From an uncultured Methylophilaceae bacterium (GTDB lineage Bacteria > Pseudomonadota > Gammaproteobacteria > Burkholderiales > Methylophilaceae), in contig CAJIZS010000001.1 in assembly GCA_905182075.1 (NCBI GenBank), positions 558,001-622,000 on the forward strand: DNA of 64,000 bases, in the 5' to 3' direction. The translations under genes and the position numbers were made by a program. The notes beneath the pieces are model-generated. The model saw only the letters and a list, made by a program, of their open reading frames with translations, did not search any database and was not told the DNA's origin. Of this stretch, positions 1 to 64,000 are shown one piece after another. Numbering within the stretch: position 1 is the stretch's first letter; every line of letters begins with the position of its first letter.

Positions 1-387
1 TTGTCCGGTTTGACCGGCATCACTATCAAGGGCCAGCTTACCCAATAAAATTAAGTCTGGTTTTTCACGTTCGACTGCAGCTTTTAGTAATTTTGCAACA
101 CCAAGTGGCTGAAGGGACTCTAGAGTTTCTATTAATATGGCACGATCTGCTCCCATAGCAAGACCATGTCTAAGTACATCTTGGTTTTTTGGTCCCCCAA
201 GAGAAATAACAACCACTTCAGAGGCGATATTTTTTTCTTTAAGCCGCAAAGCCTCCTCTAAAGCATTCTCATCAAATGGATTAATGCCCATCTTAATGCC
301 TTCTATATCTACATCGGAGCCATCACTTTTGGGCCTTACTTTTATGTTGTAATCTTGAACTCTTTTGATTGCAACTAATATTTTCAT
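1..387 (-). CDS. etfB: Electron transfer flavoprotein beta subunit, N-terminal part (runs off the window)
   Basis: The first 129 codons of EtfB are present; the 3' end lies beyond position 1. The protein opens MKILVAIKRVQDYN and continues with NPFDENALEEALRLKEK, both typical of the family. EtfB pairs with EtfA to form a soluble FAD/AMP-binding heterodimer that collects electrons from flavin dehydrogenases and passes them to ETF-ubiquinone oxidoreductase, encoded nearby at 1420-3088. The ATG at 385-387 is preceded on the minus strand by AGGAAAG at good spacing, supporting the start. It diverges from a LysR gene across about 110 bases. No frameshift is seen in the visible part. Confidence 0.93.
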   Translation of the reverse strand, partial: MKILVAIKRVQDYNIKVRPKSDGSDVDIEGIKMGINPFDENALEEALRLKEKNIASEVVVISLGGPKNQDVLRHGLAMGADRAILIETLESLQPLGVAKLLKAAVEREKPDLILLGKLALDSDAGQTGQ

Positions 388-499
388 TTTGACTTTCCTG
401 TTTAATTGAAAAGATTATACAGTGTGGATTTACAATTAAATATTGATTATTTCAATGATATATCTGTAAAATAGATATGATATTAATAAAATTCATATT

Positions 500-1420
500 A
501 TGAAATATACATTAAGGCAACTGGAAATATTTGTGGCTGTAAGTAGAGCTGAAAGTGTCTCACGTGCAGCAGAGTTTTTATGTCTATCACAATCTGCGAC
601 TAGTACTTCTCTTGGAGAGTTTGAAAGACAATTTGGTGTGCAACTTTTTGATAGGATAGGTAAGTCATTAAGCATAAATAAAGCAGGAAAAAATTTGTTA
701 CCAAATGCAGTAGAATTATTAGATCGCGCAAAAGAAATTGAATCTAAGCTATTAGGACTTGCAGGTTGTGGCGAAATGCATATTGGGGCTACATTGACAA
801 TTGGTAATTATCTTGCCAACCTTCTCGTTGCTAATTATCTTAAAGAATATCCCGAAAGTAATATAAGCCTTCAAGTTCATAATACGAAGACAATTGTTCA
901 GCAGGTAGCTAATCATGAACTTGATCTTGGAATGATTGAAGGAGATTGTAATCACTCAGACTTACATGTTGAACCATGGGTTGCAGATGAACTTGCTATT
1001 TTTTGTGCCCCCAAACACCCACTTGCAAAGAAAAAAATTGTTCATTTAGATGAATTATTAAAAGAAGCATGGATACTTCGCGAAAAGGGATCAGGTACTA
1101 GGGAGACTTTTGATAGAGCTTTTAAAGATAAAAATCTAAATATTAGATTAGAATTAGAGCATACTGAAGCTATTAAGCGAGCAGTAGAATCTGGTTTGGG
1201 CATTGGCTGTATTTCCCGTCTTGCTCTTAAGGACGCATTTAGACGTGGCAGTTTGGTACCATTAGATGTTCCTAGTATAAAATTAAATCGATTCTTTTAT
1301 TTCTTATGGCCGAAAAAAAAATACCAAACTTCTGGTATGAAACAATTTCTTGCACTTTGTAAGGAAATGACAAAAGGGCTCGAACGAAGTGACCAAGTTA
1401 ATTTACCATTAATACCTTGA
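500..1420 (+). CDS. LysR-family transcriptional regulator
   Basis: Intact 306-residue LysR-type regulator. Residues about 1-60 form the winged helix-turn-helix (LRQLEIFVAVSR, then SRAAEFLCLSQSATS), followed by a linker helix and a type-2 periplasmic-binding-like effector domain (GSGTRETFDRAF, SGLGIGCISRLAL). It is divergent from etfB, and its stop overlaps the start of the ETF-ubiquinone oxidoreductase gene, so it may control electron-transfer flavoprotein expression. That role is inferred from position only. The effector is unknown; the fold resembles CysB/CbbR-like members, but the sequence does not settle a subgroup. No frameshift is seen. Confidence 0.9.
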   Translation: MKYTLRQLEIFVAVSRAESVSRAAEFLCLSQSATSTSLGEFERQFGVQLFDRIGKSLSINKAGKNLLPNAVELLDRAKEIESKLLGLAGCGEMHIGATLTIGNYLANLLVANYLKEYPESNISLQVHNTKTIVQQVANHELDLGMIEGDCNHSDLHVEPWVADELAIFCAPKHPLAKKKIVHLDELLKEAWILREKGSGTRETFDRAFKDKNLNIRLELEHTEAIKRAVESGLGIGCISRLALKDAFRRGSLVPLDVPSIKLNRFFYFLWPKKKYQTSGMKQFLALCKEMTKGLERSDQVNLPLIP

Positions 1421-3088
1421 TGAAAATGAATAAACAACGCGAGATAATGAATTACGATATTTTAATTGTTGGCGGCGGTCCGGCAGGACTCTCTGCGGCA
1501 ATTAAAGCAAAACAATTAGCTCATAAATCAGGCAAAGAAATAAGTGTTTGTTTGATTGAGAAAGGTGCTGAAGTTGGTTCCCATATCTTATCAGGAGCAG
1601 TTATTGACCCAATTGCCTTAAATGAATTAATTCCAAATTGGAAAGAGAAGAATGCGCCCCTAAAAACAAAAGTAACTGAAGATGTATTTAGTTTATTGAG
1701 TAAAGAAAAAAGCTGGAACATACCGCATTGGCTAGTCCCGCCCCTAATGAGTAACAAAGAAAATTATATTGTTAGTTTAGGTGATTTATGTAATTGGCTC
1801 GGCGCACAAGCTGAGGACTTAGGCGTAGAAATATATTCAGGGTTTACAGGACAAGAAGCTTTATTTAACGATAAAGAAGAACTTATCGGTATAGCAACTG
1901 GAGATATGGGAAGGGACTCAGATTTCAAAGAGACAGTAAATTTTGCAGAAGGTATTGAGATTCACGCTCAGTTTACTTTGATTGCAGAGGGAGCAAGAGG
2001 CTCACTTACTAAAATCATTGAAAAGAAACTTAAGTTAAGAGGGAAAGATTGTCCTCAAAAATATGGGTTAGGTTTTAAGGAGGTATGGAGAATTCCAGAA
2101 AATCAACATAAAAGAGGATTGGTTCAACACAGTTTGGGTTGGCCCCTTGACTCTGATGTTGGGGGTGGTTCGTTTATGTACCACTATGGAGAGGGGCTGG
2201 TTTCTATTGGCTTTGTTGTTCACTTAGACTATAAAAACCCATACCTTTCTCCTTTTGATGAATTTCAGCTAATTAAAACTCATCCAAAAATTAAAGAAGT
2301 TTTAAAGGGTGGAGAGCGAATGAGCTATGGGGCAAGAGCAATAAGTGAGGGCGGTATTCAATCATGGTCAGAATTGACGTTTCCTGGAGGCGCATTTATT
2401 GGTTGCAGTGCAGGTATGGTTAATGTTCCGAGAATAAAAGGCACACACAATGCAATGAAGACCGGAATGCTTGCAGCTGAATCTGCTTTTAAATCAATTG
2501 TTGATCCACAAATTAGTACAAATAAAATTTTAAACTCATACCCAGAAGCAATAAAATCATCTTGGGTGTGGAGTGATTTAAACTCGGTAAGAAACGTTAA
2601 GCCTTTATTATCAAAATATGGGACATGGTTGGGAATGTTGTTTGGCGGCACTGAAATGTGGCTGGCCTCATTTAACATTTTCCTCCCCTGGACTTTAAAG
2701 CATAACCTTGCAGATCATGAAACATTGAAAAAAGCTGTTGATAGCAAGGTAATTAAATATCAGAAACCAGACGGTATCTATAGTTTTGATAAATTAAGCT
2801 CTATAGGCTTAAGTAGTATTAGTCACGATGCAAATCAACCGTGCCATTTAGAGTTAAAAAACATATCCATCCCAATAACTTTTAACCTTAAAGAGTTTGA
2901 TTCTCCAGAACAACGTTATTGCCCAGCAGGTGTGTATGAAGTTCAAAAAGAACAAACAATAACATAAATTACAAATAAACTCTCAAAATTGTATTCATTG
3001 TAAAACTTGTGACATAAAAGACCCAACCCAAAATATTAATTGGGTGCCACCTGAGGGAGGGAGTGGGCCAATATATTCAAAAATGTAG
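1420..3088 (+). CDS. Electron transfer flavoprotein-ubiquinone oxidoreductase (frameshifted near its end)
   Basis: Membrane-associated flavoprotein that oxidises reduced ETF and reduces ubiquinone. The N-terminus has the FAD dinucleotide motif [12 protein letters not shown]. The C-terminus carries the cysteine cluster for the 4Fe-4S centre: [10 protein letters not shown], then [12 protein letters not shown] and a conserved WVPPEGG tail. The reading frame is lost near 2955-2970 and recovered in another frame, running to TAG at 3086-3088, so one base is missing or extra. The ATG at 1420 overlaps the lysR stop (ATGA); ATGs at 1426 and 1447 are alternatives, the last closest to family starts. With etfB next door it completes an ETF electron branch into the quinone pool. 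Confidence 0.92.
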
Positions 3089-3169
3089 TAATAAAATTGT
3101 GTATATAACAAACAAATTCAATGTTCTTTCTAGTAGAATGTAAAATAAAATAAAATCTCAAGGAAAACT

Positions 3170-4037
3170 ATGTTTCAAGGCAGTATGGTTGCAGTTGTTA
3201 CTCCAATGAATATTGATGGTTCTCTTGATATAGCGAGCTTTAAAGATTTATTAGATTTTCATATTCAAAACCATACTGATGGTATTGTTGTTGTTGGAAC
3301 AAGTGGCGAAGCACCGACTGTAGACTTTGATGAACATACATTCTTGATTAAAGAAGCAATTAATTTTGTTCAAGGAAGAATCCCTGTAATTGCTGGAACC
3401 GGAGCAAACTCTACGAAAGAAGCAATATTTTTAACAAAGCAATGCAAAAGAACTTGGGGCTTATGCTCTTCTTGTTACACCTTATTACAATAAACCAAAT
3501 CAAGAGGTCTTATTGATCACTTTTATCAATAGCTGAAATTCAGTTGACATTCCTCAAATTTTATATAATGTCCCCTCAAGAACAGCCTGTGATCTTCTTC
3601 CAGCAAGTGTTCAAGTGCTTTCTGAGCATAAGAATATTGTAGGGATTAAGGACGCAACAGGCGATCTTAGCCGTATAGATTATCTAATCGATCAGGTTGA
3701 AAAAGATTTTATTTTTATTAGCGGTGATGACCTGTCCTTCCTTGAATACATGAAAAAAGGTGGAGCAGGAGTAATCTCTGTTACTGCAAATGTAAGACCA
3801 GAACTTATGCATCAAATTTGCAAAGACGCAATAAATAAAAATTTACAACAAGCCGAGTCATTGAATAAAAAGTTAGAAAAATTACATCAAGCTATGTTTG
3901 TTGAATCCAACCCAATTCCAGTTAAGTGGCTTTTAAGCTACCTGGGTAAAGTTAAGCCTTCAATAAGGCTTCCATTGGTCGAGTTAAACACCGATTACCA
4001 TCAAACTCTAATTAATGCTTACAAAGCTTCAGAATGA
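3170..4037 (+). CDS. dapA: 4-hydroxy-tetrahydrodipicolinate synthase, frameshifted
   Basis: Condenses pyruvate with aspartate semialdehyde, the first committed step of lysine and diaminopimelate synthesis. The N-terminal third opens MFQGSMVAVVTPM and has GTSGEAPT. The remainder shows the tyrosine of YNVPSRT and the Schiff-base lysine of GIKDATG. The frame shifts after an A-run near 3437 and again between 3510 and 3550, so the gene is read in pieces, but total length (about 289 codons) is normal. The stop overlaps the bamC start (ATGA), the usual dapA-bamC pair. SD-like AAGGAAA precedes the start. The indels probably reflect sequence error, since the enzyme is normally essential. Confidence 0.93.
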
Positions 4038-5463
4038 AAAATATACTTCCTATAATTTTTTTAATTTTTACCCTAGCTGCTTGTTCATTCGAACCTATTG
4101 CAGAGAAATTTGAAGATGTTTATTCTGAAGTAACTGCTCCAGATTATGTTAATTCATCAAAATCAGAAAAACTTCAGGTTCCACCTGATTTATCTGAGTT
4201 TGAAGCTTCAGGCTCTTATGGTGTTCCAGGCGACGCGACATCGTATAAAGATTTCAATGATACTAAAATACTAAAACCAAAATTAATCAAGGTAATTGAT
4301 GATCCTCAAGGTATTCATTTGGTTAAGTCAGGAAATCTAAGGTGGCTAATTATAAAAAAAGACCCCGATACGATCTGGCCATTCCTTGAAACATTTTGGG
4401 AAAACATGGGCTTCACGATCAAGAAAGTTAATAAAAGAATGGGAGTAATGGAAACAGAATGGATAAGAGCTGATGATGTTACGGGTGATAATTCTATGGG
4501 GATGGGTCAGAGGCTTGATAAGTGGTTGGATGATATTGGTGGAAAAGAAGATAAGAGGAAGTTTAGAACTCGTATTGAAAGAGGGAGGCAGGTTGGAACA
4601 ACTGAAATTTATTTATCACATCGAAGACAAGGTACCGAAGGAGCTCGGCTTGAGGAAAGGCAAAGAATTATTGATGCGCAAGTCTCGCAATACACTACTA
4701 ATGTTTATCAAATCGAAGAATATAAGGGAGGCAGTGGAAAAGACAACGGAGATGGCGTACCTTTTAATGCAAAAACTGAAATTAAAGATTTTGAGATCAA
4801 CTCAGAAGTATTAAGAAGACTAATGGTTTATTTGGGCGTTGCTGACCTAGATGCAGAACAGAAGTTTAAAAACCCTAAGGTTATTCAAAAAGCAGAATTA
4901 GTTGAAGAATCTGGCTCTGTATTTGTAAAACTTGATGACCCATTCGATAGGTCATGGAGAAGGCTTTCTATTGCTTTAGATTTAATAGGCTTTGTAACTG
5001 AAGATAAAAATAGAAGTGAAGGGGTCTTTTATGTAAAGTATAAAGATCTTGATTTTGAAAATAATAGACAAAGATGAGGAAGCTAATGGCATATTGGACA
5101 CTTTGGTCTTTTGGGATGATGATGGATGAGGATGATCGAGTCACATCTACACCATACGGAGATATTAGAAGTAAAAGCAATAAAAAAGAAAAGCAAGAGG
5201 ACGAAAAACCAACTGTGAATGCACCCGGAGATGCGTTAGGAATCTTTAATGATAGCGATGCTGGGGCAACGCCAATCTGGAATTTTGATCTTTGGGGATC
5301 TGATGAAGAAGAAGGCCTTGAGTCAGGTGAAAAAAGATATCGAATTAAGTTAATTGGAAGTGAAGAGGGATCTAAGGTTTATGTTGAGTCAGCTGATGGA
5401 GTTGTTAATAACAGTCGTGCTGCAAACGCTATAGTTAATATACTTTTTGAACACCTTCAATAA
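4034..5463 (+). CDS. bamC: Outer membrane protein assembly factor BamC, frameshifted
   Basis: Lipoprotein subunit of the BAM complex that inserts beta-barrels into the outer membrane. The signal peptide ends in the lipobox LAAC (mature Cys17). The conserved unstructured stretch with LQVPPDLS follows, then two helix-grip domains (LRWLIIKKDPDTIWPFL; DDPFDRSWRRLSIAL). The frame shifts at about 5070 and the second domain resumes to end near ...VNILFEHLQ. At about 476 residues it is longer than the roughly 340 residues of Escherichia coli BamC, partly because of an acidic, lysine-rich low-complexity stretch in the C-terminal third. It is translationally coupled to dapA. Confidence 0.88.
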
Positions 5464-5523
5464 CAATAAAATTTTTTATAGAAAATTATAAATACCTCAC
5501 AAAAAAAAAGATAAAATCCTAAT

Positions 5524-6532
5524 ATGTATTCTATTATCCGACCATTATTATTTAAACTAGACCCTGAGTTATCTCACCATCTGGCAATGAAGACTTTCAA
5601 GCTTCTCCATGTGTTTGGTTTGTTATACTTTGTTAAGGAGCCAAAGACCTCGCCTAGGGTTGTTATGGGGTTAAAGTTTAAAAATTTAGTAGGTTTAGCT
5701 GCTGGGTTAGATAAAAATGCGGAATATATTGATTGTTTGTCTAAGCTTGGCTTTGGTTTTATTGAGATAGGAACAGTTACTCCTAACCCCCAACCAGGAA
5801 ATGAAAAGCCAAGATCTTTTAGGTTAACAGAAGAAGAGGGAATTATTAATCGCTTTGGGTTTAATAATGTAGGGATACATCAGGTAATTAATAATATCAA
5901 GAAATCAAGTTATAAGGGTGTCTTAGGAATAAATATCGGTAAAAATTTCAACACTAAGATCGAAAATGCAGTACAAGACTATTTAATTTGTTTTCATAAG
6001 CATATGCCTATGCAAGCTATATTACAATTAATATATCTTCACCAAACACAAAAGGTTTAAGAGACTTGCAACAAGGTAAGTATTTAGAAAATTTGCTTAA
6101 TAAGACAAAATATTTTTTAATCTAAATTCTGCAGAAACTAATAAAGAAATTCAAGAAATTGCAATTAAAATATCTCCAGATAATAGCGAGAGAGAATTAA
6201 ATATTATATGTAATTTATTATTAAAATATAAAATAGATGCAGTTATTGCAACTAATACCTCGGTCTCAAGAAAAGAAGTTATTAATTCAGTTTATGTGAA
6301 GGAGGAGGGCGGGCTTTCTGGAAAACCTCTACAAAAAAAATCTCTATCGACAATAAAGTTTCTTCATAATAAGCTAAATGGAAAGATACCTATTATTGGG
6401 GTTGGAGGAGTGATGTCAGTTGATGATGCAAAACAAAAAATTAAATACGGATCTGAATTAATACAAATTTATTCTGGTCTAATTTTCAAAGGCCATCGAT
6501 TAGTTCATGAAATATGTCGAGCAACCAACTAG
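5524..6532 (+). CDS. pyrD: Dihydroorotate dehydrogenase, class 2, frameshifted
   Basis: Membrane-bound, quinone-linked flavoenzyme of pyrimidine synthesis. The N-terminus shows the class 2 amphipathic helical extension ([17 protein letters not shown]). The FMN barrel follows with [63 protein letters not shown] and IIGVGG. The frame changes near 5990-6010 and again near 6110-6130, so three segments must be joined. Total length of about 336 codons matches the family. The 3' end overlaps the next gene by 26 bases. Confidence 0.93.
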
Positions 6533-7149
6533 CAGCTCATTAAAGCCTTTTTTATATTCATATAGAAGATGCCCTTATGCAATGAGAGCAAGGATGGCTA
6601 TTTTTGTTTCAAATATCTTATTTGATATTTATGAAATATCTTTTAAAGATAAGCCAAGTGAAATGTTAAAAGTGAGCTCAAAAGGTACTGTTCCAGTTTT
6701 AATTTTCAAAAATTTAATATTAGATGAAAGTATAGATATTATGAATTGGGCAACAGAACAAAAAAATAATACCTCTATAAAAATTGACGATGAGGAGCTG
6801 GAAGGGGTTAAGGAAATAATAAGGATAAATGATGGAAGATTTAAAGATAAGTTAGATCGCTATAAATATCACTCTGGAAATTCTGATACTCAAAAAAAAA
6901 GTAATTTTAATGATTGTTTATTTTTTATTGAAATACTTGAGCAAAGACTTAAGAAGAAAATTTTTTTATTTTCAGATAAACCAGGTTATGCTGATATTGC
7001 TATTTTCCCATTTATAAGGCAGTTCGCTAACGTAGATTTAGTTTGTTTGAGGATACTCATTATTCAAATGTAATAAAGTGGCTTAATACTTTAGTTAATT
7101 GCAATTTATTCAAGCATGTGATCCTAAATTTAGCGAGCCTTTCTTGTGA
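6507..7149 (+). CDS. Glutathione S-transferase-like protein (thioredoxin-fold N-terminal domain), frameshifted near the end
   Basis: The N-terminus has a thioredoxin-like fold signature, YSYRRCPYAMRARMA, with the cis-proline region KGTVPVL and DESIDIMNW, as in GST-N domains. An all-helical C-terminal domain follows (GYADIAIFPFIRQF). The frame shifts near 7040, and the rest continues as FEDTHYSNVIKWL to a stop near 7149. The single Cys in RRCPYAMRAR suggests glutaredoxin-like thiol chemistry, but the substrate is unknown. The start is inside the pyrD end, so the two are probably cotranscribed. The gene is convergent with clpA with only one base between stops. Confidence 0.8.
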
Positions 7150-7150
7150 G

Positions 7151-9375
7151 TTACTTTAAGAGTATTTTATCATCTTTTAATGCACTATCAATTTCAACTC
7201 CACCATTAGCAAGTTTACCAAATAAAGTTCCTCAGCAAGGGTTTTTTCAACTCTTGCTGGATGAGCCGGGCCATAGGTCTTGCCCCCATTTCTTGGTCAT
7301 AGCCTTTTTCTCCAAGCCATGCCCGAGCTTTTTCACTGACCTGAAGGTGCACTTTTTTATCTGTCCAACTGAACCTGCAACTCCACCAAAAACTTGTCAA
7401 CAACGCCTAAAATAACATCCTTTGAAAGCACGTTCAAATTGGATGATGTCATCTAATCTGTTTCTAAACTCCGGAGAAAATATTCTCTTGATTTCTTGTT
7501 GCTCATCACCCGAATTTTTACTTTGAGTGAAACCAAAATTTGCTTTTGATAACACCTCCGCTCCGGCGTTTGTTGTCATGATGATTATCGTATTCTTAAA
7601 GTCAATTTTTCGACCTAAACCATCCGTCATGTGTCCATCATCTAGAACCTGTAACAAAAGATTAAAGACATCAGGGTGCGCTTTTTCAATTTCGTCAAGT
7701 AATAGTACACAGTTAGGATTTTTATTAATCTGCTCTGTTAGGATTCCACCTTGATCGTAACCAACATAACCCGGGGGGGCCCCAATTAATTTAGATACAG
7801 AATGCCTTTCCATATATTCACTCATATCAATACGAATAAGCTCAATTCCCAATATGTGCTAATTGCCGCGTAACTTCAGTTTTACCCACACCAGTTGGGC
7901 CTGTAAATAAAAATGCACCTGTAGGACGCTCAGGGTGCCCTAGACCAGATCTGCCCATTTTGATAGCCGAGGACAAAGTTGCTATGGCTTCATCTTGTCC
8001 AAAGATGACATGTTTAAGATTCTTTTCAAGGTTTCTCAGTGTATCTTTATCTGTGTCATTAACTGTTTTGGCTGGTATCCGGGCAATCTTTGCTACTATT
8101 GCCTGTATATCATTCACCCCAATCATCTTCTTACGTTTAGACTTAGGTAAAATACGCTGAGCAGCCCCAACTTCATCTAAAACATCTATAGCTTTATCTG
8201 GTAAAAATCTATCATAAATATAACGGGATGATAAATCAGCCGATAAACGTAATGCTCCTGGTAAAATTTCAACATTGATGGTGGTCTTCAAGGTGAACCT
8301 TTAAACCTTTAAGGATATCAATTGTAGTTTTAACACTTGGTTCTTCAATATCTATTTTTTGAAATAGTAAAATTACCATCAAAATCTGTTATAGAAACAG
8401 CATATCCCTGGTAAGTTGTTGCACCAATGCATTTAATTGTTCCTCTAGCAAGAGCAGGTTTTAAAATATTTGATGCATCAAGCGTTCCTCCACTTGCAGC
8501 ACCTGCTCCGACTATTGTATGAATTTCATCTATGAATACAATTACATTTGGTGCGTCTTAAGCTGTTTAATAACAGTTTTAAGTCTTTGTTCAAAATCTC
8601 CTCTATATTTAGTCCCTGCAATTAGGGCACCTAAGTCTAAGGAATAAATAACCATATTTTGCAAAACTTCAGGGATAGTTTTGTCTACAATTTTTTTTGC
8701 TAGTCCTTCTGCTATAGCAGTTTTTCCAACTCCAGCCTCACCAACAAGCAAAGGGTTATTTTTCCTTCGACGACATAGTATCTGAACAACTCTCTCCACT
8801 TCTGAGTCTCTACCAATTAAGGGGTCAACCTTACCCTCAGCAACTAATTTATTAAGATTTATTGTGTAGGTTTCTATTCCCTTGGAAGTTTTAGAGCTCA
8901 CCTCAGCTTCTTCTTGAGGCGGATTTTTTTCTTGGTTGTCACCCACCCTTTCTATTCCGTGAGCTATAAAGTTAACAACATCAAGTCTGGTTATTGCTTG
9001 CTGTCCAATAAAGTAAACAGCATGAGAATCTTTTTCACCAAATATTGCAACCAAAACGTTAGCACCAGTAACTTCTTTTTTACCAGAAGATTGAACATGA
9101 AGCATTGCTCTTTGAATAACTCTTTGAAATCCTAGTGTTGGTTGGGTATCAACTTCTTCTGTCCCGGAAATTAAAGGGGTATTTTCTTCAATATGACCAG
9201 AAAGCTCTTTTCGTAATTTCTCGAGATCTGCTCCACAGGCTTTTAATACTTCAGAGGCTGATGGATTATCAAGCATAGCTAACAAAAGATGCTCAACTGT
9301 TATTAGCTCATGGCGCTTTTGTCTAGCGTCCATAAATGCCATATGTAAACTAACTTCTAATTCTTGTGCAATCAT
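7151..9375 (-). CDS. clpA: ATP-dependent Clp protease ATP-binding subunit ClpA, several frameshifts
   Basis: AAA+ unfoldase of the ClpAP protease. Visible in order: the N-domain ([19 protein letters not shown]), the first AAA module (Walker [14 protein letters not shown], Walker [10 protein letters not shown]), the second module ([27 protein letters not shown], the ClpP-contact region, sensor PEFRNRLDD) and the tail [14 protein letters not shown]. At least four frame changes occur, near 8560, 8370, 8290, 7850 and 7400. About 42 bases at 8375-8418 encode a Bacteroidetes receptor-like stretch ([10 protein letters not shown]) instead of the native segment before FQKIDIEEP. Overall length, about 741 codons, is normal. 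A clpS remnant precedes it, as expected. Confidence 0.95.
8375..8418 (-). other. Foreign-looking patch in clpA (carboxypeptidase-like receptor domain motif)
   Basis: The minus strand reads [15 protein letters not shown] in place of the EYRxxFEKDxALxRR segment expected between GATTYQ and FQKIDIEEP in ClpA. The TDFDGNF motif is typical of the N-terminal carboxypeptidase-regulatory-like domain of Bacteroidetes TonB-dependent receptors. The patch rejoins ClpA in a different frame. I read it as chimeric sequence rather than part of the enzyme. Confidence 0.5.
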
Positions 9376-9383
9376 AAATTAAA

Positions 9384-9515
9384 CTATATCTTTTCTATAA
9401 TACATTGCAAGGGGTGTTGTGATTCTTTTGATAAATTTAATACTTGATTCATTTTAGTTTCTGCAATCTCACCTGATATATATTCTGTAAATCCCAATAA
9501 ATTAAATATTTTCAT
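9384..9515 (-). pseudogene. clpS: ClpS adaptor remnant (C-terminal third only)
   Basis: A 43-codon frame whose last 30 residues match the ClpS C-terminus (SGEIAETKMNQVLN, then HPLQCIIEKI). ClpS binds the ClpA N-domain and delivers N-degron substrates. The N-terminal two thirds, including the N-end-rule binding pocket (NDD motif region), are missing. The distance from this stop to the next gene at 9691 would have accommodated a full-length clpS of about 100 codons, so the 5' part looks replaced rather than deleted. It lies directly upstream of clpA, the usual order. Confidence 0.7.
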
Positions 9516-9690
9516 TAAAAATAATAAGTTAAATGTTAGGCATTTTATTAAAAACTCTTTGTATTACTACCAAAGCGGTACAACTAATCATTTAGAATTA
9601 TGACTTTATATATACTAGGAAGTTTAGGTTTTATTTTTGTTTCTTTTAATGTATTCTTTAGCTTTTTTAATTATTTTGGTTTTTTTTCAA
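9516..9690 (+). other. Gene-less stretch, apparently a foreign gene junction
   Basis: This is where the N-terminal part of clpS should be. Instead the plus strand reads the end of one frame (YYYQSGTTNHLEL, stop near 9602) overlapping by ATGA the start of another (MTLYILGSLGFIFVSF, very hydrophobic), which dissolves into the 3' end of the next gene after 48 codons. It looks like the boundary of two coupled genes from elsewhere. I do not recognise either partner. Confidence 0.35.
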
Positions 9691-10959
9691 TTATCTTTTT
9701 TGATAAATTTTTACATTCTTTACTATTTTTTCTTGAGCATTAATGATTTCAAAGGTTATATTATTCATTTTAAAGCTAGTATTGGGCTCTGGTATGTCTT
9801 CAAAAAACTCTAATATAATTCCATTTAAAGTTTTTGGTCCGTCTGTTGATAGAGAGAGGTTTAATTTTTTATTTAGTTCCCTGATTGATATTCCTCCATC
9901 AACAATCCAACCATTTTTATCGAAAATTATTTTAGTTTGCTTTGTTGGAAGCTCAATATTAAATTCACCAATAACTTCCTCTAAAATATCTTCAAGTGTA
10001 ACTAGCCCAATAAACTCTCCATATTCGTTTACAATTAAACCTTTTTTTTCTTGGTTATCTTGAAATAGCTGCATTTGTTTATAAATGGTTGTTCCAGAGG
10101 GTATAAAATACGGCTCATCTATAAGCATTACTAAAGTCTCAGTTGTTAATGCATCCAACCCATCCTTAATAATAAATTTAAAAACTTTGTTAACCTCTAA
10201 AATACCAAATATTTCATCATTTTCTTTTTTCTTAACTAAAATTCGGTTACGGTGAAAATTAGTAATTTTTTCTAGTATTTCTTCGTTTGATTGATTAAGA
10301 CTAATGGATTCAATATTTGTATGAGGCATCATAATGTCATCTATAGTAATTTTTTCTAAATCAATTAGGTTTAGAAAAATTGATTTATTTTTAAGGGGTA
10401 TAAATTGACCGGAGTCGCTAATAATACTTTTGAGCTCATCCATATTGATGAGGTCACTATCCGAAAAGTTTGCTTTTATATTAAATATTTTCAATATACC
10501 TAAAACAAAAATATTTATAAAAAAGACTATTGGATATAAAATTTTAAGGAGGGGGTAGAGCAAAAAACTACAAGCTAAAGCCAGTTTTTCTGAATGAGCT
10601 GCCGCTATTACCTTTGGAGATATCTCACTAAAAATTAGAATAAGGAATGTTGTAATTAATGTCCCAGTCATGATAATAATTTCTTGATTACCAAACATTT
10701 GCACAGCAATTATTGTGACTAATGTTGCTGAAGCTGCATTTGAAAAGTTATTGCAAAGTAATATTACACTTAATAGCTTATCTGTCTCTTTGAGAAGCTT
10801 ATCAGCTATTTTTGCGCCTTTGTTTCCCTTTTGAGCTAAATGTTTTAATCGATATTTGTTTACCGACATTAAGCTGGTTTCGGCAATTGAAAAAAAAGCT
10901 GAAATAATTAGCAGCGAAGCCAAGAGGATTAATTGATACGTGAGTGAGATATTGATCAC
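9691..10959 (-). CDS. CNNM/CBS-domain membrane protein (CorC/HlyC family, YfjD-like)
   Basis: Intact 422-residue inner-membrane protein. Residues about 1-190 form a CNNM domain with several transmembrane helices (SIAETSLMSVNKYRLKHL near the N-terminus). A CBS pair follows (IDDIMMPHTNIESI; FQDNQEKKGLIVNEYGEF then GLVTLEDILEEVIGE), and a C-terminal CorC_HlyC domain (DGGISIRELNKKL). Family members are linked to magnesium or cobalt efflux and stress tolerance; the ion is not shown here. It lies 9 bases downstream of secF and may be transcribed with the sec genes. No frameshift is visible. Confidence 0.9.
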   Translation of the reverse strand: MINISLTYQLILLASLLIISAFFSIAETSLMSVNKYRLKHLAQKGNKGAKIADKLLKETDKLLSVILLCNNFSNAASATLVTIIAVQMFGNQEIIIMTGTLITTFLILIFSEISPKVIAAAHSEKLALACSFLLYPLLKILYPIVFFINIFVLGILKIFNIKANFSDSDLINMDELKSIISDSGQFIPLKNKSIFLNLIDLEKITIDDIMMPHTNIESISLNQSNEEILEKITNFHRNRILVKKKENDEIFGILEVNKVFKFIIKDGLDALTTETLVMLIDEPYFIPSGTTIYKQMQLFQDNQEKKGLIVNEYGEFIGLVTLEDILEEVIGEFNIELPTKQTKIIFDKNGWIVDGGISIRELNKKLNLSLSTDGPKTLNGIILEFFEDIPEPNTSFKMNNITFEIINAQEKIVKNVKIYQKR

Positions 10960-10968
10960 AGTGATTAA

Positions 10969-11897
10969 TTATAAATCTATATTATCTTTATTTTGATTTG
11001 TTTGAGTTACAGCTAAATTATTTTGATTTGTGCCAAGCCAAATGGCCATAGGACAACCAACCATAATTGAAGAATAAATACCAAATAAAATACCAATTGT
11101 TAGAGCCAAAGCAAAATTATGTAAAATTTCACCACCAAAAATTAACATAGCAATTACTACGGTTTGAGTTGATAGGTGAGTCATTATTGTTCGTGACATT
11201 GTTCTTGTTATAGCGTTATTAACAACCTCAGTAACCTTTGCTTTTCGCATTTTTGGCGATCTAAAATTTTCCCTTACTCTGTCAAATACTACTACTGACT
11301 CATTTACAGAGTAACCAAGTACAGCTAGTACCGCGGCTAAAACTGTTAAATTAAATTCCCACTGGAAGTAAGCAAAGAAGCCTAATATTATGATTACGTC
11401 ATGAAGGTTTGCAACAATCGCTGCTACAGCAAATCGCCACTCAAATCGTAGCCATAAATAAACCATTATCCCCAAGCAAACAAATAATATAGCAAGTGCA
11501 CCATCTTCATAAAGCTCATCACCAACTTGTGAGCCTACAGATTCGACTCTTTTAATCTCAACTGAGGAATCTTTTATCCGAAGTGCGCTTGCTACTTTTT
11601 CAGATAAATCAGCAATTGATAAATTGTCAGTTAATGGAAGTCTAATCAATGCATCTTTAGAAGTTCCAAAATTTTGAACTTGTGAATCCTTAATATCAAT
11701 TTCATCTAAAGTCGATCTAATGCTTTCTATGTTTATGGATTTACTTAATAATAAGTGTATTGTTACTGAGAAGATCGATGGCTCATCTTTTCACGTAAAG
11801 AGAAATAAAACTGATTTTTCATACTTTAAATCAGGCTCACAGAAGTTTTTCTGTAACTCATAAAGGGTATATCTTTTTTTACTCTAAAAATTTCCAT
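10969..11897 (-). CDS. secF: Protein translocase subunit SecF, N-terminal part disrupted
   Basis: Integral membrane partner of SecD that uses proton motive force to complete protein export. The C-terminal 226 residues are clean (GVNESVVVFDRVREN is present as GYSVNESVVVFDRVREN; TRTMSRTIMTHLSTQ). The start MEIFRVKKDIPFMSYRK is in another frame. Between about 11740 and 11855 the sequence does not encode the expected first transmembrane helix and DFTGG motif and contains stops in all frames, so this stretch is either badly read or foreign. SIRSTLDEIDIKDSQVQNFG then resumes the family sequence. It is downstream of secD with a 3-base gap. Confidence 0.88.
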
Positions 11898-11900
11898 AAT

Positions 11901-13748
11901 TTAATTATTCTCAACTTTAAATATTTCACCAATAGAAAGTTTCTTAATTTTTCGCTTATTTCCATAAAGATAATTTACAATGCCACGAGATACAAATATA
12001 GCACTATACATCGACGTTAAAATACCTAAAACATGAACAACAGCAAACCCTTTAATTGGACCAGATCCAAACATAAATAGTGCCAACCCAGCAATGATTT
12101 CTTACTTCTTCAGCAAAGCGCATTGTTCCCCATGCTTTTTCATATCCCATATGAATACTTGCCTGAGGTGTATTACCATTTCTAATTTCATCACGAATAC
12201 GCTCATTAATAAGTACATTTGCGTCAATTGCCATACCTAGAGTTAGAGCAATCGCCGCCAGTCCGGGTAAGGTGAGGGTTGCCTGTATTGCTGATAACAG
12301 AGCTACTAAAAATAATAGGTTTACTGATAATCCAATAACAGAAATTACCCCAAATAACATATAGTAAATTATCATTAAAATTACAATTGCAACAAAACCC
12401 CATATCGTAGATTGAATCCCTTTGGTGATGTTTTCTTTACCCATACTTGGTCCAACTGTTCTTTCTTCAATTATTTCCATTGGCGCTGCTAGAGAACCTG
12501 CCCGTAAAAGTAATGCAATATCTGTAGCTTCTTGCGTGTTTCTCATGCCTGTTATCTGAACTCGACCACCACCTATCTCACTTTTAATTACAGGAGCTGT
12601 GATAACTTCAATTAAATTTTTCTCAATAAGTAATAGGGCTATTTTTTTCCCAACATTTTCCCTGGTTATTTCTTTGAAAATATTTGATCCTGCGCCATCT
12701 AAAGTTATTGAAACTACTGATTGACCAGTTTGTGAGTCGACACTAGGAAGCATCCTCTAACCTTTCCCCCGTTAAAATTACTTCTTTTTTTACTAAGAGA
12801 GGATTCCCAGAACGATCATAATAGAGTTCAGTGCCGGGTGGTAGTTGTCCATTCTCCGCCTTCTCTATGGTGTGATGTTCTTGAATTAGCCTCTAATCTA
12901 AATTCTAAATTAGCAGTTTTACCAATAATTTTTTTGGCTGCCGTAGTATCTTGAACCCCAGGAAGCTCAACAACTATTCTGCTGCTGCCTTGACGCTGAA
13001 CGATTGGTTCGGATACACCTAGCTCATTAACCCTGTTTCGTAAGGTCATTAAGTTTTGACCAACCGCATAATCTCTGATTTCTTTTTTAGTTTTTTCACT
13101 GATAATAATTTTAAGTAATTGTTCATTATTAATTTTCATTTCCTTGAAGTCAAAATCAGGATTAATATCGCGGATAATATTTTTACCATCCTTAAGGTCT
13201 TGATCTGTTTTAAATTTTATCTGTATAACATCATTATTTTTTTTAGCATCATAGTATGCGACCCGGTCTTTCCTTAACTCAGTTCTTATATCCCTAAGGT
13301 ATCCACCTGTTGTTTTTTCTAAGGCTGTTGTGAGATCAACTTGCATTAAAAAGTGAACCCCACCCCTTAAGTCCAAACCTAAGTACATTGGAAGTGCCCC
13401 AATTTTTGTGAGCCAATTGGGAGAATTAGAAATTAAATTTAAGGCAACCACGTATTGATTGCCCAGACTATCTTCAATAACAGTTTTGGCTTTTAATTGA
13501 TCTTCAGCAGATTCAAGTTTTACTTTAATGCTCGATGGCTCGTAAATTAAACCCCTATTATTTAAATTTTCTAGGTTTAATTTTGATTCAACTATCTTTA
13601 AAACAGATGACTCTATTTTATCACCTGATTTGAGTGGCATTATTTGGATTGCATAAGATTCGCCATAAAAATTTGGAGTGACATAGATTAAACTTAAACC
13701 TATTGTAAGTAAGATTAAAAAGTACTTCCATCTTGAGTATTGATTCAT
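11901..13748 (-). CDS. secD: Protein translocase subunit SecD, frameshifted
   Basis: Six-helix membrane component of SecDF. The first part shows the N-terminal helix, the periplasmic P1 domain and YLGLDLRGGVHFLMQ. The second contains the head subdomain (LDGAGSNIFKEIT), LRAGSLAAPM and the transmembrane block ending in LGMAIDANVLINERIR. The third resumes at GSGPIKGFAVVHVLGI. Frame changes lie near 12770-12830 and 12085-12100. Combined length of about 616 codons equals Escherichia coli SecD. Operon order tgt-yajC-secD-secF is the standard proteobacterial one. Confidence 0.95.
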
Positions 13749-13773
13749 TAAAGTTTATTGAGAATATTAAAAT

Positions 13774-14055
13774 CTAAATTGATTTAATAGTTCCTTTTTC
13801 AAGTTTTGTTTGGATAGTTTGTTTTTGAATTTTTAATTCGACATTCTTACTGACTTCGACAATGGCAAATTGATTGTTAATTTTGGTAACTTTTCCAAGG
13901 ATACCTCCACTTGTTGATATTTCGTCCCCAGACTTTAATTCATCAAGCATCAACTTATGCGCTTTTGCTTGCTTCATTTGCGGCCTGATTAACATAAAAT
14001 AAAATAATACAAAAATTACAATAAATGGTAAAAGATTAGCAAGTCCTTCGTTCAC
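13774..14055 (-). CDS. yajC: Preprotein translocase accessory subunit YajC
   Basis: Intact 93-residue small membrane protein. One transmembrane helix at about residues 8-24 (PFIVIFVLFYFMLIRPQ) is followed by a cytoplasmic domain with the family motif GDEISTSGGILGKV. It associates with SecDF-YidC. It sits between tgt and secD in the conserved operon. The start codon ATG at 14053-14055 is preceded by AGAGGATAT, an acceptable ribosome binding site. Confidence 0.95.
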   Translation of the reverse strand: MNEGLANLLPFIVIFVLFYFMLIRPQMKQAKAHKLMLDELKSGDEISTSGGILGKVTKINNQFAIVEVSKNVELKIQKQTIQTKLEKGTIKSI

Positions 14056-14124
14056 AATATATATCCTCTAAAAAAGCATGATTCTATCATAAGTTAAGCC
14101 TCTATTCACTAGACTTACGGGTTT

Positions 14125-15196
<1,072 letters not shown>

Positions 15197-15319
15197 TTTA
15201 ATAAATAATAATTAGTAATTAAATTTAAGTACATTATAGATATAATTTTTCAATTGAAAGTTTAATATCATTTGAAAGATAAAATTTAGTTCTTATATTT
15301 TTACAACAAACGAAAAAAT

Positions 15320-16086
15320 AAAAAAAGACCTATAGGCAAAAAAAGTTTTTATTTATTGCCTAATATTTTAACAACGGCGCCTTATTTGCTGGTTTTTATG
15401 CAATCGTCCAGTCAATGAATGGAGCATATGATCACGCATCAATTGCAATTTTTGTCGCTTTAATTTTAGATGGGCTAGATGGCAGGGTAGCTAGAATGAC
15501 AAATACTCAAAGTGCATTTGGTGCAGAGTATGACAGTCTTTCTGATATGGTATCTTTTGGAGTAGCTCCTGCTTTAGTAATATATGTTTGGGCTTTAAAT
15601 CCATTAGGTAAGTTAGGCTGGATTGCAGCTTTCGTTTATTGTACATGCGCGGCTTTCAGGCTAGCAAGATTCAATGTAAAGCTAGATTTAGATAATAAGA
15701 AATTTTTTTCTGGTCTACCTTCTCCTGCTGCAGCTACATTACTTGCAAGTTTTATTTGGATATCATTCGATAATGGCATAAGTGGTAACGATACATTTTT
15801 GGGTTTTTTCCAGATGCAGTGGTTTGCTTGGATTTTAACTGTTTTTACAGCTCTTTCGATGGCTTCTGATTTAAAGTATTACAGCGGGAAGGATCTTAAT
15901 TTTAGAAAAAGTCAGCCGTTTGTAGCAATCTTAGTTATTGTTTTAATTTTTGGAATAATTTCACATAACCCAGCTGAAATTATTTTCCTGATCTCATTTG
16001 GATATGCTCTTTCGGGACCTTATGATTACTTGAGAAAAAAGCTAAAAGATAAAGAAAGGATATGGGATGACGAATTCCTTAAATAA
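15320..16086 (+). CDS. pssA: CDP-diacylglycerol-serine O-phosphatidyltransferase, 5' end frameshifted
   Basis: Inner-membrane enzyme making phosphatidylserine, precursor of phosphatidylethanolamine. The CDP-alcohol phosphotransferase motif is clear: [12 protein letters not shown] through GAEYDSLSD (aspartates and DGxxAR). The first about 30 residues ([15 protein letters not shown]) are in other frames upstream of 15415 and no clean start codon is visible, so the start is approximate. Five or more transmembrane helices follow. The 3' end overlaps leuA by 20 bases; pssA-leuA adjacency is common in Betaproteobacteria. Confidence 0.88.
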
Positions 16087-17580
16087 TAAGCTAATTATCT
16101 TTGATACCACGCTAAGAGACGGCGAACAAAGCCCTGGCGCTTCTATGACTCAAGAAGAAAAAATAAGAATCGCAAAGCAATTAGAAAGATTGGGAGTAGA
16201 TATAATAGAAGCTGGTTTTCCAATTGCATCTCCTGGGGGATTTTGATTCAATTAATGCTATTGCTAAAACTATTGAAAAAGCTACTATCTGCTCTCTTGC
16301 TAGAGCTATTGAAGCAGATATAGTTAAAGCCGGGGCTGCAATTAAGCCAGCAAAAAATAAAAGAATACATACCTTTTATTGCCACAAGTAAAATTCATAT
16401 GGAAAATAACAATAATAGTGGAGATATAAGCAAATGCCCTTTAGGGGGGTTGAGGCTGTTAAATGGGCATTGGAGTATACAGATGATGTTGAATTTTCAG
16501 CTGAAGATGCTGTGAGATCTGATATTAACTTTCTTATAGAGGTATTCGATGCCGTAATTCAAGCGGGTGCGAAGACAATTAATGTTCCAGATACAGTGGG
16601 TTATTCAGTACCAGAATTTTGGGGGCAAAGAATAAAGACTCTAATCGGCAAAGTTCCTAATTCAAAAAATGTTATTTGGTCTACTCATTGTCACAACGAT
16701 CTTGGGATGGCAGTTGCCAATTCATTATCTGCTGGTGTAAATGGTTTGCATTTGACTATTAACGGAATGGGAGAGCGTGCCGGAAATGCCCGCCCTTGAA
16801 GAAATTGTAATGGCTATAAGAACTAGAAATGATTTATTAAATGTTGAGACAAGAATCGACCCAGTGCATATAGTGCCAACTTCAAAATTAGTTTCTACAA
16901 TAACTGGTTACCCTGTCCAGCCTAACAAAGCAATTGTAGGGGCAAATGCTTTTGCGCATGAGTCTGGGATTCATCAAGATGGAGTTCTTAAACACAGGGA
17001 AACCTATGAGATTATGTTTGCTCAAGATGTGGGGTGGGGAGCTAATAAAATTTCACTTGGAAAGCTTTCAGGAAGAAACGCATTTAAGACTAGATTAGTA
17101 GACTTAGGTATTCAAATAGATTCAGAAGAGCTATTAAATGAAACATTTAATCGGTTTAAGTTGTTAGCAGATAAAAAATCTCAAATATTTGATGAGGATA
17201 TTCATGCATTAGTTGGTAGAGAAAATATTACGGAATCAGTTGATAGGTTTAAGTTGGTATCACTTAAATCTACGTCAGAGTCTGGAAAAGCACCTTGTTC
17301 TGATATTGTAATGACAGTGGATGAAATAAAACATTCTTCAAAAGCTGAAGGAGGCGGTCCGGTTGATGCAACATTTAAAGCAATCGAACTGGTAGTGAAA
17401 TCAAGTGCAGAGCTTCTTTTATTTTCAGTTAATAATATTACTTCTGGCACAGATTCCCAAGGTGTAGTGATTGTTAGGCTTGAAAGTGGTGGCCGCATTG
17501 TGAATGGCCAGGGGTCAGATACAGATATTGTTTTTGCTTCTGCTAAAGCTTACATGAATGCTTTAAATAAACTTTTCTAA
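16067..17580 (+). CDS. leuA: 2-isopropylmalate synthase, frameshifted
   Basis: First enzyme of leucine synthesis, condensing acetyl-CoA with 2-oxoisovalerate. The catalytic motif [16 protein letters not shown] opens the protein. [14 protein letters not shown] binds the metal, and [24 protein letters not shown] and the C-terminal regulatory LeuA domain follow. Breaks lie near 16238, around 16370-16435 (about 45 bases read poorly: [10 protein letters not shown] instead of the expected IHMxxKL) and near 16790. Combined length, about 504 codons, fits the family. The start overlaps pssA. [19 protein letters not shown] marks a proper C-terminus. Confidence 0.94.
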
Positions 17581-17619
17581 ACACGAGCGAGAACACCCGC
17601 AGGTTTAATAGGATTTCCT

Positions 17620-18282
17620 TTGAATTTAGCTATATTTGACCTTGACAATACTTTGCTTGATGGCGACTCTGATTATAATTGGGGTCTATTTTTGAGTAGA
17701 AAAGGAATTGTAGATCGCATCTCTCATGAAGCGCAAAATCAACAATATTATGAAGACTATCAGGCTGGTAAATTAGATATATATAGATTTACAGAGTTTC
17801 AGTTTAAGGTTTTAAAAGATAACTCTAGAGAAATTTTAGATCAACTACGAGCTGAGTATATCGACACCGTTGTTTTGCCAATGATAACAAAAAAATCTTT
17901 CGCATTAGTTAGTAAGCATAAAAATTTACAAGACCAGTTATTAATTATCACAGCCACTAGTAGCTATATCACTAAACCCATCGGACTTCTTTTTGGGATA
18001 AATGACTTAATTGGAACTGATCCAGAAGAAGTTAATGGTAAATTCACAGGGAAAGTAAGCGGGATTCCATCCTTCAGGGAAGGAAAGATAAAAAGGTTGG
18101 AAAGCTGGTTATCTGATAAAGGCTTAAAGTTAACTGATTTTGATAAAACATACTTTTACAGTGACTCTAAAAATGACATACCTTTATTGGAGAAAGTCAG
18201 TCATCCTGTCGTTGTTAATGCTGATGACGAATTAATGAGTTTAGCAAAGAAAAGAAAATGGCCGTCAATAAATCTACGTTGA
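17620..18282 (+). CDS. HAD-superfamily phosphatase (SerB-like, subfamily IB)
   Basis: Intact 220-residue haloacid-dehalogenase protein. Motif I is FDLDNTLLDGDSDY (nucleophile aspartate), motif II lies in LLIITATSSYIT, and motif III/IV is YFYSDSKNDIPLLEKV. The cap region is of the phosphoserine-phosphatase-like type. Family members with this opening are annotated as histidinol-phosphatase-like or phosphoserine-phosphatase-like; the substrate is not determined. The start is TTG with AGGATTT upstream. It follows leuA at 39 bases and is convergent, stop to stop, with the next gene. Confidence 0.85.
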   Translation: MNLAIFDLDNTLLDGDSDYNWGLFLSRKGIVDRISHEAQNQQYYEDYQAGKLDIYRFTEFQFKVLKDNSREILDQLRAEYIDTVVLPMITKKSFALVSKHKNLQDQLLIITATSSYITKPIGLLFGINDLIGTDPEEVNGKFTGKVSGIPSFREGKIKRLESWLSDKGLKLTDFDKTYFYSDSKNDIPLLEKVSHPVVVNADDELMSLAKKRKWPSINLR

Positions 18283-19080
18283 TTATCTTTTAAGAAGAAC
18301 CTCTAAAACAAACTTAGTCCCTAGGTAAGCTAGGAAAAGAAATGCAAAAGCTACCAAGGAGATAACTATCGCTTTTTTACCTCGCCAACCATAGGCTATC
18401 CTTCCAAATAACAGCGTTGCGTATGACAACCAAGCAAATAATGAAAATACTAATTTATGATTCAATATAATTGAATTACCAAAAATATAATTAGAAAATA
18501 AAAATCCTGAAACAAGCGTTAGAGAAAGAAGTGTAAAGCCAATCCAGTAGAATTTAAATAAAATGGACTCCATACTTAATAGTGATAGGTTACTCTTTAA
18601 AATAAGGGAAGTTAGTCTTGGTGGATGAAGATTTTCTTCAAAGCACAATAAAAAGAATGACAAAATTGCTCCAAAAGCAAGCAAGCTATATGAAATTATT
18701 GCCATCATAATATGAATAGTTGCATTTACTGATAAATAGTTAATAACGTAATGATCTTGCTGCAATATCGGGTGACAAGCAAGTATAAAAATTGCAGGAA
18801 CAAGAGAAAATAGTTCTAAACCTTTAAGCGTAGCTTGCAGATTTAGGATTAAAGATATTAAGATAATGAATAAAGTAATAATTAAAAAAGTGTTGGCAAA
18901 ATTCAAATTAAAACCGTTTGAAAAAGTTGCAATATAAATAAAAAATGTATGGAATAATATGCCTATGCCTATCAATTTCTTAATTGTTCGTGTGTTTGGT
19001 TTGGCTAAATTGAAAATAATTGCAACAGATGGTATTGCGTAAAAAAATATAGAGGCTATTAGTAAAATCCAGTAGTTCAT
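18283..19080 (-). CDS. CcsA/YpjD-family cytochrome c assembly-like membrane protein
   Basis: Intact polytopic membrane protein with about eight helices. The C-terminal half matches the CcsA/ResC-like family (LSVNATIHIMMAIISYSLLAFGA, LNHKLVFSLFAWLSYATLLFGR, YGWRGKKAI). It is encoded divergently from ffh, the common proteobacterial arrangement. Starts at 19122 or 19137 are possible; I prefer 19080 because the family starts at this helix. Function in haem handling is inferred from the family only. Confidence 0.85.
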   Translation of the reverse strand: MNYWILLIASIFFYAIPSVAIIFNLAKPNTRTIKKLIGIGILFHTFFIYIATFSNGFNLNFANTFLIITLFIILISLILNLQATLKGLELFSLVPAIFILACHPILQQDHYVINYLSVNATIHIMMAIISYSLLAFGAILSFFLLCFEENLHPPRLTSLILKSNLSLLSMESILFKFYWIGFTLLSLTLVSGFLFSNYIFGNSIILNHKLVFSLFAWLSYATLLFGRIAYGWRGKKAIVISLVAFAFLFLAYLGTKFVLEVLLKR

Positions 19081-19150
19081 ATTTATTAAATTTTTAATTA
19101 AGTGATAAAGGTCATTATCCATTTCAACAATTAACAAATTAATAAACTTT

Positions 19151-20503
19151 ATGCTTGAAAATTTAACAGAGCGCCTTCAGTCAGTAATTAAAACAATCCG
19201 CGGCCAAGCAAGGTTTACCGAGGAGAATATTGGTGATGCAATGCGAGAGGTAAGAATTGCATTAATTGAAGCTGATGTTGCACTTCCTGTAGTTAAATAT
19301 TTTATCAATACAGTTAAAGAGAAGGTTCTAGGAGCTGAAGTCCTAGAAAGCGTTGCCCCTGGCCAAGCGATTATTAAGATTGTTCAGGATGAACTTACTA
19401 GTCTCATGGGGTCTGAAAATTCAGAATTAAATATTGCTGCTAAGCCCCCTGTTGTTATACTAATGGCTGGTCTCCAGGGATCAGGGAAAACCACTACATC
19501 TGCTAAGTTAGCTAAAATACTTAAAGAAAAAAAGAAAAAAGTTTTATTGGTTAGTGCTGATGTTTATAGACCAGCTGCTATAGAACAACTGAAAACATTA
19601 GCATTAGATTTAGAGGTTGAGTGTTTTGATTCATCAATCAAAGATAAGCCTAATAAAATTGCACTTAACGCTCTAGAGTACTCAAAAAAACATTTCTTTG
19701 ATTTAATAATCTTTGATACTGCTGGCCGCTTAGGTATTGATGAAAAGATGATGAAAGAATTAAAACAATTACATAAGACACTGTCTCCTTCAGAGACCTT
19801 ATTTGTTGTTGATGCTATGACAGGCCAAGATGCTGTTAATACTGCTAAGGCCTTCAATGATTCATTACCTTTGACTGGAGTTGTCCTTACAAAAGTAGAT
19901 GGAGATTCTCGAGGGGGTGCAGCTTTATCGGTAAGATACGTCACAGGAAAACCTATAAAATTCATTGGTGTTAGCGAAAAGATTGATGGCTTGGAGCCGT
20001 TTTATCCTGAGCGCATATCATCTCGTATATTGGGTATGGGAGATATTGTAGGGCTGGTTGAGGAAGCACAAAAAAATGTTGATAAAAAAGAAGCTGAGAA
20101 ATTAGCCGAGAAAGTTAAATCAGGTAAGAATTTTGATCTAGATGATTTTAAGAGCCAAATAGCCCAGATGAAAAAAATGGGAGGAGTTGGTGCAATGATG
20201 GATAAAATGCCCTCTCAGATTTCAGCAGCAGCAGGTAAAATTAACCCTGAAGAGGGCGACAAGTCTTTAATACAAATCGAAGCAATTATTAATTCAATGA
20301 CAAAGCTAGAAAAGACAAAACCTGAAATCATTAAAGCAAAGAGAAAGATCAGGATAGCCAATGGTTCAGGAGTTCAAGTTCAAGATGTCAATAAGTTATT
20401 AAAGCAATTTGTAGAAATGCAGAAAATGATGAAAATGTTTTCTAAAGGTGGTATTGGAAAGTTAATGAGAGGGTTATCTGGAAAACTTCCAGGAATGAAT
20501 TAG
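19151..20503 (+). CDS. ffh: Signal recognition particle protein Ffh (SRP54)
   Basis: Intact 450-residue GTPase. The N domain (MLENLTERLQSVIKTIRG) precedes the G domain with GLQGSGKTTTSAKLA, DTAGRL, TKVDGDSRGGAAL and the closing FIGVSEKIDGLEPFYPERI. The methionine-rich M domain at residues about 320-450 binds 4.5S RNA and signal sequences (MMKMFSKGGIGKLMRG). It targets membrane proteins to the Sec translocon. The ATG at 19151 is only 70 bases from the divergent gene. tRNA-Lys follows 66 bases downstream. The absence of frameshifts here contrasts with many neighbours. Confidence 0.97.
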   Translation: MLENLTERLQSVIKTIRGQARFTEENIGDAMREVRIALIEADVALPVVKYFINTVKEKVLGAEVLESVAPGQAIIKIVQDELTSLMGSENSELNIAAKPPVVILMAGLQGSGKTTTSAKLAKILKEKKKKVLLVSADVYRPAAIEQLKTLALDLEVECFDSSIKDKPNKIALNALEYSKKHFFDLIIFDTAGRLGIDEKMMKELKQLHKTLSPSETLFVVDAMTGQDAVNTAKAFNDSLPLTGVVLTKVDGDSRGGAALSVRYVTGKPIKFIGVSEKIDGLEPFYPERISSRILGMGDIVGLVEEAQKNVDKKEAEKLAEKVKSGKNFDLDDFKSQIAQMKKMGGVGAMMDKMPSQISAAAGKINPEEGDKSLIQIEAIINSMTKLEKTKPEIIKAKRKIRIANGSGVQVQDVNKLLKQFVEMQKMMKMFSKGGIGKLMRGLSGKLPGMN

Positions 20504-20524
20504 TCATTAAATTTAATTATTAGA

Positions 20525-20553
20525 TTGACCAGACAACGTTATTACTGGATAAT
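20525..20553 (+). promoter_or_regulatory. Sigma-70 promoter of tRNA-Lys
   Basis: TTGACC at 20525-20530 and GATAAT at 20548-20553 are separated by exactly 17 bases, about 16 bases upstream of the tRNA. This is a near-consensus arrangement and suggests the tRNA is independently transcribed, not only by read-through from ffh. Confidence 0.6.
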
Positions 20554-20569
20554 TCTTGGGCGAAGAGAC

Positions 20570-20643
20570 GGGTTTAGCTCAGCTGGTAGAGCACCGGACT
20601 TTTAATCCGATGGTCGCGAGTTCGATCCTCGCACTCCCTACCA
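20570..20643 (+). tRNA. tRNA-Lys (anticodon TTT)
   Basis: TTTAGCTCAGCTGG forms the D arm, the anticodon loop is CTTTTAA (anticodon TTT) on the stem CGGA/TCCG, and GGTCGCGAGTTCGATCCTCGC forms variable and T arms. CCA is encoded. The 5' acceptor strand (GGGT) is two bases short of pairing with the 3' strand (ACTCCCT); a missing AG after GGG would restore it. This probably reflects an indel, as in surrounding genes. Confidence 0.88.
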
Positions 20644-20687
20644 ATTTTTTCTGTTAGGTTTAGAACTTGTCTAAAATACCCAACAAT

Positions 20688-20767
20688 AATCTTTTACTTG
20701 ATAATTATCTTGATGGAGCTATAGAAGCAGAGGCTGATGCTATTTGTGATGGAGAGGATGTTTATAT
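20688..20767 (+). other. Carbamoyl-phosphate synthase large-subunit-like fragment
   Basis: About 26 codons read LLLDNYLDGAIEAEADAI then CDGEDVYI, matching the ATP-grasp segment of CarB (YLxxAIEVDVDAISDGxxVYI), normally followed by GIMEHIEEAG, which is absent here. No start or stop is associated. It occupies the place where the 5' end of the MarR-family gene should be. Likely a chimeric patch. Confidence 0.5.
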
Positions 20768-20814
20768 AAATTCAAATTGTAGGAGATGCTTTCTGAAGTT
20801 GTTCCACAATTAAT

Positions 20815-21141
20815 ATCAAAACTAAAGGCATTAAAGCAACAGAAATTGGAGTTGCTTTAAAGCTTGATTTACCAACAATCACTCCAATTCTCCAAAGACT
20901 AGAAGCTCTTAATTTTATAGCTCGTGAACGCTCTAAGGTCGATGAGAGGGTTGTCTTAATTAAGTTAACAAAAGAGGGTTTAGCCCTTGAAGAAAGCATT
21001 GCAGATATCCAGCATAAAGTTGCATGTAAGACTCATCTTTCAGAAATTGAGTTTAAGAGGCTTAAGGCTACATTAAATGACTTAACTGATGCTATGGAAA
21101 TAAACGCAGAAGACCAAATTTTATTAAAACAGTGTAAATAA
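20815..21141 (+). pseudogene. MarR-family regulator, C-terminal two thirds only
   Basis: A 108-residue frame without start codon. It shows the recognition helix and wing of a MarR winged helix (GVALKLDLPTITPILQRLEAL, then ERSKVDERVVLIKLTKEG) and the C-terminal dimerisation helix. The pattern is closest to OhrR-like members, which sense organic peroxide through an N-terminal cysteine, but that part is missing. The 5' third is replaced by unrelated sequence including the CarB-like fragment. A terminator follows immediately. Confidence 0.72.
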
Positions 21142-21147
21142 AAAAAA

Positions 21148-21163
21148 GCTATGTTTACATAGC
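21148..21163 (+). terminator. Bidirectional intrinsic terminator between marR remnant and globin gene
   Basis: GCTATG-TTTA-CATAGC forms a perfect 6-bp hairpin flanked by seven A residues on the left and a CTTTTTT run on the right. It can serve the plus-strand gene ending at 21141 and the minus-strand globin gene ending at 21205. Confidence 0.75.
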
Positions 21164-21204
21164 CTTTTTTAAAGTTAAACCCTTATTTTAATGGTTTATG
21201 TAAA

Positions 21205-21748
21205 TTACTTAATACCATTGAAGGGACTGTTGTAAGGACTCTTATAGCCTGCAATAGGATTTGTTACTATATCGCTTCTGAAGCTTTGAAGATCACCCAT
21301 TAGTTGACTAATTTCATAATCAGGAACATTGAATGCATAGAATGTTTGCAAGCACTCAACCATAATAATATCAAATTCTCGATCGGTTATATTTAGGTGG
21401 GGGTGAGACTCTTTCATGTTTTTACCACGACCAAACTCATCAGGCTGGTAAATTTTAGGACCGCCAGTTCTTTCTACAACCCAGTTAGTTAACATCACCT
21501 TAAAACCAACTTTAGTGTGAGCTGCATCATGAACTGCTTTTAATGCAGGATTTTTATTTAATGCCCTGTTTACATAAATATTATCTACCAACCAATCCAC
21601 TGTTAGAGCGATATTATAAGTACCACCCAATTGAGTATAAATGTGATTCTTCACTTTCACCACCTGCTAACGCAAACGTTGAAAATGATCCCACAATAAA
21701 AATTGCCATTAATGAAGATAACAATTTTATATAGATATTTTTACTCAT
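21205..21748 (-). CDS. Exported group 1 truncated haemoglobin-like protein, one frameshift
   Basis: The N-terminus is a signal peptide (KLLSSLMAIFIVGSFSTFALA, cleavage after ALA), so the product should be periplasmic. The mature part matches trHbN-type globins: LYTQLGG-like start, KVMLTNWVVERTGGPK, then MKESHPHLNIT, in which the first histidine aligns with the proximal haem ligand, and a closing LQSFRSDIV. The frame shifts near 21660-21680 just after the signal peptide. Truncated globins bind haem and act in oxygen or NO chemistry; the exported location is less usual. A Fur box 129 bases upstream suggests iron control. Confidence 0.82.
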
Positions 21749-21876
21749 AATTAATCCCTTATTTATTTAAAAAAGCTTAAATCTATGGTTAATTCTTCCA
21801 TTATTTTAAGCAGGTTTAATATTATTAGCACACAAATGATTAGTACACAAACTATTTTAAGTAATTGTTTTTAAAC

Positions 21877-21895
21877 GATAATACGAATCATTATC
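21877..21895. promoter_or_regulatory. Fur box between globin and protease genes
   Basis: GATAATACGAATCATTATC matches the 19-base Fur consensus (GATAATGATAATCATTATC) at all but a few central positions and is a near-palindrome. It lies in the 244-base divergent intergenic region, about 129 bases from the globin start and 98 from the protease start. Both genes could be iron-repressed. Assignment rests on the motif alone. Confidence 0.7.
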
Positions 21896-21992
21896 ATTTA
21901 CAACTATGAAATTGTTATGGACTTATTAAAATTTTATTTAAAAAAATAAAATAGCATGGAATTTTATTAAACTTTTTGACTCATAACAAGGT

Positions 21993-22995
21993 ATGAATAA
22001 TATAAAAAAAACACTCTTATTAGCACTAATACTATTTTCACAAAATACCTTTTCTTATCCAGCACAATCTGAACTTTTTGGGCTAAGCGAGTCAATGGTT
22101 CATATCTGGGTCACATATGGGGACGGAGTCACTGGGACAGGTTCTGGAGTTGTTTTTAAGAAAAACCATGTAGCAACAGATTGTCATGTATTTGCGGACT
22201 CAAAAGGAGTTAATGTTGTAAAAACATTCAAAAAATATGTCCCTATAGCAGTCTACGCAGATTGGAAAAATGATTTATGTATATTAAAATTTGAAAATCT
22301 TCCATTACCTGCTGTTAGTATCGGAAGTTCTGAAAATATTAAGTATGAAGATAAAGTTTTTGCATTAACATTCCCTAATGATAGTCCAATACCGCTTCCT
22401 TCCTATGGAAGGATAAAGGGGTTATATCCATTTTATGACAGTAATATAATAAGAACATCCGCGGCTTTTACTGTTGGCTCAAGTGGAGGAGCTTTATTTG
22501 ATTTAAATTTTAACCTTATCGGTATAACGACATTTAAAAGTCCAGGGAGGCGATATGGAAACTTTTATTGCTTACCAGTTGAATGGATAGATAAGTTACT
22601 AAATACAGCACCACAAACTAATTTAGTAAGTAATGCAGCTCCATTTTGGAGCTTACCTGACCAAGAAAAACCTTTTTTTATGCAAGTAATCATGCCTATG
22701 CAGCAAGAGGATTGGGGAAAAATGAAACAGATTGCGAAAGATTTGGACGCAGGACAACGAAGAAAATTCGGATGCATGGTTTTATTTAGGGTTTGCGCAG
22801 AAAAAAATGAATAATTTAGATTTCGCAAAATTATTTCTAACAAAATCCTACCGTTTGAATTCAAACCATCTTGAATCTCTTGTTGAGCTTTTTGAAATCG
22901 CGGTCAATACAAAAGATTCTAATGAAACCGATCGGTTAATGAAGCTAATATCAGAAATCAATCCGGATAAAGCAGCTGAAATATTAAAGATATAA
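21993..22995 (+). CDS. Trypsin-like (S1C-type) exported protease with C-terminal TPR-like tail, one frameshift
   Basis: A signal peptide (residues about 1-22) is followed by a trypsin-like domain with a complete apparent triad: His in ATDCHVF, Asp in KNDLCILKF, Ser in VGSSGGALFD. No PDZ domain follows, unlike DegP. After a frameshift near 22735 the tail reads ENSDAWFYLGFAQKKMNN and LTKSYRLNSNHLESL, a tetratricopeptide-like helical repeat region. The reconstructed protein is about 334 residues and probably periplasmic. It is divergent from the exported globin across a Fur box and precedes the tRNA-Arg pair on the other strand. Substrate unknown. Confidence 0.82.
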
Positions 22996-23004
22996 ATCTA
23001 GTAT

Positions 23005-23081
23005 TGGTGCGCCCGAGAAGATTCGAACTCCTGACCCCTTGGTTCGAAGCCAAGTACTCTATCCAACTGAGCTACGGGCGC
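23005..23081 (-). tRNA. tRNA-Arg (anticodon TCG)
   Basis: 77 bases including encoded CCA. Acceptor stem GCGCCCG pairs with CGGGCGC. D arm is AGCTCAGTTGGATAGAG, the anticodon stem-loop CTTGG-CTTCGAA-CCAAG gives anticodon TCG, and the T arm contains GTTCGAATC. It lies 15 bases downstream of a nearly identical tRNA-Arg. Confidence 0.95.
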
Positions 23082-23096
23082 ACGCGGTAAATTAAT

Positions 23097-23173
23097 TGGC
23101 GCGCCCGAGAAGATTCGAACTCCTGACCCCTTGGTTCGTAGCCAAGTACTCTATCCAACTGAGCTACGGGCGC
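23097..23173 (-). tRNA. tRNA-Arg (anticodon ACG)
   Basis: 77 bases including CCA. It is nearly identical to the adjacent tRNA-Arg but with anticodon loop CTACGAA (anticodon ACG, read as inosine in bacteria) and discriminator G instead of A. It is the promoter-proximal member of the pair; a possible -10 GATAAT lies about 9-14 bases upstream. Confidence 0.95.
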
Positions 23174-23226
23174 GTGACGCGGTATTATCACTTATATTTG
23201 TGCTCTAATAAATTGATACGAAGTTA

Positions 23227-24318
23227 TTATTGAGATACGGGAAGCGTTAATGCTGGGACCGGTTTCTTTCAATCTCACCTGATTGCAGTGCAGTCAATCT
23301 GATTCAAGAGCATTAAAGTATATTTAGCTGTCCATGTCATTGAATCCCTGATATAGAACCAGTAGCCTCGGTATTGACAGCACCTTTGCCGAATCAGTTG
23401 GCCTATCTTTTGATGAATGAACAACAAATAAACCTGATAAAACATTATTCCAATCGAATAACTCACCCATTGAAGTTTTAGTTATTTGTACGCGACCCTT
23501 CATTAGATCTTCTTCAGGGATTATGACACCATGTGATAAAAAGAACTGGATCCCTGCAAGTGACCTTACATTAAACTCAATCGAATCTGTCGTAATCTGC
23601 CCATTAGATTTATTTATAATTGGGATTTGAATTTTAATACAGCCTAACTCTTCATTGAAAGAGTTCATTTATACTATTGAGTGCTCAATGATTTCCATAC
23701 CACAATGAGCCCTAAACTATTTGTATCTCCATCTACTCTGTAGCCAAAACTAAATGCATCTAACGCTTGCAAGGCATTAATACGATCTGCGATAATTTTA
23801 AATTCTTTATATTTAGGCGCTATGGATGGTGTGGGACCTGAAGCCTCAGACGCGTTATTGATACCATTAATTTTGTTCACAGTAAGTCGTAATATTCTAT
23901 CAATAGCCCAGCCCGACCTAGCTAACAGTAATATGGTGTCTATTTTAATAGGGCTTAATACATTTTTAACATAATCAGAGCCCCTAAGGGGTAAGTAGGT
24001 GATCGTGGGTTTCTCGCTGTAGGAACCATTTCCAGTAATACCAACATTATTTACATCAGAACCACCATCAAAAATTTTAGCGACAATACCAATATTTTTT
24101 TTCCACTCTAGAGAAGTAGAAACACTATTAACTTCAAGCACAGCAATACTGTCTGCATAACGACGTCTTACTAGATTAAGAAGTGTTTCTTCGTCATTAG
24201 TATTTGCTAATACTTTGTTGTATTCATTCCTTCCTGTCTCCATGAAATCAGGACCTAGTTGAGAGCAGCCAAATAATAAAGAAATAATAGATAGAATTGC
24301 TATTAATTTTGAAGGCAT
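23227..24318 (-). CDS. Conserved hypothetical lipoprotein, several frameshifts
   Basis: The signal peptide ends in the lipobox LLFGC (mature Cys18). Recognisable conserved blocks are EETLLNLVRRRYAD, KPTITYLPLRGSDYV, LLLARSGWAIDRILRL and, after frame changes, SLAGIQFFLSHGV, a YRGYWFYIRD block and a terminal PALTLPVSQ at 23227. This pattern is that of a widespread proteobacterial lipoprotein of about 350-400 residues with no known function; the name of the family is not recalled. Frame changes lie near 23670, 23400 and 23260-23285. It is isolated, between the tRNA-Arg pair and msrA, on the same strand. Confidence 0.72.
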
Positions 24319-24396
24319 GTTAATTACTAATTTCCATTATTATTTTTCCTGAAATTTGAAATTTATTTTACCTGATTTGTGAGTATTTCTATATAT

Positions 24397-24971
24397 CTAT
24401 TCAGTAAAATCAAACTTTCTATCGAAGTGACAACTATAACCGTTTGGATTTTTGACTAAATATTTTTGGTGAGAATCTTCAGCAGGGTAAAATTCAGTAA
24501 AAGGAACGACTCCAGTGACAACTGGACTATCCCATTTTTTTGATTGATTAACTATATCAAGGAATTATTTGAAATTTCTTTTTGATTTTGATTTGAATAA
24601 AATATAGCAGACCTATATTGGCTTCCAATATCGTTACCTTGCTGATTTACTGTTGTGGGGTTATGCATGCTAAAAAACTCAAAAAGAAGGTTGTCAAAAG
24701 TAAGACGCTCATTATCAAAAACGACTTTAATACTTTCTGCATGACCAGTATTACCATTAGAAACTTCTTTGTAAGAGACGTGTTTAACCAGGCCACCAGT
24801 AAAACCTACTTGAGTTTTTTCGACCCCAGGTATATTTCTTATTAAGTCTTCAAGGCCCCAGTAACATCCTCCAGCTAAATAGACAGTTTCCATAGCATCT
24901 CTCTTATTTGAATAAACTAAATTTGGTATTAAAACTAAAACCAAAAGGAATCTTATTATACTTTTATACAT
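24397..24971 (-). CDS. msrA: Peptide-methionine (S)-S-oxide reductase MsrA, exported form, frameshifted
   Basis: Repairs oxidised methionine. The active-site motif AGGCYWGLEDL carries the catalytic cysteine; VGFTGG, SNGNTGHAESIKVVFD and DIGSQYRSAIFY are all canonical. A hydrophobic N-terminal segment (RFLLVLVLIPNLVYS) looks like a signal peptide, so repair probably occurs in the periplasm. The frame shifts near 24560. The end reads EDSHQKYLVKNP and SCHFDRKF, with stop at 24397-24399. About 191 codons in total. Confidence 0.92.
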
Positions 24972-25204
24972 TAAGTTACAAATCCAAGTAGACTTATTAT
25001 TTTATTTATATAAGTAATTATGATTCTAGATACTAGCCTTAGTTCCCAAAATAATAAAAAAAAATAATAATAGCTGTTAAAGTTAGTATAACCAAACACC
25101 CCAGTGGTAAATTAGAAAAAAATTTTGCATCGTGGCAGATATAATTATTTTATATATAGGGAATTTATGTATTTTATTAAGTTAATTTTAGGGAGTATTA
25201 TTTT

Positions 25205-25697
25205 ATGTCTTCAATGATGCATGAAACTTCAGTACCAATGTTTATTAATAACCTTAATATTCTTTCTGGTATTTTATTAAAAGCGGAAAAAGATGCAGAG
25301 AAAAGAAAAATTGATAAATCAATATTTGTAATGGTTGATGCCATCCATTTTGGCATATCTTTAGGCATTGGACCCGATATGGTTAGGTTAGGATTAGGTA
25401 GGTTAGCCGATGTTAAAGCCCCTTCATTTAAAGATAATGAAATAACTTTTTCTGAGGAGTCAGAAGAGAATTAAAAAAACTATTTCATTTCTAATTAAGA
25501 TTAAGGTTGAGCAAATGAAGGGCTCTGAATCTAAAAAGATAGAGTTTAAGATAAGAAAAAATTATTTTAAATTTAAATATTATTTATATCTGCAACAATG
25601 GATTATTCCTCACTTCTTTTTTCATATGACAACAACATATAATATTTTAAGAGCAGTTGATTTACCTGGAGGAAAAAAAGATTTTGTAAAAATGTAG
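25205..25697 (+). CDS. DUF1993-family protein, frameshifted and with an odd central stretch
   Basis: The N-terminus SVPMFINNLNILSGILLKAEKDAEKRK and later blocks RLADVKAPSFKDNEITF, LYLQQWIIPHFFFHMTTTYNILR and the end GGKKDFVKM match DUF1993, a four-helix DinB-like fold of unknown function. The frame shifts near 25453. The central 30 residues (about 25310-25405) do not match the family's usual LAPDMF region cleanly and may be another patch. AGGGAG precedes the ATG at 25205. The gene is convergent with the pseudouridine synthase gene, 4 bases apart. Confidence 0.75.
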
Positions 25698-25701
25698 CAG
25701 A

Positions 25702-26432
25702 CTAAAAAGTTTCGGTTTCCTGTAAAAATCGCCATTGACCTACTGGCACATTACCTAATAGAACATTCCCAATTCTTATTCGCTTGAGTCCAATTACTTT
25801 TAAGCCAACTAGGCCACACATTTTTCTAATTTGACGGTTTCGTCCTTCAATTAAAGTGAATCTTAGTTGGTCATTATTTTCCCAAAAAACCTTAGCTGGT
25901 TTAAGCTTGTAGTTATCTAATGATAGACCGTGGTTAAGTAGCTTTAAATCATCATCACTAAGAGCTCCCTCAACCCTAACCAAATATTCTTTTTCAATAA
26001 TAGTGCCTTCACCAATAATTTTTTTTGCTATTCTGCCATCCTGCGTAAGAACTAATAATCCAGTTGAGTCGATATCCAACCTCCCTGCAGGAGCCAGCCC
26101 CTCTTTATTAAAGCCAGTTTGGTGTTGTGAATGTTGGTGCCCAAAGTAATTATCAGAAATTATAAGGCTCGATGCTGGTGTAAACTCTTTATCGTCATCG
26201 AGATGAGATATAAATCCAATTGGTTTATTTAAAATAATAGTCGCTTTAGAATTAATCACAAGAAATGAATTTTTTATTAAGTTCTATTTTTTCTTTTACC
26301 AGTTGAGCTTTTTCAAACTCCATAGCCTTTGCATGGCCTAGTAACTACACCTGCTTCAATAAATTTATCTGCTTCTCTTCTAGAGCATAGCCCTAATTCA
26401 GATAAAATTTTTGAGATTCTGACTTTTTCCAT
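25702..26432 (-). CDS. Pseudouridine synthase, RsuA/RluF family, frameshifted
   Basis: An S4 RNA-binding domain at the N-terminus ([23 protein letters not shown]) is followed by the catalytic domain with [11 protein letters not shown], the catalytic motif [17 protein letters not shown] (Asp), [10 protein letters not shown] and [11 protein letters not shown]. The pattern is closest to RluF, which modifies 23S rRNA U2604, but RluB/RluE/RsuA cannot be excluded. The frame shifts near 26310-26345, between S4 and catalytic domains. Length about 243 residues without the long basic tail of Escherichia coli RluF. Confidence 0.85.
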
Positions 26433-26620
26433 AGAGTAGAGCTTTAACTAGTAAATTAATATGACTTATTATACTTCCTAAATATTCTGTTGGATTAATT
26501 AACGGCTTAATTTTTCTTAAAGAAGAGTGCCAAATAATTTTCTGTATATAAAATAAATATTAATAATAAAATAATAAAGATTTATAAATCAAAATATCTT
26601 CCACTACAATCTGTAGTTTT
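26433..26620. other. AT-rich intergenic stretch
   Basis: About 190 bases between mxaL and the pseudouridine synthase gene, both minus strand. It is extremely AT-rich and I see no convincing gene, tRNA or terminator hairpin in it. Confidence 0.5.
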
Positions 26621-27451
26621 CTATTTATTCTTATATATAAAGCTATTTGAAAAATCTCCTTTAAAGTATTTAGCGTTTATTTGGGATGTAATACCTAAAA
26701 GATATTCTTCATATAATTTTGATAAATAACGATCATATTCGGCACTTGCAACAGATGGATCTGGGTCATCTTTACCACTATCAATATTCCTTGAACCTGT
26801 AGCTCCAGGCAAAGAGTCATAAATATCTGAACCCCAGAAACCAACAAGCATATTTCTCGAATTGTACCTCGGAACAGGTACGTCACCTCCAACACCAACA
26901 AAGATTAACTCTTCTCCTAAATTAAAATCATCCAGATTGACTCGATTAATCGCATTAACCTTAGGGGCCTCATCCCCATCGGTAAAGAAAAGAATTTTAG
27001 ATGGAAAGTTAAGGCTATCTTGCATTTTCGCTGCTGATTTTATTCCGAATGTTATTCTTGAATTTCCTTTCCAAGCCATTCTCCACTCAAGCTTATCAAT
27101 TGTATCTATCAGTTCATCATAATTCTTACACTTCTCGACTGGCTCTACTATTGAGGCAACATTATCAGCCGCAAATATATTAATGCTAAAAAAACTTCCA
27201 CAGTTAGATTCGTCAATGATTTTCTTAAGTAATAATTTAGTGTAGTTAATTCTTGAGATTATATTGTCGTTATAGTTTAAATCCTTAGCATTCATTGACT
27301 GACTTACATCAACGACAAACATGTAGCTGGAAATAGTTTTTTTAATATCCATTACCGGGTTATTAATTGCAATTAGGCACAAAAAAATACTTAGTAAAAT
27401 AACTATTAATTCTTTTCTATTTTTAATAATTTTTAGAAACTTTAATTTCAT
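26621..27451 (-). CDS. mxaL: MxaL-like von Willebrand factor A domain protein (methanol oxidation accessory)
   Basis: Membrane-anchored VWA protein. An N-terminal helix (VILLSIFLCLIAINNPV) is followed by the MIDAS motif DVSQSMNAKDL, then ILFFTDGDEAPKVNAINR and VGVGGDVPVPRYN, blocks I associate with MxaL. MxaL acts with MxaA, MxaC and MxaK in maturation (metal insertion) of methanol dehydrogenase. The ATG at 27449-27451 is preferred; the same frame runs upstream without a stop through a foreign patch into mxaK. It is the last gene of the mxaRSACKL set here. Confidence 0.82.
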   Translation of the reverse strand: MKLKFLKIIKNRKELIVILLSIFLCLIAINNPVMDIKKTISSYMFVVDVSQSMNAKDLNYNDNIISRINYTKLLLKKIIDESNCGSFFSINIFAADNVASIVEPVEKCKNYDELIDTIDKLEWRMAWKGNSRITFGIKSAAKMQDSLNFPSKILFFTDGDEAPKVNAINRVNLDDFNLGEELIFVGVGGDVPVPRYNSRNMLVGFWGSDIYDSLPGATGSRNIDSGKDDPDPSVASAEYDRYLSKLYEEYLLGITSQINAKYFKGDFSNSFIYKNK

Positions 27452-27527
27452 GGAAGCCCTATCGGAAGCTAAATCAGATATTGAAGAAGGTGCTGATGGT
27501 ATTTTCTTAGAAGCTGTAACTTCCATA
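27452..27527 (+). other. Isocitrate lyase/PEP-mutase-like segment at the mxaK-mxaL junction
   Basis: On the plus strand, opposite to the mxa genes, the stretch reads MEALSEAKSDIEEGADGIF then LEAVTS, resembling the (A)xxRAKxYxEAGADxIFxEA strand-helix of methylisocitrate lyase and PEP mutase. It falls exactly between mxaK and mxaL and abolishes the mxaK stop. Short, so the assignment is tentative. Confidence 0.4.
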
Positions 27528-27992
27528 GATGAATATAAAATACTCAAAGAAAATTGTGAAAACTCATTAAATGGGTTTAATTTAAGTGCTTTTTCATATG
27601 CAATTATAGAACTTTGTAATTTTTGAAAATTCTCAATTGTTAGTTTCCCATCGTCACTTAATGGTTTTGTTAGCGCATCTTTTAAGTAAACAGTTCCAAT
27701 GTTGTAATAAATTGAATCAATAAGGCTGGATTCAGGAAATAATTTAAGTAGGGTATTGTATTTCTCTATTGAATTCTCATATTCTCCTTGCTTACCTAAT
27801 AAGTAAGCTGATGAATATAAGCTTACTTCTTCATAACTGTCATTAATAACTAATTCGTCATTTATTAATTTAACATTAATATTTTTTAAATTTTTAATCT
27901 TAAAAAATTCATTAAAAGCTAGAAATGTGGATGATATTAAAATAATAATTAAATATTTTTAATCAATGAAACATTTTTTTAAATATGAACAT
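27452..27992 (-). CDS. mxaK: MxaK-like protein with TPR-like repeat, 3' end replaced
   Basis: A single N-terminal helix (LIIILISSTFLAF) is followed by a TPR-like region: SAYLLGKQGEYENSIEKYN, SLIDSIYYNIGTVYLKDAL, QSSIIAYEKALKLNPFNE. Position between mxaC and mxaL supports MxaK, a periplasmic scaffold-like accessory protein. The start region is frameshifted (MFIFKKMFH, then the helix). The last codons are replaced by about 75 bases whose opposite strand reads like an isocitrate-lyase/PEP-mutase segment, so no native stop is visible and the frame runs into mxaL. Confidence 0.72.
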
Positions 27993-27996
27993 TTGA

Positions 27997-28924
27997 CTAC
28001 TTCCTAATTTTTTTTATTAATAGTATTATGGTAAGTAATGCTAATAGTATCCTTAATAGCAATGGATTATAATCTTCCCCTGGAATATTTCTTTCAATCT
28101 TAATTGGTTTTTTCTCTTTTAAGTCAATGTCTTTGATTGCATTTGATAGTGCATCTGGGTTTTCTGCTTCGTATGCCTTGTATTCAGTACTAAGTGATTT
28201 AAAAAATAAGTTTAATTTAATAACTGTTGGTTCTCTCCCTTCAACGTATGTATTACCAGAAAATAAACTAACATCATTTGGCTCTTTAATAATTATCCAA
28301 TATAAATTAATTTTTTTTTCAGAAAAAATTTTGGCTATTCTATTCTTTACACGTTTTGATATTTTACCTGCCCCATCTGATAACAATACGAGTGCTTGAG
28401 ATCCTGTAGTCTCAATTTCATTAAACATAAATAGCCCAGAGGTAATTCCTGAACCAATATTTGTCTGATTTACAGATGACCTTGTTGCTGCATCGATTGC
28501 GGCGTAGGTATAGTCTCTATTTTTTGTTATTTTTGACCCGTACAAAGCTGAATTTGAAAAACCAACAATTCCTATCATATCTAATGGACGATTCTTAATA
28601 AAACTTTTTAAAATTCTTCTTGTGGCAACTGATTTTATTTCTGACTTATTCTCATCGTCACCAATAAAAGGTTTTGACATACTTACACTTCTATCAATTA
28701 CAAAAACTAATTGATTTAGGTAAGATTAGACAAGTTGGACTTTCAAGAATTAAGATCGAGACAATTATAATTAAAGACATAATGGCTTTACTTATTATGT
28801 TTACTTTTTTTGAAAAACTATCCTCATGAAATATACTTATATTACTAATAAGAAATACATCAGATACTGTATGAAATAAAACACACTGTTGCAATAAATA
28901 AACAGAGTGATTAATAAAAGACAT
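27997..28924 (-). CDS. mxaC: MxaC-like von Willebrand factor A domain membrane protein, frameshifted
   Basis: Two N-terminal hydrophobic helices precede a VWA domain. The MIDAS motif is FVIDRSVSMSKPF (visible across a frame change near 28690-28720), followed by MIGIVGFSNSALYG, TNIGSGITSGLFMFNE and ALVLLSDGAG. A C-terminal helix (LLLRILLALLTIILLIKK) ends the protein. Position between mxaA and mxaK supports MxaC. BatA/BatB-type proteins are structurally similar, but the flanking mxaS, mxaK and mxaL genes favour the methanol dehydrogenase set. Confidence 0.82.
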
Positions 28925-28937
28925 CTATATCTTTCTT

Positions 28938-29767
28938 TCAATTATTCTGAGAATTTTTTTTTGATGCTTCAATAGCATTATTTAAAAAATCTGCTTTCAT
29001 TGTAGAATTAGAGTCCAAATTTTGATCAACAAATATTTTAATTGATTATGGCATCATTAAAATAAGAGTCTAGAATATTACGTGCTAATTTAATTGATAT
29101 TGGCTTGCCTATTTTTAGTGCATTTTTATCCAGTTCATTTACTAAATAAGATATCGAAGCAAATGATCTTTCCATTCGTTCTAAAAGATATGTTATAACT
29201 TTTGGATCGATTGCTATTTGGCGATCATTAAATTGTTTGATTAATACTGCGTTCAATAAAATATCATCAGGTGATTCTAATTTAGCAACCGATGTACCTT
29301 GAATACGGCTAAGCAAATCTTACCCACAATTATTGGAGCATGTTTTTTTTGCCCAACCGAGTTTATTAGTATGTTGTTAAGCTTTGCTTCAGAGACTCTA
29401 GTGAACCAAAATGATTGTTTTGGCATTGATATAATTTTATTATCTATTTTATATGAAGTTAAGAACACAATAGAGATAGCATAACTTTAAATAAATTTGA
29501 TAAGTTATTTTATTTGTAAATATATGCTTATTAATAGATTTTGTTTGATCTACATTGCATTCCCACTAAAACTCTCTCCATCAAGATTTACTGTATAATT
29601 TCCAAATTTTTTATCTGAAATTATTTCGTCTTGAACAATAATTAAATCACCGAGTTTAAATCCATACTTTAGGTTGATAATTGAATTGTTCGTATCGTAG
29701 GTTTCTGCTGATACAGTAAAGTTATAAAATACTAAAAAAGTGTTAAAATTACAAATAAGGAAAACAT
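28938..29767 (-). CDS. mxaA: MxaA-like protein, interrupted by an Hda-like segment and frameshifts
   Basis: Starts with a signal peptide (MFSLFVILTLF, then after a shift LVFYNFTVSA). The following YGFKLGDLIIVQDEI and PKQSFWFTRVSEAKLNNIL with APIIVGKIC fit MxaA, a periplasmic/inner-membrane methanol dehydrogenase maturation factor. At about 29322 the sequence switches to the C-terminal half of a DnaA-like regulator, and after its stop at 29038 a short stretch (KIFVDQN, MKADFLNNAIEASKK) resembling an MxaA tail ends at 28938. Total length about 277 codons is plausible for MxaA, so native sequence seems replaced rather than interrupted by an insertion. Identification relies partly on gene order. 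Confidence 0.65.
29038..29322 (-). other. HdaA-like (DnaA-related regulator) C-terminal fragment inside mxaA
   Basis: About 94 codons including a natural stop. DLLSRIQGTSVAKLESPDD, LLNAVLIKQFNDRQIAI, YLLERMERSFASISYLVNEL and ALKIGKPISIKLARNIL match the lid and C-terminal part of the AAA+ domain of alphaproteobacterial HdaA, the regulator that inactivates DnaA-ATP. The N-terminal Walker motifs are absent. The wording (MERSF, PISxxLARxIL) is alphaproteobacterial rather than beta- or gammaproteobacterial. Best read as chimeric sequence. Confidence 0.7.
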
Positions 29768-30574
29768 GATATTCGTTATATCGTTTATGTCTATTTTTTC
29801 ATTAACAACAATCTGTTTTATTTGCTTTTTTGAAAAAATATGAAATATTTTCTCTTTTATATCTTTATAGTCTTTAAGTATCTTATCCTTAATGCTTGGC
29901 CTTAAAAATACTTCATGCTCTAAATTTAATTCTGAATCCACAAATTTCCTAAACCCGTACTTCGGTAATTTGTTGATTTCACCTTCAGACGAAATAAACA
30001 TAGGTATTACATGATGACTTGATAATTGATTAAGCATTTTCTCAATTTTATCTAAAGGGTCATGAAAGTCTGATATCCAAAATATTAGAGATTTTTCTTC
30101 TGGTAAATACTTGCTCACTTCTTTTGCTGCATTGGTTGATGTTTTATCTGAGTCAAAGTTAATATTATTTATCCATTGATTAATGTATTGAAGGTTATTA
30201 CCAGGCTCCAATACATTCTTGTTCATAATGTAATCGTTATAGCAAAGCATACTAAACATATCTCCCTGCTCAACTGCTGACCTTGCAATTATCGTAGATA
30301 ACTCCTTAAGTATTGATTTATTTTTTTCAATCCAAATCAATTGCCAATAATCTCTCCATGCTAATTCTCGGGTTATTTAGGTTGTAAGTCTTAACAAATA
30401 TATTTTCATAGGGGTCTGTAATTGAATTTTTAATATCGAGTCTTGTTAAATCGCAAGTACCTGAAAGTTTTTGGAGCCACTGTATTCAAAATCATTACCT
30501 ATCTTTGAGCTCAAGTGATTTCCATACCGATAATTTTTTGATCGCCATGATATCGAATAATTAAAATATTCCAT
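29732..30574 (-). CDS. mxaS: MxaS-like DUF58 protein, frameshifted
   Basis: The N-terminus FNYSISWRSKNYRYGNH and DFEYSG match the opening of MxaS (FxYxxxWRSxxxRPGxH). Then DLTRLDIKNSITDPYE follows in another frame. The rest (ELSTIIARSAVEQGDMFSML, SLIFWISDFHDP) is the DUF58/VWA-like half. Frame changes lie near 30470 and 30380. About 40 bases at 30345-30383 encode ELAWRDYWQLIW, a photolyase-like motif, instead of the expected DLSxSM segment. It follows mxaR at 11 bases and overlaps the mxaA signal peptide. Presumed role in methanol dehydrogenase assembly. Confidence 0.78.
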
Positions 30575-30585
30575 TTTTCAATTTA

Positions 30586-31675
30586 TTATCCTATTTCTGG
30601 CGTTGGAACTTTTAATAGAATTTCGTTTGAGAATTGTCGAAGCAATTCTATTTTATTATTTTCATAAATTGGATTATTTCCTAGAACTATCAGACAAATA
30701 TACAAAATAAATTAATATCATTTGGCTCAATGTAAGATCTATGAACAGCATGCATTAACCTTTGCAGCTGGTTTAGCATAATCATTCCTCTTGGACTAGC
30801 TCCTGCAACAATGAAGTATTAATTTCAACCTCTTTAATATTTATATCGAATTTCTTTGGGTCTTCGGTAGCTAGCCATAAATTTTCAACATAGTTCTTTA
30901 TGTGTTCACTAGCTTGGATTGCATTCTGAATATCATCCGATACTGAATTTAGCTCTTTACAGTCAAAATTAGGCGCTGGAATATCTTCTACTAATTTAGC
31001 CGTATTTTGAAATTTACTATCGAATATTATTGAATCACGTAACTCTTTATTCCTAGGGGCTTGAATTGAGATTTCCATCATAAATCTATCTCTAGCTGCA
31101 GAAGGCTCTTCAAAGGTTTCATTTTTTTCTAAATAAGTTCGATCTAGTCAAAAACAACCATATTAGGCAAATAAATATCTTTATTAAATGCACTTATATG
31201 ATTTTTCTGCCATTGCCCTCAAAAGCAAGGAATGAACTTGTGGCCTTGCCCTATTAATTTCATTAAAGAAGAAAATTGATAAATCTTCTCCTTTTTTAAG
31301 TAGGGGCCTTTAGATATACTCGGTTTTCCTTGGTCATTTATTGATGCATGATAAATAATATCATTTGGCATTAAATCAACTGTTCCTTCTACTCGCTCAT
31401 ATTCTCCGCCAATTAGTTTTGTGATAATTTGTAAAAGAGTGGTTTTTCCAACTCCTACCCCTCCCTTCTAGTAATACATGACCCCTTGCAAATAAACTAA
31501 TAATAATCAGTCTTATTGCTTTTTCTTGCCCAAGAATATTATTACTTGCATCTGATTGAATATTTTCAGCATATTCACGCCATTTTTGAATGTTTGATTT
31601 TGATTGTTTATCTGGGCCGTGACTTGGAGTTAATAAGGTATTTATTGAATTAGTTTTTGATTTTTTTTCAGCCAC
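30586..31675 (-). CDS. mxaR: MoxR/MxaR-family AAA+ ATPase, heavily frameshifted
   Basis: AAA+ chaperone of the MoxR family, thought to work with the VWA proteins of this cluster in activating methanol dehydrogenase. Visible: LGQEKAIRLIIISLFARGHVLLEG, then in other frames GVGVGKTTLLQIITKL (Walker A), YERVEGTVDLMPNDII, LSIFFFNEINRARPQVHSLLLRAM (Walker B plus sensor region) and SPRGMIMLNQLQRLMHA. Start is GTG at 31673-31675 with strong AGGAGGA upstream. At least five frame changes occur between 31440 and 30660. First gene of the mxaRSACKL operon and directly downstream of a near-consensus promoter. Confidence 0.83.
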
Positions 31676-31737
31676 AATAAGTCCTCCTATTTTTTCTTTT
31701 TAATTAATATAAAAGTTGTGTGTGAACTATAGCTCTT

Positions 31738-31765
31738 ATTGTATGAGTATTACTAGTTATGTCAA
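31738..31765 (-). promoter_or_regulatory. Sigma-70 promoter of the mxaRSACKL operon
   Basis: On the minus strand TTGACA (31760-31765) and TACAAT (31738-31743) are separated by 16 bases, about 63 bases upstream of the GTG start of mxaR, leaving a short leader with AGGAGGA just before the start. A perfect -35 and five-of-six -10 make this one of the best promoters in the window. Confidence 0.65.
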
Positions 31766-31797
31766 TTAAGCACGGAATTATGATGAAGGATAGCTTA

Positions 31798-32469
31798 TTA
31801 GCCCGTTAGTTTCTTTAGTGTAGCAGCCTTAAATTCTGCTAATTCCTCTGAATTACCAATAAACTTTTCTGTAACTGAAAAAGATTTATGCCAAAATAAA
31901 AAGATTGCACTTTCATCATCCGTCATCTTTCTTCCTAACTCAGATCTGGTTATGTATCGTTTCTTATCTTGATAAATTCTGCCGTCTTTGGGGGTAAATA
32001 TTAATTCATTACTACCTAGTTCAACAAACCATCTGTGGTGGTAGTAGCCAATTTCAGGCATCTTACCAAAAAAAGATTTAATTTTGAAGAATCTGCTTTT
32101 AGCAAATATTTCCCTTTGTCTTGAAGGAACTTCAATATAGCCAGATTTGGATATTCTCATTATCTCGTTACATACACTTATGGGGTCTTTGATATCTTCG
32201 AGTAAATGAGAGCAAAAACAAAAATCGAAATATTTATCTTTGTACGGAAGTGACCCATTACAAACATCTTTAACTAACCACGTTTTTTTATTAAACCTTG
32301 GTTTAAAATTTGGATCAATTGGGTCCAAAACTAGATACGAGTCAAGCGGCTCTAAGTCAACCACATGAGTTGCGTAGGGTAGAACGTGTCTTCCTCCACC
32401 CAAATCCAGAACTTTATTTAGCTTTAGAGTTATATCTTTAATTTTTTTTAAATTTTTATGAAAAATCAT
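31798..32469 (-). CDS. SAM-dependent methyltransferase, class I-like
   Basis: Intact 223-residue protein. KVLDLGGGRHVLPY resembles SAM motif I, and YKDKYFDFCFCSHLLEDIKDP is the typical motif IV region of UbiE/COQ5-like and glycan-modifying methyltransferases. The substrate is unknown. It overlaps the upstream FkbM-type gene by one base, so the two are coupled. Both lack the frameshifts common elsewhere in the window. Likely part of a surface-polysaccharide or accessory modification pair, by inference from the partner. Confidence 0.82.
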   Translation of the reverse strand: MIFHKNLKKIKDITLKLNKVLDLGGGRHVLPYATHVVDLEPLDSYLVLDPIDPNFKPRFNKKTWLVKDVCNGSLPYKDKYFDFCFCSHLLEDIKDPISVCNEIMRISKSGYIEVPSRQREIFAKSRFFKIKSFFGKMPEIGYYHHRWFVELGSNELIFTPKDGRIYQDKKRYITRSELGRKMTDDESAIFLFWHKSFSVTEKFIGNSEELAEFKAATLKKLTG

Positions 32470-33263
32470 TACTTTTTAATAAATATTTTATTTCTATAGT
32501 CAACATCCGAATTTGCAGTCACCACATTTGGTGTTTTAAAATGATTTTTTAAATACTTTGAAATTATAAGTTTTAAAACTGAAAATTCAATAATAAAAGA
32601 TTTTACATATTTTTTTATTACTTTTTCTCCACCTTTTAGGACTAACAATTCATTCCCATCCACATCAATTTTTATGTGAGTAGGCGGCAGGGGTTTAAAC
32701 TGCTGAAAAAATTGATCAATAGTAAAGCCAAGAACTGATTGCTTGAAAGAAGTCTTTATTTTGCCCATCGCATTCTTGTTGTTATCAAACGAGTGCATCG
32801 AATGACCAGACTCAGTATTTTCCATGAACAAATAACTTAATTTATTTTTATTATGTAATTTTTTTGCTTCTATTTGTGTTTTATTAATTTCAATATTTTT
32901 AATTAATGTGGCGTAACTTGAAGCTGAAGGTTCAAAGGCAACAACTTGTGTTTTATTTATTTTTGAAGCATATATTGTAAAAACACCAACATTTGCACCA
33001 ATATCCCATAGAACATCTTTGTTTGTTAACTTATTTAAAAAGTTGAGTGTTTCTGGTTCATTGTCATCAAGAGTAGCGATATCATGAAGAGATCTGGCAC
33101 TTGGGCAATTAAATCTTATTTCTTTGTTTTTAGTTTTAACTGTCCATGTTTGACACATATTTTCTGAAATAAGGGCTCTTGTTATTGCTTTCCTGTATGG
33201 CTTCAAAGGTTTGGTGAGCGCAAGGCAAAAAGAGGTCATAAATCTTGATATGGTGTGACTCAT
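32469..33263 (-). CDS. FkbM-family methyltransferase
   Basis: Intact 264-residue protein. DVLWDIGANVGVFTIYAS is the SAM-binding motif of FkbM methyltransferases, followed by VVAFEPSASSYATLIKNIEIN and THIKIDVDGNELLVLKGG, the other hallmarks. Family members O-methylate sugars and polyketides. A strong Shine-Dalgarno AGGAGGAA lies 5 bases before the ATG at 33261-33263. It is coupled to the next methyltransferase gene. The pair is not found in the same context in the relatives I can recall, so it may be accessory. Confidence 0.87.
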   Translation of the reverse strand: MSHTISRFMTSFCLALTKPLKPYRKAITRALISENMCQTWTVKTKNKEIRFNCPSARSLHDIATLDDNEPETLNFLNKLTNKDVLWDIGANVGVFTIYASKINKTQVVAFEPSASSYATLIKNIEINKTQIEAKKLHNKNKLSYLFMENTESGHSMHSFDNNKNAMGKIKTSFKQSVLGFTIDQFFQQFKPLPPTHIKIDVDGNELLVLKGGEKVIKKYVKSFIIEFSVLKLIISKYLKNHFKTPNVVTANSDVDYRNKIFIKK

Positions 33264-33464
33264 TTTATTCCTCCTGAAAAAATAATTAATACAATTATGT
33301 ATTTAAATTTATTAAGATATTATATCAAGTCTTTGAAGTTAAAGATTGGTAAACGTTATTAATTAGCTCAGTAATATTTTTTTGTGATGATTCAAAAAGA
33401 ATAGGTTATAAAAAAGCTAGGATATAATCAACCTAATAAATTTACTAATTAACAAGGATAAATT

Positions 33465-33830
33465 ATGCCGTTTGTTACAGTTAATATTTTAGAGGGAAAG
33501 GGCAGGGATTATATAAAAAAAGTTTCTGACAGTGTGAATGAGGCGGTTATTGAAACGATGGCTTTTCCAGACGACGATAGATATCAAGTGATAAACCAAT
33601 TACCTGATGATTGTTTGCAATATCAAGGTAGGCAGGAAGATAGAGTGATGATGCACCTAGTTATGCGGTCTGGACGGTCAAATAAATCAAAGCAAGCTTT
33701 TTATGAAAAGGTAGTTAAATATTTAAGTGATAGGCTACAAATAAAGCCTGAAAACGTTTTCATTACTATCACCGAAAATCATGATATTGATTTTTCTTTT
33801 AAGGATGGGGTAGCTCAGTTTGTTGTTTAG
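33465..33830 (+). CDS. Tautomerase-family protein
   Basis: Intact 121-residue protein beginning MPFVTVNILEGKGRDYI; Pro2 would be the catalytic N-terminal proline after methionine removal. FPDDDRYQVINQL and RPENVFITI-like KPENVFITITEN match the tautomerase_2 subgroup of the 4-oxalocrotonate tautomerase superfamily. Specific substrate unknown. AAGGATAA precedes the start. Divergent from the FkbM gene across about 200 bases. Confidence 0.85.
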   Translation: MPFVTVNILEGKGRDYIKKVSDSVNEAVIETMAFPDDDRYQVINQLPDDCLQYQGRQEDRVMMHLVMRSGRSNKSKQAFYEKVVKYLSDRLQIKPENVFITITENHDIDFSFKDGVAQFVV

Positions 33831-33933
33831 TATATTTCAAGCTTTTGGCCAATGAATCAGTTAATGTAATCTAAGAAAATAAAGGATTAATCTGTATACT
33901 TGCTTATAAACATTATTTTAGGAGAAATTTAAA

Positions 33934-34002
33934 ATGGGTAGTCGCGACAAAAGAAAAGAGTCTAAAGGTAAGCCGAAGAAAGAGAAAGCACCTGCTGCAT
34001 AG
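33934..34002 (+). CDS. 22-residue basic small protein
   Basis: MGSRDKRKESKGKPKKEKA plus PAA: a lysine/arginine-rich, probably unstructured peptide. The ATG at 33934 has a good ribosome binding site (TTAGGAGAAATTTAAA). An imperfect inverted repeat (AAAGCT...AGCTTT) follows at about 34008-34035 and could be a weak terminator. No family recognised. The strong translation signal is the main evidence that it is real; it could alternatively be a chance frame. Confidence 0.5.
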   Translation: MGSRDKRKESKGKPKKEKAPAA

Positions 34003-34052
34003 TAAATAAAAAGCTATTATTTTAATAAAAGCTTTACCGTTTATTATGTTTT

Positions 34053-34664
34053 TTAATTAATCCTGATCATTAATTCATTACGTCGAAAAAACGGTAATGT
34101 CCATGGTGGATTGTATCTAGCAATTTGAAGTGGACCAAGCGTTGTTAAATTTTTATTTTCAATAAAATTATAAAGTAGTCTAGCCTGTTTGTTGTAGCTT
34201 AACTCTCGAACTACTCCCTTTATATATAGTTGTGGTATCGTCGGCCAATCACTAAAAATTTTTATATTTTTATCATTAGGTTTTGGTAGTGTATTTAATG
34301 TGTACTTTTTTGGCATTATAAAAGATACCTTCCATTTTGTATTTTCACCTTCAGTTATAACAGGCGCTGTCATATCAATCAGCTCTGATAAAGGCTGCAT
34401 TACAACAGGCGCTGTCATATCAATTTTTAAGCTACCACCAGCACCGTTATTGTTTCCAAATATATAGTTTGCAAGTACTTTGAATCCTTTAGATGATGCT
34501 TCATCAAAACCACCTATCACAGAAATTTGAGCTATAACTTTTGGTTCATATTCCCTTATTTCAAGATTATTATCTTTAAAAGCTAAATTAAATTCGGGTT
34601 CATCAGCTGCCATAGAAGAGTTTAAAAATACTAAAAATAAAGTTAAAAAAATTGATGATTTCAA
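34053..34664 (-). CDS. SOUL-family haem-binding protein, exported
   Basis: Intact 203-residue protein. The signal peptide (FLTLFLVFLNSSMAA) is followed by the SOUL domain: LEIREYEPKVIAQI, GFKVLANYIFGNN, KIDMTAPV, WKVSFIMPKKYTLNTLPKP and FIENKNLTTLGPLQIARYNPPWTLPF. KIDMTAPV recurs as LIDMTAPV, as in the family. SOUL proteins bind haem or porphyrin; bacterial function is unclear. Convergent with the small basic protein gene. Confidence 0.9.
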   Translation of the reverse strand: MKSSIFLTLFLVFLNSSMAADEPEFNLAFKDNNLEIREYEPKVIAQISVIGGFDEASSKGFKVLANYIFGNNNGAGGSLKIDMTAPVVMQPLSELIDMTAPVITEGENTKWKVSFIMPKKYTLNTLPKPNDKNIKIFSDWPTIPQLYIKGVVRELSYNKQARLLYNFIENKNLTTLGPLQIARYNPPWTLPFFRRNELMIRIN

Positions 34665-34708
34665 TGCCGGTGATAATGCCGGTGTAGCATTGTAAAAAGT
34701 TGAATATT

Positions 34709-35672
34709 TTATTCTAATATTTTCTTAATTTCTTTTGCCATCATAAAGCCGGCCTCGAAAGCGCTTTCAATTCTCCCATGAATAAACCAATCACCGCATG
34801 AGGCAAGTCTATTATCATAATCTATCAATAAATCTGATTTATTTTGCTTGGTTATATTTGCGTATCGCCAAGCATGAAGATCGATAAAATCAGCTTGACT
34901 TGTATCGTGACTGATAATTCTTGTAGTCTCTCTATTTAAATGCGAAATAACACTTTGATGATCATCAGATAAATGCTTTTCAGCCCAAGCGTTAGTTGAG
35001 TGAATTAACATAGAGAATGGTTTCATTCTCCCAGGCTTAGAGCTATTAACTGAAGCCCAACTTATATCAGCATCGCCTATAAGCGCGGCATCCCATGACA
35101 ATGGTAGTGCTTTCTTAAATCCAAGCATCAATGAAAAACAACCAACCATTTTTCTGTTAAGTAAATCGCTATGATACTTAAAGAATTTGGGAAGTATTTC
35201 TGCAGACTGAACCGCAGGAGCGGTAGATACAACCCAATCAAATCTTCCTAAATCATTTTTATTATCGTCAAGTAATTGCCAACTATTGGTACTATTTTTA
35301 ATTATTTTATTAACTTTTGCCTCTAATTTTAATCAATTTTGATAAATATTTAGAAATTGAATTCATCCCAGGAACGCCAACATAATGTGGAAATTCTGAA
35401 TCCCAGGTAATATTTCTTAAAATTTTATTATTTTTGAATTCAACAATTCCATCTTCATACTAGTAATACCTTTTTTTATCAATGGCTCAATAAAGTTTTT
35501 GAAATTTAAACTTTTAGCAGTAAAAAATTGGGCTCCATGATCAAAATCATATGGACTAGAGAGACGTGTAGCCATTCTCCCACCCACCCCTGAGTGTTTT
35601 TAGATTATTTTGTGCTGCTGTTTTAGCTGCAATAATTCCTGAAATTCCAGCACCAATAATAGCGATCTTCAT
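34709..35672 (-). CDS. FAD-dependent amine oxidase-like (renalase-type) protein, frameshifted
   Basis: The start MKIAIIGAGISGIIAAKTA is a Rossmann FAD motif. In other frames follow VGGRMATRLSSPYDFDHGAQFFT, which is characteristic of renalase-like NAD(P)/FAD proteins. The C-terminal 146 residues (WDAALIGDADISWASVNSSKPGR, ASCGDWFIHGRIESAFEAG) are clean. Frame changes lie near 35600, 35460, 35330 and 35150. Native substrate unknown; bacterial renalases oxidise alternative NAD(P)H isomers. Total about 321 codons. Confidence 0.8.
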
Positions 35673-35680
35673 TTTTTCAT

Positions 35681-36478
35681 CTACTGTTTAGAATGAGTAT
35701 CTACAATAGCTTGGATACTCTTTGTTGCTTCCTTCTCACCTTGAGCAAATTGATCAGCTAACATAAAAAGTTTACTAAATAATATTTCCCCGTTTACTTC
35801 ATTTTTGAGTTTAAAAACCTTTGAGTTATTTAACTTTTTATTCCAAGTTTCTCTTACCTGCGCCCAAAATATATTAGTTTTATCCCAATATTCATTTCCT
35901 GCATCCCAGTTGAAATTTTTAATTCTTTCATACCTAGCTATACCTATTTCTTTAGCTAATACTTCTTGCCCATTATTTAATAAAACTTTTTTATTATTTT
36001 GTTCGTGAACCCACCCCGTCGGAGTAATAGTCTGAGTATTAATTCCAATAATCACATCATAATCATCTCTTACTGAACCTTCTCGTGAGCCATGGGTGTA
36101 AGTGATCATTGATTTCTCCATACCTGATTCCAAATAATGAACCCATTTACCATGACGTCTCCCTTGTTTATCCAAATAGACTTTTTGGGCCCATTGACCT
36201 TTTACTTCCTTTTTTGAAATATTATTTATATTCCAAGTATTATTTGCCACAAAATCGAGTGTTTTTTCACTTTCATATTCCCAATCTTGTCTCCAATGCT
36301 TAATAACCATGGAATCATTTATAATTAATAAATGTTGAATGCTAAGTTCATTTTTTTCATCAAGTATTAGTGTAGCCCATTCTAAAGCTTTTGTCTTATA
36401 ATCTTTCGATTCAACGTAATCTCCTTTTGGAGAAAATGTCTCTGAATATTTAAATTCAATCTCAAAACATCCACACAT
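35681..36478 (-). CDS. DUF6607-family protein, N-terminus missing
   Basis: 265 residues beginning MCGCFEIEFKYSETFSPK. In related proteins this block is preceded by a signal peptide, so the real start is probably upstream of 36478 where no clean frame is visible. Other conserved blocks are LSIQHLLIINDSMVIKHWRQDW, VKGQWAQKVY and TPTGWVHEQNNKKVL. The family is found in marine Proteobacteria and Bacteroidetes; function unknown, location probably periplasmic. It is 8 bases upstream of the amine oxidase gene. Confidence 0.7.
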   Translation of the reverse strand: MCGCFEIEFKYSETFSPKGDYVESKDYKTKALEWATLILDEKNELSIQHLLIINDSMVIKHWRQDWEYESEKTLDFVANNTWNINNISKKEVKGQWAQKVYLDKQGRRHGKWVHYLESGMEKSMITYTHGSREGSVRDDYDVIIGINTQTITPTGWVHEQNNKKVLLNNGQEVLAKEIGIARYERIKNFNWDAGNEYWDKTNIFWAQVRETWNKKLNNSKVFKLKNEVNGEILFSKLFMLADQFAQGEKEATKSIQAIVDTHSKQ

Positions 36479-36541
36479 TTCTTTTTTAGGAACTAAGATA
36501 ATCTTTATAGCAAACTAATTAGAAATGAAATAAGAAAAGAT

Positions 36542-36837
36542 TTAAAATTTAATATTTTTCCACTTGTTTGAATGCATAGGGGCTACCTTAGAAAGCATTG
36601 ATACTAAATCTGCAATATTTACATTAGGACCACCTGAAAAAATATCAGAAATTTCATCTGCTTTTGCATCAAAAAAGACACGTAAAAGAAATGAATTAGG
36701 ACGTCTTTTATTTAAACTCTTTAATTCCATAAGTGAACTTACTATCGCTGTTTTACCTTTTGTAAACTCCATTAACATTTATGCTATCAATTAAGGTCTG
36801 TTGCCCTATCAAAATTAAAGGCGAGAAGAATAATAAA
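36542..36837 (-). other. Unassigned stretch after trpS, apparently foreign
   Basis: Where the C-terminus of TrpS should be, the minus strand begins [18 protein letters not shown] and continues TLIDSINVNGVY, a secretion signal of the kind common in Bacteroidetes, then breaks off. A 78-codon frame (36542-36778) encodes SLNKRRPNSFLLRVFFDAKA and NIADLVSMLSKVAPM, which I do not recognise. A plus-strand frame of similar length also exists; neither can be preferred. Confidence 0.35.
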
Positions 36838-37686
36838 TGGAGTAATTTTTTCATCAAGTAAACTAAATAATTCTTCTTTGGCTTTGCCCCATGCTATACC
36901 ATTAGCATATTCTTTTTTGTAATACCTAACTCAGGCATGTCATGGTATTCGTTAAACCAATGATCTCTTTTTTCCATTGTATTTTCAACTTCACCGGCAG
37001 CAATTGCTTTTCTTAATTTCTTTGACATTATGTTTCCTTTAAATTTCCTAGTTTTTACTCATTTTTCTCCCATCACTACCGGGTATAATTCCTTTTTTTT
37101 CATCTATCATTGCTTCTGGAAATGAAAGAATATTTCCATAATAATGATTAAATCTTAGAGCTATATCCCTTGTCATCTCTATATGCTGCTTTTGATCTTG
37201 ACCTACTGGAACAATATCAGCTTTAAACATGAGTATATCTGCTGCCATTAATATAGGATAACTATAAAGTCCCATAGTAATTCCTTTATCAGGATCAATC
37301 TGCATTATTATTTTCTGCAACAGCTGCTTTGTATGCATGAGCTCTATTCATCAAACCCTTTGCAGCTAAGCAATTTAAGAATCCATGTTAATTCAAAAAT
37401 ATGAGGAACATCGGATTGTCATACTAGAAGTAACTTCTTTAGGGTTTATTCCACAAGCTAACCAACAAGCTGCGATTTCAAAGCTTGATGAGTGGGTTAA
37501 TGCTGGATCTATATTTTTAATGAGTGAGTGGTAGTCTGCCAAAAATAAAAAACTTGAAACACTTTTTTCTCGACTCGCCTCAATAGCCGGAAGAACTGCG
37601 CCTGAAAGGTTTCCTAAGTGAGGTATTCCGCTTGTGGTAATACCAGTAAGAACTCTTTTTTGATTACTTTGCTTTTTTTCACCCAT
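36838..37686 (-). CDS. trpS: Tryptophan-tRNA ligase, frameshifted and truncated or chimeric at the 3' end
   Basis: [19 protein letters not shown] contains the HIGH-type signature, [12 protein letters not shown] and [17 protein letters not shown] are typical, and DGRKMSKN is the KMSKS motif. Frame changes lie near 37395 and 37330. After KMSK a break introduces a new start ([13 protein letters not shown]), then [19 protein letters not shown] resembles the TrpS C-terminal helix region. The last about 50 residues are replaced by unrelated sequence. trpS is normally essential, so the damage is unlikely to be real. Confidence 0.85.
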
Positions 37687-37742
37687 TCTTTATCTAAATA
37701 TTTAGATTTATATAAAAATTATACTTTATATCGGGCCAATAA

Positions 37743-37835
37743 TGGCGGAGAGCGAGGGATTCGAACCCTCGATACAGGTTAACCCCGTATGCTTCCTTAG
37801 CAGGGAAGTGCTTTCGACCACTCAGCCAGCTCTCC
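37743..37835 (-). tRNA. tRNA-Ser (anticodon GCT)
   Basis: 93 bases including CCA. Acceptor GGAGAGC pairs with GCTCTCC, the anticodon arm CTTCC-CTGCTAA-GGAAG gives GCT, and a long variable arm typical of tRNA-Ser is present. Its first base coincides with the last base of the reconstructed lysC stop codon. Confidence 0.96.
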
Positions 37836-39016
37836 TATTTTTCCGTTACAATAACCTTATTTTTTTTAAAAATCAATTTAGTTTTAGCTTTATCTAACTC
37901 AAAGCTTTATGAAGCGCTTTACTGCTTATAACGATTTTTCTTCCAATATCACAGAAATTTTTATTTCACTTGTTGAGATAGCACTGATATTAATACCTTC
38001 TTCTGCCAGAGTTCTGAACATTTTACTTGCAACTCCAGGATTTGAACGCATACCGACACCAACTATAGATAATTTTGCAATTTCATTGTTCGGTATATTT
38101 CTCGTGCATTGACATGAGCCTTTACTTTTTTATCAAGAATATCTAAGGTTTTTGTCATATCGGTTTTGTGAACAGTGAATGTCAAATCTATTAAACCATC
38201 TTGTCCTATATTTTGAATAATCATATCTACATCATATTTTCTTAATTGAACCTAATATTTGATAAGCTACACCTGGCATATCAGGCACTCCTAACACTGT
38301 AAGTTCTGCTTCATCTTTTACAAAAGCAATTCCTGTTATAACTGGATCTTCCATATTCTTTTTTTCCTCAAAAGTAATAACCGTTCCATCTCCATTAGCT
38401 GAAAAGCTTGATAGAACTCTTAATTTAACTTTATATTTCATCATTTCTAACAGAACGAGTTTGAAGAATTTTGGACCCCTGACTAGCCATCTCTAACATT
38501 TCTTCAAATGTTATTGATTCAGATGTCGTTCTCACTGAACCATCTCTTGGATCTGTTGTATAAATTCCATCGACATCAGTATAAATTTGACATTCTTCTG
38601 CACCTAAAGCTGCCGCTAATGCTACTGCAGTTGTATCCGAACCGCCTCTTCCTAATGTTGTAATATTGCCATCTTTATCAGCTGCACCTGTGGCAAAGCC
38701 AATAATTAATAATAAAAGAGGTATGAAAATTTCGCTCATTTTTTTTGTAAGAATTTTTATGAATTTATAAAGGTAACTAATGTATTTTAATCTCTCAATA
38801 TAAAACGTTTCAAATCCTTATTAAACTGTATGGTTTCTGAAGGGAATAAAGTATTAAAACAGCCTAATTTAATAAGCTTATTTGGTGTATCGAAATGGAC
38901 TTTATCTTCTGTCATTACTATCATTTTGCCGGAAACCTGTATGGCTAAATCTATCTCTTAATCCTTTCGGGATTCGCGACAGATGTACCTCCAAATTTTT
39001 GAACAATTATTGCCAT
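37835..39016 (-). CDS. lysC: Aspartate kinase, frameshifted, with an internal segment replaced
   Basis: First enzyme of the lysine/threonine/methionine branch. The start [20 protein letters not shown] is canonical. [34 protein letters not shown] and [17 protein letters not shown] follow from 38690 down. Two ACT domains close the protein ([42 protein letters not shown]). Between about 38955 and 38690 the expected sequence is absent: one frame there ends with a stop and another begins [15 protein letters not shown], like a gene boundary. Frame changes also near 38450, 38250, 38100 and 37915. In pseudomonads lysC also follows alaS. Confidence 0.9.
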
Positions 39017-39026
39017 AATTTATATT

Positions 39027-41613
<2,587 letters not shown>

Positions 41614-41617
<4 letters not shown>

Positions 41618-42063
41618 GTTGTTTCAGGTGATTTGCCAGTTAGGATTTTAAGTACTAGATCTAATTCAATACCTCTGCTTTGAAGAAATCTAATTTGCTT
41701 TGTTTTTTCTTCAATAGATTCTGGTAAATGATTATACTTTTTACTCCATATTTTTTTTGCTAATAAAAATTCTTCAGACTTAACTGAGCTAAGCCCCTCG
41801 GAGATCAGGCGGCTATCAACGCCTCTTAACTTTAGCTCGTGTGCAACCTTTCTTAAACCATATTTATTTTTTTTAGAAAAAATAAATTGTTCGGTAAATC
41901 TAATATCAGATTGCCAACTTTTCTCCACCAACTCATCAAGTAAATTTTTTATATCTTGATTTGGTATTTTAAGTGAAGCAGCGTAAGGGTTAATTTTTTT
42001 ATTTAGTTCCATTAGCGAATACTCCCGTTTACCTAAATAGTATAGGGCTCTTTTTTTTAACAA
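41614..42063 (-). CDS. recX: Regulatory protein RecX
   Basis: Intact 149-residue RecA modulator. Three-helix repeats are visible: ALYYLGKREYSLMELNKKI, RFTEQFIFSKKNKYGLRKVAHELKLRGV and the C-terminal RFLQSRGIELDLVLKIL. RecX binds RecA filaments and limits recombinase activity. It is 19 bases downstream of recA and overlaps the alaS start. Confidence 0.94.
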
Positions 42064-42082
42064 CCCTATATTTTTATCAGCA

Positions 42083-43128
42083 TTATTCTTCAGTATCTTT
42101 ATTTCCCTCTTCTGACTCTGGTGTCGTATTTATTTCAGCAGATATACTTGATTTATCTCTTACTTGGTTTTCTATATCTTTAGATATGTCTGGATTACCT
42201 TTAAGGAATTCTCTTACGTTATCTTTACCTTGACCTATTTTTTCACCTTTATAGCTATACCATGATCCTGATTTTTCAACTAAGTCTAAGTTGACTCCCA
42301 GATCAATAATTTCCCCTTCGAGAGATATTCCTTCTCCGTATAACATATCAAATTCTGCTTTCCTAAAAGGTGGGGCGACTTTATTTTTAATTACCTTTAC
42401 CCTTGTTTCTGCTCCAATAACTTCGTCATCTTTTTTAATGGCGCCAATCCTTCGGATATCAAGTCGGACTGATGCATAAAACTTAAGAGCGTTACCACCT
42501 GTAGTTGTTTCTGGATTACCAAACATTACACCAATTTTCATTCTTAATTGGTTGATAAAAATAACCATACAGCCTGATTTTGTAATTGAGCCTGTGAGCT
42601 TTCTAAGCGCTTGTGACATTAATCTGGCTTGAATCCCATATGCGAATCACCCATATCACCTTCAATTTCAGCTCTTGGAGTTAATGCTGCAACAGAATCT
42701 ATTACTACAATATCAACTGACCCACTTCGTACCAACATATCTGCAATTTCTAATGCTTGCTCCCCAGTATCTGGTTGGGACACTAATAGATCCTCAACAT
42801 TAACACCTAATTTTTCAGCATAAAAACGATCAAAAGCATGTTCTGCGTCAATAAATGCTGCTATCCCACCGGCTTTTTGACATTTGGAGCAATTTCATTT
42901 GCTAAAGTTGTTTTTCCTGATGATTCAGGTCCATAAATCTCGACAACCCTTCCCTTAGGGAGCCCACCGATTCCCTAAAGCGATATCAAGCCCTAAAGAT
43001 CCCGTAGATACAGATTGGATACCTTCAACAACCGAAGTATCATCCATTCTCATAATCGATCCTTTGCCATACTGTTTATCGATTTGAGCTAATGCGGCGT
43101 CTAATGCTTTTCTCTTATTTTCATCCAT
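42083..43128 (-). CDS. recA: Recombinase RecA, frameshifted
   Basis: DNA recombinase and SOS coprotease. Visible: [34 protein letters not shown] (Walker A), [62 protein letters not shown] as two blocks, and the acidic C-terminus. Breaks near 42975, 42870 and 42640 change the frame; the stretch after GKTTLA ([12 protein letters not shown]) deviates from the family. The start [10 protein letters not shown] at 43126-43128 and total length of about 348 codons are normal. No clear LexA box is seen upstream. Confidence 0.96.
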
Positions 43129-43182
43129 TTAAGTAATTGCCTTTGATTATTAATTTAACAGCTAATTATTCCACATTTGATA

Positions 43183-43673
43183 CTATAAGGTAAGTGTCAG
43201 CAGCTGATTTAGTGAAAATAGAAGGGCATTTGTTCTTATTTGCTCTCTATTACCTATAAGTTTAGCTCTATGCTCTAAAATAATCTCATTTGCAGTTTTA
43301 CCAAATGGAATAATATAATCTTCATCAGCTTTGTTTTGCTTCCACCAGACGGCCCTGCAATTCCAGTAATACTAATACTAATATTTCCTTCACTTTTTTT
43401 TAATGCACCAATAGCCATTTCATTAGCCGTCTCTTGGCTTACAGCTCCAAACCTACTTATTGTTTCTTTATTAACTCCTAAGCATTTAATTTTAGATTTG
43501 TTGCTGTAGGTAATAAACCCACAGTCAAACCAACTAGAGCTTCCTGGGGCACTTGTAATAACTTGACCTAGAAGACCTCCTGTACATGATTCCGAGGTAA
43601 CAAGAACTATTTTTTTATCAAGACACTGCCTTCCGAGGACTTCTGCCAGCTTATATGTTTCTTTATCAAACAT
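43183..43673 (-). CDS. pncC: Nicotinamide-nucleotide amidohydrolase (CinA C-terminal family), frameshifted
   Basis: TSESCTGGLLGQVITSAPGSS, FDCGFITYSNKSK, AVSQETANEMAIGAL and SISITGIAGPSGG are the hallmarks of the CinA C-terminal amidase that deamidates NMN in the NAD salvage route. The frame shifts near 43330 and resumes to a stop at 43183. Length about 163 residues is that of the stand-alone form. Part of the recA-pncC-pgpA-thiL block. Confidence 0.9.
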
Positions 43674-43697
43674 AATAGTTTATTACGTTATATATAA

Positions 43698-44143
43698 TTA
43701 ACCTGCAAAGAGTCCAGCGAGCAAGTCATCGAATAGAATACCCCAACCTCCTTTTATATTTTTATCCACCCAAGAAATTGGCCAAGGTTTCCAGATATCA
43801 AATAATCTAAATAGCGCGAATGCTCCAAAATAAGCAAGTGCTGTGTGAGGAACAAAAGAATAATAAGAAATGCAACAATTTCGTCAATTACGATGCAACT
43901 GGGATCCTTAATCTTTAATATTTGACTGGTATGGTTGGAAACATAAATACCAATAAAAAAAAGTGCAACAGCAAAAATATAAGATATATTTGTAGGGAGT
44001 AGTAATGTTAAATAAAATATTGGTAAAGCAACCAATGTACCTAGAGTACCTGGAGCATGAGGATAAAGTCCAGTTCCAAATCCCAGGGCTAAAAAAGCGG
44101 ACACATCTTTAAATAATAATTTATTAGGACGCAAAATGTACAA
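43698..44143 (-). CDS. pgpA: Phosphatidylglycerophosphatase A, frameshifted
   Basis: Integral membrane phosphatase forming phosphatidylglycerol. LALGFGTGLYPHAPGTLGTLVALP and the metal-site block DPSCIVIDEIVAF identify it. The frame shifts near 43860; the remainder (FRLFDIWKPWPISWVDKN, GGWGILFDDLLAGLFAG) ends at 43698. Between thiL and pncC, as in related genomes. Confidence 0.92.
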
Positions 44144-44171
44144 ATCCTTTTATTTTGATTTTAATGTAAAC

Positions 44172-45065
44172 CTAAGCATAAATATTTAATTTACTTCCTT
44201 TTTTTATCGCCCCTATTCTTGAAAGTTTAATGGATGGGAGGGCGTTGAGTTTATTTATTTTTATCCGATTTTTTTTAGGAGCTGTTAGGATTAGCTGATA
44301 GTCATCACCACCATTAAGTCCGAAATCGTAGTAGCCATTCTTTTTTATCCATAAATTCATTGGTAAATCATCTAGGTTTATATCTGCTCCAACCCCTGAA
44401 GATTTTAAGATGTGGGAAAGATCAGATATTAATCCATCAGATAAATCAATCGCTGCATTACTTAATTTAGCTAATTTCTTTATTATTGATGGGTATATTT
44501 TCGGGACCTCTAGTGCCTTAATAGCTTTTTTTCTCAAATGCGGAGATATCATAACTTTGCTTTCAAGAGCTGCTAACCCTAATGCTGCTAGACCTACCTC
44601 ACCGGTAACCCAAACATCATCTTGAGGTTTTGCATTTGACCGAAGTAATGTATTTTTTCTCTCTACTTGACCTAATATACAAACATTTATAGAAAGTGGC
44701 CCTTTCGTTGTATCGCCTCCTATTAAGTCAATTCCATATTTTTTTGCACAGCTAAAAAAACCTTCTGAGAATTCTTTTATCCAGGACTCCTTTATTTCAG
44801 GGAGTGAGATACTTAAGAGAGCAAACTTAGCATCGCCACCCATTGCATTAATGTCCGAAATATTGACAGCTAAAGATTTCCACCCTAAGTTAAAGGGACT
44901 TGTGCGAGGTAAAAAATGTGTTTTTTCGTTGAGGGTGTCAGTTGATATTGCCCAATAATACTTTTTATCTTTTATAAAAAGGGCGGCATCATCCCCAATA
45001 CCTTTAAAAGCTTTTGTTTTTTTAATATCAAAATACTTACTGATAATTGAGAATTCTAATTGCAT
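44172..45065 (-). CDS. thiL: Thiamine-monophosphate kinase
   Basis: Intact 297-residue ATP-dependent kinase making thiamine diphosphate. GIGDDAALF, DTLNEKTHFLPRTSPFNLGWK, NISDINAMGGDAKFALLS, DLIGGDTTKGPL, DLSDGLISDLSHIL and GLNGGDDYQLILTAP are all present. It begins one base after the mog stop and lies 28 bases upstream of pgpA. No frameshift. Confidence 0.96.
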   Translation of the reverse strand: MQLEFSIISKYFDIKKTKAFKGIGDDAALFIKDKKYYWAISTDTLNEKTHFLPRTSPFNLGWKSLAVNISDINAMGGDAKFALLSISLPEIKESWIKEFSEGFFSCAKKYGIDLIGGDTTKGPLSINVCILGQVERKNTLLRSNAKPQDDVWVTGEVGLAALGLAALESKVMISPHLRKKAIKALEVPKIYPSIIKKLAKLSNAAIDLSDGLISDLSHILKSSGVGADINLDDLPMNLWIKKNGYYDFGLNGGDDYQLILTAPKKNRIKINKLNALPSIKLSRIGAIKKGSKLNIYA

Positions 45066-45066
45066 G

Positions 45067-45642
45067 TTATTTTTTTTTAGGACGAAAAGATTTCACTATA
45101 GCTTCATTTGTTTCTATGTAAGCAGCTCCAATAAGGTCAAGACAATAAGGAACTGCGGCAAAGATACCAGGAACCAAAGTATTATTCTTTGTATCCTTTA
45201 GCCCTTCTAGAGTCTGAACAATTGATTTGGGCTGGCCTGGGAGATTAATAATAAGTGTTTTTTTTCTAATCACAGCTACCTGCCTTGATAAGATTGCAGT
45301 AGGAACAAAATTTAAACTAATCTGACGCATTTGTTCACCAAACCCTGGCATTTCTTTGTCACCAACAATTAATGTAGCCTCAGGTGTTACATCCCTCTCT
45401 GACGGACCAGTTCCACCAGTTGTAAGGATTAGGTCGCATTGCTTGTTATCAACCATTTCAATTAAAGTAGATTTTATAATTTCGAGTTCATCTGGAATTA
45501 TAATTTCAAATGACTCAAATTGTTCTTTTAATGCCTCCTTAAGCCAGTTTTGTAACTGCGGTAATCCTTCATCTTTGTACATACCTGATGATGCGCGATC
45601 ACTTATAGATACCAATCCAATCTTAATGAATCTTTTTGTCAT
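45067..45642 (-). CDS. mog: Molybdopterin adenylyltransferase
   Basis: Intact 191-residue MogA-type enzyme that adenylates molybdopterin before molybdate insertion. VSISDRASSGMYKDEG, LILTTGGTGPSERDVTPEAT, FGEQMRQISL and INLPGQPKSIVQTLEGL are canonical. It heads the mog-thiL-pgpA-pncC-recA-recX-alaS run on the minus strand. Confidence 0.94.
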   Translation of the reverse strand: MTKRFIKIGLVSISDRASSGMYKDEGLPQLQNWLKEALKEQFESFEIIIPDELEIIKSTLIEMVDNKQCDLILTTGGTGPSERDVTPEATLIVGDKEMPGFGEQMRQISLNFVPTAILSRQVAVIRKKTLIINLPGQPKSIVQTLEGLKDTKNNTLVPGIFAAVPYCLDLIGAAYIETNEAIVKSFRPKKK

Positions 45643-45701
45643 TGATGGGTCAACATAGTTATAATTTAAATTTTTATATTAACATTTCACAAAGGAATTT
45701 T

Positions 45702-46434
45702 ATGAATAATCCTTTTCAATAACTGATATACCTTTTTCGATGCATTTATCGATCATCTGATGATCAATCTCCACACCATAACCACAAATATTTTTTGTAT
45801 TGATTAAATCTTTTAGTAAAGAGCCATCGCCACAACCAAAATCAATGACCTTGCTTCGAAAAGGAACCCAGTCTGTAATAATTGCTATGATTTGATGGGC
45901 TATTCTGGGTTCACATCTTTAAACTTACCTCATTCATTAGCTGTTGATTTTGGTAAAAAAATAAAAGCTGATTTAGTTTTAATGTATGACCGTCAAATAA
46001 ATGGTTCAAGTAAAGCCTCGAAGTTCAAGGCGGCAAGACAAAAAGCCATCGCTGAAAATAGACTTAAGACCACTGGTAATGTAACAGAAATTGAAATTAC
46101 AGAATCAGATTTAGCTGACCCAAATGTTCGGTTTGATTTTTATACTACCTACTGGGTGAAATTACCTAAGCCAACCTTTGGCACTCATTTTATTAAATTA
46201 AAAGGAGGGGAAGACAAAAAAGCTATTGAAGGAGTTCAAGTCATAGCTGTGATAGAAAATTCTCCTGCTCACAAAGCGGGGATTTTAAAAAATGACAGCA
46301 TAAACTCAATCAATAACATTAAGGTTGATACTCCAGATGACCTTATTAAAGTGATTCGATTAAATAAAGGCAAAGAAGTTGAGGTAACCTATAAAAGGAA
46401 TGGTCAAATAAATAAGGTCTTGGTGGCTCTATAG
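45702..46434 (+). CDS. PDZ-domain protein, N-terminal part replaced
   Basis: The clean part (from about 45892) begins GYSGFTSLNLPHSLAVDFGKK and IKADLVLMYDRQ, then YTTYWVKLPKP, and ends in a PDZ domain (VIAVIENSPAHKAGILKND, VDTPDDLIKVIRLNKGKEV). Related proteobacterial proteins are exported with GYSSF near the N-terminus. A plausible original start with AAAGGAA is at 45702 (MNNPF), after which about 185 bases on the other strand encode part of MetW. The gene is convergent with yjgA. Function unknown. Confidence 0.72.
45706..45890 (-). other. MetW-like methyltransferase fragment
   Basis: Sixty-one codons on the minus strand read IIAIITDWVPFRSKVIDFGCGDGSLL, then GYGVEIDHQMIDKCIEKGISVI, the opening of MetW (IxxWIPxGSRVLDLGCGDG, GVEID). 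No start, no continuation. It interrupts the 5' end of the PDZ-protein gene, beginning just after GAATAATCC. Likely chimeric. Confidence 0.65.
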
Positions 46435-46435
46435 G

Positions 46436-46925
46436 CTAAGAAAAAAAAGGCCTTATTAATTTATATAATTGGCGAGAATGTTTATTGCCTTTATCGTTTT
46501 TTATTTCTTTTTTAGTATTTAGAATCAGCTGCCTAAGTAGTTGAATATCTATGTCCGGGTATTGTGATATAAAATTTGTTAACTCAGAATCATTACTAAT
46601 TAATTTATTTCGCCATTCTTCAATAAGATGATTTTTTTGAATCTCTTTTCTTGGATTTAAACCAATTTTCTCCATTGTCTCTAAAGCGTCAACCATATTA
46701 ATCGCTCTAAGAAGCTTACCTAAATATTGAACCTGCCGTTTCTTAGCTGAATTGGATTTAATATTTTTAAGCTCATTAATTGCTTCATAAATACCTGCGG
46801 GGAAGTTAAATTTATTTAATACTTCTTGGATCAACTAGATATTTTTCTCCAAATTTTTTTATATCTTTGGATTCTTTTTTTAGAGTTGTTTTACTTATGA
46901 TTTCTTTCTGATCTAAATTTTCCAT
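46436..46925 (-). CDS. yjgA: DUF615 family protein YjgA (50S assembly-associated), frameshifted
   Basis: The N-terminus (ISKTTLKKESKDIKKFGEKYL) and, after a frame change near 46830, LNKFNFPAGIYEAINELKNIKSN, KKRQVQYLGKLLRAI and FISQYPDIDIQLLRQLI match YjgA/DarP, which associates with late 50S intermediates. Adjacent and divergent to pmbA, the usual pair. Length about 163 codons. Confidence 0.9.
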
Positions 46926-46987
46926 TACATTTAATGCCTAATCGCGACTATGATTCTGTATGATATCAGTTTTAATAAGTAAATTTT

Positions 46988-48324
46988 ATGCCTACAAGAA
47001 TATTAAATTATACTAAAGCTGATCTTTCAGAGATTGCCGTTGAGATATTAGCTTTAGCAAAGGTATAAATGATTTTAATGATTTGGATATAAGTGTTGGA
47101 ACAGGCACATCTGTATCGGTCAGAATGGGTACTGTAGAAACTATTGAATTAAATAAAGATAAAAGTATTTCTATAACTGTTTACTTTAATAAATTACGCG
47201 GCTCTTCATCAACATCAGACTTTAGTATGGATTCTATTAATTCATGCGTCGAAGCTGCTTGTGACATTGCAAGATATACGTCAGAAGATAACGCTTTTGG
47301 GTTAGCCAAACCAGAATTACTTGCTAAAGAATTTAAGGATCTTGGCTTACATAGTCCGTGGGAGGCAGACCAAAAAGATATGATTCGGCTTGCAACTGAT
47401 TGCGAGCAAAGTGCATTATCTTATGGCGATAAAATAAAAAATTCTGAAGGTTCTAGTATCAATACTTCTGAAAGCCTTTTTGTTTATGCCAACTCTAATG
47501 GGTTTCTAGGTGGCTTTCCTTCATCTCGACATTCTTTAAGTTGCTCAGTTATATCTTCAGACAAATCTGGTATGCAGCGGGATTATAGCTACTCTTCATC
47601 TAGAAAATTTGAAAACTTAAAGTCAACAAAAGATGTAGGGCAAGATGCGGCATCAAGGGCTTTAAGGAGACTAAGACCTGCAAAAATAAAAACTGGTCGT
47701 TATCCGGTTATATTCGAAGCACCAGTTGCTCCATCAATAATATCTGCATTAGTATCCGCAGTTTCTGGAGGCAATCTATTTAGAGAAACTTCTTTTTTGT
47801 TAAACTCATTGGACAGTAAGGTGGCATCTAGTATCTTAACAATTAAGGAAGATCCTTTTCAGTTATGCGGAAATGCTAGCACCTCTTTTGATGACGATGG
47901 GGTAATGGTTCAACCTAGAGTGGTGGTGGACAAGGGGTATTTATCTGGATACTTTTTATCAACTTATAGTGGCAGAAGACTGGGTATGGAAACCACAGGC
48001 AATGCTGGAGGGGCACATAACTTAATAGCGAATTCGTCAGTAGAAAATTTAGATAAATTAATAGCTCAAATGGATACAGGACTTATTGTTACTGAATTAA
48101 TGGGACAAGGATTAAATATAGTTACAGGAGATTACTCAAGGGGTGTGGCGGGTTTATGGGTCGAGAAAGGCGTAATTAAGCACGCTGTAGAAGAGATTAC
48201 TATTGCAGGTAACATGAAGGATATGCTTATGGGTATTGTTGGTGTTGGTGGTGACTTGTACCTTAATGGGTCAAAATATACTGGTTCAATTTTAATCGAA
48301 AGTATGACTGTAGCTTCAAATTAA
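46988..48324 (+). CDS. pmbA: Metalloprotease PmbA/TldE, one frameshift
   Basis: Partner of TldD in a protease that processes small peptides. SVRMGTVETIELNKDKSISITVY, STSDFSMDSINSCVEAACDIARYT, VIFEAPVAPSIISALVSAVSGG and TGNAGGAHNL are characteristic. The frame shifts near 47068 in the first 30 codons; the start at 46988 (MPTRILNYTKADLSEIA) is supported by the family. It overlaps mlaA tail-to-tail by 4 bases. Confidence 0.94.
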
Positions 48325-49094
48325 TTTGCTGAAGAAACCCTTTCTACTGAAGTAGAATTTTCGGGAGTTTCGTCTGAATCGACAAAATCTAAATATTTAT
48401 TGTATTCAATTAATAAATCTTCCCCATTTATCATAGTGTTTCGGTATTGGAGGTAGGCGTCTCTTTGGAATGCATACGGATCTAAAGACGCTTCGTCTAG
48501 GATGTTTGATGCATCGAGTAATGATGCCCTTGAATCTATAATTCTTAACACCATCAATTGATTTCTTAGCTTAACATCATTTATGTAGCCCAAAGGATCA
48601 ATAAATAAAGCATCAACAGCAGTTCCAGTTCCATCTCTTAACGTCGACGGACCAAGGAAAGGTAAAACCAAATAATTACTACTTTTCCAGCCATAAGAGG
48701 CTAATGTAGTCCCAAAGTCTTCTTTTCTTCTTTCACCGCCGCTCATGGAGTGAACGTCTACAAAACCAAGTAATCCAACAGTTGAATTTAAAGCTACACG
48801 TTCGCCATCATTAAGAGCATTATTGAATTCAAATTGTAAGATATCATTTACTGTGGTTATAAAATCTCGAATATTATTAAAGAAATTATCGACTCCCTTT
48901 TGAGCAAATTCCGGAGCTACAGTCTTATACCCAGTGGCAACAGGTTTAAGAATAACCGAATCTAGTGTGTCGTTAAATTGGTAAACCCCTCTATTAAATT
49001 TTTCGTACGGATCATTTGGACTGGTTCCAGTTGCGCAACCAATTAAAAGAGAAAGTAATAAAAAGCTAATGAATTTTTTAAGATATGTATGCAT
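48321..49094 (-). CDS. mlaA: Outer-membrane lipid asymmetry lipoprotein MlaA (VacJ)
   Basis: Intact 257-residue lipoprotein. Lipobox LLIGC (Cys20). NDPYEKFNRGVYQFNDTLD, GYKTVAPEFAQKGVDNFFNNI, DFGTTLASYGW, YLVLPFLGPSTLRDGTG and SLDPYAFQRDAYLQYR are diagnostic. It removes mislocalised phospholipids from the outer leaflet and hands them to MlaC; the other mla genes are not in this window. Confidence 0.96.
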   Translation of the reverse strand: MHTYLKKFISFLLLSLLIGCATGTSPNDPYEKFNRGVYQFNDTLDSVILKPVATGYKTVAPEFAQKGVDNFFNNIRDFITTVNDILQFEFNNALNDGERVALNSTVGLLGFVDVHSMSGGERRKEDFGTTLASYGWKSSNYLVLPFLGPSTLRDGTGTAVDALFIDPLGYINDVKLRNQLMVLRIIDSRASLLDASNILDEASLDPYAFQRDAYLQYRNTMINGEDLLIEYNKYLDFVDSDETPENSTSVERVSSAN

Positions 49095-49192
49095 AATTTA
49101 GGGTCATTATATCTTAATTTGTTGTATTCACAGCACAGAAAATTCAGAATTTTGTGCTTTAAATAAAATTTGTTGCATTTAAGCAACATTAA

Positions 49193-50604
49193 TTAATTAT
49201 TCTTAAATAAAGCTATAGCACGAGCTTTTTGTTCTGCATGGTTCACTATTGGGTAGGGGTAATTCACGCCTAACTTAACGGGAAAAGTACTTGGTGATTT
49301 ATCAAAAAAAAGTGATGGTTGATGTATTTCTTTCTTACTAAGTGAGTCTAATTCAGGAACATATTTTTTAATAAAATTACCATCCGGATCAAATCTTTCT
49401 GACTGGAGGGTGGGGTTAAAGACTCGAAAATACGGTTGTGCATCACAGCCTGAGACCTGCAACCCATTGCCAATTACCAATATTACTTGCCATTTCATAG
49501 TCATGTAATTTTTCAGCAAAATATGCTTCTCCCCATCGCCAGTCTATTAATAAGTGCTTGCATAAAAAACTACCTACTACCATTCTAACTCTGTTGTGCA
49601 TAAATCCAGTAGAATTTAATTGACGCATACCGGCATCAACAATCGGAAACCCTGTTTTACCACTAGTCCAAGCTTCAAATTTTTTCTCATCATTTTCAAA
49701 TTTAAGGTTATCGTACTTGAGCTTAAATGTTTTACCGCTGTCTACGTGAGGAAAATTTGAGAGTATTTGAAAATAAAAATCTCTCCATATTAATTCGTTT
49801 AGCCAAGTCGAAGAACCCTCTGAACTATTTTCAAGTGCTATTTTTGCAAGATGCCTTATTGATACAGTACCGAATCTATTGTGAACAGAAAGGTACGAAA
49901 CACCTTTTTTACCTGGGAAATTTCTTAGTTGATTATAATTCTTTATTCTTTTTTTAAAGTCTTCAATTAAGGCTAACCCACCTTTTGTTCCAATTGGTAG
50001 ATTCATTGACAATAGATTTGAATTTTCAAAGCCTATTTCGCTTATCACTTAGATTTTTTTTACCAAAAGCTTTTGCTAAATTTTTCTTAAAAGAATTTAT
50101 TGGAATAAGATTCAATTAAAGAATTTTTTTTTGCAATATTATTTTTGTAGGGAGTAAATCCATATGTTGAAGGCAATCCCTCAATATCAAGTAGATCTTT
50201 TCTTCGAATATCACTTGATCTTTAAATTGGTGCAATTTGATATCAATTTTTTTTAACTCACCATCAATTTTTTTATCTCTTTCAATGGCGTAATTTTCGT
50301 AATCCTTATTTAAAAACAAATCACTACATTTATATTTTTTCATTAAAGATACCATTTTATATAAAACAAGCCTTGTACAAATGATTTATTCACTTCTTTA
50401 AATTCATCAGATTTTATTTCTTTTAGATTGTAGGTAATCGTCTCTGTGTGTTTTGTTTGTTAGTCCATCTAAAATTTTGATATCAAAAATAAAGCAACAA
50501 TATACTGCTTTCGATTTATTTAAAGCTTGGAAAAGAGCGTTATGGTCATATAGCCTGAGGTCTCTTCTAAACCACACAAGGCTGTTAGTAATATTATTAC
50601 TCAC
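49193..50604 (-). CDS. phrB: Deoxyribodipyrimidine photolyase, frameshifted
   Basis: CPD photolyase. The antenna domain begins LVWFRRDLRLYDHNALFQAL. The FAD domain has FPGKKGVSYLSVHNRFGTVSIR, LNELIWRDFYFQIL, FPIVDAGMRQLNSTGFMHNR, LLIDWRWGEAYFAEKL and DYEMASNIGNWQWVAG, then RVFNPTLQSERFDPDG. Frame changes near 50440, 50390, 50115, 50050 and 49450. The start overlaps the rlmH stop by 8 bases. Total about 470 codons is normal. Confidence 0.94.
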
Positions 50605-51041
50605 GATGATATGGGTGATTAGTATTAATTGAATTTGCTCTAAAAATTTGCTCGATTAATATAATTTTTACAAGTTGGTGTGGAAGTGTCATTTTAGATA
50701 GACTTAGGTTGAAGCCACTTAGTTCTAATATTTTTTTACTTAACCCATCAGAGCCTCCAATAATAAAAGCTATACTGGAATGTGACTCCTTCCATTTAGT
50801 TAAATTTTCCGCAAGTTTTTTTGATGTACTTTGTAGCCCAGATTCCTCTAAGCAAATAACGAAATCTTTATCGATATAATTTAGAATATTTTTTGCTTCT
50901 GAACTCTTCTTTATCTCTATAGTACTAAATTTCTTCTCTGGTTTTATTTGAAACCCAAATGGGGTAGTCGATGGATATCAGGTTAATATTCCTGAACCCA
51001 GTTAGGAGGACGTTTCCAATTGAAATAATTTTAATTTTCAA
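50597..51041 (-). CDS. rlmH: 23S rRNA (pseudouridine1915-N3)-methyltransferase RlmH, frameshifted
   Basis: SPOUT methyltransferase. After the start (LKIKIISIGN, probably TTG at 51039-51041) frames change near 50985 and 50930. The C-terminal part is clear: IAFIIGGSDGLSKKIL (SAM knot) and LTLPHQL-like MTLPHQLVKIILIEQIFRA ending in NHPYHRE. rsfS-rlmH is the standard pair; the stop at 50597 lies inside phrB. Confidence 0.88.
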
Positions 51042-51057
51042 AGCCTTGTAGCTTTAG

Positions 51058-51381
51058 TTATGTTGTCCATAATTCTTCAAGGTTAAAGTATGCCCTTGTG
51101 GTTGGCGTCATAATATGAACAACAACATCGCCAAGGTCGACTAAAACCCATTCACCTTCTCTTTCACCCTCGACCCCTAAAACTTGAACACCAAGAGCAT
51201 TCATTTTTTCCTTAACACTACCAGCAAGTGCTTTGGTCTGCCTTGAAGAATTTGCGCTTGCGATAATCATAAAGTCTGTTATTGCCGTATTATCTTTAAC
51301 GTTAAGAGCTACAATATCGAAGGCTTTTATGTCCTCTAATGCATGGATTACGTTTTTTTTAATAGTGGTAACTGAAGTCAA
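51058..51381 (-). CDS. rsfS: Ribosomal silencing factor RsfS
   Basis: Intact 107-residue protein that binds uL14 and blocks subunit joining under starvation. ALEDIKAFDIVALNVKDNTAITDFMII, SSRQTKALAGSVKEK and GEWVLVDLGDVVVHIMTP are diagnostic. No nadD gene precedes it here; the upstream gene is panD. Confidence 0.95.
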   Translation of the reverse strand: MTSVTTIKKNVIHALEDIKAFDIVALNVKDNTAITDFMIIASANSSRQTKALAGSVKEKMNALGVQVLGVEGEREGEWVLVDLGDVVVHIMTPTTRAYFNLEELWTT

Positions 51382-51391
51382 AATTTATTTT

Positions 51392-51740
51392 TTATGCAGC
51401 TTGAATATCAATTGAATTTTTACTAATTGTGATCTTATTACTTTCATCAACGTATACAAGTTGAGGGTGGTATTTCTTAAGTTCTATTTCATTATAATCA
51501 GCATAAGTGGCAACAATCAATTTATCTCCAGGATTAGCTTTATGAGCTGCAGCGCCATTAACAGATATAATTCCACTTCCAGGCTCTGCTAATATGCGTA
51601 AGTTACAAGCCGCTCTCCATTTGTAATATTGTAAATAGATATTTTTTCATATTCAGATATATTTGCTTCTTTTAGGAGAGCGATATCAATTGCACAAGAC
51701 CCCTCGTACTCAAGTTCAGAGTGGGTAACTCTCCTCGTTT
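51392..51740 (-). CDS. panD: Aspartate 1-decarboxylase, 5' end unclear and one frameshift
   Basis: Pyruvoyl enzyme making beta-alanine. [19 protein letters not shown] contains the self-cleavage Gly-Ser bond, and [27 protein letters not shown] follows. The frame shifts near 51605. The first about 12 residues are damaged (TRRVTHSE instead of the usual MLRxxLxxKIHRVTVTHSE) and no start codon is visible, so the start is approximate. panB, panC and panD are in one block. Confidence 0.88.
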
Positions 51741-51817
51741 AGTTAATTAACTTTGGTATTTTAATTCTAATTAAAGTTGTTTCTTTGATATTAATTAATT
51801 ATTTTCCGTCATTATAA

Positions 51818-52641
51818 TCAGTTAGACGATTCTATGCAAAATTCTATGTTATCTATTAATCTGACTTCTCCTAATTTTGCCGCTCCTAAAGCCACTAAAT
51901 CGGTGTCACCAGGAACTGGTTTTTTTAGGTCAAGCTGCCTTCGTATTTCCAGGTAATTTACTGACACCATAATCTATGGACATATACATGTAATCTTTAT
52001 TTATCATCATAATGTTGCTCAACTATTTTTATAAAATGATTGGCAATTACTGAACTCAAGCTTTTATCTTTTAATTCTGGTTTTATTAAGTTATTTCTCG
52101 AACTTAGTGCTAATTGATTTTTTTCACGAACAGTTTCAACCTCAATGGAAATAATTGAACATGTTGAGGATATAAATTTTTTTATAAGGTAAAGTTGTTG
52201 ATAGTCTTTTTTTCCTAAAACCACATAATTAGGTTTAAAAAAATCAAATAGTTTTTCAATTATTGTAATTACTCCAACAAAATGACCGGGTCTTGAGGCC
52301 CCACATAATTCATTACTAATTTCAGGTAATTTATATTTTATGTTGGAGGGGTTGGGGTAGATATCATGGGCATTTGGGGTAAATAAAAAATTTACCTTAA
52401 GTATTTTAAGTATTTTTTTATCTTCCGCCAATGATCTTGGATAATTTTGATGGTCTTTTTGAGATTCAAACTGAATGGGGTTAACAAAAATTGATACGAC
52501 GATATTTTTTGAAACTTTCTGTGCCGCCTTTATTAGCTCAATATGACCTTTATGAAGGTTTCCCATCGTTGGAACTAAAGCGATATTATTAACATTACTT
52601 AAAATTTGATTCAGTTCTTCAGGGCTTTTAATAGTGATCAT
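51818..52641 (-). CDS. panC: Pantothenate synthetase, frameshifted at the 3' end
   Basis: Joins pantoate and beta-alanine. [19 protein letters not shown] (HxGH), [50 protein letters not shown] and the KMSKS-like LALSSRNN motif are present. The frame shifts near 52000 and twice more; the end reads [14 protein letters not shown] at 51818. Start ATG overlaps the panB stop. Confidence 0.94.
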
Positions 52642-53371
52642 TAAGTTTTATTGTGAACCTTCGTGACAAAATCTTTGAGAGAACTAAAGCTTAATTTAGA
52701 GTAACTTTCAGCATTATCTGTTGATGTGCTATCAATTAATTTTGATGAAATGCCCAGAAGGTCGTAAAGAATTTCAACTTCGCCGGTACCTTTTGATTCG
52801 GAGCGGTAGGTAACTAAAGGAATATCTATACTTTTTGATATAGCTTCATTGATTTCTGTTGGAAGCATTGACAGGACAAGTATCTTAGCTCCAGCTTTTA
52901 CAAGTGTTTCAGCTTCTTTTTTTATAACTTTTACATTATATTTTTTTTTATTGTTTAAGGTTGCTTGCACATATAGCCAATGTGCCCACAAACAGCTACA
53001 CCATTCTTATTTAAAAATTCCACGGTATTAGCAACCTCAAGACCTCCTTCTATTTTAATTAAATCTGCTCCTGCCTCTATCAGCTTGGACGAATTAAAAA
53101 GTGCTAGTTTTTTGTTTGCAAAAGAACCAATTGGCATGTCAGCAATAATTGGCAATGAATCAGTTCCCCTTCTAACAGACTTTGTATGGTAGCAAACCTC
53201 TTCAATTGTAACCTTGTGCGTATTATTTTCACCCTTAATCATTAGTCCCAAAGAATCTCCAACTAGAACGGCATCAACTTTTATAAATTCCATTAATTTT
53301 GCAAAAGAAGCGTCGTAACAGGTAATAATTGCAAGCTTATTTTTTGTGAGTAATTTTTTGATATCAGCCAT
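52641..53371 (-). CDS. panB: 3-methyl-2-oxobutanoate hydroxymethyltransferase, frameshifted
   Basis: First step of pantoate synthesis. IITCYDASFAKLM, VDAVLVGDSLGLMIKGENNT, DMPIGSF, LIEAGADLIKIEGG, VCGHIGYM and, after a frame change near 52975, KEAETLVKAGAKILVLSMLP. Total about 243 codons. It lies between dNK and panC with 2-base or shorter gaps, so the whole run is probably one operon. Confidence 0.94.
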
Positions 53372-53373
53372 TT

Positions 53374-54021
53374 TTAGAAAACCTTAGGGTTAAAGTATTC
53401 CCTAACACTCGAGATCCCTTCGATTCTTTCGATCATCATATTTAATGCAGATTTATCTTTTAGTAGATCTATGTTTTCATTATTGACTATTAAGACATTA
53501 GATTTGTGTTCATTGTGGAAATAATTACTGTAAGACTCAGCAATTTTTTCTAAATATTCAGTAGATATTCTTTGTTCATAAGGTATATTTCTTTTTTCTA
53601 CTCTACTTCTTAGTAATTCAACCGGCGTTTGAAGATAGATAACTAAGTCAGGCACTGGCGCCTTAAGGTTTAAATGGTGATATATTTGATTGTAAAGCTT
53701 CAGCTCTTCTTCATCCAAGTTTAATTTGGCAAAAATCGGGTCTTTTTGTAAGAAAAAATCAGCAACCACACCATTTCTAAAAAAATCTTTTTGTTTAAGC
53801 TCCTCTAACTGGTTAGCTCTTTGGAAAAGAAAAAAAAGTTGTGTAGGCAATGAATAGTGCTTCATATCCTCATAAAATTTGGGTAAAAAAGGATTTCTTT
53901 CCGCTTTTTCGTTAAAAATATTTGCATGAAATTGTTCCGCAAGAAGTGATGTTAGTGTAGATTTTCCACAACCAATTGGACCTTCAACAACAATATATGA
54001 GTATTTATCGAATATATTCAA
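53374..54021 (-). CDS. Deoxynucleoside kinase (deoxyadenosine/deoxyguanosine kinase type)
   Basis: Intact 215-residue salvage kinase. YIVVEGPIGCGKSTLTSLLAEQ (P-loop), LFFLFQRANQLEEL, DFFLQKDPIFAKLNL and the lid RVEKRNIPYEQRIS are typical of the dNK family found between folK and panB in Betaproteobacteria and some gammaproteobacteria. The preferred nucleoside is not shown. Overlaps folK by 4 bases. Confidence 0.92.
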   Translation of the reverse strand: MNIFDKYSYIVVEGPIGCGKSTLTSLLAEQFHANIFNEKAERNPFLPKFYEDMKHYSLPTQLFFLFQRANQLEELKQKDFFRNGVVADFFLQKDPIFAKLNLDEEELKLYNQIYHHLNLKAPVPDLVIYLQTPVELLRSRVEKRNIPYEQRISTEYLEKIAESYSNYFHNEHKSNVLIVNNENIDLLKDKSALNMMIERIEGISSVREYFNPKVF

Positions 54022-54500
54022 CTGTCAATCCTAGTTATTAGCTGTGAAGTTATCAAAGAAGCCAATTTTTTTATTGACCCAAAATTTGGCATAGAAAAAT
54101 CTGGGTCAATTTCGAGTAATGGCATTAATGTAAAAAGCCTTTCATGCATCCTTGGATGAGGTACGATTAATGTAGGAGTATCTAAAACTAGATTATCAAT
54201 CAATAAAATATCTAGGTCCAGTGTTCTTGGCTCATTTTTTTTTATTCTAATTCTTCCGGACGCATGTTCAATCCTTTGAAGTTCGTAAAGTATATCGTGC
54301 GGTGATTGATCAGAAGTAATTTTAATAACAGCATTTATAAAATTTGGTTGATCAGTAAAACCAATAGGCGCAGTTTCGTAAAATGAAGATTTGTCTAATA
54401 ATTTAAAGTCAGAAGCCATTGCAATAGTCGAGATTGCAATTGTTAATTGATCGACTGGATTGTCTAAATTACTTCCAAGGGCGATGTAAATATTAGCCAT
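54018..54500 (-). CDS. folK: 2-amino-4-hydroxy-6-hydroxymethyldihydropteridine diphosphokinase
   Basis: Intact 160-residue enzyme of folate synthesis. YIALGSNLDNPVDQL, SSFYETAPIGFTDQPNFINAV, RIRIKKNEPRTLDLDILLID and VPHPRMHERLFTLMPLLEI are diagnostic. It follows pcnB at 24 bases and overlaps dNK. Confidence 0.96.
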   Translation of the reverse strand: MANIYIALGSNLDNPVDQLTIAISTIAMASDFKLLDKSSFYETAPIGFTDQPNFINAVIKITSDQSPHDILYELQRIEHASGRIRIKKNEPRTLDLDILLIDNLVLDTPTLIVPHPRMHERLFTLMPLLEIDPDFSMPNFGSIKKLASLITSQLITRIDS

Positions 54501-54524
54501 GCTTTTTTTTTGATTTATTAATTA

Positions 54525-55690
54525 TTAGTTTTTGTTTTGTTGGTTCATCTGCATCAATGAAATTTGTCCACCATGAAGACTTAAATTTTTATCAAATTGA
54601 TCACTTTCTGAACGAATTAACATAAAGTCATATGCAGCTCTGAATCTAGGGTGTGTAAAAAGGCGATATATTTTATTTTTTGACGTATTATTAAAGCGAA
54701 TTTGAAGTCTCCAGATTTCTGACATCGAGATTAGTAGCACTAAGTGCAAATATTTTATTTTGTTTAGCCATAGTTTGATGGATTGCATCATTAAGCCCTA
54801 ACGAAGGATGAGCATATTTCTTCTTATTATTGTCTTTCCAGAATGACAAAACATCATGCCATAAAAAAACTGATAATAAGAAGCCAGGGTTAGTTGATTT
54901 ATTTTCTAAAACTCTTTGGTCTGTATCTTTCAGAACTTTTTTTAAGAAGATTTCTTCTTGTTCCTCAAGTTTATCTAGGACTGGAAAATAAATACTACTT
55001 AAATTATATTCCTTAAATATGGCGAGACTATCAAGCGCATGACCGGTAAAAAAAAATTTCATTAGTTCATCAAATAATCTCGAGTGAGTTACTGCAAGAT
55101 CTCCTTTACAATTTTTAATTTGAATTTTATTTTTTTCAGAAATTTTTATTTGATAGGAGTACATTCCACTAATCCTCTTAATATCCTAATCGGATCTTCT
55201 TTGAACCTAGTTTTTGGATCACCAATTAGGTTTATTTTTTTATTTTTAATATCTTTTAAGCCACTATAAAAATCAATTATTTTTTTGTTATGTGGGTTGT
55301 AATACAATGCATTGATTGTAAAATCTCTTCTAGAAGCATCATCTTTCCAATTATTCCAAATTCGTTATCTTTCAAAACGCCATTAGACATTTGTATTTTT
55401 TGAGTTGGACTTGTTCTAAATGTTGAAACTTCAATAATTTGCCTACCAAAAATAACGTGAACCAATCTAAATCTTAAATGCAATAATTCTTGATTTTTTA
55501 AAAATTGAGCGCACTTGATCGGGGGTAGCATTTGTTGCTATATCAAAATCTTTTGGTACTTTATGCATTAGGATATCGCGGATAGCACCACCTACTATGT
55601 ATGCTTCAAAATTATTCTTTTTCAAATTATCAATTACAGTCAATGCATTGTCACTTATTAGTTTATGATTAATTTTATTGGCAAAATAAA
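54525..55690 (-). CDS. pcnB: Poly(A) polymerase I, frameshifted
   Basis: Adds 3' poly(A) tails for RNA decay. In changing frames: AYIVGGAIRDILMHKVPKDFDIATNATPDQV, FRLVHVIFGRQIIEVSTFR, DDASRRDFTINALYYNPH, DFYSGLKDIKNKKINLIGDP, RFKEDPIRILR, then the C-terminal helical part with SATNLDVRNLETSNSL region and RLQIRF, IYRLFTHPRFRAAYDFMLIR. Breaks near 55535, 55330, 55165 and 54700. The start is unclear; an ATG at 55735-55737 is possible but not in a consistent frame. Confidence 0.9.
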
Positions 55691-55749
55691 ATTAAATTAA
55701 ATATAGCTAGAATTTTTTGAAAATATTTACTATTCATTGATTATGTTTG

Positions 55750-56290
55750 TCATATACTTTTTTCCCATAATATATCTTTCACTCCATTAGATTTATTTAT
55801 AAACCTGGCAAGTACAAAAAGATAATCAGAGAGTCGATTAATATACTTAAGAGACGCTGAATTAATTTTTTCTGACTTACTTAATTTAAATAAAGTTTCT
55901 TTCAACCCTTCTGCAAACTGTTCTAGCTAAATGAGTATAGGCTGCTGGTTTGGAGCCACCCGGCAATATAAAATCTTTTAGGGGTGGCAGCGAGGCATTC
56001 ATTTGATCAAGCTCTTGTTCAAGAAAGCTAACTTTCCTCATATCGATTTTTTTATAGTTTGGAATAGATAACTCCCCTCCAATATCAAATAAATCATGCT
56101 GAATTTTTTTCAGGATATGTGTTTGTGGAACATTTTCTGTGAGAATTAAACCTATAATAGAATTGAGTTCGTCTACACATCCTAAGCATTCAATTCGAGC
56201 GCTAAATTTTTCAACACGAGTTCCATCACCGAGTCCGGTTTTTCCTTCATCACCGGTTTTTGTGTATATTTTTGTTAGCCTATTCGCCAT
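55750..56290 (-). CDS. Cob(I)alamin adenosyltransferase (PduO type), frameshifted
   Basis: [27 protein letters not shown] is the ATP-binding opening of PduO-type adenosyltransferases, followed by [23 protein letters not shown] and [25 protein letters not shown]. The frame shifts near 55905; the end reads [15 protein letters not shown] and WEKSI. It makes adenosylcobalamin, implying a B12-dependent enzyme somewhere in the genome. Between pcnB and murI, divergent from the latter. Confidence 0.92.
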
Positions 56291-56357
56291 AATTTTCCTT
56301 TATCATATTCTACCTTAACCTAGTTTAATTAACGTTTTTATAACTTATAATTGATAA

Positions 56358-57131
56358 ATGACAAATAATTCACCCATTGGTATTTTTGATTCTGGCATTG
56401 GCGGCTTGTCAGTGATGTCGGATATACATTCATTATTGCCTAATGAGAGCTTATCTTATATTGCTGATTCACTTTATGCTCCTTACGGATGCATGACTAC
56501 TAAATCAGTAATCGAGAGGTCAGTCACAGTAACTGATTTTTTAATCAATTATCAAAATTGTAAAATTATAGTAGTCGCTTGCAATACTGCTACCGCTAAT
56601 GCTATCAGAGAGTTACGAAGACTTTATGACGTCCCGATAGTTGGAATGGAGCCAGCTGTAAAGCCCGCCTCTATAGCTACAAAATTAGGTAGAGTAGGGG
56701 TTTTGGCTACATCAGGTACTTTGGAGAGTGCTAAATTCTCATCGTTGCTTGATACCTATTCAGGTAAAGTGAAATTTTATACCCAAGCCTGTCACGGGCT
56801 TGTTGATCTAATTGAACGAGGAGATATAGGTAGTAAAAAAAACAAAGCAGAAATTAAAGTTTTGCTTCATACCTTTTTAGAGCCCCTGGTGAAAAATAAA
56901 ATAGACACAATAGTTTTAGGATGCACGCACTATATATTAATCCGTGATTTGATTAAGGGAATGTTAGGCCCAGAAATTAAGGTTATTGATACTGGACAAG
57001 CTGTGGCGGCTGAAGTGAAGAGAAAGTTACTTAAGTATCAGCTTCAGAGTTGCGACTCAGAAATAAAGCATTCAATTTGGTCTAATAGTAGCAATCATAT
57101 TACAAGTTTTTTACAACTATATTGTTGCTAA
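56358..57131 (+). CDS. murI: Glutamate racemase
   Basis: Intact 257-residue enzyme supplying D-glutamate for peptidoglycan. IGIFDSGIGGLSVM, VVACNTATANAIRELR (first catalytic Cys), VGVLATSGTLESAKF and VLGCTHYILI (second Cys) are canonical. Start ATG at 56358. A hairpin terminator follows. Confidence 0.97.
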   Translation: MTNNSPIGIFDSGIGGLSVMSDIHSLLPNESLSYIADSLYAPYGCMTTKSVIERSVTVTDFLINYQNCKIIVVACNTATANAIRELRRLYDVPIVGMEPAVKPASIATKLGRVGVLATSGTLESAKFSSLLDTYSGKVKFYTQACHGLVDLIERGDIGSKKNKAEIKVLLHTFLEPLVKNKIDTIVLGCTHYILIRDLIKGMLGPEIKVIDTGQAVAAEVKRKLLKYQLQSCDSEIKHSIWSNSSNHITSFLQLYCC

Positions 57132-57138
57132 AATTGAC

Positions 57139-57171
57139 AGGGCCAATATAAGTTTTATAGTAATTGGCCCT
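57139..57171. terminator. Hairpin between convergent murI and ilvE
   Basis: AGGGCCAAT at 57139-57147 pairs perfectly with ATTGGCCCT at 57163-57171 around a 15-base loop. It lies between the stops of two convergent genes. It lacks a long T-run, so it may act as a hairpin RNA end more than a classic intrinsic terminator. Confidence 0.6.
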
Positions 57172-57177
57172 AGTATC

Positions 57178-58113
57178 TTAATCAATAAAAGTTAACCACT
57201 CTTCATAGGTATTATTAACACCTTTAACAGTATCAAAGTATATGGATTGAATTTCTCTAGTCATGGGACCTCTTTTGCCTTTACCAATTTTTCTTCGGTC
57301 AAGTTCTTTTATAGGGGTCACTTCTGCTGCTGTACCAGTAAAGAAAGCCTCATCAGCAGAGTAAACTTCATCACGAGTGATATTGCGCTCTATAACCTCA
57401 ATCTTTAAATCTTTAGCTATAGTTATTACTGTCTCCCTAGTGATTCCTTCAAGAGCGGATGTTAACGAAGGGGTAATTAGCTGCCCATTCCTAACAATAA
57501 ATATATTTTCTCCAGTACCTTCAGCTACAAAGCCTTGGGTATCAAGTAATAATGCCTCATCGTAACCGTCAGCAGTAGCTTCTTGATGGGCTAATATGGA
57601 GTTCATATAGTTACCATTTGCCTTAGCTTTACACATTGTGCTATTGATATGATGTCTTGAGAAAGAGGAGGTTTTTACATTAATACCTAACTCCAAGGCT
57701 TCCTGTCCCATATATGCACCCCAACTCCATGCAGCAACAATCATATTTGTAGTTAAGGCTTTTGCTGAAATACCCATTTCTTCTAAATTCTTTAATGCCA
57801 TTGGTCTTATATAGCCAGATTTTAAATTATTTTTTCTTACTGACTCTAATTGAGCTTTATTAACTGTCGCAAAGTCATATGGTAATTTCATTCCTACGAT
57901 ATGAGCTGAATTAAATAATCTTTTAGTATGGTCATCGAGGCGAAAGATTGCCGGGCCTTTTTTAGTTTCATAAGCACGAACCCCTTCGAAAACACCTAAT
58001 CCATAGTGAAGTGTGTGTGTCAAGACATGTGTGGTAGCTTCCCGCCACGGAACAAACTTATTGTTAAACCAAATTAACCCGTCTCTATCATCCATTGATT
58101 GTGGAAGTGCCAT
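57178..58113 (-). CDS. ilvE: Branched-chain amino-acid aminotransferase
   Basis: Intact 311-residue PLP enzyme. HTLHYGLGVFEGVRAYET, IRPMALKNLEEMG, AAWSWGAYMGQEAL, the PLP lysine region MCKAKANGNYMNSILAHQEA, DEALLLDTQGFVAEGTGENIF and FFTGTAAEVTPI are diagnostic. Completes valine, leucine and isoleucine synthesis, related to leuA at 16 kb. Confidence 0.96.
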   Translation of the reverse strand: MALPQSMDDRDGLIWFNNKFVPWREATTHVLTHTLHYGLGVFEGVRAYETKKGPAIFRLDDHTKRLFNSAHIVGMKLPYDFATVNKAQLESVRKNNLKSGYIRPMALKNLEEMGISAKALTTNMIVAAWSWGAYMGQEALELGINVKTSSFSRHHINSTMCKAKANGNYMNSILAHQEATADGYDEALLLDTQGFVAEGTGENIFIVRNGQLITPSLTSALEGITRETVITIAKDLKIEVIERNITRDEVYSADEAFFTGTAAEVTPIKELDRRKIGKGKRGPMTREIQSIYFDTVKGVNNTYEEWLTFID

Positions 58114-58211
58114 AATATTCCTTTAGTTATAATAAAATTCTATCTTTTACTCATCTTCAATATAGTTAACTTAGCATGATAAAATGAAAAACAACATTTG
58201 AGAAATTTACT

Positions 58212-58781
58212 ATGAAAAAAAAATTATTAATTATCATTGCAATAGCATTAATTGTTGCATGTTCAAAAACAAATGAGTCTAACTTTAATGGCTCAGATAT
58301 TACACTAGCTAACCTAGATTCTGATTTTAATTTGACTGATCATAATGGAAATAACAGGTCAATAGCTGATTTTCGGGAAAAGGTTGTTGCAATATTTTTT
58401 GGATTTACACACTGTCCAGATATTTGTCCTACGTCAATGTTAGAACTTAAAGCAATTAAAGCGGAATTAGGGGTAAATGAAAATGAGCTACAAGTTCTAT
58501 TTATCACCGTAGACCCAGAAAGAGATACAGTCGAGGTACTCAATGAATATGTTCCATCATTTGACAAAGCATTTCTTGGTCTAACTGGGAAGGAAGCTGA
58601 TATTAAAAAGGTTGCACAGCAGTATAAGGTATTCTTTCAAAAAGTAATCGATGGAAGTAGCTACACAGTGGACCATTCATCAGGAATATACCTTATTGGT
58701 AAGGACGGTAGGGTTAGGATTAGGCACCCTTACGGGTCACCACCAAATTTAATTGCTGAGGATATTCTTAAACTAATTTAG
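58212..58781 (+). CDS. SCO1/SenC-family lipoprotein (copper delivery to cytochrome oxidase)
   Basis: Intact 189-residue protein. Lipobox region LIVACSK (Cys17). The thioredoxin-like domain has the copper-binding CxxxC (THCPDICPTSM), ITVDPERDT and the distal histidine in YTVDHSSGIYLI. SCO proteins load the CuA site of cytochrome c oxidase. Overlaps the ygjP stop by 4 bases, tail to tail. Confidence 0.94.
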   Translation: MKKKLLIIIAIALIVACSKTNESNFNGSDITLANLDSDFNLTDHNGNNRSIADFREKVVAIFFGFTHCPDICPTSMLELKAIKAELGVNENELQVLFITVDPERDTVEVLNEYVPSFDKAFLGLTGKEADIKKVAQQYKVFFQKVIDGSSYTVDHSSGIYLIGKDGRVRIRHPYGSPPNLIAEDILKLI

Positions 58782-59498
58782 TCAATTGAGTAAAGCTCCA
58801 GCCCCCTTTCTTTAAGAAATTTTTCATCAGCTTTGAATTTGGGGCATAATTTTTCAACTTCAGCCCAAAATTGATCTGAATGATTCATAAACTTTAGGTG
58901 AGCCAATTCATGACATATTACGTAGTCAATTACTGACGGACTCGCTTGAATTAACCTCCAATTTAATCTCACTTCACTCTTACTATTGCAAGTTCCCCAT
59001 CTTGTTTTTGCATTTGATAAAAAAACTGCACGTGGCGATAAGTCATGCTCTTTAGAAATTTCTTTCACTCTTTGGTTAAAATATTCTAGTGCTCTATTCT
59101 TAATCCAATTTTTAAAACAAAAACTTGATTCGCAAGCAATTGAGGCTTCAAAAAAATAATGCATTATTTTTACCCCAAATAATATTTAAACTATCAGACT
59201 TAATTAAAATTATTTCAATTTGCTTACCTAAAAATTTGAATTTTTCTTTATTTTTTACGACGAGTTTTTTAGGAACAGATAACACAAGTGAAATTTTTTT
59301 TTCAATCCACTTTTGTTTTGTTTTTAATAATTCATTGATTCTATTTTGAGACATTAGTAAGGGAGCATTAACTGTCAGTCCGTTTTCAGTAACCCTCATT
59401 GATATTGTCTTTCTATTTCTTTTAATCAATTCATAAATAATTGGTTTTTCATCAGAAAACTGCAGTTTAATATTCTTTTTTACAATAAAATTAAACAT
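58778..59498 (-). CDS. M48-like metallohydrolase YgjP (DUF45), frameshifted
   Basis: The N-terminal half (YELIKRNRKTISMRVTENGLTVNAP) and C-terminal half (RAVFLSNAKTRWGTCNSKSEVRLNWRL, VIDYVICHELAHLKFMNHSDQFW) match the YgjP/YgjP-like metal-dependent hydrolase family; HELAH plus a downstream His are the zinc ligands. The frame shifts at about 59155 (the two frames overlap). Overlaps plsC by 8 bases. Exact substrate uncertain; UTP pyrophosphatase activity has been attributed to YgjP. Confidence 0.9.
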
Positions 59499-60156
59499 TA
59501 AGTTTTAGCATCTCATTCTCAATCCATTCTTTTGCTTTTCTGTTAACTGTTACTGCAGATAGATTTTTTGTAATTATCACTGGCCCAATTGAAACCTGTA
59601 TTACACCTGGCTTTTTAATAAATGAATTTTTTGGCCAATAAAATCCTGCATTGTGAGCAACTGGAATTATATTTAAGTTTGCTTGAGTAGCAAGCCATGC
59701 TCCGCCTATATGATACCTTCCAATTTTTTTTGGTTTAATTCTTGTACCTTCTGGGAAGATTGTGATGCAGAACCCTTTTTTAACTCTATCTAGTCCTTGT
59801 TTAAGCATATGCTCTAATGATTTTCTACCATCACTTCTATTAATTGCTATTGGCGAAGTCATTGCTAGCCCCCAACCAAAAAAAGGGATCCACAGTAACT
59901 CTCTTTTTAATACCCAGACTTGCGGCGGAAATATTTCTTGAAATGCTAGTGTCTCCCATGCTGACTGATGTTTTGAGAGAATCATAAAAGAATTTTTTGG
60001 GAAAGATATGGAGATACGCTTTAGTTAAATTTAACTTACGAAATTTTAGCCAAAATAATATTTAAATATTACAATTTAAATAATTTTGTATCTCAAAATT
60101 GCTGTAAATGGAAAAGTCATTATTGCTAGGATAAAAAAAGGGACAGTAAATACCAT
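59491..60156 (-). CDS. plsC: 1-acyl-sn-glycerol-3-phosphate acyltransferase, 5' part disrupted
   Basis: Makes phosphatidic acid. MILSKHQSAWETLAFQ carries the HX4D-like active-site motif (here HQSAWE), and FCITIFPEGTRIKP is the second substrate motif. The membrane-embedded N-terminus (MVFTVPFFILAIMTFPFTAILRYKII) is in another frame, with about 100 poorly readable bases between. Start ATG at 60154-60156. Part of the glyQ-glyS-gmhB-plsC-ygjP operon. Confidence 0.9.
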
Positions 60157-60167
60157 CCCTTTAAATT

Positions 60168-60724
60168 TTAATTTAGTAAAATCTCAGCAATTATTTTTAT
60201 GCGATCACCTTGACGGTATGCATCACTTAAATTATTGAAAATCCAGGTGTTTTTAGGGTATTGATTTGTCAAAATTGTTTGCTCCCCGTTTCCTGTTTTT
60301 ACTAGTATTGGTTGAGCTTGAACTTTATCGAAAGCGAGTAAATCTCTTTGAGAGTCGCCAACTGCTGGTATGTCTTTTAAAGAGACATTATAGTATTCAT
60401 TAATTTGATTTAATAATCCAGTTTTTGGTTTTCTGCATGCGCAGTTATCTTGGTCGGTATGAGGGCAATAAAAAAATTTATCAATGTGACCACCTAATGC
60501 CTTTAATGTAATAGAAATCTTTTCGTTAATTCCGTTAAGTGCAGCCATATCATAAAGACCCTTACCAATCCCAGCCTGGTTTGAAGCAATAACAACTTTA
60601 AATCCATTTTTATTAAGCCTTACTATTGATTCAAGACTTCCTGGAATAGGAACCCATGGGAAATATCATTTCTATAGTAAGGAATATTAATTACACCATC
60701 TCTATCAAACAATACAGCCTTATT
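60168..60724 (-). CDS. gmhB: D-glycero-beta-D-manno-heptose-1,7-bisphosphate 7-phosphatase, frameshifted
   Basis: HAD phosphatase in LPS heptose synthesis. KAVLFDRDGVINI is motif I, VVIASNQAGIGKGLYD motif II, and the zinc-binding CPHTDQDNCACRKPKTG block and AVGDSQRDLLAFDKV follow. The frame shifts near 60625 and 60550; about 50 bases after motif I (YYRNDISHGFLFQ) deviate from the family. No start codon is visible: the glyS frame runs directly into it without a stop, so a base or more is probably missing at the junction. Confidence 0.92.
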
Positions 60725-62757
60725 ATAGCCAATTAATTTTGAAATATCTGCAACACTATTTAATGCTAAATAGAGTTGGTTAAGAAGTGAGTGACGGTTT
60801 GATTTTACTTTCTTATTTTCTGCGTTAACCATGACCTTGTCAAAAAAATTATCAATTGGATTTTTTAATTCCACAAGAATATCTAAAGCCTTAAAGAAGT
60901 CTTTATTTTCAATAGATGCTTTTATTTTTGTATTTTTGATTCAGAAACCTTTTCAATTTCAGCTTCCTCTTCAAGAAGGGTTGTATTGACAGGTTCAATT
61001 ATGATTTCATCATACTTCTTTAAGATATTTCTTACCCGTTTGTTAGCAGAAGCTAAATCTTGTGATTGGGTTAGTTTTGTAAATGAACGTCAATCCAAGT
61101 TCTCTTGCTGCAGCGGAAAACCCAGACAACCTTGCAGCAGCTTCAAATGTTCTTAGCCAGTTTAGATTTATATTCGTATTCATAGATAAATTTAATTAAT
61201 AATAATTTTTCCCGCTCATTTTCTGAAGGAATAAATTTATTAATAATTTCTATAAAGTTTAGGGGAATATTTTTTTCAATAATTATTCTTATAATACCTA
61301 TTACATTTCTTCTTAATCCAAATGGATCCTTGTCACCAGTAGGAATCTCATTAATAGAAAATAAGCCCAATTAGAGTTTCAAATTTTTCTGCTAAAGCAG
61401 CATAGTTACCAAATGTATCTCTTGGTAGTGAATCACCTGAAAATTTTGGCTTGTAATGATCTTCAATAGCATTTACAAATTCACTTGTTTCGTTAAGTTC
61501 AATTGGCATAGTATCCACCCATAATTCCTTGAAGTTCTGGAAACTCACCAACCATTTCTGAAGCTAAATCTGCTTTGGACAATAGAGCTGCTTCTTTTGC
61601 TACAGAAGCATCTACATTAAAATGAGTTGAAAAGAAATTAGAGATTTTAGAAATTCTTAATGTTTTAGCTTATTATGGTAAATAATTGATGAAAGTTTAG
61701 TTGCAAATGACTCTAGCCCTTCTTTTTTATCTTGATCAAAAAAGAATTGAGCATCAGCTAATCTAGGACGGATTACTTTTTCGTTTCCCTCAATAATATT
61801 TTTAGTATTTTTAGGAAGATAGTATTTTTAGGGACAAAGTATTTTTAGTTGGATGAAGATGGAAAAAGAAATACTTTTGATTTGATTTCAAAGGATTTAA
61901 GATAATTATCAATATTTTTAAGAATTTTTCTTCAAATTCCCCGATTAGTATATTAGGTGACTCCACCGAATGATGCTCCAATTGAATGGGATGCATCTTC
62001 AATTATTTTAAATTTATCATCTTGTGAAGAAAGGTATTTCACAACTGAAATACCTCGTAAAGTATTACAATTCTCAAAATTAACAATAACTTTTCCAATT
62101 TCTAATAGCTTTTTTTCGTAATTATTAGCATGATCAATTTTTATTAAAGGAAGGTCTGAGTCAAACCTATGACCTATTGTCTGATTGTTCGATTCCATTC
62201 CATAAGCTTTTATTTTAAGAGTTTTACTCCCATGCATTATTAATAAGTTCTTAATAGGCCTTACAAAATTTACTGTTGTCCAGCCATCATTAAGCTGATA
62301 TGTCATCATTTTTTTAATTGGTAATTGATTGAGGCTTTTAGTAATGATTTCGGCAAGTTCATTTTCAAGTTTCTCACCAACAAATTCTTTTTGAAGGAAT
62401 AGTACCTCTTCATCCCTTTCTTTTTTTTGCACAATATTTTCTAAATCTTTATATGACTCGCCTAATGAATTAAGTTTTTTTATAAGAGCTTGTGTCGGTT
62501 TTTTATTTTCATCAAAACCAAAATCTGATCCTGGTATTATTAAAATATTATTTATTTTAGCTTGCTCCTTAACTAAATTTATTCTTGCACCTATTCGCCT
62601 AGGGGTTGAATAAAAACTTAATTAACTGTACCGCACGGATTTCAGTACATCCTAGTTTACTTGCAATAAACTCAGAAAATTTTAAACCCAGCTCCTTCTG
62701 TGAACTTGGTGGGAGTTCTTCTGTAAGCAATTCAATTAAAAGATTCTCTATTTTCAT
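60725..62757 (-). CDS. glyS: Glycine-tRNA ligase beta subunit, many frameshifts and two foreign patches
   Basis: Beta subunit of the heterotetrameric bacterial GlyRS. Visible: [152 protein letters not shown] and [24 protein letters not shown]. Start overlaps the glyQ stop (ATGA). Patches at about 61964-62070 and 61085-61178 encode parts of other proteins. At least eight frame changes. Total about 677 codons, near normal. Confidence 0.94.
61085..61178 (-). other. LysR helix-turn-helix-like segment inside glyS
   Basis: The minus strand reads [18 protein letters not shown], then [11 protein letters not shown], the N-terminal helix-turn-helix of a LysR regulator ([23 protein letters not shown]). 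It stands where GlyS should continue after [11 protein letters not shown] and shares bases with it (AACTGGCTAAGAAC). No continuation into QxAVSxQI follows. Confidence 0.6.
61964..62070 (-). other. DegT/DnrJ-type aminotransferase-like segment inside glyS
   Basis: Continuous with GlyS ([10 protein letters not shown]), the frame changes identity to [36 protein letters not shown] is the signature around the PLP-binding aspartate of DegT/DnrJ/EryC1/StrS sugar aminotransferases. The GlyS sequence resumes as [13 protein letters not shown]. Probable chimera. Confidence 0.55.
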
Positions 62758-63677
62758 CTTTTATCACTTTTTTTATTTAATGAATTAATTACTTCCCTTG
62801 AGTGTTCGGAGTCAGCAAGAGGGAACCCAAGTTTTTTTCTACTTTGAAGATAAGAGTTAGCAACTTCTCTGGAAATTTTTCTAATTCTAGCGATATAATC
62901 AGCTCTTTCTGTGACACCTATAACTCCTCTCGCATCCAGTAAATTAAATGTGTGTTCCACTTTTAGGATCAATTTCAGGTTCGCCTAGAATATGTTTACA
63001 TTCAGCCTCTGCATCTTCAAAGTGTTGAAGTAGAATACTCGTATCTGCTACATCAAAGTTCCATCTTGAATACTCTTGTTCTGTTTGACGAAATACATCT
63101 CCATATTTTAATTCAATAATTGAACCAGGAGAATTAAATGGCATGTCCATTACATGATCCACACCTAAAACATACATTGCTAATCTCTCAAGCCCGTATG
63201 TAAGCTCACCAGATACAGGCTTACAGTCATGCCCACCAACTTGTTGGAAATATGTGAATTGTGATACTTCCATACCATCGCACCAGACTTCCCAGCCAAG
63301 CCCCCAGGCTCCTAATGTAGGACTTTCCCAGTCATCCTCAACAAATCGAATATCATGCAATTCCATATCAATTCCAATTGCACTCAATGAACCCAAATAT
63401 AATTCCTGAAAGTTTTTTGGACTAGGTTTGATTATAACTTGATATTGATAATAATGTTGCAACCTGTTTGGATTTTCACCATATCTTCCATCTGTTGGAC
63501 GCCTTGATGGTTGGACATAAGCCGCAGCCCAAGGTTTTGGACCCAATGCTCTCAAAGTAGTTGCTGGATGAAATGTCCCTGCGCCAACCTCCATATCGTA
63601 TGGCTGCAAAATAGCACACCCTTGCTGAGCCCAATAAGTTTGGAGATGCAATATAATATCTTGGAAACAAGGTTCAT
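62754..63677 (-). CDS. glyQ: Glycine-tRNA ligase alpha subunit, frameshifted
   Basis: Catalytic subunit of bacterial-type Gly[45 protein letters not shown]-type opening (seen in blocks), [61 protein letters not shown] and [19 protein letters not shown] are diagnostic. One base is off just after the ATG at 63675-63677, and another frame change lies near 62960. It overlaps glyS by 4 bases. Length about 308 codons fits. Confidence 0.95.
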
Positions 63678-63734
63678 AATTTTAGCTTTAAAGTTATGTA
63701 CTATTTTACTGCTTTTTTAAGCCACCTCAAAGAA

Positions 63735-64000
63735 TTAGATATTAAGAAATAAATTATTTAATTTTTTTTTTATGAAAATGAAATAAATGTAAAAAATTGG
63801 AAATAATAATATTGAAATAGATATTATAAAAATTGGGATGTTGGTAAAAAAAGTGTAAGGAGTACGGCCTTCATACCCTTGAACCGTTTGAGTTAATATA
63901 CCGGACACAAATTGCGGTAATTCTTTTAAAATCTTCCCATCAACATCAATAAAAGCGGTTACACCTGTGTTTGTAGCCCTTACCATCATCTTTCCTGTCT
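63735..64000 (-). CDS. lnt: Apolipoprotein N-acyltransferase, C-terminal part (runs off the window)
   Basis: The last 88 codons of Lnt, which adds the third acyl chain to lipoproteins in the inner membrane. MMVRATNTGVTAFIDVDGKI is the end of the nitrilase-like domain, followed by VQGYEGRTPYTFF and a terminal transmembrane helix (PIFIISISILLFPIFYIYF). The gene starts beyond 64000. lnt upstream of glyQ is the common betaproteobacterial order. Confidence 0.88.
   Translation of the reverse strand, partial: TGKMMVRATNTGVTAFIDVDGKILKELPQFVSGILTQTVQGYEGRTPYTFFTNIPIFIISISILLFPIFYIYFIFIKKKLNNLFLNI

Follow-up and report, generated by a model that had tools for sequence, protein, structure and literature searches.

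Metagenome-assembled genomes can hold chimeric or contaminated contigs, in which sequence of several organisms stands in one contig. The window analysed here, a stretch of 64,000 nucleotides (bases 558001-622000 of contig 1 in a genome of 1,107,123 bases and 2 contigs), likewise mixes organisms in a single contig; here, however, patches of about 50-700 bp replace the native sequence, which then resumes, and the contamination score of the genome is only 2.1%, at a completeness of 47.36%. A second parallel comes from long-read assemblies, in which indel errors fragment genes, as described in the Kastor article (PMC12007338). The same frameshifts and stops break genes across the present draft, whereas indels of that kind alone insert no other organism's sequence into genes. 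The Fram Strait study behind the SAR86B isolate FRAM18_bin313 corrected its long reads with FMLRC (PMC8254474); this use is a useful parallel, and nothing ties the window to that study. A limited literature search found no paper describing such sub-gene patches. The best explanation of the window, to which we give a probability of roughly 95%, is a low-quality consensus patched with sequence of co-occurring organisms, and we have very high confidence that the features of this contig are an artefact in general.

The window is collinear with same-genus relatives, and the aligned DNA pieces are about 64-75% identical. Judging from its mxa genes and small genome, we take the source to be an OM43-like methylotroph of the Methylophilaceae; most gene names used here are likewise presumed, in part after an earlier reading of the sequence. 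We aligned the proteins of five relatives to 50 window genes (44.6 kb) with a frameshift-aware protein-to-DNA method, and found 109 frameshifts in these 50 genes, compared with 2 in 63 genes, 3 in 62, 8 in 68 and 5 in 68 for four relatives (G019, G018, G003 and G016, respectively) under the same alignment. At least three of the five relatives agreed on 88 frameshift sites, including sites in genes recognised as recA, alaS, glyS, clpA and secD, and many agreed sites hit genes that no cell is expected to lose. As their sequence stands, none of the genes recognised as alaS, glyS, recA or secD could be functional. Fragmentation was seen in all nine 20-kb stretches of the genome that were tested (three in the window, six elsewhere): open reading frames of at least 250 amino acids cover 0.08-0.45 of their sequence, whereas the cover is 0.47-0.86 for the 26 stretches taken from relatives. 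Random indels are a product of some sequencing platforms. The frameshift sites in the window showed no homopolymer enrichment (0.24 vs 0.34 at random), and so point to no particular platform.

To locate replaced sequence, a two-state model was run on alignment columns that are conserved in the relatives. It gave 46 low-match runs in the window and similar totals in the controls (39, 38, 40 and 44), so that only long runs are informative and short ones mean little. After exclusion of a gene cut by the window edge (46 to 45 runs), 10 of 45 runs had at least 14 lost conserved columns, compared with 3 of 39, 3 of 40 and 2 of 44 in the controls compared (G019, G003 and G016, respectively). These ten long runs sit in secF, tgt, lysC (three), alaS, the PDZ gene, plsC, glyS and glyQ; low-match runs were also found in phr, panD and leuA. 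In a separate plain DNA comparison with 11 relatives, in which uncovered stretches of at least 60 bases were counted, 16 such stretches (12,208 bases) were covered by none of the relatives. Five fall at patches (20656-21202 before marR, 28943-29341 in mxaA, 38683-38956 in lysC, 39442-39703 in alaS and 60910-61227 in glyS); among the others are accessory genes and stretches beyond the range taken for comparison. Taken together, profiles, lost conserved columns and uncovered DNA confirmed at most of the named places what the earlier note had claimed, that foreign segments stand inside native genes. Its statement that gene lengths stay near normal held approximately: the lengths are near native, although most patches fall a little short of the sequence that they replace (lysC, 262 nt for about 345; alaS, 253 for 294; glyS, 98 for 120).

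The following segments gave a match to a donor protein or lineage, a weak one for the DegT-like motif:

45709-45883, minus strand: fragment of a SAR86 metW in the N-terminal part of the PDZ-domain gene (DNA 174/175; PF07021, E 9.7e-17)
29041-29319, minus strand: HdaA fragment in mxaA (NF006571, E 2.7e-21; within the uncovered 28943-29341)
20691-20768, plus strand: CarB fragment before marR (NF003671, E 7.2e-6; PDB CarB, E 0.0035)
15066-15134, minus strand: MetRS knuckle in tgt (N-terminal part), with SPEEL at the join (NF001100, E 1.7e-5; PF09334, 0.0018)
61088-61183, minus strand: LysR helix-turn-helix fragment in glyS (PF00126, E 3.1e-6; 14 conserved columns, 0 matched)
61965-62020, minus strand: DegT-like motif in glyS, weak (PF01041, E 0.19)
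62962-63668, minus strand: glyQ stretch nearest family f67, of another class, with native sequence resuming in the 3' part (DNA identity, protein bins)

The MetW stretch is the clearest and strongest foreign patch. The fragment lies antisense to the PDZ gene that it replaces, and 174 of its 175 bases equal metW of FRAM18_bin313, without an indel. Among the best 80 of 87 related loci in public genomes, the FRAM18_bin313 protein is 98% identical to the patch and the next 88%, while of 24 same-genus relatives 22 have a MetW that matches it at 40-50%, and one same-order genome reaches 58%. A source within the genome itself was ruled out, as it holds no second copy of the patch; a 26-residue MetW match on contig 1 (430678-430755) is probably the broken, frameshifted native metW.

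Profile searches bore out the HdaA, CarB, MetRS and LysR readings of the earlier note as well, and left its DegT reading with a weak match only. The CarB fragment was without a match in Pfam, and the tgt patch matched 4 of 20 conserved columns. The HdaA patch is nearest to f67, which we take to be the Rhodobacteraceae (Alphaproteobacteria): among 171 matching genomes (398 searched), the nine best all belong to this family, with a best identity of 61%. A near-exact donor in f67 was rejected for this patch, with 1 of 18 genomes matched (79% over 70 bases). The glyQ patch, about 700 bp long, was absent from the earlier list and is larger than any patch there. Its DNA is 74.6% identical to f67 genome L158 over 710 bp and 76.1% to L154 over 615 bp, compared with 69.7% over 502 bp for the relative G019 and 65.5% over a longer stretch for G018. 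In 120-base bins, f67 proteins were ahead from 63000 to 63600 and relatives at the 3' end (G018 29/40, L158 2/11). A 41-residue part of the patch found matches in 105 of 398 genomes of the phylum, and the 26 best besides itself were all f67, up to 72%. Near-exact f67 donors for glyS and glyQ were likewise rejected, the best DNA identity among 394 f67 genomes being 76%.

Further replacements were located by the loss of native sequence, and had no donor match:

38700-38956, minus strand: lysC patch (three runs, with 7 of 57 conserved columns matched; uncovered 38683-38956)
39469-39713, minus strand: acidic patch in alaS (60 conserved columns, 11 matched; uncovered 39442-39703)
about 11739-11843, minus strand: secF patch (22 conserved columns, 3 matched)
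9498-9586, minus strand: clpS patch (gap between two tblastn segments, and frame reading)
8345-8398, minus strand: receptor-like motif in a short replaced piece of clpA, weak (1 of 10 conserved columns matched)

For lysC and alaS, native sequence has been lost as had been claimed, and profile searches with both stretches returned no family match to name a donor. For clpS, the tblastn gap and the reading frames speak for a replacement; at clpA native residues are replaced, and the weak receptor motif had no Pfam match. Several candidate sources were rejected. The genome holds no second copy of the lysC patch. SAR86 genomes matched lysC and alaS in 16 of 18 cases, in pieces of 25-79 bases that were mostly native conserved ones; one piece, 71% identical over 73 bases, falls in the alaS patch. 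As a near-exact donor of the two patches f67 failed, with 1 of 18 genomes matched, in native alaS. A 20-base repeat at 34360-34430 was discarded as a join, being a native internal repeat within one gene that is also present in G018. Among the SAR86 and f67 genomes searched, a near-exact DNA donor was found for the MetW patch only.

The frameshifted backbone, the near-identical SAR86 patch and the presence of at least two donor lineages in the window (SAR86, and family f67 of another class) support the view of the earlier note that the contig is a chimeric consensus rather than biology, and the patches look like assembly mistakes. Its donor flavours fared unevenly: the alphaproteobacterial one is consistent with glyQ and HdaA, both nearest f67, a family presumed to be alphaproteobacterial, whereas the only donor that matches almost exactly is gammaproteobacterial (SAR86). 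No Bacteroidetes donor was shown, and the Bacteroidetes-style signal proposed for trpS found no confirmation in a plain translation of the gene. The contig probably stems from error-prone long reads at sparse coverage. Such reads of a small-genome marine bacterium would give a low-quality, indel-ridden consensus, into which a correction or polishing step may have set sequence of co-occurring organisms by weak local similarity. We infer here a low read depth, and foreign reads that were placed by alignment or by seeds; on whether mis-placed sequence entered at this particular consensus or correction step our judgement is evenly balanced. Resemblance of each patch to the replaced native sequence was compared with 300 dinucleotide shuffles. 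The alaS, MetW and HdaA patches resembled the native sequence beyond shuffles (score reached by 0/300, 8/300 and 22/300, respectively; one relative only for HdaA), and the score of the MetW segment was reached by 347 of 22,388 SAR86 windows. No such excess appeared for lysC (98/300) and LysR (241/300), or for trimmed secF (84/300) and trimmed tgt (132/300).

The joins bear on how the foreign sequence entered. If a k-mer graph correction such as FMLRC had passed from native to donor k-mers and then returned, accurate foreign patches of near-native length would be expected, as found, and the study behind the donor genome did run FMLRC on its long reads, with no link from the window to it. At the two SAR86 joins, however, no more than about 3-10 bases are common to the donor and the native sequence as reconstructed from relatives, and the roughly 20 identical bases of such a walk were not seen, which favours foreign sequence mis-placed during consensus building or correction and leaves the graph walk improbable. 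Amplification chimeras that arose by template switching and entered the assembly are a little less improbable, and still unlikely: joins at short shared words agree with them, and the homologous glyQ could have switched through PCR recombination, but with an insert that lacks homology, such as MetW, the switch would twice have to find its way back to the corresponding native position, and the patches come close to the length of what they replace. Recombination in a living cell with mosaic genes has in its favour that the donors belong to real marine lineages; the fragments are non-homologous and partly antisense, lie in genes recognised as essential and accompany many frameshifts. With essential genes broken, living recombination is very unlikely, and we give it hardly any credence.

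The patched consensus that we favour matters for the use of such genomes, as this one is the species representative in the collection searched, and mining it for fusions, transfers or pseudogenes would be misled. Its contamination score gives no warning, and mixing inside genes can escape such scores. It is possible, though we lean against it, that sub-gene foreign patches arise systematically when sparse long reads are corrected with community sequence; if true, such patches would seed species-representative genomes, escape contamination scores and mimic horizontal transfer or domain fusion.

Two minor observations concern other genomes. The same-genus genome G014, in about 6 contigs and at 50% completeness, may have similar faults. 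In addition, a contig under the label Arcobacter (NYWO01000046.1, genome L072) encodes a MetW that shares 67% identity with the SAR86-type query, a sign of probable mis-binning.
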